In this document: positions 1-24,826 of the stretch, one piece after another
Numbering within the stretch: the stretch's first letter is position 1
Layout: the number at the start of each line of letters is the position of its first letter
DNA from: a virus
DNA length: 24,826 nucleotides
Virus record (IMG/VR): IMGVR_UViG_3300006874_000135
Span: 1-24,826 of that record
Strand: one strand, 5' to 3'
The notes under the pieces: generated by a model
Seen by the model: only the letters and a program-made list of their open reading frames with translations
What the model was told of the DNA's origin: nothing
The model's database searches: none
Translations under genes and position numbers: made by a program

Positions 1-1004
1 TCAGGCGTCAGCAAAACGACTTCGGAGTTCGATGGCACGTCCAAAGTCGTCCGCACACCGCTCGCACTTGTAGCCGCAAAGAAGTTAGCACCATACACAG
101 TGCCTCGGAACTGCGGAGCTACTAGTAGTTTGCCATTGTTTTGGGCAGTTTCTGCATAGCCAATGCGGTATGACCAGTCTGCATCTCCTGCCGGTGGTGT
201 GTTTGCAATTCCGCCTGGGGTCTCGGACAGATACAGTTCGTCCCCGTCCTCAAAATCAGAAAGATCGATTCCGGTCAATTCTCCGAGGACTACGACGTCA
301 CCATCGCTGTTGTGCGAAATATTTGCGAACGCCACACCGATGGTTTTTTGAGCGGTGTTGCCATCAGTTGCAGTTGCCAAAGCGATGGTTGATCGGTTGC
401 CTGTTGACCCGCTGATATATACGACTGATCCCTTGTCGATCTGCACGCCAGTCTCGTTGCGGGCGGTGATCGTGATTGTGCCCTCGATCTGGTCAATCGC
501 AGCGTCCAGCTCGTCAATGGCAGCCTGAACGTCGGTCGCGGTCAGCTCGCTGGTGGTGTTGTCGTAGGTGATGTCAGCAGCCACCGGATACGTGGTAGTG
601 CCTACGTAGTCCACGGCATCGGAGTCTGGGCTGTACGCCACCGTGAGCGTGCCCTTGGCGATGATGCCCATGTCGGCACCAGCAGAATCAAACACCTTGA
701 CCGTGTAAAGGTAGTTGCCGGTGGTGGTGATGTTGCTTTCGGCTGGCTCCAGCTCCACTGTGGCCTTGCTTGTGGTCGTGTTGACCGTGCCCACCTTGTT
801 GATGTACAGGGTGTCTGGATCCGCGCTTGCCCAAGCCTCCATCTTGCACGTGCCGTCGGTTGGCATTGCGACCAGACCGCCGTGCTGATCCGTGGTGAGA
901 AATTCCAGAATCACGTTCTCCGCCTGGTAGATTGTGAATGTCTCCAGAGCGTTGGCGGATCCGCGTTCGGTCGTGAAAGTGAGTGTGCGTGTGGATGCGG
1001 TCAT
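1..1004 (-). CDS. Tail fibre/baseplate-type protein, N-terminal 334 residues (cut by window edge)
   Basis: The reading frame is open from the ATG at 1004 to the window edge, so the C-terminus is missing. Residues 1-125 look like an all-beta, Ig/BppU-like N-terminal domain (threonine-rich strands ending GTLTVAYSP). Residues 156-170 (ATDVQAAIDELDAAI) are the short helical linker common in phage tail fibres. Residues 185-300 match a widespread phage virion domain (YISGSTGNRSTIALA, then TIGVAFANIS, then DELYLSETPGG). Residues 311-325 (ATSASGVRTTLDVPS) are another tail-fibre linker. It probably sits at the distal tail and contacts the host; that role is inferred. There is no Shine-Dalgarno site. 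A TTGACC/TAAAAT promoter ends 6 bp before the ATG, so the mRNA may be leaderless. Confidence 0.8.
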   Translation of the reverse strand, partial: MTASTRTLTFTTERGSANALETFTIYQAENVILEFLTTDQHGGLVAMPTDGTCKMEAWASADPDTLYINKVGTVNTTTSKATVELEPAESNITTTGNYLYTVKVFDSAGADMGIIAKGTLTVAYSPDSDAVDYVGTTTYPVAADITYDNTTSELTATDVQAAIDELDAAIDQIEGTITITARNETGVQIDKGSVVYISGSTGNRSTIALATATDGNTAQKTIGVAFANISHNSDGDVVVLGELTGIDLSDFEDGDELYLSETPGGIANTPPAGDADWSYRIGYAETAQNNGKLLVAPQFRGTVYGANFFAATSASGVRTTLDVPSNSEVVLLTP

Positions 1005-1010
1005 GGTTTA

Positions 1011-1039
1011 ATTTTAGGCAACTTTTAGGGATTGGTCAA
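1011..1039 (-). promoter_or_regulatory. Promoter of the recurrent late type, TTGACC-17-TAAAAT
   Basis: The -35 TTGACC (1034-1039), exactly 17 bp of spacer ending AAGTTGCC, and the -10 TAAAAT (1011-1016) fill the 36-bp gap before the fibre gene. A standard -10 to +1 distance puts the start site on the A of the ATG at 1004. The spacer end resembles the ATGTTTCC seen in the other members but is degenerate. Confidence 0.6.
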
Positions 1040-1040
1040 T

Positions 1041-1625
1041 TTATGAAACTTCTGTCCATGTATAAGCTGTCTCGATGGCATTGTAGTCAGACGCCCATTT
1101 TTGATCTATGTTTGTAACGGAACCGCCGGCCGCGGTAACGGTTGCCAAGTCGATGTATCTGTATCCGGTTGACTTATCGCTGGCAGACCATGTGTCTGTA
1201 AAGGCGCTGGTCTGCGTGACCACCGATGCGGACAGGAGAAAGTGGAAGTATTCGGATAAAGTATCAGACCCTATTAAAAAATCATCCCGGAGATCGTAGC
1301 TAATCTCCAGCCTGATCCCTATGTAGTTTGTGCCGTTGCTTAAGGTTTGCTCTGATTCTGCAATATAAAATTCCCCATTATCATACAAACCTTTTACAGA
1401 CCCAGCCGCCACGGTTACATTAAGTCCCACGGCAGTTTTGACCTGAAACGGGTGAGAAAAGTCTACTTCATCCGGAACCAAAATGTACTTGTCCGAATAC
1501 CTTTCAACATGGCCGTTGAACAATTCCAAATTGGAAAGCACCTCGTCCACCTTATTAAAGAAAGACGCGGGCACCTTGTTCGGCCAGTCGCCGGGCTTTA
1601 CTTTGTTTTTTAGAAAGTCGCCCAT
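1041..1625 (-). CDS. Putative distal tail/baseplate protein (194 aa)
   Basis: Not matched to a named family. The start is the ATG at 1625, preceded by AAAGG about 6 bases upstream; the frame extends further up but only through the preceding gene. The N-terminus is short and helical (SFFNKVDEVLSNLELFNGHV), followed by beta-rich, Ser/Thr-rich sequence with alternating hydrophobic residues, typical of structural tail proteins. It sits between another unknown tail gene and the fibre gene, downstream of the tape measure. It is therefore likely a virion component of the tail tip; this is inferred from position. It has no transmembrane segment and no visible enzyme motif. Confidence 0.65.
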   Translation of the reverse strand: MGDFLKNKVKPGDWPNKVPASFFNKVDEVLSNLELFNGHVERYSDKYILVPDEVDFSHPFQVKTAVGLNVTVAAGSVKGLYDNGEFYIAESEQTLSNGTNYIGIRLEISYDLRDDFLIGSDTLSEYFHFLLSASVVTQTSAFTDTWSASDKSTGYRYIDLATVTAAGGSVTNIDQKWASDYNAIETAYTWTEVS

Positions 1626-1633
1626 GATAACCT

Positions 1634-2293
1634 TTATGATGTTGGATAAGGACTTGTTACATCCCACGATCCAAGCTGCATGGATTCGTAATTGGCGGTG
1701 AAGGATCCCAACTGCATGCTTTCCAGCGACATGTTAAATGTCTCTCCAGGAAGATTGTATCTTGCAAGCTTCAACTGATTCTCGATGTCCTCTACTGCCT
1801 GCTCGCTGAGAGCCAAGAACTGCCATGTGTTTTTGACGTTTGTTCTTTTTAAAACATTTGAGCCGGCAACGATGACATCCGTTCCTGCGTTAGATGTCAT
1901 TTTTACCGCATTCTCTACTTTGATCGGGGTGCCGTAATCCTCTGTTACGCTTGCGGCGGTATTGACCGTGTTGGGCGATGATATTTCTACAGTCCAAGTT
2001 GCGACCAAATCTGGAGAATCAACCGCTCCCACACCGTCAAAGACTAGGGTGACGCCTTCGTAGATTTCCCAAGAATTAGACCCATCCCAAGTGATATTGA
2101 AATCATTATCGAACCCTTTTTCCCAGCCGCTTGTTATCGTTTCGGTTTTTGTCCACTTTGTTTTCCCATTTACGACTCCATTCGGCTTGTACAGCCCGGA
2201 CACGTCGTATGTAACGGCAGTGGTGTCATCGGTGACGGATCCCTCCACCAGCATATTTTGGGTAAGCACCCATGTTTTATCTCGCAGTGCCAT
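1634..2293 (-). CDS. Putative distal tail protein (219 aa)
   Basis: The ATG at 2293 overlaps the stop of the tape-measure gene (TAATG), so translation is probably coupled. The sequence is beta-rich with many Thr, Ser, Asn and Asp residues (VTYDVSGLYKPNG, ITWDGSNSWEIYEG), as in structural tail proteins. The C-terminus holds a short internal repeat: ESMQLGSF, then ESMQLGSW, separated by four residues. The place directly after the tape measure is where distal tail (Dit-like) or minor tail proteins are usually encoded; the exact role is not shown by the sequence. There is no signal peptide or enzymatic motif. Confidence 0.65.
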   Translation of the reverse strand: MALRDKTWVLTQNMLVEGSVTDDTTAVTYDVSGLYKPNGVVNGKTKWTKTETITSGWEKGFDNDFNITWDGSNSWEIYEGVTLVFDGVGAVDSPDLVATWTVEISSPNTVNTAASVTEDYGTPIKVENAVKMTSNAGTDVIVAGSNVLKRTNVKNTWQFLALSEQAVEDIENQLKLARYNLPGETFNMSLESMQLGSFTANYESMQLGSWDVTSPYPTS

Positions 2294-4296
2294 TATGCAA
2301 ACCCTCCAGCGTCTTTGATGGTTTTAGCAATCGAACGGGTGTTCTTTTCGTTCTGCACAATTGCTTTTGTGATGTTTTCTTTAAATGCCAGTTCCGCCTT
2401 CATGCCATTGATGCCCTTTAGCGCAACCGCCATGTTCTTGATGGCGTCGGCCTGTGCGATATCCATGTTTAGCTGCAAACTTAGATCCGGGAGATTTACA
2501 AACCGCAATTCTTTGTCCATCTTTAGGATTTGCCGTATAAGCATATCCACTTCTCTAGCGTCCAGCTTTGGGATCTCAAGGTCTTTAAGCGATGACAAAT
2601 CTGGCAAATCAATAAACGGTATATCACCCAAACCCTCGGCAATGCGCTTAACATTGTTTACAAATTTGGCCGCCTTTGTTCCGCTCAAATTGCCTACATC
2701 AATTTTGCGTATATCGTCCAGCCATGCAAGGTCAATGTCTGTTGCGTCAATTTGGGACAGCCCTTTTGCCAGCTTCTCCAAGTTGCTCACAAACTTTTTG
2801 ACGTCAAACCCGCTCGACTCTTTATTAAATTCGTTTACCTTTTGGCTGGTTTTGTCTACTGCATCATAAATGACTTCATAATGACGTTTCTGCACCTCAA
2901 GCGCATTTGTAAGTTCCTCTACAGTTGACTTTGTAGATTCAAGCTGGTTTTCAGTTTCTTCTAATTGTTGCTCTGCAGCGTCGGACTCTTTTTTGTTTCT
3001 CTCTGCTGCTTTCTTGGCCTTTTCGTCTAACGCCTTTTGTAGGTCGTCCTCCGCCGCCTTGATTGAAGCGTTCTTTTCTTTCTGTATATCAACCAACTGT
3101 TCACCAGTTACCTTGTAATAATCTTCAATGCCCCGCAGGTTGTTAATGGTTGCGGATTTTATCTCATCGAACCCATGATCCCATGTGCGGTAAAGGTCTT
3201 GAATGTCTTTGCGGGAAATGTTTGGATCTAATGCCGCGCTGATTTCCAACCCTATATTGTAAGACCAGTTTTCTACTACCGCCTTTGCCTTGTGCAGCTT
3301 CTCCCTTGCTACGTCCACAAGGTTTTGGAACATTGCAGAGATGTTTGACCCGAGCCACTCTCCGAACGAGCCAACAACCGCACCCACTTCCGCAAATTTT
3401 GCCTTTGTTTCTGCAGCCCATACTTTTATATCACGAATGGTTTTTGCTATGCCACCAGATTCTGCCCAGGATTCAAATTTCTGGGTAAGGTCTTTTACCT
3501 TCCCAGAGATTTTTCCCACAATATCGGCAAGCGGGGCTGAGTCCATTATCTGCGCACCGATTGCGATTGTCGCCTCGGATACTGCAGCCTTTAGGCCCTT
3601 CATTTGATTGGCCATTGAGCCTGCCGTCTTTTCCGCGTCCCCGTGCGCGTCGGTCGTGCCTTCCAAGATGATCTGGTATCTTGCCTGCGCCTTTGCTACT
3701 TCGCTGACCTCTTTAGTCGTTTTTGCCAACCCCATTTCCACGGCTTTTTGCTTGATGCTGTTTTCAGTCATCACTACGCCGTATTTTTTCATGACTTCGT
3801 TACTGCCCGTCATGGCAGATGCAAAGTCTTCAATCACTTTCTGGTCGCTGGCATTGTTAAAACTGGCGACGTCAATTGCCAGTTGCGTCATCTTCTTTGA
3901 GTAATCTGCTGCCTCACCGCGTGCCATTCCCATAGGCACAAACAGATCCTGCAACGACGCCATCATCCCTTTGATTTCTGTCTTGCTCCTGTTCGTCGCG
4001 CTTCCAAGATTTTCTGCAAATTGTTCTGCGTCTGCCGTGAATCCCCGGAACACGGTGTCAAATTTTGACTGCATTTCGGCAGCGTCTGATGCAGCTTTAA
4101 CCGCAATACCGCCCAAAGTTGCCAATGTCCCACCAACTGCGCCAACGCCGACTGCTACTTTCTTAAATACGCTTACAATCCCAGCGCCCATCTTTTTGAC
4201 GCCATCTCCAAACTTAGCCAGAGACGCTTGCGCCTCCCCGAGTCCGGCGGCAATCTTGTTTTTTGCGCTTACTACGATCGAAACTTCACGCGCCAT
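2293..4296 (-). CDS. Tail tape measure protein (667 aa)
   Basis: The tape measure sets siphophage tail length and is packed inside the tail tube. The N-terminus (MAREVSIVVSAKNKIAAGL, then SLAKFGDGVKKMG) is the usual tape-measure opening. A hydrophobic Gly/Ala-rich segment lies at about 45-70 (GVGAVGGTLATLGGIAV). A helical domain follows with KYGVVMTENSIKQKAVEMGL, a recognisable tape-measure stretch. Residues of about 400-470 form a charged coiled coil (AAEQQLEETENQLEST). I see no peptidase or lysozyme domain. The ATG at 4296 has AAAGGAG upstream and overlaps the preceding gene by 11 bp. At roughly 1.5 angstrom per residue, the length would fit a tail near 100 nm (family rule of thumb). Confidence 0.9.
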   Translation of the reverse strand: MAREVSIVVSAKNKIAAGLGEAQASLAKFGDGVKKMGAGIVSVFKKVAVGVGAVGGTLATLGGIAVKAASDAAEMQSKFDTVFRGFTADAEQFAENLGSATNRSKTEIKGMMASLQDLFVPMGMARGEAADYSKKMTQLAIDVASFNNASDQKVIEDFASAMTGSNEVMKKYGVVMTENSIKQKAVEMGLAKTTKEVSEVAKAQARYQIILEGTTDAHGDAEKTAGSMANQMKGLKAAVSEATIAIGAQIMDSAPLADIVGKISGKVKDLTQKFESWAESGGIAKTIRDIKVWAAETKAKFAEVGAVVGSFGEWLGSNISAMFQNLVDVAREKLHKAKAVVENWSYNIGLEISAALDPNISRKDIQDLYRTWDHGFDEIKSATINNLRGIEDYYKVTGEQLVDIQKEKNASIKAAEDDLQKALDEKAKKAAERNKKESDAAEQQLEETENQLESTKSTVEELTNALEVQKRHYEVIYDAVDKTSQKVNEFNKESSGFDVKKFVSNLEKLAKGLSQIDATDIDLAWLDDIRKIDVGNLSGTKAAKFVNNVKRIAEGLGDIPFIDLPDLSSLKDLEIPKLDAREVDMLIRQILKMDKELRFVNLPDLSLQLNMDIAQADAIKNMAVALKGINGMKAELAFKENITKAIVQNEKNTRSIAKTIKDAGGFA

Positions 4297-4984
4297 CTTT
4301 ATGCTCCTTTCGGATTTCCATTAGTGCAAGCCCCACGTCTCGCTCGGCCTGAATGTAATCGTTCGCCGGCTTTTTGTCGCCGTTCATTTCATTAAGCGCC
4401 TGTGCCTGTCGGGCAATGTAAGACAGGCTCACCCTGGCACGCCACACGTCTGGGGGAATGTTAGTCTGCGCCACCAACCGGGTGACCGCGCTTTCAAAGT
4501 CAGTCGGCTCTTCCGAAGCCACTTCTCCAGCCTCGGCTGGATTAAGCAATTCAAGCACCAGCTCAACCTCTTCCGCGGTGGCGTCAATTGTTCGCGCCAT
4601 TTTTAACGCTTCGTCTTTTGCGGCTTGCGTGTGGTACAGGGGCAGGAAGTAATCCAAATCCCGCGCGTGTTCATGCGCAATAATCAAACATGCAGCGTGG
4701 TATTCGGACGGAAGTTCAGCAATCGCCCATACATACCACTCCGCTGCCTGCAATGTCAGGGGAAAGAGTAGCCTACTCCCCAGCTTCCGCGGTGTCCCCG
4801 TCGCTGTCGCTTCCCGGATCGTCGGTGAGTCCGTCCGCTTGCAAAGCTCGTGGATCATCGCCAATTGGTTCGGCGTACAGCTTATGCCCTCCCTCGTCAG
4901 GGCATTGATCTCCGCCTCCGCCAGCGGATGCAACCATGTCCGCTCGGATAACTTCGGTTTGGCCGTTTCGGTTGACTCGTTCAA
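4286..4984 (-). CDS. Probable tail assembly protein (232 aa), TTG start
   Basis: The frame lies directly upstream of, and overlaps, the tape measure, the position of tail assembly chaperones. The product is soluble and helical (TWLHPLAEAEINALTREG near the N-terminus, HEHARDLDYFLPLYH in the middle) with an acidic region around 140-165. I do not recognise a family. The only start that keeps the full N-terminus is TTG at 4984; the next in-frame ATG is codon 43, inside apparently coherent sequence. An ATG in another frame at 4994 is coupled to the previous stop (TAATG) and opens a 73-codon frame inside this gene. Translation might therefore begin there and shift, but no slippery site is obvious. 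Confidence 0.65.
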   Translation of the reverse strand: MNESTETAKPKLSERTWLHPLAEAEINALTREGISCTPNQLAMIHELCKRTDSPTIREATATGTPRKLGSRLLFPLTLQAAEWYVWAIAELPSEYHAACLIIAHEHARDLDYFLPLYHTQAAKDEALKMARTIDATAEEVELVLELLNPAEAGEVASEEPTDFESAVTRLVAQTNIPPDVWRARVSLSYIARQAQALNEMNGDKKPANDYIQAERDVGLALMEIRKEHKDGA

Positions 4985-4993
4985 TGTAGCTCA

Positions 4994-5683
4994 TTAGCTG
5001 GCGGAGATGTTCTTGAAGACCATTGCGGATCCAGTGCCGTACTCGGTGTTGCTTTCGCTCTCACCCGGGCCGGTCAACAGGGTAAACCCAGTATCAGCCG
5101 CCCCACCTGGAGCAGCGGTAACTCCGACAAGATCGTGTGTCACTTCAAGACGGCCACCGTACACGTCAAGAGCCAACTCTTCGTTGGTGCTGTCCATTGC
5201 GCGGGATGTCTGTACGCTAAAGGATGCAGACGATCCGGTCAGGCGGGTATTGGTGTCGGTGCTGTATCCAATGGACTGGGCACCTTTCCCGCCGGTGAAT
5301 GTAAATCCGGGGTCGTACTTGGCAACTTCGGAATCGGCGGCAATGGTTTTCTGCCCGCTGATGGTCACCGTGGCCTGCTCGGTGTTGGACGTGCTGACGG
5401 AAATAGATGTGATGACATATCCGTTGATGACTTTGCCGCCACGGAAATCTTTAGAAGTCGCAGTGTCGTAGAAGTCAATGCTGGATGCCTTGCCGCAAAC
5501 GTAGTCAACGCTTACCGCTTGACCATATCCAGTGTCGTGGATGGTGCTTGCAACGACGTCTCCGTTGCTGTCCATTGCCTGCGCTTCAGAAGCCTGCAAC
5601 CCTGCGTTTGATGCGCTGTTGGCTGCAATACCAAGGGATGTGTCTGCGAATCCAAAATAATCAGTTGTGATGCCAAATGCCAT
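4994..5683 (-). CDS. Major tail tube protein candidate (229 aa)
   Basis: The length, composition and position (before the chaperone and tape measure) fit a siphophage major tail protein. The sequence is beta-rich with Ser, Thr, Gly and Asp (VINGYVITSISVSTSNTEQ, then ATVTISGQKTI, then LEVTHDLVGVTAAPGG), as expected for a tube-fold subunit. The start ATG at 5683 has CGGAG about 8 bases upstream. A promoter of the recurrent TTGACA/ATGTTTCC type lies at 5709-5737, suggesting this abundant protein gets its own transcript. The family assignment rests on context and fold-like composition, not on a specific motif. Confidence 0.7.
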   Translation of the reverse strand: MAFGITTDYFGFADTSLGIAANSASNAGLQASEAQAMDSNGDVVASTIHDTGYGQAVSVDYVCGKASSIDFYDTATSKDFRGGKVINGYVITSISVSTSNTEQATVTISGQKTIAADSEVAKYDPGFTFTGGKGAQSIGYSTDTNTRLTGSSASFSVQTSRAMDSTNEELALDVYGGRLEVTHDLVGVTAAPGGAADTGFTLLTGPGESESNTEYGTGSAMVFKNISAS

Positions 5684-5705
5684 ATAAATCTCCGGTGGTT
5701 ATGTT

Positions 5706-6338
5706 TTAAGTTTGGGAAACATCTGCGGTCTTGTCAATCCTTTGGCTTTCGTGGATTTGCTTGCCAATCTCTTCCCGCAGTCCCTGCAGCCCCTCGTCTT
5801 TTTCCGGCTCGGCCAAGCAGTCCAGCGCCGTGCCGGTCAAATCGATCCCGCGGTCAATTGCTTTGGACAGCCAAAACGTCCAGCTTTGTCGCTGTTGGGC
5901 ATGGCTGGGGTCGGATGTGTCCACGCCAAAGACTCGGATCTCGTCTACAGTATCGCCCATATCATGCTCGTATAATGCCAGCGCCAACATGAGCGATGGA
6001 CTGCCGAGAAAATAATTTGTGCCGAAATGCGTAAACAAATCAATGTGCGGGTAAAGGCGCTGATCCGGTACAACCGGGATGTGTTCGGTAACATATACTG
6101 GGCATCCTATTTTTGCCAGTTCTTGGAAGTGGTCGCCATTGTGCCCAGGGTTCCACCGCTTCAGATACTGCCACTTGTGAAGCTCAAAGAAGCGGTCAAA
6201 TCGCAAACCTTCGGAAGGGGCGTAATAGGCGTAAGCGTTATTCAAACTCCAGACTTCGCCTATGACGTGTCGCGCCATGTCGATTTTCCGCTCGTAAGCG
6301 GTCGGCCCCATTCCGAGAATGGTAATCTTGCGTGACAT
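5706..6338 (-). CDS. Rossmann-like protein of unknown function inside the tail module (210 aa)
   Basis: The N-terminus reads ITILGMGPTAYER, a beta strand plus a glycine-rich turn (GxGPT) like those of nucleotide or nucleotide-sugar binding Rossmann folds. WSLNNAYAYY and RFDRFFELHKWQYL follow. The later parts, FGTNYFLGSPSLMLALAL and DEIRVFGVDTSDPSHAQQ, resemble conserved features of DUF115/glycosyltransferase-like proteins, but I cannot confirm a family. It may modify a virion protein or the host surface; that is inference. The start ATG at 6338 has GGAAG nearby. It lies between the tail completion gene and the tail tube gene, an unusual place for an enzyme. Its last codons contain a promoter element. 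Confidence 0.75.
   Translation of the reverse strand: MSRKITILGMGPTAYERKIDMARHVIGEVWSLNNAYAYYAPSEGLRFDRFFELHKWQYLKRWNPGHNGDHFQELAKIGCPVYVTEHIPVVPDQRLYPHIDLFTHFGTNYFLGSPSLMLALALYEHDMGDTVDEIRVFGVDTSDPSHAQQRQSWTFWLSKAIDRGIDLTGTALDCLAEPEKDEGLQGLREEIGKQIHESQRIDKTADVSQT
5709..5737 (-). promoter_or_regulatory. Promoter of the recurrent late type before the tail tube gene
   Basis: TTGACA (5732-5737), a 17-bp spacer ending ATGTTTCC (5715-5722), then a weak -10 CAAACT (5709-5714). The element sits inside the last codons of the upstream gene, and the predicted start site (~5702) leaves a leader of about 19 nt carrying the CGGAG ribosome site of the tube gene. Confidence 0.5.
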
Positions 6339-6340
6339 GA

Positions 6341-6772
6341 TTACACTTCCACGGTCAGGCGGAACGGAATATCAACCGCCCACAAGCGTTCTTCTCCGCC
6401 GCCGTGCGCCTGGTCGTTTGCACGTTCCCAGATTGTGCGTGTGATTGACGGGCCGGAGCCAAAGTCCAGACGCTGGATACCGGTAATGTCTGCCGATCCG
6501 TAAGGCAATGCGCCAAGCAGTGCAGATACGTCATCAAGTGCTTCTTCGCGGGATCCGTACAGTCCACGGAAATCCATTTGCATTGTCACTGCGTAGTAGT
6601 TTTCGTCCGACGGCACTTGCCCAGGTTCATCTCCAAGGCCGAACCCAAGAGAAAACAAACGGGGCGTGACGCCTGTGGTGGCCTTTGGCAGTTCGCCCTG
6701 GCTTCCGGTGGTGTTGCTTAATAACGTGTCGATCTTGTTAAAGACCGCGGTTTCGATTGCGTAAAGATCCAT
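6341..6772 (-). CDS. Putative tail terminator/completion protein (143 aa)
   Basis: Size and gene order (after the HK97 gp10-position gene and before the tube gene) match minor tail or tail terminator proteins of siphophages. The opening MDLYAIETAVFNKIDTLL, the middle YYAVTMQMDFRGLYGSREEA and the ending WAVDIPFRLTVEV show the alpha-beta pattern of such proteins (a strand-rich core with a long N-terminal helix). The ATG at 6772 is preferred over an in-frame GTG immediately upstream because AAAGGA lies 6 bases before it. The gap to the preceding gene is 3 bp. The family call is based on context. Confidence 0.6.
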   Translation of the reverse strand: MDLYAIETAVFNKIDTLLSNTTGSQGELPKATTGVTPRLFSLGFGLGDEPGQVPSDENYYAVTMQMDFRGLYGSREEALDDVSALLGALPYGSADITGIQRLDFGSGPSITRTIWERANDQAHGGGEERLWAVDIPFRLTVEV

Positions 6773-6775
6773 CAC

Positions 6776-7573
6776 CTATCCTTTGTTATATCGCTCAACA
6801 ACTTGATCCATGCGTTTTGCCATAGATCCGAATATGTCTTTTTGCCTTGTTCGGCCTAAGGTGTCAAGGTCGGTTTGTTTGATTGTCCGGCCTGCGTATT
6901 TAACGCGATTATCCGCGCGCAATTCTATGTTCCCGCCTGATCCGCGTTTTATCAGCCCGCTTTGTTGCGCTCTATTTTGCAAGCTTCGGATATAATCAGG
7001 TACACCGCTTACTCGTCCATTTGTTTTTGCTTCTAAAGATTCAAGTGCTTTTACCCATCCGGCTTTTAGTGTAAAAACATGTGCTTGAACTTCCCGCTTG
7101 TATTGATTGAATGCGGCGGTTTTTACCACATACTTTTCCGGGTTTTTTAATCCATTATGAAATGACGTTGCGGGCGCTCTTGTTCTGCCCTTGCGGTCTC
7201 TGCTGTCTCTATGTATCCGACCAATAGCTTCTTTTGATGCAGATCTCAAATCTTGGTCAGATCGAATGGCCATCACTCCGCCGGATGTAAAGTTGACAAT
7301 ATACCCGTCGTCCAACGGCTCCATGGTTCCGCTTATTTTGTTTTTTGGAATAAAGATGTTGTTTAGGTCTTTTTCAATAGCAGCTTTACCTGCTTTCTTT
7401 TGACCGCCTAATGTCAGGCTGGGATTGCCACCTGTTTTTTTTATGACATCACGGCAAAAAAGCTTCATCTGCTCTAGCGCCACAAATTCTATGCTGACGT
7501 CAAATTCTCCGGCAAGTTCGCCTATGCGCTTGGCGACTTTTTTATCCCCCATGATGTCATAAGTGATAGACAT
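6776..7573 (-). CDS. Putative head-tail connector/minor tail protein (265 aa)
   Basis: The ATG at 7573 overlaps the preceding stop (TAATG). The protein is basic and helical, with many Lys and Arg residues (DSRDRKGRTRAPATSF, SLQNRAQQSGLIKRG). In lambda-like gene order this slot normally holds an HK97 gp10-like tail completion protein, but it is longer than usual and I see no decisive motif. By eye it uses more A/T-rich codons than its neighbours, which may mean a different history. A virion morphogenesis role is inferred from position only. Confidence 0.6.
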   Translation of the reverse strand: MSITYDIMGDKKVAKRIGELAGEFDVSIEFVALEQMKLFCRDVIKKTGGNPSLTLGGQKKAGKAAIEKDLNNIFIPKNKISGTMEPLDDGYIVNFTSGGVMAIRSDQDLRSASKEAIGRIHRDSRDRKGRTRAPATSFHNGLKNPEKYVVKTAAFNQYKREVQAHVFTLKAGWVKALESLEAKTNGRVSGVPDYIRSLQNRAQQSGLIKRGSGGNIELRADNRVKYAGRTIKQTDLDTLGRTRQKDIFGSMAKRMDQVVERYNKG

Positions 7574-7878
7574 TAGATCCGCTTTAGCGTGAGCCGAAAA
7601 GTATCCGTGCCGGCGTCCGTTTCTCGCTCCGCAACATAATAGTTGACGCCGTCCAGTTGAACCGTAGCGCGATCTGGCGGGATCGTTCCCTGCCAGTCTG
7701 ACAGGCTCGTCAGCACGTCTTTGCTTGTGGGGTCATAGTCCCCACGCTCGTCAATGATGATGTCTTCACGGACGTCTGATGCAGTGCAGGAGATGGTCAG
7801 CGAGCCATACACAAGCGAGCTGGGGAAGTCCCCAGCCAGCTCTTGTAAATCATTGCTCCAGTTGGCGAGGGGCATCAT
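7573..7878 (-). CDS. Head-tail joining protein candidate (101 aa)
   Basis: A 101-residue protein starting MMPLANWSNDLQELAG; the two adjacent ATGs at 7878 and 7875 are equally possible. The strands LTISCTASDVRED, ATVQLDGVNYYVAERET and FRLTLKRI give a small beta barrel with the terminal pattern seen in gpFII-like head-tail joining proteins. It overlaps the preceding gene by ATGA and the next by TAATG, so it is tightly coupled within the connector cluster. The assignment uses size, position and strand pattern; no unique signature is visible. Confidence 0.6.
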   Translation of the reverse strand: MMPLANWSNDLQELAGDFPSSLVYGSLTISCTASDVREDIIIDERGDYDPTSKDVLTSLSDWQGTIPPDRATVQLDGVNYYVAERETDAGTDTFRLTLKRI

Positions 7879-8087
7879 TTAAAAACGCGGGTTTTGAGCA
7901 CGCCCTTTTTGCTGTGAATGATGCAGGCACGCTCGGCCTGTTTGATCGTCTTGCCTTTTCCAAACTGTCCGCCGGCGTCGGTGATTTCTTTCAGCAATTC
8001 GATTTTGCCGTCTACATCGGAATCAATTTTCCCATGCACCTGCCACTCGCCGTTGGCTTTTATAAATAGTCCTGTGAATTTGTCCAT
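7875..8087 (-). CDS. Small protein after the capsid gene (70 aa)
   Basis: Not recognised. It starts at the ATG at 8087 with AAAAAAGGAG about 6 bases upstream, just after the capsid terminator. The sequence is small, basic and mixed alpha/beta (FTGLFIKANGEWQVHGKI, then GKTIKQAERACIIHSKKG). Position suggests a connector or accessory head protein, or a regulator co-transcribed with the connector genes. Its strong ribosome site implies efficient translation. Confidence 0.6.
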   Translation of the reverse strand: MDKFTGLFIKANGEWQVHGKIDSDVDGKIELLKEITDAGGQFGKGKTIKQAERACIIHSKKGVLKTRVFK

Positions 8088-8100
8088 TGGTTACTCCTTT

Positions 8101-8140
8101 TTTAAAGAGAAAGCCCCACCCGCCCGGAGACGAGTGGGGC
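8101..8140 (-). terminator. Rho-independent terminator after the capsid gene
   Basis: On the minus-strand RNA, GCCCCAC (8134-8140) pairs with GTGGGGC (8113-8119). A G-U pair and two further pairs extend the stem to 10 bp with an 8-nt loop. UUUCUCUUU follows. It lies just beyond the capsid stop and would separate the capsid unit from the connector genes. Confidence 0.85.
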
Positions 8141-8149
8141 AATTGTTAT

Positions 8150-9058
8150 TTATGCGCTGATGATACGGACAGCGGAGTTGCGGAGGAAGCTCACGCCGGT
8201 CATCACGTACACGGAACCCCAGTAGGCGCCCGTGGCGGTGTTCTTCCAGGTGCGCCACACGAACTGCAGTCCGGTGTCGGGATCGGTCACCAACTGGCGA
8301 CGCTCGCCTGCAACTCCGTCCAGACCGTCAACGTCGCTGGGTACGCCCAGAGCGATGGCGGCGGTTTCTTTTCCGGTGAAGATCACGCCGGTGTTCTCAG
8401 ACGAGACAGTGGTCGGGAACGCATCGGTGTAGAACTGGCGAGCGCCGAAGATCGGCGGAAGCTCACCCGTGCGGAGGAGCTGGTCGGATCCGTAAGCGGA
8501 TGCGTCCTGCAGTCCGGCGTCCTTCATCAAGGCGGCTGCGTAGGGGATGTTGTGAATGACAGAGTAGTTGTCAGCCACGCCCTTGGCGGCCAGAAGCGCC
8601 CACATATCGGCCTGGTCGTCCAGATCGTAGTTGGCGGCGGTGATCACCTTGGTGTCCGTGTCGGCCACGTCGCCGATGTTGGCGTCCACAAACTTGGCCA
8701 ACACCAGCTGAACCACGTCCTTGGCCAGCGCATAAGCGGCTTCGCGTCCTTGTGCAAGGAATCGCTCGGTCGTGGCGGCGGCTTCAAGATTGGGATTGAC
8801 GTACCAGCTTGAGAAGCGGGGAGCCGTCATGGTCACGGATGTGCCCACGGTGGTGCTGTCGCCAGACTCGAAGGTGGTGGAATATGCACCGGCGGTCTTT
8901 GCAGACACGATGGGCACGGTTACGCTGTCGCCGACGCTCACGGGAGATTCGGCGATCTGCAGGGACATCGCGTTGAGCGGAGACAGTCCCAGTTTCAATG
9001 CCGGCAGAACTTCGTCCTGCAGCATGGATTCGGTTACGGTGGTAAGGGTATTAGCCAT
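8150..9058 (-). CDS. Major capsid protein (302 aa)
   Basis: Placed after portal, protease and scaffold genes, the standard location for an HK97-fold coat protein. The N-terminus LTTVTESMLQDEVLPALK and the segments PVSVGDSVTVPIVSAKTAG, LAKDVVQLVLAKFVDANI and MWALLAAKGVADN resemble the P22/N4 gp56-like group of coat proteins. The ending WGSVYVMTGVSFLRNSAVR fits a C-terminal strand of that fold. The start ATG at 9058 has AGGAAAAA upstream. A terminator follows immediately. No decoration-protein gene is seen between the protease and the capsid gene, unlike in lambda. Confidence 0.85.
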   Translation of the reverse strand: MANTLTTVTESMLQDEVLPALKLGLSPLNAMSLQIAESPVSVGDSVTVPIVSAKTAGAYSTTFESGDSTTVGTSVTMTAPRFSSWYVNPNLEAAATTERFLAQGREAAYALAKDVVQLVLAKFVDANIGDVADTDTKVITAANYDLDDQADMWALLAAKGVADNYSVIHNIPYAAALMKDAGLQDASAYGSDQLLRTGELPPIFGARQFYTDAFPTTVSSENTGVIFTGKETAAIALGVPSDVDGLDGVAGERRQLVTDPDTGLQFVWRTWKNTATGAYWGSVYVMTGVSFLRNSAVRIISA

Positions 9059-9096
9059 GTTTAGTTTTTCCTATGTTGGGTTTGTACTCCGGGAAA

Positions 9097-9624
9097 TTAG
9101 TCGCGGGAGTTGATCTGTTTAATGATCAGTCGTTTGTGTTCGTTCCAGAATGCTTGCCGGGCAGGGCCTGCTTCCATTGCTTCCCACTGCTCCGCTTCGT
9201 TTTTAGGCTCGGCGATTTCTTCGGCGGGATTGGCTTCCTGTGCGTCTGCTTCGGCATCTTCCACAGCCTGGTCGACTTCGACCTTAACCACGGTGGCGTC
9301 CACAAATGCGGGATCTGCAAGAGCAGCTTTATGGCGCTCGATTTCTTTCTCGAACTCAGAATTGGCTTCGATCAGCTTTTCATTGAACTCGACCAGCTGG
9401 GCGTTTTCTTTTTCGCTTTCGGCAAACTGCAGTTCAGCCTCTTCTTTTTCGGCCAGCAGTTCGGCGTATTTGGCGTCTGCGTCCAGCAAGGCCTGTTCGG
9501 CTTGCGCAATGGTTTCCTGCAACGCTTTGACATCTTCCGCGTGTGAAACATGGGAAGCTTCAAGCTGGGCGTTGACTTCATCCAGCTCTTCTTTGATCTC
9601 TTTGCGTGTTTTTACTCTGCTCAT
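9097..9624 (-). CDS. Scaffolding protein (175 aa)
   Basis: Residues 5-105 form an almost continuous, highly charged coiled coil rich in Glu, Lys, Ala and Gln (heptads in LEASHVSHAEDVKALQETI and ALLDADAKYAELLAEKEEA). An acidic, flexible region at about 115-150 follows, then a basic C-terminal tail WNEHKRLIIKQINSRD, typical of the coat-binding end of scaffolds. It lies between protease and capsid genes as expected; lambda makes its scaffold (Nu3) from inside the protease gene, whereas here it is a separate gene overlapping by ATGA. A promoter-like element at 9738-9766 could raise its expression together with the capsid. Confidence 0.85.
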   Translation of the reverse strand: MSRVKTRKEIKEELDEVNAQLEASHVSHAEDVKALQETIAQAEQALLDADAKYAELLAEKEEAELQFAESEKENAQLVEFNEKLIEANSEFEKEIERHKAALADPAFVDATVVKVEVDQAVEDAEADAQEANPAEEIAEPKNEAEQWEAMEAGPARQAFWNEHKRLIIKQINSRD

Positions 9625-10457
9625 AGTTCGGTTCCCATTTCGCGGGCTTCGGTTAGTGCTTGGTTGATATCTCCGATCTCGTCGATTAGATTTTCAGACA
9701 GTGCATATTTTCCAAAAAGTGTTTGGCCTTCCATTACATCTTTGGAAACATTTCCACGATTGTCAATTACCCAACTTTTGAACTCATCCGCGAGCATATC
9801 GACTTCGTCCTGTAACAGCTCGCGTTGCTCATCGGTCAATGGAATGCCTGGGAACATCATTCCCTTGTATTTGCCGCTGGCGATCATTTCGCGTTCCAGC
9901 CCTTCGCGCTCCATTGCCTTGGTCACGTCGATCCAAGTCATGAGCGTGCCAATGCATCCCACCTGACTGGATGCGGTGGCAAAGATACTGTCCGCTGCGC
10001 TGGCCAGATAATATCCCGCAGACGCCACCAGGTTGTCGGTAAATGAGACGACGGGCTTCTCAATGCTTTTGATATATTCGGCAGTTTCTTCCAGCCCGGT
10101 TACCATTCCACCCGGCGAATTAATCACCATCAAGATCGATGTGATGTCTGGGTCGGCTTCGGCTTTTGCAAATGCTTTCCGAATATCAACGTAATCCACG
10201 CCGCCCATGCAGGCTTTTTCGATTTCGTCCAGCCGGTATCCCAGTGCGCCTTCAATTTCAATCACCGCCACGCCATCGATCACATCGTATTCGTCCGGCG
10301 TTTTGTATTCTACTTTTACACCCATGACCTCGATGGTCTTATCCATTGGGATGCCTTGCAGGTGACGCTGGAACACGTCGTGGAACGCTTGGTATGCGCT
10401 GGCGGTAATTGCCCACGGCTTGGCGTACAACTCTCTGCTTACTCGTTCAAATCTCAT
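9621..10457 (-). CDS. Head maturation protease, S49/SppA family (278 aa)
   Basis: A ClpP-fold serine protease of the lambda gpC type that trims the procapsid. Landmarks are ILMVINSPGGMVTG (110-121, oxyanion region), VASAGYYLASAAD with the nucleophile Ser146, and SGKYKGMM with Lys198, matching the Ser-Lys dyad spacing of bacterial SppA. The later IPLTDEQRELLQDEVD is also a family feature. I chose the ATG at 10457, because the frame upstream lies within the portal gene and the protein start MRFERVSRELYAKPWAI matches the family N-terminus. It overlaps portal by 11 bp and scaffold by 4 bp. Confidence 0.92.
   Translation of the reverse strand: MRFERVSRELYAKPWAITASAYQAFHDVFQRHLQGIPMDKTIEVMGVKVEYKTPDEYDVIDGVAVIEIEGALGYRLDEIEKACMGGVDYVDIRKAFAKAEADPDITSILMVINSPGGMVTGLEETAEYIKSIEKPVVSFTDNLVASAGYYLASAADSIFATASSQVGCIGTLMTWIDVTKAMEREGLEREMIASGKYKGMMFPGIPLTDEQRELLQDEVDMLADEFKSWVIDNRGNVSKDVMEGQTLFGKYALSENLIDEIGDINQALTEAREMGTEL
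9738..9766 (-). promoter_or_regulatory. Promoter of the recurrent late type inside the head protease gene
   Basis: TTGACA (9761-9766), a 17-bp spacer ending ATGTTTCC (9744-9751), and -10 AAAGAT (9738-9743). It is embedded in protease codons and would drive the scaffold and capsid genes, whose products are needed in large amounts. Confidence 0.5.
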
Positions 10458-12018
10458 CGGATGCAGTCTCCTGTTTGTTGCTGGTGACGCTTGTGCTGTT
10501 GGCCAGTAGGTTGCCAACATAGATTTCAAATGGAATCCCGGCTTCTTCCGCGTCAGCTTTTAGCGCCATCATTTCTTGCTTGTGCTGCTGGCGTAGGCTG
10601 GCGGATGTCGTGCCTTGCTCTTCCGCAAAGTCTTCCAGCGATGCGGTAAAGTTCTGGAATGCGGCTCTGCGTCCTTTTTCTTCCTTCTCTTGGTCAAGTT
10701 GCGGGAAGTAGGGTTTCGTCCAGTCGCATTTGTTGAACAGGCTGATCCCGCGGGAGTTGACGGGTGCGGGATCCAAGGTTCCTGCACGGATGGCGTCAGC
10801 GATTTCGATGTTGTAAACGCGCTGCAGGAAGGTGTCTCGCCGGTTCTGCCAGATCTCGCCCACAAATGTTTTAAGTGCGGTCTGGGCGGCTTTGTTGCTG
10901 CTCCAGCTTCCGTCGTACATGGAAAGCAGGATCTTGTAAGGAATGCCGGCGCCGGTGGAGATGATCTTGGTGTCGTACTCCATCAGTCCCACATACTGGG
11001 CGTTGGGTGCGTCACCCTTGGCGAACATGAAGTCTTCCCCGGGCTTGCCGGTAGTGCGGAACCGCATTCCATAGCCGGCTTCTTCGTAGGTGGTTGTCGT
11101 GCCGTCTTCGTTTGTGATGGTAGAACCCGGGGCCTTCCGACGTGCGCCGGCCCGTTCAATGGATAGCAAAGCGGCTTCGTTTTTGACCTTTTGCTTTACG
11201 CGGTCGTGGATCTCTTCTTGGTCACGCAGATTGTCAATGATGCCGTGCAGGCGAGGAACGCCACGCAATTGGGCAGCCCGCCAGTGCCAGGGGCAAAACA
11301 CTACCGCGTTGATTGGATACCGTCTGAAATTGTTACCATCTACGTTCCCGTAGTTGCCAAACTCACAAACGTAAATATGGGTGATCCGCCCTTTTTCATT
11401 AAACCGGAATCCGTTTTTGATGTTAGATTCTTTTGCCAGTTTGTAAGGCGTGCGGATCTGGATGCCCTCCGCAGTCAACCAGCCTTCGGTCGTGCGGATA
11501 AATGCAAGGTCGCCTTGCGTAAATTGCAAGGTCACAAAGATGTCCTGCATGGTGCCAAGTGTTACCCCGGGCCGGCGGAAGTAGTCGGCGCGGTTCCAGA
11601 CGTATTCGTTAAAGTAATCCGTTGCCCGCATATCCCACATTTGAGCGGATGCAATGTCACCAGCAGATGCGCCTTCCAGGCTCAACACGGATGCGGTGGA
11701 TGCGCGGGCTTTGCTTTGCCGGCAGTAGCGCCGGGTCGTTTCCACGGTTGCCCGAGCGATGGGGTTATTTCGGTACAAGTCCATGGCTTCCATGCGCATG
11801 GCGTCGTACCCATACCCGCCGGATGCCGCTTCTTCGTCCGTAAGTCGTGACCGGCCAAAGGCAGCGTGCTGGCGCAATCGGGAGTCGGTGTTGCCTGAAC
11901 TGTAGGCGGAGTCAATTGACCAGCCGGAAAGGATTTGCATATCATGCCGGGCGGCAGCTCTACGCAATGCCCAGCTGGGTGCAAAATTGGAAATTAGTTT
12001 GTCCAGTTTGTTGCTCAT
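10447..12018 (-). CDS. Portal protein, lambda gpB family (523 aa)
   Basis: The dodecameric ring at the capsid vertex through which DNA passes. The size is typical for gpB-type portals. Family features include YRNNPIARATVETTRRYC near the N-terminus, VFCPWHWRAAQLRGVPRL (the conserved R-G-V/I-P-x-L region), GIPYKILLSMYDGSWSSNK, and an extended C-terminus. The gene follows W-like and overlaps it by ATGA; its 3' end overlaps the protease gene. This arrangement matches lambda (A-W-B-C). Confidence 0.92.
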   Translation of the reverse strand: MSNKLDKLISNFAPSWALRRAAARHDMQILSGWSIDSAYSSGNTDSRLRQHAAFGRSRLTDEEAASGGYGYDAMRMEAMDLYRNNPIARATVETTRRYCRQSKARASTASVLSLEGASAGDIASAQMWDMRATDYFNEYVWNRADYFRRPGVTLGTMQDIFVTLQFTQGDLAFIRTTEGWLTAEGIQIRTPYKLAKESNIKNGFRFNEKGRITHIYVCEFGNYGNVDGNNFRRYPINAVVFCPWHWRAAQLRGVPRLHGIIDNLRDQEEIHDRVKQKVKNEAALLSIERAGARRKAPGSTITNEDGTTTTYEEAGYGMRFRTTGKPGEDFMFAKGDAPNAQYVGLMEYDTKIISTGAGIPYKILLSMYDGSWSSNKAAQTALKTFVGEIWQNRRDTFLQRVYNIEIADAIRAGTLDPAPVNSRGISLFNKCDWTKPYFPQLDQEKEEKGRRAAFQNFTASLEDFAEEQGTTSASLRQQHKQEMMALKADAEEAGIPFEIYVGNLLANSTSVTSNKQETASDEI

Positions 12019-12326
12019 CGTGGAATACTTCCTCCATTGTCCACATAAGTCACAGAGGCGTCTCCTACACCCAGCAATCCTTCAAGATCTGCCGCCGCGC
12101 TGTCTCTGGCTTCTCTCGCCTGTGAGATGGCACGTTTTGTAATCGTTCGGCCCGTGGTGGTGTACGACTGCGCTTCAGCGGCAAGGATGTTTTGGTATTG
12201 AATTTCGGCGGCTTTCCACGCATCAAGGCAGACTTGCGCCTTCGCCTTTTCGAGCGTGTTCTGCAACCCGTCAATGTAAGTCTGGTAAACAGTCTGAAGC
12301 TGTGCGATGTGTGTGTCCGCTGACAT
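12015..12326 (-). CDS. gpW-like head completion protein candidate (103 aa)
   Basis: It sits between large terminase and portal, the place of lambda W. The mostly helical sequence contains LEKAKAQVCLDAWKAAEIQ and SYTTTGRTITKRAISQARE; the latter resembles the GRxxT-x(n)-helix part of gpW/DUF6148-type proteins. I chose the ATG at 12326. An in-frame TTG three codons upstream is possible but would fall at or before the predicted transcription start. There is no Shine-Dalgarno site, and the promoter predicts a 5' end about 2 nt before the ATG, so the transcript may be leaderless. Confidence 0.7.
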   Translation of the reverse strand: MSADTHIAQLQTVYQTYIDGLQNTLEKAKAQVCLDAWKAAEIQYQNILAAEAQSYTTTGRTITKRAISQAREARDSAAADLEGLLGVGDASVTYVDNGGSIPR

Positions 12327-12334
12327 ATAGATCA

Positions 12335-12363
12335 ATAGTTGGAAACATTTACAATATTGTCAA
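12335..12363 (-). promoter_or_regulatory. Promoter of the recurrent late type starting the head operon
   Basis: TTGACA (12358-12363), a 17-bp spacer ending ATGTTTCC (12341-12348), -10 AACTAT (12335-12340). It lies just after a strong terminator and starts the W-portal-protease-scaffold-capsid unit. The predicted +1 is about 12328, two bases before the ATG of the W-like gene. Confidence 0.65.
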
Positions 12364-12367
12364 AAGA

Positions 12368-12400
12368 TAAAAAGCCCCGCAGAGTCTTGCCCTGCGGGGC
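12368..12400 (-). terminator. Rho-independent terminator between terminase and head operon
   Basis: GCCCCGCAG and CTGCGGGGC form a perfect 9-bp stem (12392-12400 with 12374-12382) around a 9-nt loop, followed on the minus strand by UUUUU. It ends transcription coming through the terminase genes or from the short unit at 12439. Confidence 0.92.
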
Positions 12401-12439
12401 GTACCGAAAGGAAGGAGGAGAGACGGAAAACCTTTCGAC
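12369..12439 (-). ncRNA. Candidate ~70-nt small RNA with an anti-Shine-Dalgarno loop
   Basis: The gap between the terminase stop and the head promoter contains TTGACA (12469-12474), 17 bp and a weak TAGGTT, predicting a 5' end near 12439; an upstream TATAAT is an alternative. The RNA would fold into CGAAAGG/CCTTTCG (12431-12437 with 12405-12411) and then the terminator hairpin with U5. The 19-nt loop of the first hairpin carries GUCUCUCCUCCUU, complementary to AAGGAG-type ribosome sites. No ORF fits. Expression is unproven. Confidence 0.35.
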
Positions 12440-12475
12440 CCCTTAAACCTAAATGACTTTTACAATTTTGTCAAA

Positions 12476-14221
12476 TTATATGATCCCGTCCCAGCGGGCT
12501 AAGACCGCCTGCATGCATTCGCAATCCCACAGGTGATCCTGACCATGGCCGGGCGCAATCCATTCCCCGTCAACTTTCTTTGTGCTGGTGACCTGCTTGA
12601 TGTATTGGTTTTTATGACGCGGATCCGGCCAGGTGTCGGGTATGTGCCAGTCGTTGCCCTGCTCGATGCTGTCCATGAGCATGGTTCGGAACGGATCGGT
12701 CGCCCAGCTTAGTTCCAGAAACGGGGATGCGCCACCACCACGACCTTCCAGGGCGTCGCGGATGTGGTAGGTGATGTTGGAAACCTTTTGACTGTCTGAC
12801 CCTTTCATGGCCATGACCGCAGACTCTTTCACATCCGGGTCTGCGTAGTGGGCGCAGTAATCCGCAACTTCGGATTGGCGCAGGGCGTAGCCGATGTCGA
12901 TGCCAACTTGCCGCGGTGAATACTCCGCCAGAATAGTGTCCAGATCTTGAAAGGTTGCGGCGGTTCCATGCTGCACCAACGCGCTGTGATATTCGCCGTT
13001 TTTATTGATTGCCCAGTTCCGGCATAACCAAAACAAATGATATTTCTGCACGTCGACAGTGGCAAAGATTCCAGACTGCCAGCCTTCGGGAACCCAGATG
13101 TTTCCGATCTCGTACTCTTCCGCGCAGTGATCCAGCTTGTCGCTGGTCGCCACTTGCTCCTCCTCCCGGTGCGCTTCGGCCCAATACTCGGCCATGTAAG
13201 TTCGGATGGTGTTGCGATTGCGTTCCGCCCTTTTCGCGGTTTGGTTTAGCCGGTGTTTGGCTGAAAGAAATTTCTTTGCCAGCTCTCCAAACGAGCAGTC
13301 CGTAAACGGGATCATGGGCGCGACAACTTTATACCCGCGTCGGATGCCTTCACCACGGGCGTCCCATCTGCCCTTGCGGGTGTATGCCATGCGCTCGGAC
13401 TCTTCAATCCTCGTCCCGTTTGGAGTCTCGTACCATGCTTGTCGTGCTACTGCTTCCAAATCCCATTGGTCGTCCTGCTTACATTCTTTCGGCCACTTGA
13501 TCCCGCCAAGCGTCCACTCAAACTCTCCGCCAGCTGGATCCGGCATGACCCACACCCGCTTGTCCGATTCTTCGTATAGCTTAATAATGGGCGATTGGTT
13601 CGGGTCGCCTTTTCTGCTGGGGTCAATGGATCCTCCGAAGCAAATGTGGGAAAACGGATAAGCAGCAACCCGCCGGCGTGCCATGTCCACCCCGAACTCC
13701 GGGAAAAGATCCACTTCGTCCAGATACAGGCGGCACCACCCATCGGACTTGATTGCCGTGTCTGAAGTTGCCCAGGTGGAACGGAAGTCCATTGCCGGAA
13801 ACTGGATCTCGGTGTTCAAAACTTTTGCCCGCTTGTATTGTCGTTCTATCTCTTTTGACAAAGCCATGCCACGACACACGCGCCGGTCGTGGAAACCTTT
13901 TGCAATCTCCATTTTGCCGGTCACGTACATGGTAGGCCCGGGATTGCGGGCGATGGTGTACCGCAGATCGGTGAGGATTAGATTTTCGCTGTATCCAGCG
14001 CGGCTGGATTTAAGGATTGCCACTTCCCGGATGCTGTTATCCTGCAATGCTTCCAGTGGCTCTTTCCAGAACGGCATAAGGTCTGGGTCAAACGCTCCAC
14101 GGTAGGGCGTGTCGTAGTTGGCAGCTCGGGAGTAATCCACGTTCTGCTCCGCCCACTTCCAGGATGGCAATGGGTCTTGTTTGCGGAATGCAATTTTGCA
14201 CTGTTTGTCTGGGTCAATCAT
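12476..14221 (-). CDS. Terminase large subunit, lambda GpA family (581 aa)
   Basis: The ATP-driven packaging motor and DNA nuclease of cos-type phages. The N-terminal ATPase has a variant Walker A (KSSRAGYSE, 71-79) and Walker B (LYLDEVDLFPE, from 165). The C-terminal nuclease shows FATVDVQ with Asp390, VGIDIGY with Asp442 and QDHLWDCE with Asp566, the usual acidic metal ligands. WKWAEQNVDYSRAANYDTP near the start is typical of GpA proteins. It overlaps the small terminase by 8 bp. The family suggests cohesive-end packaging. Confidence 0.95.
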   Translation of the reverse strand: MIDPDKQCKIAFRKQDPLPSWKWAEQNVDYSRAANYDTPYRGAFDPDLMPFWKEPLEALQDNSIREVAILKSSRAGYSENLILTDLRYTIARNPGPTMYVTGKMEIAKGFHDRRVCRGMALSKEIERQYKRAKVLNTEIQFPAMDFRSTWATSDTAIKSDGWCRLYLDEVDLFPEFGVDMARRRVAAYPFSHICFGGSIDPSRKGDPNQSPIIKLYEESDKRVWVMPDPAGGEFEWTLGGIKWPKECKQDDQWDLEAVARQAWYETPNGTRIEESERMAYTRKGRWDARGEGIRRGYKVVAPMIPFTDCSFGELAKKFLSAKHRLNQTAKRAERNRNTIRTYMAEYWAEAHREEEQVATSDKLDHCAEEYEIGNIWVPEGWQSGIFATVDVQKYHLFWLCRNWAINKNGEYHSALVQHGTAATFQDLDTILAEYSPRQVGIDIGYALRQSEVADYCAHYADPDVKESAVMAMKGSDSQKVSNITYHIRDALEGRGGGASPFLELSWATDPFRTMLMDSIEQGNDWHIPDTWPDPRHKNQYIKQVTSTKKVDGEWIAPGHGQDHLWDCECMQAVLARWDGII

Positions 14222-14633
14222 GTACCATCTCGCAAAGTCGGTCTGCTAGTTGATTGATAATGTCCGCCTGCTCCGGGTGCTTTGCCGTCTCATGCGCACG
14301 CCAGTCTTCGACCGCTTTTCTGGCTTTCATCCACCGCGCCATAAACCGCGCCTCTTCTTCCTTGCGGTTCACCAGCTCCCCGCGCATCTCTTCAATCTGA
14401 ATGTCCAGCTTGTCAATCTCGCGCAGCAATTTCTCATCACGCAAAGACCCGTCCCCAGTCAACCCGTTCTTTTTCGTTTCTTTAACATACTTTCTCCACT
14501 GCTCAACATTGTAGCCGCTCTTTGTTTTGCGCGGTGCGTCGGGTCGCTTGGCATACGTGCCAAATTGTTGCCGGGACATCCCCAGCATACCGGCAATCTC
14601 GTCTTGTGTGCTTGCGTAATTTGATCCGCTCAT
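14214..14633 (-). CDS. Terminase small subunit, Nu1-like (139 aa)
   Basis: A DNA-recognition subunit predicted by position immediately before GpA and by an N-terminal helix-turn-helix: TQDEIAGMLGMSRQQFGTYAKR (within 9-30), which reads as a MerR/Nu1-like HTH followed by a wing (APRKTKSGYNVEQWRKYV). The middle (65-100) is a charged coiled coil, LRDEKLLREIDKLDIQIEEM, likely for oligomerisation, and the C-terminus probably binds the large subunit. The ATG at 14633 has CAGGAG about 9 bases upstream. Confidence 0.8.
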   Translation of the reverse strand: MSGSNYASTQDEIAGMLGMSRQQFGTYAKRPDAPRKTKSGYNVEQWRKYVKETKKNGLTGDGSLRDEKLLREIDKLDIQIEEMRGELVNRKEEEARFMARWMKARKAVEDWRAHETAKHPEQADIINQLADRLCEMVHD

Positions 14634-14682
14634 TTTATTTTCTCCTGATCTTTAATTGTGTCGAATGTAAAGTAAGCTTTTT
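14634..14682. other. Short leader upstream of small terminase; possible cos region
   Basis: Between the terminator and the small terminase gene lie GAATGTAAAG and AGTAAGC (14663-14677). Their inverted copies, CTTTACATTC (14786-14795) and GCTTACT (14762-14768), are about 90-115 bp away. In GpA-type phages cos is normally just upstream of this gene. I see no direct proof of a nick site. Confidence 0.25.
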
Positions 14683-14713
14683 AAAAAAAACCACTCAAAA
14701 TTCAAAAGTGGTT
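14683..14713 (-). terminator. Rho-independent terminator ending the replication unit
   Basis: AACCACT and AGTGGTT form a 7-bp stem with an 11-nt A/T-rich loop, followed by eight U on the minus-strand RNA. The stem overlaps the stop codon of the zinc-protein gene. Confidence 0.9.
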
Positions 14714-14843
14714 AAACCCGCGATAGACATCGGTCGTAAAAGTACCTACAGCCCCCCGCGTGCTTACTGTATAGTCTACCACACGCTTTACATTCAAATG
14801 CCTTGTAGGCACCTTCTCGTGCGTCTGTGGCGATTCTATGCAT
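14712..14843 (-). CDS. Small zinc-binding protein (43 aa)
   Basis: A short gene whose ATG at 14843 lies 8 bp inside the preceding gene and whose stop merges with the terminator stem. The product begins MHRIATDAREGAYKAFECK and carries Cys18-x2-Cys21, Cys32 and Cys39 (ECKACGRL and GGCRYFYDRCL), a plausible four-cysteine zinc site. It ends the replication unit just before the terminase genes. The overlap, the cysteine pattern and the exact fit between neighbour and terminator support it as real. I know no family; DNA or RNA binding is a guess. Confidence 0.65.
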   Translation of the reverse strand: MHRIATDAREGAYKAFECKACGRLYSKHAGGCRYFYDRCLSRV

Positions 14844-15123
14844 CGGACTCATCCACCAGCTCGTCGTCTACCGCTTCGTCGTCATCCAACCAGCCACGGA
14901 ACGCGCAATAGTCAGAATATACATAGTAATCTGGATCGAGCATCGTTCGGCTAATCATTGGGATCTCGCCTATTCGCACACAGAACTCAATCCACGCCTT
15001 GTGGATGTCTCGACTCGCTGCTCGTCTCATGGCTTCGTTGTGTCCATCCTCAAACCAATCGCGAATCTCTTTCTCTGTCATTGGGCGACCTTTCGGCCGG
15101 CGGTACTTCTTGCGGACTTTCAT
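14836..15123 (-). CDS. Hypothetical phage protein (95 aa), basic N-terminus and acidic tail
   Basis: Not recognised. It starts at the ATG at 15123, overlapping the resolvase-like gene by ATGA. The first 15 residues are strongly basic (MKVRKKYRRPKGRP), a helical section follows (EKEIRDWFEDGHNEAMRRAA), and the last 20 residues are very acidic (DDDEAVDDELVDESDA). The charge split might suit a nucleic-acid-binding or DNA-mimic protein, which is speculation. It lies between a nuclease gene and a zinc-protein gene at the end of the replication unit. Confidence 0.7.
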   Translation of the reverse strand: MKVRKKYRRPKGRPMTEKEIRDWFEDGHNEAMRRAASRDIHKAWIEFCVRIGEIPMISRTMLDPDYYVYSDYCAFRGWLDDDEAVDDELVDESDA

Positions 15124-15446
15124 GCGTCATTTCCTTTTGAGTGCCAAACCACTGACTTTTGTGATTGTCTAAGTATTAACCAAGATGATGTTCCATCAAT
15201 TTTGCAAGCAAGCATCCAAGGCATACGACCCGCCTGGCGTATGGCTTGTGCTCTCCATTCGCGTATGTTCATGCTCACCGCATTCTTGACTTCGATTGAC
15301 CAGACCTGCCCGCTTGGATCAACCGCCAAGAAGTCCTCGACCGCAGTGCCAGAGTTCAGCTCGCGCACCTCCCAGTCTCGATCCCGCAGAAGGTTGCCAA
15401 ATTCCAGTTGACCCCGCCGACCTTTTGATCTTGAATTGATGGTCAT
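15120..15446 (-). CDS. PD-(D/E)XK nuclease, Holliday-junction-resolvase-like (108 aa)
   Basis: A small nuclease with RSKGRRGQLEFGNLL (Glu15), VEDFLAVDPSG with Asp38, and WSIEVKNA with Glu52 and Lys54, the E/D-ExK pattern of archaeal Hjc-like and phage resolvases. Phages use such enzymes to resolve branched replication intermediates before packaging, consistent with its position just before terminase. The ATG at 15446 has no strong Shine-Dalgarno site. It lies immediately downstream of the iteron region. VRR-type or another branch-cutting nuclease is an alternative. Confidence 0.75.
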   Translation of the reverse strand: MTINSRSKGRRGQLEFGNLLRDRDWEVRELNSGTAVEDFLAVDPSGQVWSIEVKNAVSMNIREWRAQAIRQAGRMPWMLACKIDGTSSWLILRQSQKSVVWHSKGNDA

Positions 15447-15472
15447 GAGTACATCCGTGTTTGATGTGCAAG

Positions 15473-15761
15473 GTAGGTTTCGGTAGGTTTTTTTCCCTCT
15501 ATTCTATTTCTGTTCATACTGCTTCCTCACGCGTAGGGGTCAAATAAAACCTACCCAAACCTACCCTATTTCTATAAGTGTCTGATTTGTGGCGGTTTAA
15601 GGTGGTAGGTTTATAGGTAGGTTTCCCCCAAAAAAGGTAGGTTTGGGTAGGTTTGGAGCCTAAAAAACCGACTGGATTTGACTTTGTATAGGTCATAACT
15701 ATCAGAAGGGTAAGGATTCGCCTATATCAGTAGGTTTGCTGGTAGGTTTCTCGGTAGGTTT
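15473..15761. repeat. Iteron array, candidate replication origin
   Basis: Eleven copies of GTAGGTTT or its complement AAACCTAC. Plus-strand GTAGGTTT starts at 15473, 15483, 15605, 15617, 15637, 15647, 15730, 15742 and 15754; the reverse form is at 15547 and 15557. Two pairs form a perfect 19-bp inverted repeat (15547-15565 with 15636-15654). Three copies are inside the last codons of the primase-helicase gene and encode its Lys-Pro-Thr repeats. The 255-bp stretch 15447-15701 has no convincing gene and includes A/T-rich sequence, as in an iteron origin. A regulator-binding array is the main alternative. Confidence 0.65.
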
Positions 15762-18521
15762 CTCCGACTGGAAATCGGCCGGATTTTGACCCACATTGTC
15801 ATGCACAATCCACTGGGTTCCCTTGCTGGATTCGTGTGCTTTTGTGATCCGCATTCCGTTGCAAATCCTGTCCATACGGTTGAGAAAAAAGCGCCCCAAT
15901 CGGCGTCCGTTCAGATCCCTCAACCCAACCGCGTCTGCGATGCTGTCGTGGATGGTTTCGTCCTCTTCATAGACGGTAGTATGGTCGCGGTTGTAACGCT
16001 GGTTTGTGACGTTCTCGACCACGTGAATGACCTCCCTGGCTGTGAAAGATTGATGCCGGAACTTCTGATGCAGTGCGTGCAGAAGCTCTGCCCATTCTTC
16101 CTGCTCTGGATCTGTCGCCTGTCCGGCTTTCATCACATCCATCGGGTCGCATACTACGTCCGGGTAGTGATCAGACAGCCACGCAATCGGCTGGCGCACC
16201 ACGTCATCCCACTCCTCAAAGCTGGCAAGTCGGCCTTTAGCGTGTGGCCTTCCTGCTGTTATCCATGCCCGTATAATGGTCATAGCCGCTGCCAGTATAT
16301 TGAACCTACGTTGCATACAGAACGTCTCTGGGTCGAAATCGAACTCCCGTGCGTAGGGCTCATCCATGTTCGGGTTGATACGGCAACGGAAAATCCGGCG
16401 TGGCATATCGCCTGCCAGTTGCAGGTTGTTGCCTGTAAACAGCCATAAAGCCATGTTTGGGATCGTAACGCTTGTGCTGGAGCCCAGAATACGGTCTGTA
16501 TAGCTTGCAGACGTAAGCAGTCCAGCCATTGATGCCGAGTTGAACCGCCCGAGGATGTTATCCCAAACCACGCATTCCGCACCCGACACCAGAAGCGCCA
16601 TGACCCGCTTTCTGATTTCCTCGTCGTCTTTGCCCGAAACGTGCGGTTTTACGTCCGCTTTCTTTCCGGTTGCGATGGCGTGCAAAGACTGCGCCAGTAA
16701 CGTCTTGCCCGAGCCTTGAATCGGAGCGTCAAAGCCAAAGCCTGGGCACGTGTCAATCACCGGGCGCATGACCGCAGACAGAACTGCTGCAATCAATACA
16801 GTTCGATCATGCACCCCCTCAAATGGAAAGTATCGGAAAGGCTCCATAATCACCTGCAACGCCTTTTCTGCGTCCTCAAGCGCAGGATTTGACGGCACCG
16901 GGGTGATTTCGTCCTCATTGAAGTTAAGCAACAGCCCGGTGGACGCGTCAAACCCGGGTTTATCAATGATCTCGCCCGTGGTCAACATGATGGGCATACT
17001 CACCACCCGTTTAAGTTCGGGCAGTTGGCGTTGCCGTCCAATGCTGGAAATCACCTTGGCCACCTGCAACGGCGGATCCTTCGGCACGTCAATCAACGCA
17101 TCTGTCCCGCTTTTTGTGGCCTGCCGTTTGTAGTATTGGCAGTGTTCACCCATCCACCACACCAGCGAGTAGTCTTGCAGGCGCGTGAATCCGTGGTCGT
17201 CCACCTTTACGATGTCGTTCCCGAACTCATATACATCATTCGCCTTGCGCATGGCATCCAAGGTCTTTTTGATGACCTCGGCAGTGCGCCCATCTGCAAG
17301 CTCAATCATTTCCGGGGCCTTTACCAGTCGATACGTGCGCCCTCCGTGTGCGAAAGAGTAGAGACGCGGTGATCCATTCAACAGGTACAGCTTGCCAACC
17401 GGCTGCCCGCCCCTGTAATCGGGTTCTATCGGATCCAGCGTGTCCGCCCCGTGCCACTTTTCTGGATCCATAAGCAAATCCAGAATCTTGACCGGCTTAA
17501 ATTCGCCCTCTACGTCCACCATCACCGTGAAGTCGCCACCCAATGTGCCACCTTCACAAGCCCGCTCTACCGCTTGAACGCATTCCTCGATCTTTTCTGC
17601 CGTAGCACCAGGCCCTGCAATCTCCCGCCCTCGCTGTTTGCAGTAGTCGGCACGGATCGCGCTTGCCTGCTCTTCTGCCAAGTCCAGAGCCGTCTTTACG
17701 ATCCGGTCATGATCTTTAGACTCCTCTGCGCTTAATTCCGGCAAAACCACAGCCAGATCCGCAACACCGCCCTCAACCACCACAGGATGCCCCCTGTCTT
17801 GATACAGTGGCTCGTGGCACACTGCACCTGCAGCAAAATCAAAGCGGTTTGTCTGCCACACAGATGCGTCTACGAGGGTTCGTTTTAGCTTGGATCCGGC
17901 CTTGGACACTTCAACCCAACCCTGACCCGAAAGCCACAAACGCTTGACAAGTGCCTCGCCCGCTCTGGGGATCTCGATTGCGTTCTTTACAAAGAAGTAA
18001 ATACGCTGTCCAGACAGGCCGGAGATGTGTTCGCCGGTGACCCTGTTGCGGATGTAGGAAGACGACGACGGGATCGACACATATCCAACCCCAGCAAGCC
18101 CGGGCGCTGCCTTGCATAACTTTGCCCAAAGTTCTTGATGCGACAAAGGCGCTTGCCCTGCCGGTGGGTCGTAATCAATGAAGAAAACGCCCGGCCCATT
18201 GTCGAAATACATATCCGCTTTAGTGCGGGTCTGCACGTCCATAGGGTATCCTGCCTTTTTGTGGGCAGGCTTCGACATCATTCTGGCGTTACCCAGGCGC
18301 GTCAACCCATAGCAAAGCGCTTGGTTCGGGTTTAGGTTTTCGATCAGATCCGCAAAGCCCTTCAAGCTCTCAACCTGCGCAGTTTCGCAACTGCCCTCCG
18401 ACATATTCCCGCCGGATTCCTTTACAGCCTTGCCCTCGACCAGTTTCCATACCTTGGTCAGGTGCTTCGGCTTTTCGCTCGTGATTATGGTTAGTTTTGG
18501 GTTCATTATTTTAACACACAT
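15702..18521 (-). CDS. Replicative primase-helicase (939 aa)
   Basis: The N-terminal part resembles an archaeo-eukaryotic primase: VFFIDYDPP with Asp116/Asp118, SIPSSSSYI (150-157), GQRIYFFV and TLVDASVW with Asp218 give motifs I to III. The C-terminal ATPase has FDAPIQGSGKT (Walker A 603-607), CVVWDNI (Walker B, about 650-656), WLFTGNN (sensor 1) and MPRRIF (arginine finger about 708), fitting a phage SF3-like replicative helicase. The C-terminus is EKPTEKPTSKPTDIG followed by ESLPF, like an SSB tip. The start could be 18521 or the MNPK start at 18506; neither has a clear ribosome site. It overlaps the preceding nuclease gene by 11 bp if 18521 is used. Confidence 0.85.
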   Translation of the reverse strand: MCVKIMNPKLTIITSEKPKHLTKVWKLVEGKAVKESGGNMSEGSCETAQVESLKGFADLIENLNPNQALCYGLTRLGNARMMSKPAHKKAGYPMDVQTRTKADMYFDNGPGVFFIDYDPPAGQAPLSHQELWAKLCKAAPGLAGVGYVSIPSSSSYIRNRVTGEHISGLSGQRIYFFVKNAIEIPRAGEALVKRLWLSGQGWVEVSKAGSKLKRTLVDASVWQTNRFDFAAGAVCHEPLYQDRGHPVVVEGGVADLAVVLPELSAEESKDHDRIVKTALDLAEEQASAIRADYCKQRGREIAGPGATAEKIEECVQAVERACEGGTLGGDFTVMVDVEGEFKPVKILDLLMDPEKWHGADTLDPIEPDYRGGQPVGKLYLLNGSPRLYSFAHGGRTYRLVKAPEMIELADGRTAEVIKKTLDAMRKANDVYEFGNDIVKVDDHGFTRLQDYSLVWWMGEHCQYYKRQATKSGTDALIDVPKDPPLQVAKVISSIGRQRQLPELKRVVSMPIMLTTGEIIDKPGFDASTGLLLNFNEDEITPVPSNPALEDAEKALQVIMEPFRYFPFEGVHDRTVLIAAVLSAVMRPVIDTCPGFGFDAPIQGSGKTLLAQSLHAIATGKKADVKPHVSGKDDEEIRKRVMALLVSGAECVVWDNILGRFNSASMAGLLTSASYTDRILGSSTSVTIPNMALWLFTGNNLQLAGDMPRRIFRCRINPNMDEPYAREFDFDPETFCMQRRFNILAAAMTIIRAWITAGRPHAKGRLASFEEWDDVVRQPIAWLSDHYPDVVCDPMDVMKAGQATDPEQEEWAELLHALHQKFRHQSFTAREVIHVVENVTNQRYNRDHTTVYEEDETIHDSIADAVGLRDLNGRRLGRFFLNRMDRICNGMRITKAHESSKGTQWIVHDNVGQNPADFQSEKPTEKPTSKPTDIGESLPF

Positions 18522-19068
18522 ATATTGGTGAGTTTAAGGGAGAATTTTCATAAGCGATTCTGGTGGCATCTTCTAACTGATCCTCACAGCTTGCAACATT
18601 GATGTTGTCAATCATCCATTCAGAAGAGCAAGTTGCTTCTGGATAAGATATATAATGAAAACACTTCCCGCCTGCAGTTTCGTATATGTGCGGGATAACG
18701 TACAAATCAGGTTCGCCTGGTGCGGTTTTTAATGTGCCAAATGTTGTGAACCCGGGTTTGCCAAACCTTATGATGCAAGAGTGACCCGTTTCGACCGATA
18801 ACTGTTTGATTTTTTCGATTTCCTTAGCTGTTGGGAAAGTTGGCTTTACCTCAACCAAATACCCTGCATTTTCACGACCATCTATGTCAGGAAGCGGGAA
18901 CCAGAAGTCTGGCAAATAACCGCTACCCCCAAAGCTAATAGCATATCTCCTTGGCTCGTATTCAAAATGCAACTTAAGCCTTGTCCAATAAATGGCCCAT
19001 GCAGCCTCAAGCTTTGATCTATATGTAACACCATTAACGGTCGTAGGTATTGATCTTTTTGTTATCAT
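18511..19068 (-). CDS. PD-(D/E)XK endonuclease (185 aa)
   Basis: Core nuclease signature: YRSKLEAAWAIYWTRL with Glu21, GGSGYLPDFWFPLPD with Asp54, and YLVEVKPTFPT with Glu73-x-Lys75, then a helix AKEIEKIKQLS. This arrangement is widespread in phages and mobile DNA (VSR/TnsA-like fold). It lies directly before the primase-helicase and overlaps its first codons, so it may process DNA ends or recombination intermediates. By eye it is more A/T-rich than the flanking replication genes, suggesting later acquisition. The ATG at 19068 follows TTTGGAG and overlaps the small upstream ORF by ATGA. Confidence 0.75.
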   Translation of the reverse strand: MITKRSIPTTVNGVTYRSKLEAAWAIYWTRLKLHFEYEPRRYAISFGGSGYLPDFWFPLPDIDGRENAGYLVEVKPTFPTAKEIEKIKQLSVETGHSCIIRFGKPGFTTFGTLKTAPGEPDLYVIPHIYETAGGKCFHYISYPEATCSSEWMIDNINVASCEDQLEDATRIAYENSPLNSPIYVC

Positions 19069-19178
19069 TTCATTTCTCCAAAAAGCGCCCCCAGATATAC
19101 GGTGACGGTGCGGGACTCCCCATGAAGGGAAAGCGCGTCGTATATCTGGGGGCTAAGGTGTTCATGTATTTTGTCCAT
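19065..19178 (-). CDS. Possible 37-aa ORF spanning a long hairpin
   Basis: A 37-codon frame from ATG 19178 to a stop overlapping the next ATG (ATGA). The product begins MDKIHEHLSPQIYDALSLHG and ends YLGALFGEMK. It looks peptide-like and would couple to the nuclease gene. The same DNA contains a 15-bp perfect inverted repeat and a T-run, so the stretch may instead be an RNA structure. A possible AAGGA lies 12-13 bases upstream, near the predicted transcript 5' end. Either reading is plausible. Confidence 0.4.
   Translation of the reverse strand: MDKIHEHLSPQIYDALSLHGESRTVTVYLGALFGEMK
19080..19153 (-). terminator. Long hairpin followed by U-run (terminator or attenuator)
   Basis: GCCCCCAGATATACG (19087-19101) and its perfect complement (19139-19153) form a 15-bp stem around 37 nt that contains a second small hairpin (UUCCC/GGGGA). 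On the minus-strand RNA it is followed by GCUUUUU. It lies between promoter 19201-19229 and the nuclease gene, so it may terminate or attenuate transcription entering the replication unit. Confidence 0.6.
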
Positions 19179-19200
19179 AGGACCGTCACGTCCTTCTAAC

Positions 19201-19229
19201 ATTATTGGAAACATCCAAAATTGTGTCAA
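19201..19229 (-). promoter_or_regulatory. Promoter of the recurrent type before the primase unit
   Basis: TTGACA (19224-19229), a 17-bp spacer ending ATGTTTCC (19207-19214), and -10 AATAAT (19201-19206), the best sigma-70-like match in the window. The predicted start is near 19194. The first bases, AGGAC-GUGACG-GUCCU, can form a 5-bp hairpin covering the AGGA of the following small ORF. Confidence 0.75.
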
Positions 19230-19230
19230 C

Positions 19231-19428
19231 CTACCACCCCACCAGCTCGTTGCCACACTCCGGGCATTCACGCACAAACGCCCGTGGATCCAGCCCCGTC
19301 CGCATCTTGTAGCGCACCAGGTTGAACCAGCACGCCGGGCATTCCGCGTGCCGAGGGTAAAGCGTCTCATTGTCTGGCCCGTTTTCCGGCACCATCACGC
19401 CGTTCTTGTATTCTGCCTTTGGTGTCAT
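19231..19428 (-). CDS. Zinc-ribbon protein (65 aa)
   Basis: Start ATG 19428 with AAAGGAGAG about 6 bases upstream, within a leader repeated at other early genes. Cys30-x2-Cys33 (HAECPACWF) and Cys55-x2-Cys58 (RECPECGNEL) make a classic zinc ribbon. The function is unknown; such small phage proteins may bind nucleic acid or RNA polymerase. It is the last gene before the replication promoter. Confidence 0.75.
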   Translation of the reverse strand: MTPKAEYKNGVMVPENGPDNETLYPRHAECPACWFNLVRYKMRTGLDPRAFVRECPECGNELVGW

Positions 19429-19453
19429 TTGTCTCTCCTTTGTTTGTATACGG

Positions 19454-19768
19454 TCAATCGGTCTCCCGGCAGAAAACTCCACCAGACATCACCCCCCGCC
19501 GATCCTTAATCTGGTTATACGCCAAATGGATGCAGGAAGCATAGTCCAGTTTTAGCAGTTCACTCAGCATCACCAGCACCACGGTCATGTCTCCAATCGC
19601 ATCCGCAGCGGCTTGCAGATCGCCCTGGTAAATGGCTTCAACCAGCTCAAGATGCTCCTCACGTAGCTTTGCGATTTGCCCGTCCACCGTTCCGCCAGCT
19701 CCCGGCCCGATGATCTTGCGGTGCATGCCCCACTGGGAGATCTTGTTCAGCAGTTCATCAGTCGTCAT
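19454..19768 (-). CDS. MazG-like nucleotide pyrophosphohydrolase (104 aa)
   Basis: An all-alpha NTP pyrophosphohydrolase domain that would hydrolyse (d)NTPs to monophosphates, used by phages for nucleotide pool or alarmone control. LREEHLELVEAIYQGD (Glu37, Glu38, Glu41) and DAIGDMTVVLVMLSELL (Asp60) give the metal-binding EExxE and xxxD segments, although the usual Glu of ExxD is Ala57 (Asp56 is adjacent). The C-terminal AYNQIKDRRGVMSGGVF is highly typical of the family. I chose ATG 19768, the start of the domain; it overlaps the upstream gene by 11 bp. Activity with the altered residue is uncertain. Confidence 0.82.
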   Translation of the reverse strand: MTTDELLNKISQWGMHRKIIGPGAGGTVDGQIAKLREEHLELVEAIYQGDLQAAADAIGDMTVVLVMLSELLKLDYASCIHLAYNQIKDRRGVMSGGVFCRETD

Positions 19769-19985
19769 TTTTCGGTCTCCTTGGGATATACATTCCCATC
19801 TGTTCGCAATCGGCAATAAGAGCAGACCGTGCGAGATTGGAAAGTGTGTCGCCAGTACGTCCAAACTGTATCGCATAAGCAAGCAACCTGTGCGCAATGT
19901 CTTGCATCTCATCATACTCCCTTCGCATGATTCTGGTTTCATCTGTGCAGCCACAGCGTGGGCAGCGGTTCATGTATGTACTCAT
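19758..19985 (-). CDS. Small protein with N-terminal Cys cluster (75 aa)
   Basis: Starts at ATG 19985 after AAAGGAGAATGAC. The N-terminus RCPRCGC has Cys8, Cys11 and Cys13; another Cys is at 59. Residues 24-60 are helical (EMQDIAHRLLAYAIQFG). It may bind zinc or, by its helices, partner with the MazG-like protein whose gene overlaps it; both are guesses. No family recognised. Confidence 0.65.
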   Translation of the reverse strand: MSTYMNRCPRCGCTDETRIMRREYDEMQDIAHRLLAYAIQFGRTGDTLSNLARSALIADCEQMGMYIPRRPKNDD

Positions 19986-20018
19986 GTCATTCTCCTTTGT
20001 TTGTTTTGTATCCTATAT

Positions 20019-20035
20019 GTAAACTATTGGTTTAC
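20019..20035. promoter_or_regulatory. Palindrome, possible operator
   Basis: GTAAAC-TATTG-GTTTAC: a perfect 6-bp dyad with 5-bp spacer that covers the stop of the upstream gene and precedes the 75-aa gene leader. It could bind a dimeric regulator such as the RHH protein encoded at 23517, or be a weak hairpin; nothing more can be said. Confidence 0.3.
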
Positions 20036-20221
20036 TTTTCCATCACCATCACAAACCGGGCAGTCACCCCACCGCACATCGTCCACATCTGCCTCATATA
20101 CGTGAACCATGCCCTTGCCCTTGCAATGCGAGCACGTCTTACGCCAGTCGATTCGGGCGAAGTTCACGTCATATCGGTGTTTATCCACCGTTCTTGGCTT
20201 ATCACCTTTACCTGCACTCAT
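20024..20221 (-). CDS. DnaJ-type zinc finger protein (65 aa)
   Basis: The N-terminus SAGKGDKPRTVDKHRYDVNF is typical of a widespread small phage protein. Residues 30-37 (CSHCKGKG) and 54-61 (CPVCDGDG) are two CxxCxGxG repeats as in the DnaJ cysteine-rich domain, binding one zinc. The ATG overlaps the preceding gene by ATGA. Function is unknown; a nucleic-acid or chaperone-related role is possible. Confidence 0.78.
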   Translation of the reverse strand: MSAGKGDKPRTVDKHRYDVNFARIDWRKTCSHCKGKGMVHVYEADVDDVRWGDCPVCDGDGKVNQ

Positions 20222-20511
20222 TCGGCATCCTCCTGTGGCTCACACTCCCAAGACAGTCCCCAGTATAAACTCAGGCAACCATCTTGGTTGATTGCGGTAA
20301 ATCCACCAGATGCGACCATAAAACAATCTTTTTCTGCAACCGTTCGTAAATATGATCGTGCCGCCTCCCGCAATTCGGGTTGGCTCGGTATCTTCGCTTC
20401 TCCATCTGTGTGCCAAGTCCAATCTGTAACAGCCATTATTTTCTGCACCCGGTCGAACTCAAAATTGTCCATGATCTCGTCGATCTGGTTTTGATATGCT
20501 TTAGTTGTCAT
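20218..20511 (-). CDS. Hypothetical phage protein (97 aa)
   Basis: Opens NFEFDRVQKIMAVTDWTW and contains PSQPELREAARSYLRTV, then MVASGGFTAINQDGCLSLYW. This alpha-beta pattern is seen in small uncharacterised phage proteins near replication genes. It starts 4 bp after the helicase stop and overlaps the zinc-finger gene by ATGA, so it is co-translated with the replication cluster. No catalytic motif visible. Confidence 0.7.
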   Translation of the reverse strand: MTTKAYQNQIDEIMDNFEFDRVQKIMAVTDWTWHTDGEAKIPSQPELREAARSYLRTVAEKDCFMVASGGFTAINQDGCLSLYWGLSWECEPQEDAE

Positions 20512-20515
20512 ATGG

Positions 20516-21610
20516 TCACCCTATCAGAAAGCCCCATTTCTTGTACAGGCGCAATCTTTGGAAATGCTGAATTTCGAGCATCTTGTGGGCGGAGTCGCAA
20601 ACGTCCACCACCAGACCGTGGTCTTGACCCGGATAAGGACGCAACACACGCCCGACCCGCTGCTCGGTTCTGCCCTTGGCCTTTCCCACCCGGGCCATGA
20701 TCAGAACCTGGGCGTTGGCAAGATCAAGGCCCTCATCGGCTAATGACGTGGCGCAAATGCAGGTAATTTCGCCCGCGCGGTACTTCTCCATGGTCTCCCG
20801 CCTCGGCTTTGCACCCATACCCGAATAGCACGCAACTGCACCCTCTATCCCGCCGGCTACATCCTTGCACTGCTGAACCGTGTCCAGCAGCACGATCCTG
20901 CTGGTGTCCTTGTACTGTTCCGCCAGCTCGGCCACAAACGCATTCCTGTCTGAGTTGCGGGTGACGCAATGCTTTAAGACCGCCTGCCACAATACCCGGC
21001 TCGCCTGTTCATCGTTCATCCATCGTTGTGTTTTTGCGCTCGCCTCATCTAACGCCATTCTGCACGCCTGTGGGTCATCGTAGCGCACGACCTTGTATCT
21101 GCCCGGCAACGTGCCTCCAACGGCCGACACGTCCCCTTGTGTAACCCTGTGGACACATCTGCCAATGATCGGCGTAATGTCCTGACCGTCTTCGCGCTCC
21201 GGCGTTGCGGTACAGCCCCAAACCATGCATTTGCGGATCCACCGGCCATCCCGCTTGTCCAGTGTGGTACGCATAAACGCCCGCCCATCTGGCGATGCAA
21301 TGTGATGGCATTCGTCCACAAACACAAGATCCACATCCCCGACCTCGGCCAGCCCCTGAATGCAGGCAAACTGGATCCGCGACGTGTCCAAGCCTACAGC
21401 CTCACACGCTTCGCGACCTTGTTCTACCTGCTCCTTCGTGTACGCCACCCACAAGACCGAAAGCGGACGCAGTTTACGAACGCCGGCAAGTTTGATTGCA
21501 AGCGCGACCATAATGGTTTTCCCGGATCCCGCCGGCGCGACGATGTGCCCAAGGTCGCAATTTGCCAACGCCTGAATCGCAGCGGTTTGGTATGGGCGAG
21601 GGTTTATCAT
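20516..21610 (-). CDS. Superfamily 2 DNA helicase (364 aa)
   Basis: Domain 1 has RPYQTAAIQAL (Q-motif region), APAGSGKT (Walker A 25-32), DECHH (99-103, motif II) and TAT (134-136, motif III). Domain 2 carries ATSLADEGLDL (motif V-like) and QRVGRVLR (317-324, motif VI). The compact 364-residue size and order suit phage UvsW/RecG-like or RAD3-type accessory helicases that act in replication or recombination. The start ATG lacks a good Shine-Dalgarno site and is preceded by a strong hairpin, hinting at translational control. Its neighbours are an SSB-like gene and an exonuclease gene. Confidence 0.9.
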   Translation of the reverse strand: MINPRPYQTAAIQALANCDLGHIVAPAGSGKTIMVALAIKLAGVRKLRPLSVLWVAYTKEQVEQGREACEAVGLDTSRIQFACIQGLAEVGDVDLVFVDECHHIASPDGRAFMRTTLDKRDGRWIRKCMVWGCTATPEREDGQDITPIIGRCVHRVTQGDVSAVGGTLPGRYKVVRYDDPQACRMALDEASAKTQRWMNDEQASRVLWQAVLKHCVTRNSDRNAFVAELAEQYKDTSRIVLLDTVQQCKDVAGGIEGAVACYSGMGAKPRRETMEKYRAGEITCICATSLADEGLDLANAQVLIMARVGKAKGRTEQRVGRVLRPYPGQDHGLVVDVCDSAHKMLEIQHFQRLRLYKKWGFLIG

Positions 21611-21620
21611 GAGTTAAACC

Positions 21621-21649
21621 GCCCCGCCACACAAAGCGTGCAGCGGGGC
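21621..21649 (-). terminator. G/C-rich hairpin between the SSB-like and helicase genes
   Basis: GCCCCGC and GCGGGGC (21643-21649 with 21621-21627) form a 7-bp stem; CAC/GUG extends it after a bulge. It is followed by GGUUUAA, which is not a real U-run. It may be a weak terminator or sequester the ribosome site, because the helicase ATG is only about 10 bases away. Confidence 0.45.
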
Positions 21650-21655
21650 ATTGAA

Positions 21656-21985
21656 TCAGAACGGCATCGATTCTTCCGCAACCGCAACCGGCTCCGGCGC
21701 TGGCGCAGTCGTACTCGCACCCTCGGCCTTGCTGATTTTCCACGCGGCCAAGTTGACGTAATAACGCTCCTTGTACTCGTTGCCACGGATGTTGAATGCA
21801 ACCGTCACCTGGTCGCCCGTGTCGTATGCGTCCAGCTCGGTGACCTTGTCCTTGACGAACTCCAACTTGATGTCCTGCGGGTACTTGTCCTCGGTGGTGA
21901 TCACGAATTCGCGCTTTGCGAATCCTGAATCAAACGTCTGCGTGTCGTTAATCACCTTGATAGTGCCTTGTATTTCGTAACTCAT
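21656..21985 (-). CDS. DUF3127 single-stranded-DNA-binding-like protein (109 aa)
   Basis: Residues 1-85 match DUF3127: YEIQGTIKVINDTQTF, then GFAKREFVITTEDKYPQDI, and later VTVAFNIRGNEYKERYYVN, a predicted OB fold. A flexible Ala/Pro linker and an acidic, hydrophobic tip (AEESMPF) follow, much like the C-terminal tip of bacterial SSB. I infer that it coats ssDNA and recruits replication or recombination partners. The ATG at 21985 with AAAGGAGAAG is preferred over a longer in-frame start. It lies between a recombination-type cluster and the helicase. Confidence 0.82.
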   Translation of the reverse strand: MSYEIQGTIKVINDTQTFDSGFAKREFVITTEDKYPQDIKLEFVKDKVTELDAYDTGDQVTVAFNIRGNEYKERYYVNLAAWKISKAEGASTTAPAPEPVAVAEESMPF

Positions 21986-22002
21986 TTCTTCTCCTTTTTG
22001 GT

Positions 22003-22200
22003 TTATACTAAATATTTTGGCTTCCGACACATTGACAAAAGAGCAATGGCCGCAGACCTACGCGCTGGCATACCAATATGGTCGTTCATAAAGGTTGACC
22101 ATTGTGGCGTATCTTTCACTTTTTTTTGGCAAGTGGCGCAAAGCATAATTTCTGTTTCTTTCCGCCCTCCACATACGCAATCTCTATTGTCGTAACTCAT
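22003..22200 (-). CDS. Small zinc-binding protein (65 aa)
   Basis: ATG 22200 overlaps the previous stop by ATGA. Cys8-x-Cys10 (RDCVCGG) and Cys21-x2-Cys24 (MLCATCQKKV) form a likely zinc knuckle, followed by a helical C-terminus (MPARRSAAIALLSMCRKP). The coding sequence is A/T-richer than its neighbours by eye. Family unknown; nucleic-acid binding is possible. Confidence 0.68.
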   Translation of the reverse strand: MSYDNRDCVCGGRKETEIMLCATCQKKVKDTPQWSTFMNDHIGMPARRSAAIALLSMCRKPKYLV

Positions 22201-22595
22201 TTTTGTTCCTTTTTGGTTGTTGGTTCTTTCGCACGTACGTCAACACGTACTGCAAATCCGGGTTGGCCGAAGTAAGTCCCCGGCTCGGCTTTTAGCGGGA
22301 TTTTAACACCAGCCCAATCGTCGACCTTGCTGGTGCCGGTGCGCAGAATGATCGCCCGCAGGTTTGTGCTGTTCAGTTTCAGCGGGCGGTCAATCTCCTT
22401 CCAGTGCATCAGCAGCACATTGTTGTCGGTCTGGCCGTTCAAGTATTGCAAGGTCTTGTGCTTTGTGACCTTGTCGATTGTCAACCACACCGTGCCTTGT
22501 CCAGCCAAGTCCACGCTCGACAGAAAGCGCCTGTCCATGTGCTTGGTGATGCTGCCGGTGATGTTTTCGCCTTCTGGTATTGGTTTTGTTGTCAT
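22197..22595 (-). CDS. Phage recombination-region protein, uncharacterised family (132 aa)
   Basis: Contains a known but functionally unclear phage domain: FLSSVDLAGQGTVWLTIDKV, then NVLLMHWKEIDRPLKLNSTN, then RAIILRTGTSKVDDWAGVKI and FAVRVDVRAKEP at the end. Family members often sit beside RecE/RecT-type or Cas4-like exonucleases, as here. A beta-barrel nucleic-acid-binding role is likely but not shown. Start ATG 22595 with AGGAGAATAAG, so its ribosome site overlaps the stop of the exonuclease gene. Confidence 0.72.
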   Translation of the reverse strand: MTTKPIPEGENITGSITKHMDRRFLSSVDLAGQGTVWLTIDKVTKHKTLQYLNGQTDNNVLLMHWKEIDRPLKLNSTNLRAIILRTGTSKVDDWAGVKIPLKAEPGTYFGQPGFAVRVDVRAKEPTTKKEQK

Positions 22596-22596
22596 C

Positions 22597-23409
22597 TTAT
22601 TCTCCTATTTGTTCATAGATTCCAGTCATATCAAACTCATCCGTGACCTGTTTTACGATCCAAGGCGGGGCGATTGCGGTCTTGCATACGGGATGCTCGC
22701 CCTCAACACCAGGCCACACCATGGACTCGCAACAGTGCTTGTAGTCCTCCAGCGCTTGCAACACCAGCCGCTTCGTGCCCGCAACGATCAGCGGATCCAC
22801 TTCCCGCACCGCGACGTCGTAGGGTGCCGACTTCTCCACGAACACAAACTGTATCGGGCCAGGGTCTTCGCCGTAAATGGTCTCGAGAACCAAGCGGTAC
22901 ACCGCATCTTGTATGTGGTAGCCGTAAGTATAGAACGATTGGTCAACCTGCGCAATGTCTTGGCACGTCTTCAAGTCGTACAGGACGTCATCGTCAATCA
23001 GATCTGGGCGGCACTGCACCAGTACGCCGTTGACCTCGACCCGGAACGTCTGTTCAACTTCGCCGGCTGGCAATAGGCCGTGATGGTAAACCGAATCAGC
23101 CATCGCCTGCAGCTGATCCAATTCTTCTGCTTTAATCGGCTCAATGCCTTGACTGATGCATTCAGCCCATTCTGCCCTGCCAGCCTTCGTGCGCCGATCC
23201 AGATCAAACGCCTGGTAGTTGTGGGCGAACGTGGCCGGTTCTAGAATGAACTCGTGCGCCATTCTGCCAAATCGCAGGGCGGGCGTGTCCTTCTTTTCTG
23301 CCTGCGCCGCCTTGAAGTGAGCTGGCGACTTTAGGAACAGCTTGATGCCAGTTGCGCTGATTGCGCAGTTACCGTGATACTCGCTGTTGGTTTCTTGTAG
23401 TCCTTTCAT
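22597..23409 (-). CDS. RecE-like PD-(D/E)XK exonuclease (270 aa)
   Basis: A RecB-family nuclease resembling the C-terminal domain of E. coli RecE/DUF3799. RFGRMAHEFILEP carries His52 of the GxxxH motif; CRPDLIDD has Asp136; VLYDLKTCQ has Asp145 and Lys147; YHIQDAVYRLV has the Q-x3-Y motif. It would degrade one strand of duplex ends to feed annealing. Start ATG 23409 has AAAGGAG 7 bases upstream. A structured intergenic region lies directly before it. A matching annealing protein (RecT/Erf) is not visible; the SSB-like protein might partner with it. Confidence 0.88.
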   Translation of the reverse strand: MKGLQETNSEYHGNCAISATGIKLFLKSPAHFKAAQAEKKDTPALRFGRMAHEFILEPATFAHNYQAFDLDRRTKAGRAEWAECISQGIEPIKAEELDQLQAMADSVYHHGLLPAGEVEQTFRVEVNGVLVQCRPDLIDDDVLYDLKTCQDIAQVDQSFYTYGYHIQDAVYRLVLETIYGEDPGPIQFVFVEKSAPYDVAVREVDPLIVAGTKRLVLQALEDYKHCCESMVWPGVEGEHPVCKTAIAPPWIVKQVTDEFDMTGIYEQIGE

Positions 23410-23430
23410 GTTCTTTCTCCTTTGTGTTAA

Positions 23431-23510
23431 AAACGCCCGCCGCCCGTTGGAATTTATCTGTAACGGTTTCCGCCTAATTTTTTTTGGTTAGGTTAGGACG
23501 GACGGCGGGC
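23431..23510 (-). other. Structured intergenic element, terminator or attenuator upstream of the exonuclease
   Basis: On the minus-strand RNA, 23498-23510 pairs with 23435-23447 to give a 13-bp, one-G-U stem. The 50-nt loop contains two smaller stems (CCUAA/UUAGG around eight A, and CGG-AAA-CCG), making a possible three-way junction. GUUUUU follows, then the exonuclease ribosome site. It could be a rho-independent terminator for the RHH gene with partial read-through, or a regulatory leader. Confidence 0.5.
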
Positions 23511-23516
23511 AAAATG

Positions 23517-23687
23517 TTATTTGTTTTCAATTAAGTCCAGCACGATCTTTCGCACCATTGCGGTGGGAGTGATCCGGTACTTGGCCGCCAGCTCTACCAG
23601 TAGCGCGTAATCGGCTTCGGTAAAGTTGACGTTGACTGCCCGCTTCGGCTCCTTAGCCCGGTCAAATTGTGGGTTGCTTGGTTTCAT
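23517..23687 (-). CDS. Ribbon-helix-helix DNA-binding protein (56 aa)
   Basis: A small CopG/Arc-like repressor: AVNVNFTEADYALLVELAA is the beta strand and first helix, then RITPTAMVRKIVLDLIENK is the turn and second helix. Such dimers bind operator palindromes through the strand. I chose ATG 23687, which overlaps the membrane-protein stop by ATGA; an in-frame ATG at 23702 is also possible. A structured terminator-like element follows. Its target might be this early region or the host; none is proven. Confidence 0.8.
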   Translation of the reverse strand: MKPSNPQFDRAKEPKRAVNVNFTEADYALLVELAAKYRITPTAMVRKIVLDLIENK

Positions 23688-23887
23688 CCGTTGCGACTCC
23701 ATGCGCGGTATGCAGTCCCGGCCAAGATCAGAAGCGGGATTGCAATTGCAAAGATGATTTCCACCACCGCCCACACGATAGCGGGCACCTCTTCTTCTTT
23801 GCGGCGCTCCTCGTCAATCAGTTCGTCGACGATGTATCCAGGCGGTTTTGTCCAGTCAACATCCAGTCCGTTATGTTTGCGGCTCAT
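23684..23887 (-). CDS. Small membrane protein (67 aa)
   Basis: A charged N-terminus with DELIDEERRKEEE is followed by one transmembrane helix at about 34-60 (PAIVWAVVEIIFAIAIPLLI) and a short basic tail RAWSRNG, so the N-terminus is probably outside or the acidic part is on one face. The ATG at 23887 has AAAGGAGAAAGAC. It follows another tiny membrane protein and precedes an RHH gene. Superinfection exclusion, anti-defence or membrane docking are possible. Confidence 0.75.
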   Translation of the reverse strand: MSRKHNGLDVDWTKPPGYIVDELIDEERRKEEEVPAIVWAVVEIIFAIAIPLLILAGTAYRAWSRNG

Positions 23888-23905
23888 TGTCTTTCTCCTT
23901 TGTTT

Positions 23906-23989
23906 TTATTTACTGAAATATCCCAACACGTACGCCAGCACTATCAATAGCATTAGCAGCATGGCGTAGGTGTCGGTTATCGTGGTCAT
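23906..23989 (-). CDS. Tiny membrane protein (27 aa)
   Basis: An ORF of 27 codons whose ATG overlaps the previous stop (ATGA at 23986-23989). Nearly the whole product is one hydrophobic helix (YAMLLMLLIVLAYVLGYF, residues 8-25) ending in Ser-Lys. Overlap, dense packing and hydrophobicity support a real gene, as does the small membrane gene next door. No function can be assigned. Confidence 0.55.
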   Translation of the reverse strand: MTTITDTYAMLLMLLIVLAYVLGYFSK

Positions 23990-24144
23990 GCCACTTCCTG
24001 AATAGAACCGGCTTTAAGTGCTAATTCAAACAGACCAAGAAAGGCGCTATTGTCTTTTTGATTCGGCCGCAGCACTGACTTTAGGCAATCAACCAATTCG
24101 CAATTTGCTTTGTAGATTTTTCCGTTAAGCTCAAATGTTTTCAT
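23986..24144 (-). CDS. Hypothetical small protein (52 aa)
   Basis: The start chosen is ATG 24144, preceded by AAAGGACGAGACA; a longer frame upstream lacks a ribosome site. The product starts MKTFELNGKIYKANCELVDC and has no known motif. Two cysteines (15 and 20) are visible. It begins the early set whose leaders share ACAAACAAAGGA. Confidence 0.65.
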   Translation of the reverse strand: MKTFELNGKIYKANCELVDCLKSVLRPNQKDNSAFLGLFELALKAGSIQEVA

Positions 24145-24192
24145 TGTCTCGTCCTTTGTTTGTGTGGCGGGTTCATCCCTGCCGATGGATAG

Positions 24193-24221
24193 ACATTGCC
24201 ACAAACCGCCCCCACGGTCAA
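24193..24221 (-). promoter_or_regulatory. Weak promoter candidate in a 96-bp gap
   Basis: TTGACC (24216-24221) with 17 bp to CAATGT, in the gap before the 52-aa gene. The -10 is poor, and the spacer ends GTTTGTGG rather than ATGTTTCC. It is preceded by a nine-T run on the RNA (transcript end of the gene upstream). No other feature is seen in 24145-24240. Confidence 0.3.
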
Positions 24222-24240
24222 CCCCTATTTTTAAAAAAAA

Positions 24241-24474
24241 TTACTTTTTCTTACAGGGTCGCAAAACCACCACAGAACGCACGCAGGATCGAACCAATGC
24301 AAAACGTTCTACGTTGTCGTCGTATGTCATTGAGTCCGGGTAGTACCAGGAATCGAGAACGATCTGCGAATCATCCGCAAACACGCACCTGCCCACTGCC
24401 ACAAAGTCAATCGTTTCCGGGCCGGTTGCGTGGTCGACAAACTCCACCCGCAAAATCTCGCCCACCAGATTCAT
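24241..24474 (-). CDS. Hypothetical small protein (77 aa)
   Basis: ATG 24474 overlaps the preceding stop by ATGA. The beta-rich sequence runs VGEILRVEFVDHATGPETID, then FVAVGRCVFADDSQIVLDSW, and ends in a basic CKKK tail. It may form a small barrel, but no family is recognised. Part of the early cluster. Confidence 0.65.
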   Translation of the reverse strand: MNLVGEILRVEFVDHATGPETIDFVAVGRCVFADDSQIVLDSWYYPDSMTYDDNVERFALVRSCVRSVVVLRPCKKK

Positions 24475-24671
24475 GGCCTATTTATGATTGGGCACTCAAA
24501 TGGATCCCGGCTAAACATCGGCGCACCACGTTCATCCAAGAACGGGTAGTGTCGCAGGCACATATACGCCCGCTCCTGCAACTCCTCCAGCTTCACGTTT
24601 TGACGGTGGATGTCCATGAGTAGTTTGAGTGTCTCGTGTAGTGCACGGTATTCTTCATATCGCAGGCTCAT
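24471..24671 (-). CDS. Hypothetical small protein (66 aa)
   Basis: Overlaps both neighbours by ATGA (start ATG 24671). A long amphipathic helix covers 1-38 (YEEYRALHETLKLLMDIHRQ), followed by a proline-rich end CPIINRP. No known domain. Co-translated with the adjoining early genes. Confidence 0.65.
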   Translation of the reverse strand: MSLRYEEYRALHETLKLLMDIHRQNVKLEELQERAYMCLRHYPFLDERGAPMFSRDPFECPIINRP

Positions 24672-24826
24672 GGCGCCACCTCCGGCGTTACCGTCACCCG
24701 CATCCGCTCGTTTCCCTTATCGTCGTAGCAGATTGCCTTGGCCGCTCGGTGCGATTGCCAGCCACCCCGGGACTCATAGCTTGATCGGGCTGCCAATGTC
24801 GGGTGGCGTTCGACCAATGCGCCAGG
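24668..24826 (-). CDS. 3' end of an unidentified early gene (52 residues, cut by window edge)
   Basis: The frame is open to the window edge and stops at 24668 with an ATGA overlap. The visible C-terminus includes GGWQSHRAAKAICYDDKGNE and ends VTVTPEVAP. Ordinary codon use and the coupled junction support a gene; its identity cannot be judged from this fragment. Confidence 0.6.
   Translation of the reverse strand, partial: PGALVERHPTLAARSSYESRGGWQSHRAAKAICYDDKGNERMRVTVTPEVAP

Follow-up and report, generated by a model that had tools for sequence, protein, structure and literature searches.

Why should one phage genome repeat, ahead of several of its gene blocks, a promoter-like motif in which an eight-base block lies against the -10 hexamer, and what might read that block? 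We addressed this question in the IMG/VR record IMGVR_UViG_3300006874_000135, the whole of which forms the window analysed here (24.8 kb). The coding strand of the window is its minus strand, which is also the strand that carries all of the sites. The preliminary description, made from the sequence alone, had reported five sites with TTGACA or TTGACC, a 17-bp spacer ending in the conserved block and a -10-like hexamer. All five were found where it had placed them, with the same hexamers and spacing; four are exact matches and the fifth is a variant (Table 1).

Table 1. Promoter-like sites and intrinsic terminators in the window
Feature	Position	Strand	Sequence or structure	Remark
Site 1	19201..19229	-	TTGACA-CAATTTTGGATGTTTCC-AATAAT	exact match
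Site 2	12335..12363	-	TTGACA-ATATTGTAAATGTTTCC-AACTAT	exact match
Site 3	9738..9766	-	TTGACA-ATCGTGGAAATGTTTCC-AAAGAT	exact match
Site 4	5709..5737	-	TTGACA-AGACCGCAGATGTTTCC-CAAACT	exact match
Site 5 (variant)	1011..1039	-	TTGACC-AATCCCTAAAAGTTGCC-TAAAAT	block here AAGTTGCC, N9 gap
Degenerate copy	12446..12474	-	TTGACAAAATTGTAAAAGTCATTTAGGTT	directly past terminase stop, upstream of terminator
Promoter-like site without block	24193..24221	-	TTGACC-GTGGGGGCGGTTTGTGG-CAATGT	small-gene (early-type) region
Intrinsic terminator	12374..12400	-	11-bp stem, T tail	between terminase gene and site 2
Intrinsic terminator	8113..8140	-	12-bp stem	past major head protein gene

Recurrence, form and placement of the motif

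The motif TTGACA-N9-ATGTTTCC matched four minus-strand sites at 14/14 fixed positions each, where 0.0001 matches are expected per strand. Allowing up to three mismatches gave 13 matches (4.5 expected), a count reached in 0/100 shuffles. The minus strand of the window contains the block itself four times, exactly 9 bp past TTGACA in every case; the plus strand contains it once. The post-hoc choice of motif was countered by searching for any pair of a 6-mer and an 8-mer separated by a gap of 0-20, with 150 dinucleotide-Markov and 150 synonymous-codon shuffles as null sets. The real coding strand had one four-copy pair and none of the 300 shuffles had any. Three-copy pairs appeared in 0/150 Markov and 4/150 synonymous-codon shuffles. 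In an unbiased search for repeated 6+6 pairs, the TTGACA/ATGTTTCC motif ranked first.

Seven coding-strand sites and no opposite-strand site had the form TTGACM-N17-(.A...T), and every other spacing yielded 0-3. Besides the five sites, the seven comprise the degenerate copy and the site without the block. This coding-strand peak is, as a sequence pattern, a sigma-70 signature, though the -10s are poor. The -35 agrees with TTGACA at 6/6 positions in four sites and at 5/6 in the other, and the distance to the -10 is 17 bp at 5/5 sites. The -10s of sites 1 to 5 agree with TATAAT at 5, 3, 3, 3 and 5 of 6 positions, A2 and T6 being present at all five, and the weak hexamers (AACTAT, AAAGAT and CAAACT) match at 3/6 each. 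The -12 T is missing at the four exact-block sites, and the variant-block site 5 has a good TAAAAT. A consensus sigma-70 scan picks up only 2/5 sites. In line with the view that the sites are chance matches to the promoter consensus, a generic promoter scan of the window found 14 promoters against 14.7 expected from shuffles, no excess; the motif-specific statistics (0.0001 expected, 0/300 shuffles, the 17-bp peak) contradict this view, which we regard as refuted and hold to have next to no probability.

The sites are placed as had been claimed, with the names of two downstream genes open to qualification. Site 1 lies just past the stop of a zinc-ribbon ORF (19231-19482) and upstream of a tiny ORF that is followed by the nuclease and primase genes. 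Site 2 falls between the terminase gene with its intrinsic terminator and a small head gene followed by portal, with an ATG (window 12326) 8 nt past the -10. As the preliminary description had also noted, two sites are in coding sequence: site 3 within the gene for an S49-type head maturation protease, with scaffold-like and major head protein genes downstream, and site 4 at the 3' end of ORF 5706-6338. The gene downstream of site 4 (4994-5683) has its start codon 25 nt past the -10, with a GGAG ribosome-binding sequence. It is tail-tube-like by position, gave no PHROG or Pfam match and owes its name to gene order only. The same is true of the name of the fibre-like gene (3-1004) downstream of site 5, which is complete in the sister contig described below and has no Pfam match there; its ATG (window 1004) lies 6 nt past the -10. 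With start codons 8 and 6 nt past the -10 at sites 2 and 5, leaderless transcripts are possible, and the small head gene (here and in the relative L007) and the fibre-like gene could be expressed from such transcripts. Because of the terminator past the major head protein gene, the tail genes downstream need read-through or another promoter, for example site 4.

The nine free bases between TTGACA and the block, as well as the flanks, are unrelated among the five sites. This variation between copies makes recent duplication unlikely and favours selected contacts over copied DNA. That the promoters were recently copied around the genome, so that the block is common by descent and functionless, would fit the degenerate copy near site 2, which retains part of the site 2 spacer; given the unrelated gaps and flanks, and one site that is constrained by protein coding, we consider this very improbable. 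The degenerate copy scores 14.1 in a matrix scan in which the five real sites score at least 33.6 and the best score in 21 shuffled sequences is 15.6, and it is probably non-functional. The block-free site indicates that the block is not on every promoter of the phage. Downstream of this site, which is a candidate unregulated early promoter, comes a small gene whose ribosome-binding site is good.

The phage, its relatives and their promoters

Proteins recognised in the phage include large terminase, portal, head maturation protease, major head protein, tape measure and primase, together with helicase, a PD-(D/E)XK protein, a RusA-like resolvase and DUF3127. A sister contig, IMGVR_UViG_3300034374_005529, is 100% identical to the window over 14.7 kb and then continues for 5.8 kb, in which a matrix scan revealed no clear additional site. 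Its positions 20115-20496 match the opposite end of the window (24445-24826) with 89% identity over 382 bp, and this match between far ends suggests that the window and the sister contig probably cover most of a genome of ~30 kb. The change from 100% (14.7 kb) to 89% at window 24445-24826 points to mosaicism or to differences between strains. This stretch is the probable genome junction and has a phosphoesterase-like gene nearby. We also note that AAACCTACC is repeated about ten times, in both direct and inverted orientation, at 15470-15760 (minus strand), across the 3' end of the primase gene and the gap that follows; these repeats are iteron-like and make a candidate replication origin. L007 also has repeats just past its primase gene, at 7496-7652, but these are different (AAATGCAAATGCAAACCTAG..TTGCAC).

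L007 (IMGVR_UViG_3300003272_000027) is the nearest relative, with 67% (terminase) and 76% (portal) identity to the window phage. Over 19.5 kb it is identical to a stretch of contig DIYK01000067.1 from Verrucomicrobia bacterium UBA6056, and this contig also has genes of the sulfatase, MacB/FtsX and Omp85 types as well as an integrase; the L007-type relative is thus a prophage of a Verrucomicrobiota host. As its nearest relative is such a prophage, the window phage probably infects a related, Verrucomicrobia-type host, an assignment drawn from this one relative. The UBA6056 prophage (G003:C92, ~44 kb to the contig end at 74371) contains an integrase, a Cro/CI-type repressor and a candidate operator, TGCATGCATTCTA. 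Searches of 388 Verrucomicrobiota genomes for portal homologues returned none that was close except this known prophage.

At the head-gene position, L007 carries TTGACACCTTTTCGCTTTATGCCTACATT (TTGACA-N17-TACATT) with an ATG 7 nt downstream (L007:11885), and in its protease gene, at the place aligned to site 3, TTGACAGGCGGGGAGAGGTTGAGGACAAT (TTGACA-N17-GACAAT); both are without ATGTTTCC. The promoter positions in this nearest relative, together with the motif statistics, the 17-bp peak and the strand bias, sustain the earlier argument that spacing and placement are not due to chance. A second promoter of the UBA6056 prophage, near the far end, reads TTGACAGTTTCGAAATTAAATGCCTATAAT and has 18-bp spacing. 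The head-gene and far-end promoters of L007/UBA6056 share a perfect palindrome, ATGCCT-N8-AGGCAT, over the -10 (ATGCCTACATTGTAAGGCAT, ATGCCTATAATATAAGGCAT), and L114, whose primase is 40% identical, has TTGACTAAATTATAGGCATTGCCTAAAATATAGGCAT directly past its own terminase gene (palindrome promoters at L007:11849-11877, G003:C92:73728-73757 and L114:9286-9321). A third palindrome in the protease gene of the relative (C92:65714) has two mismatches, which is about chance level, and was rejected.

Promoters of the UBA6056 prophage thus resemble those of the window in having TTGACA-N17/18 and an element against the -10, one of them at the head-gene position, but their element is palindromic, lies over the -10 and has another sequence. 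Only site 5 (TTGCCTAAAAT) looks similar, being akin to the promoters of L007 and L114 in which TGCC directly precedes TAnnAT. Three phages therefore have, at the terminase/head boundary, a promoter in which an additional element adjoins the -10, and the element of the window phage differs in sequence from that of the other two. The more distant terminase relatives L037, L039 and L040 have no promoter directly past the terminase gene, and L038 has a promoter-like TTGACA..TATGCCATAAT ~200 nt downstream of it.

The -10-palindrome promoter is itself widespread in IMG/VR. The pattern TTGAC-N17-TGCC[TAnAnT]n(1-3)AGGCA was found in 42 stretches (L117-L158), ~28 of them distinct, and half of the distinct ones had exactly 17 bp. 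A control with the right arm scrambled gave 3 stretches, a count that may be somewhat lowered by the CpG in the control arm. In several of these promoters the palindrome includes the start codon, and in two or three cases the gene that follows looks Cro-like.

Candidate readers of the block

In 388 Verrucomicrobiota genomes the exact motif of the window phage turned up 10 times and never twice in one genome, which is chance level. A regulon of a Verrucomicrobiota host was rejected on this ground, the host of the phage being itself deduced. In IMG/VR the motif was found in 25 stretches, two from the sister contig and 23 single matches on other contigs that we judged, from a rough estimate of the collection size, to be at chance level. 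Among IMG/VR contigs other than the window, the sister contig alone has the exact motif repeated, and the ATGTTTCC block looks phage-specific. With regard to the promoters of the host, no usable consensus emerged from 700 kb of the UBA6056 genome, and canonical TTGACA-N17/18-TANNNT showed no genome-wide enrichment in it.

That the block is uniform speaks for a specific reader; that it is missing from both the relative and the genomes of the host phylum speaks for a reader encoded by the phage. Moreover, the block is uniform within the phage and different between phages, as would be expected of a phage regulator and its own sites. We infer transcription starts at the five sites and binding of a phage protein to the block, and we are fairly confident that the sites are promoters of the host sigma-70 type under the common control of a DNA-binding protein from the phage. 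Sigma would read the near-consensus -35 TTGACA and the poor -10 (A2, T6) 17 bp apart, the phage-encoded protein would read ATGTTTCC at about -20 to -13, and this reader would place the transcription units for replication, head, tail and fibre under joint control.

Known readers were looked for among the encoded proteins. Sigma-70 region 2 (PF04542) had no match in the window, the sister contig or the relative, with matches in 11/14 control genomes, and promoters of a phage-encoded sigma factor were accordingly discarded. A T7-like RNA polymerase (PF00940) gave no match, but the control genomes gave none either. Homologues of MotA, Mor, C, cII and Q were absent from the proteins scanned. The only small DNA-binding candidate in the window is a ribbon-helix-helix-like protein (23517-23684), picked out by eye and with a weak DUF6290 hit. 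Dyad symmetry in the block was no better than chance (best P ~0.12), which gives no support to a dimer or a palindromic operator of CI/Cro type; site 3 alone carries TGGAAATGTTTCCA.

The preliminary description had proposed that the block may bind a phage or host activator. A specific protein is the best inference, a regulon of Verrucomicrobiota hosts finds no support, and a role in activation stands hardly firmer than one in repression. Activation is slightly favoured by the exact-block sites being without the -12 T and the variant-block site having the good TAAAAT (n=5). Repression at the spacer, which we consider nearly as likely, is suggested by the position of the block in the spacer and by the operator-like palindromes at promoters of the relative; the block, which lies over the end of the spacer and adjoins the -10, also occupies the classic place for a repressor operator. 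Our more specific proposal, of an undescribed phage regulator that reads ATGTTTCC between -35 and -10, inside the polymerase footprint, and activates a weak -10, is put forward tentatively.

Could the host RNA polymerase itself read the block through sigma region 2.4/3.0, in the manner of an extended -10, and so rescue the weak -10s with no regulator involved? The block adjoins the -10, the weak -10s fall at exact-block sites, and CC precedes the -10 in relatives too (TGCC in L007, L114 and the promoter-like site of L038). The canonical extended -10 (TGn) sigma-70 promoter shares with our sites a -35, a 17-bp spacing and an element directly upstream of the -10. The sites differ from it in having eight bases that are not TGn, no TG at -15/-14 and a -12 T that is missing in 4/5 cases, and we know of no extended -10 contact that spans eight conserved positions to -20. 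In addition, the block is absent at the homologous promoters of the nearest relative, the exact motif is not enriched in the 388 host-phylum genomes, and the same phage has a promoter-like site without the block. Direct reading by the polymerase is consequently unlikely in our view.

Dispersed operators of a phage repressor, of the stoperator kind known from mycobacteriophage L5, would be another explanation. Operators and stoperators of L5 and TipsytheTRex are asymmetric and oriented with transcription, some overlap promoters, and they occupy short intergenic or coding places; binding of a monomeric repressor to an asymmetric site has been documented (PMC9283540). Our five sites are likewise asymmetric and all oriented with transcription, some in coding sequence, and the nearest relative is an integrated prophage with an integrase and a Cro/CI-type repressor. 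However, L5 has contiguous 13-mers, >20 per genome, that are not tied to a -10, whereas the window has only five bipartite sites and not ~20 or more promoter-independent ones. Stoperators can do without promoter hexamers, yet each of the five sites has a -35 and, exactly 17 bp on, a -10-like hexamer. Furthermore, neither an integrase nor a CI-type repressor was recognised in the window or the sister-contig extension, where several small proteins remain without assignment. Considering both sides, we find stoperators an improbable account of the sites.

Known systems and significance for Verrucomicrobiota phages

Host sigma-70 promoters that are co-regulated by a phage activator include the middle promoters of T4 (MotA), those of Mu (Mor/C) and those of lambda (cII/Q). 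The window phage resembles these systems in that a short specific element is repeated at several promoters of the host polymerase, as is typical of activator-dependent promoters; co-regulation is presumed here. It differs from them in its near-consensus -35 and in the place of the element, at about -20 to -13, which neither replaces nor precedes the -35. To the best of our knowledge, no regulatory element has been known for phages of Verrucomicrobiota, and our literature search for such elements found none.

With a motif as clean as this one, both the timing and the regulator become directly accessible. Set beside the UBA6056 prophage, the window phage seems to have kept a promoter in synteny while its block has changed in sequence, a tractable case of regulator-site co-evolution. 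If a phage regulator does read ATGTTTCC in the proposed manner, the five sites would represent a class of promoters that have an extra element where the spacer meets the -10 and that drive the programme for replication and the virion, and regulator and sites would change together between related phages of Verrucomicrobiota-type hosts. The extra signal of eight letters that the sites share is most likely bound by one of the phage's own control proteins, and would let the phage switch several gene blocks together.

Follow-up and report, generated by a model that had tools for sequence, protein, structure and literature searches.

A candidate iteron-based replication origin at the 3′ end of a primase-helicase gene in a tailed phage

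Introduction

The closest described counterparts of the locus analysed here are the rep-ori modules of SaPIs and other PICIs, in which the origin lies directly 3′ of rep, iteron sets flank an AT-rich region, and a C-terminal domain recognizes the iterons (PMC7581432; PMC6092414). In Gram-negative PICIs, the gene together with its 3′ array was shown to maintain a plasmid (PMC6092414). SaPI Rep and Cch2 both recognize iterons just downstream of their own genes via the C-terminal domain (PMC7581432). Cch2, from SCCmec, is a D5-family self-loading helicase whose C-terminal domain binds direct repeats at that place, as proposed here, but its helicase and primase are separate proteins and it has just three 5-nt iterons (PMC7581432). 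For pRN1 ORF904 and the Bordetella phages BIP-1/BPP-1, an AEP primase, an SF3 helicase and a winged helix share one protein and the origin region again lies directly downstream, although a stem-loop without iterons is reported there, whereas iterons dominate in the present locus (PMC4234260). The alpha protein of satellite phage P4, with ori/crr, also unites primase, helicase and a winged-helix initiator that binds repeats (PMC4234260).

The window (the whole stretch of DNA analysed, 24,826 bp) is a single virus record and may be incomplete at both ends. Its genes include those for a lambda-type gpA terminase and for portal, head protease, major head and tape-measure proteins; because it carries its own structural genes, a PICI, that is, a helper-dependent satellite, was ruled out as the identity of this element. 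It also stands apart from P4, whose alpha protein has a bacterial TOPRIM-type primase and whose iteron and layout are different. Phage lambda offers a likeness of another sort, since its ori lies inside gene O and thus has iterons within an initiator gene, but the O protein lacks a helicase domain and needs a helicase loader.

The Iteron Array

An exact search of the whole window returned eleven copies of GTAGGTTT, counting both strands, all at 15473-15761 and none elsewhere. This bears out the first-pass annotation, which had claimed eleven copies of an 8-mer in 289 bp and had proposed looking for the word in the rest of the sequence. Shuffles of the window gave a mean count of 0.38, and 0 of 100 reached 11. 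Nine copies lie on the plus strand and two on the minus strand, and ten share the extended form GGTAGGTTT. As had been noted, the array follows a primase-helicase gene (15702-18521, minus strand). The accompanying description of the region as largely non-coding holds for the eight copies in the 255-bp gap behind that gene (15447-15701) and fails for the remaining three (15730-15761), which lie within the 3′ end of its coding sequence.

The copies fall into four clusters. Cluster 1 (15473-15490, plus strand) consists of two iterons at 15473 and 15483, spaced by 10, and cluster 2 (15547-15564, minus strand) of two inverted iterons at 15547 and 15557 with the same spacing; between them lies a 56-bp spacer (15491-15546), a candidate melting region. 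Two forward copies, a spacer and two inverted copies is the order also seen in the arrays of relatives, and opposed iteron sets are present in the window. Cluster 3 (15605-15654, plus strand) holds four iterons, at 15605, 15617, 15637 and 15647, and is separated from cluster 2 by a second spacer (15565-15604). Cluster 4 (15730-15761, plus strand), with iterons at 15730, 15742 and 15754 spaced by 12, is the coding one. The spacers show moderate AT richness only, 40-bp windows reaching at most 0.68 AT.

The perfect 19-bp inverted repeat of paired iterons reported earlier was found again: AAACCTACCCAAACCTACC and GGTAGGTTTGGGTAGGTTT (15547-15565 and 15636-15654) form the perfect outer part of an inverted repeat spanning 15547-15654, within 25-nt arms that are 92% complementary. 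As single-stranded DNA, 15447-15701 folds better than shuffles (z = -2.49). GC skew, suggested as a check, has no switch at the array and is uninformative for the origin question here, and a scan of 15300-15900 found no sigma-70 promoter and no terminator. A 60-aa ORF (15514-15696, minus strand) lies within the array region.

The candidate origin is bounded by the next gene, which encodes a RusA-like Holliday junction resolvase (15120-15446, minus strand; PHROG 244, E 2.8e-10) and begins some 27 bp past the outermost iteron of the array, in cluster 1. Holliday-junction-resolvase-like PHROG matches flank the primase-helicase gene on both sides (15120-15446 and 18511-19068). A small terminase subunit is encoded at 14214-14633, about 850 bp from the array, and a ribbon-helix-helix-like small protein at 23517-23774 has a weak match to PHROG 4113.

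The Primase-Helicase

The 939-aa product of the gene matches DNA primase and DNA polymerase/primase families in PHROG; a Pfam search found no domain in it and a PDB sequence search no useful match. The classical Rep_3/RepA type of iteron plasmid was considered and rejected, given that the array lies downstream rather than upstream and that the protein is a primase-helicase without a Pfam match. AlphaFold models were confident for both halves (pLDDT 89.4 for residues 1-430; mean pLDDT 91.7 for residues 395-939). Residues 1-430 show an AEP/PrimPol fold, with modest structural matches to the S-2L PrimPol and mycobacterial PrimPolC (Z 6.9) and to the AEP domain of vaccinia D5 (5.8). The predicted helicase half, of SF3/D5-type AAA+ fold, best matches SaPI1 PriRep with dsDNA (Z 14.0 over 300 residues), followed by SaPI5 PriRep (13.4), vaccinia D5 (13.2) and NrS-1 (11.6); identity to PriRep in the structural alignment is 11-13%. 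In alignments with relatives, the Walker A lysine is invariant and the downstream motifs are present. The alignment to 7pds (PriRep1-dsDNA) extends to model residue 520. Model residues 411-515 are predicted as helices and two long strands with pLDDT mostly above 90. This helical and winged-helix region (residues about 805-909; 15795-16109, minus strand) is the proposed iteron-binding domain. The models thus suggest that AEP primase, SF3 helicase and winged helix are combined in one protein, the AEP matches being modest (Z 6-7).

Beyond this region lies a C-terminal tail of about 30 residues (15705-15794, minus strand). Its KPT-type sequence (EKPTEKPTSKPT; protein end ...EKPTEKPTSKPTDIGESLPF) is encoded by the three in-gene iterons, has no counterpart in aligned relatives, and is predicted to be disordered, with the last residues below pLDDT 50. 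The C-terminus of the protein, DIGESLPF (15702-15728), and that of an SSB-like protein encoded at 21656-22030, EESMPF (21656-21675), both resemble the SSB tip, and are possibly a shared docking peptide.

Arrays Behind Related Genes

Relatives were drawn from viral contigs, genomes and plasmids, and those sharing the helicase half were dereplicated at 80% identity to 63; 587 other ORF ends from the same loci served as controls. Arrays were scored by a blind two-strand 7-mer count requiring both orientations and at least five copies within 400 bp of the stop codon on its 3′ side. By this test, a dense two-strand array follows 18 of the 63 relatives and 3 of the 587 control ORF ends (Fisher p about 5e-17), and the signal lies between about -200 and +400 relative to the stop, with windows outside that range at background. 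The other 45 relatives fall under the threshold (35 with fewer than four copies), close ones such as L001, L004, L005 and L122 among them; in many of these, the array is degenerate, short or elsewhere. The first-pass annotation had made the origin reading depend on conservation of the repeats in relatives with the same primase. Such conservation was found for place, arrays lying at the same position, but not for the word, which is lineage-specific and not GTAGGTTT: GGTAGGG, TACCCGC, TCCCCCG, GTCCCCG, TGCGGGG, GTGGGTC, GCATAGG, CAGGGGG and others. A forward iteron set, a spacer and an inverted set form the recurrent layout, with a balance of orientations that varies from 9:2 in the window to 3:13 in L229 and 4:5 in L150. 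Dozens of related genes are thus followed by an array of this plan, each lineage using a repeat word of its own.

The same plan occurs behind the helicase genes of L166/G403 (40.5 kb) and L207/G408 (50.1 kb), two viral contigs that also carry genes for capsid, portal and integrase. An iteron includes or adjoins the stop codon in L150 (GCA-TAG-G), L207 (TGA-AGGA), L229 and L232, so arrays that run into the end of the gene are not a peculiarity of the window phage. The 3′ array tracks the helicase half, and relatives with the primase half alone have none. In the clade of Shewanella phage SFCi1 and its relatives (L006, 801-1078; L128-L130), GTGCAC/GTGCGC-type two-strand arrays lie upstream of the gene, and these genes share only the primase half with the window protein. 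The collection was scanned with subsets of 24 aligned helicase halves, which were too diverse as a full set; DUF5906 gave a weak Pfam match in 3 of the 24. No significant covariation between iteron word and C-terminal domain was found (Mantel p 0.074), words being common only to near-identical proteins.

The Psychrobacter plasmid pA32H2, circular and 6,547 bp with four annotated genes, carries a relative of the window primase-helicase (34% identity) as its only recognisable replication gene. The other genes scanned encode a Sel1-repeat protein and small unknowns, with no recognisable terminase. Directly after the primase-helicase gene, three forward GGTAGGG-type repeats are separated from three inverted copies by AT-rich DNA. 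Besides its primase-helicase relative, plasmid pA17P3 (L004, 1163-1249) has another replication gene, RepM, which comes with four direct repeats of its own.

Many relatives have a further element, AAACTGTCAGA, in common. This core element, AAA(C/G)TGTCAGA, is enriched past the stop codon (TGACAGTT in 13 of 63 relatives vs 0.1 expected) and lies 0-400 bp after the helicase stop in L122, L136, L172, L186, L207, L219 and others. A model of the element, trained on one group, also recovered it in a held-out set (at score 12, 7 of 26 vs 9 of 359 control windows). Several loci carry the element as an inverted pair between iteron arrays, and it is conserved while the iteron words differ. Copies in the window are weak: the best local match, in the spacer at 15565-15604, is TAAGTGTCTGAT (15575-15586, plus strand; weak with the held-out model), which a scan of both strands placed second-best in the window, and TAACTATCAGAA (15696-15707, plus strand) lies at the primase-helicase stop codon. 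Under the held-out model the window scores 9.0, which 9 of its 56 control windows equal or exceed, and the core element is therefore not claimed for the window phage.

The word GTAGGTTT itself was also sought elsewhere. In a search on DNA alone for two GTAGGTTT, 35-65 bp and an inverted copy, the window arrangement was found in five viral contigs and the opposite order in none. In L250 and in L248 and L251, which encode the same protein, it lies directly behind a primase-helicase of DUF3987 type, an ATPase family other than that of the window's helicase; the other two contigs look incidental. Iteron arrays directly behind DUF3987-type genes were seen in L250 (12446-12535), L251 (6901-6990), L287, L288 and L292. 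Among DUF3987-type primase-helicases more widely, arrays at this place were enriched (5 of 22 vs 7 of 435, p 1e-4), the loci being few and partly related. Clusters of GTAGGTTT in viral contigs at large (111 stretches) do not speak for shared origins: nearly all are one-stranded, and those inspected are largely coding (pentapeptide, KP-rich). Two of them, L049 (2796-2998) and L077 (4501-4793), resemble coding sequence for pentapeptide repeats, and such clusters give rise to false iteron calls.

Alternative Explanations

That the word is carried by chance, through a KPT-type protein repeat or the 60-aa ORF (15514-15696, minus strand), is extremely improbable. Three copies do encode KPT in the primase tail, and the clusters that the word forms in other viral contigs are for the most part one-stranded and, where inspected, largely coding; the window array, however, has a two-strand orientation and a mostly non-coding position, and arrays of unrelated words recur at the same place in relatives. 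The repeats could instead be operators, bound by the ribbon-helix-helix-like protein (23517-23774) or by the primase-helicase itself, through which the downstream resolvase and the late genes would be controlled. An operator of eleven copies in 289 bp, with three in the upstream gene, would be unusual, the scan of 15300-15900 found no sigma-70 promoter or terminator, and the array follows the helicase gene in phages and plasmids whose downstream genes differ. We consider this role distinctly unlikely, even though about 27 bp separate cluster 1 from the resolvase start codon downstream of it and a candidate binder exists in the small protein with the weak PHROG 4113 match. Autoregulation, moreover, often accompanies origin binding.

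A packaging site, cosB- or pac-like and bound by the small terminase subunit, would suit the lambda-type gpA terminase and the short distance to the subunit gene, and terminases of lambda type bind repeated sites close to the genes that encode them. It is nevertheless very unlikely, as the array tracks the 3′ end of the helicase gene and is retained beside that gene in pA32H2, which among its four annotated genes has no recognisable terminase; a plasmid of this kind speaks for replication and rules out packaging as what the arrays do in general. A pRN1-type origin, in which the inverted repeat would matter as structure and the iterons be incidental, finds a precedent in the AEP-SF3-winged-helix protein of pRN1 with its stem-loop origin directly downstream (PMC4234260), and is consistent with the single-strand folding (z -2.49). 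Inverted copies of one word form stems automatically, however, and the widely varying copy balance (window, L229, L150) is more in keeping with binding sites than with a conserved stem, so that this reading, too, is unlikely.

Proposed Mechanism and Implications

The array is very probably the replication origin of the phage, with the adjacent primase-helicase as its initiator. The candidate origin of the first-pass annotation is thereby supported by the arrays behind the helicase half of relatives, by the terminase-free plasmid that keeps its array, and by a predicted fold closest to SaPI PriRep. A predicted D5/SF3-like AAA+ core and an iteron array directly 3′ of the initiator gene are both found in the window. 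Its likeness to the rep-ori of SaPIs and Gram-negative PICIs (SaPI1, SaPI5 PriRep, EcCICFT073) takes in a primase-helicase with a D5-like AAA+ core and a C-terminal region, an origin right behind the gene at its 3′ end, a spacer with iteron sets to either side, and an element-specific word (PMC6092414; PMC7581432). The window differs in being a tailed phage with terminase, portal, capsid and tape-measure genes, in its extra iteron cluster within coding sequence, and in an AT-rich melting region that is not pronounced. The module would thus work like a PICI/SaPI rep-ori, but in a tailed phage.

We infer the steps of initiation, from binding to fork direction, as follows. The C-terminal winged-helix region would bind GGTAGGTTT iterons in the oppositely oriented arrays and thereby load the SF3/D5-type AAA+ domain as a double hexamer, its two rings face to face across 15491-15546 or 15565-15604. 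ATP-driven melting of the spacer would expose single strands, on which the fused AEP primase may make the first primers, and the forks would be extended by host or phage replication proteins. An origin at the 3′ end of its initiator gene would tie protein and iteron together as a cassette; here, the array enters the last codons.

The design is already known from PICIs and, with a stem-loop replacing iterons, from pRN1, and the range found here is wider than that published in the open-access literature. It is possible, though somewhat less likely than not, that the primase-helicases of phages, prophages and plasmids include a large class, for the most part unannotated, whose origin is a 3′ cassette, in which fast-changing, lineage-specific iterons are joined to a slow-changing shared core, AAA(C/G)TGTCAGA, sometimes an inverted pair, with a shared role, for example in primer start or in docking a host factor. 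If so, an origin organization described as exclusive to PICIs would turn out to be one that they have in common with phages and plasmids in general. The plan found here, behind helicase genes of a tailed phage, two further viral contigs and a small plasmid, itself yields a simple guide to the origins of unannotated phages, which is to search just past the primase-helicase stop codon, and the relatives supply many natural pairs of protein and iteron for the study of how origin specificity changes.
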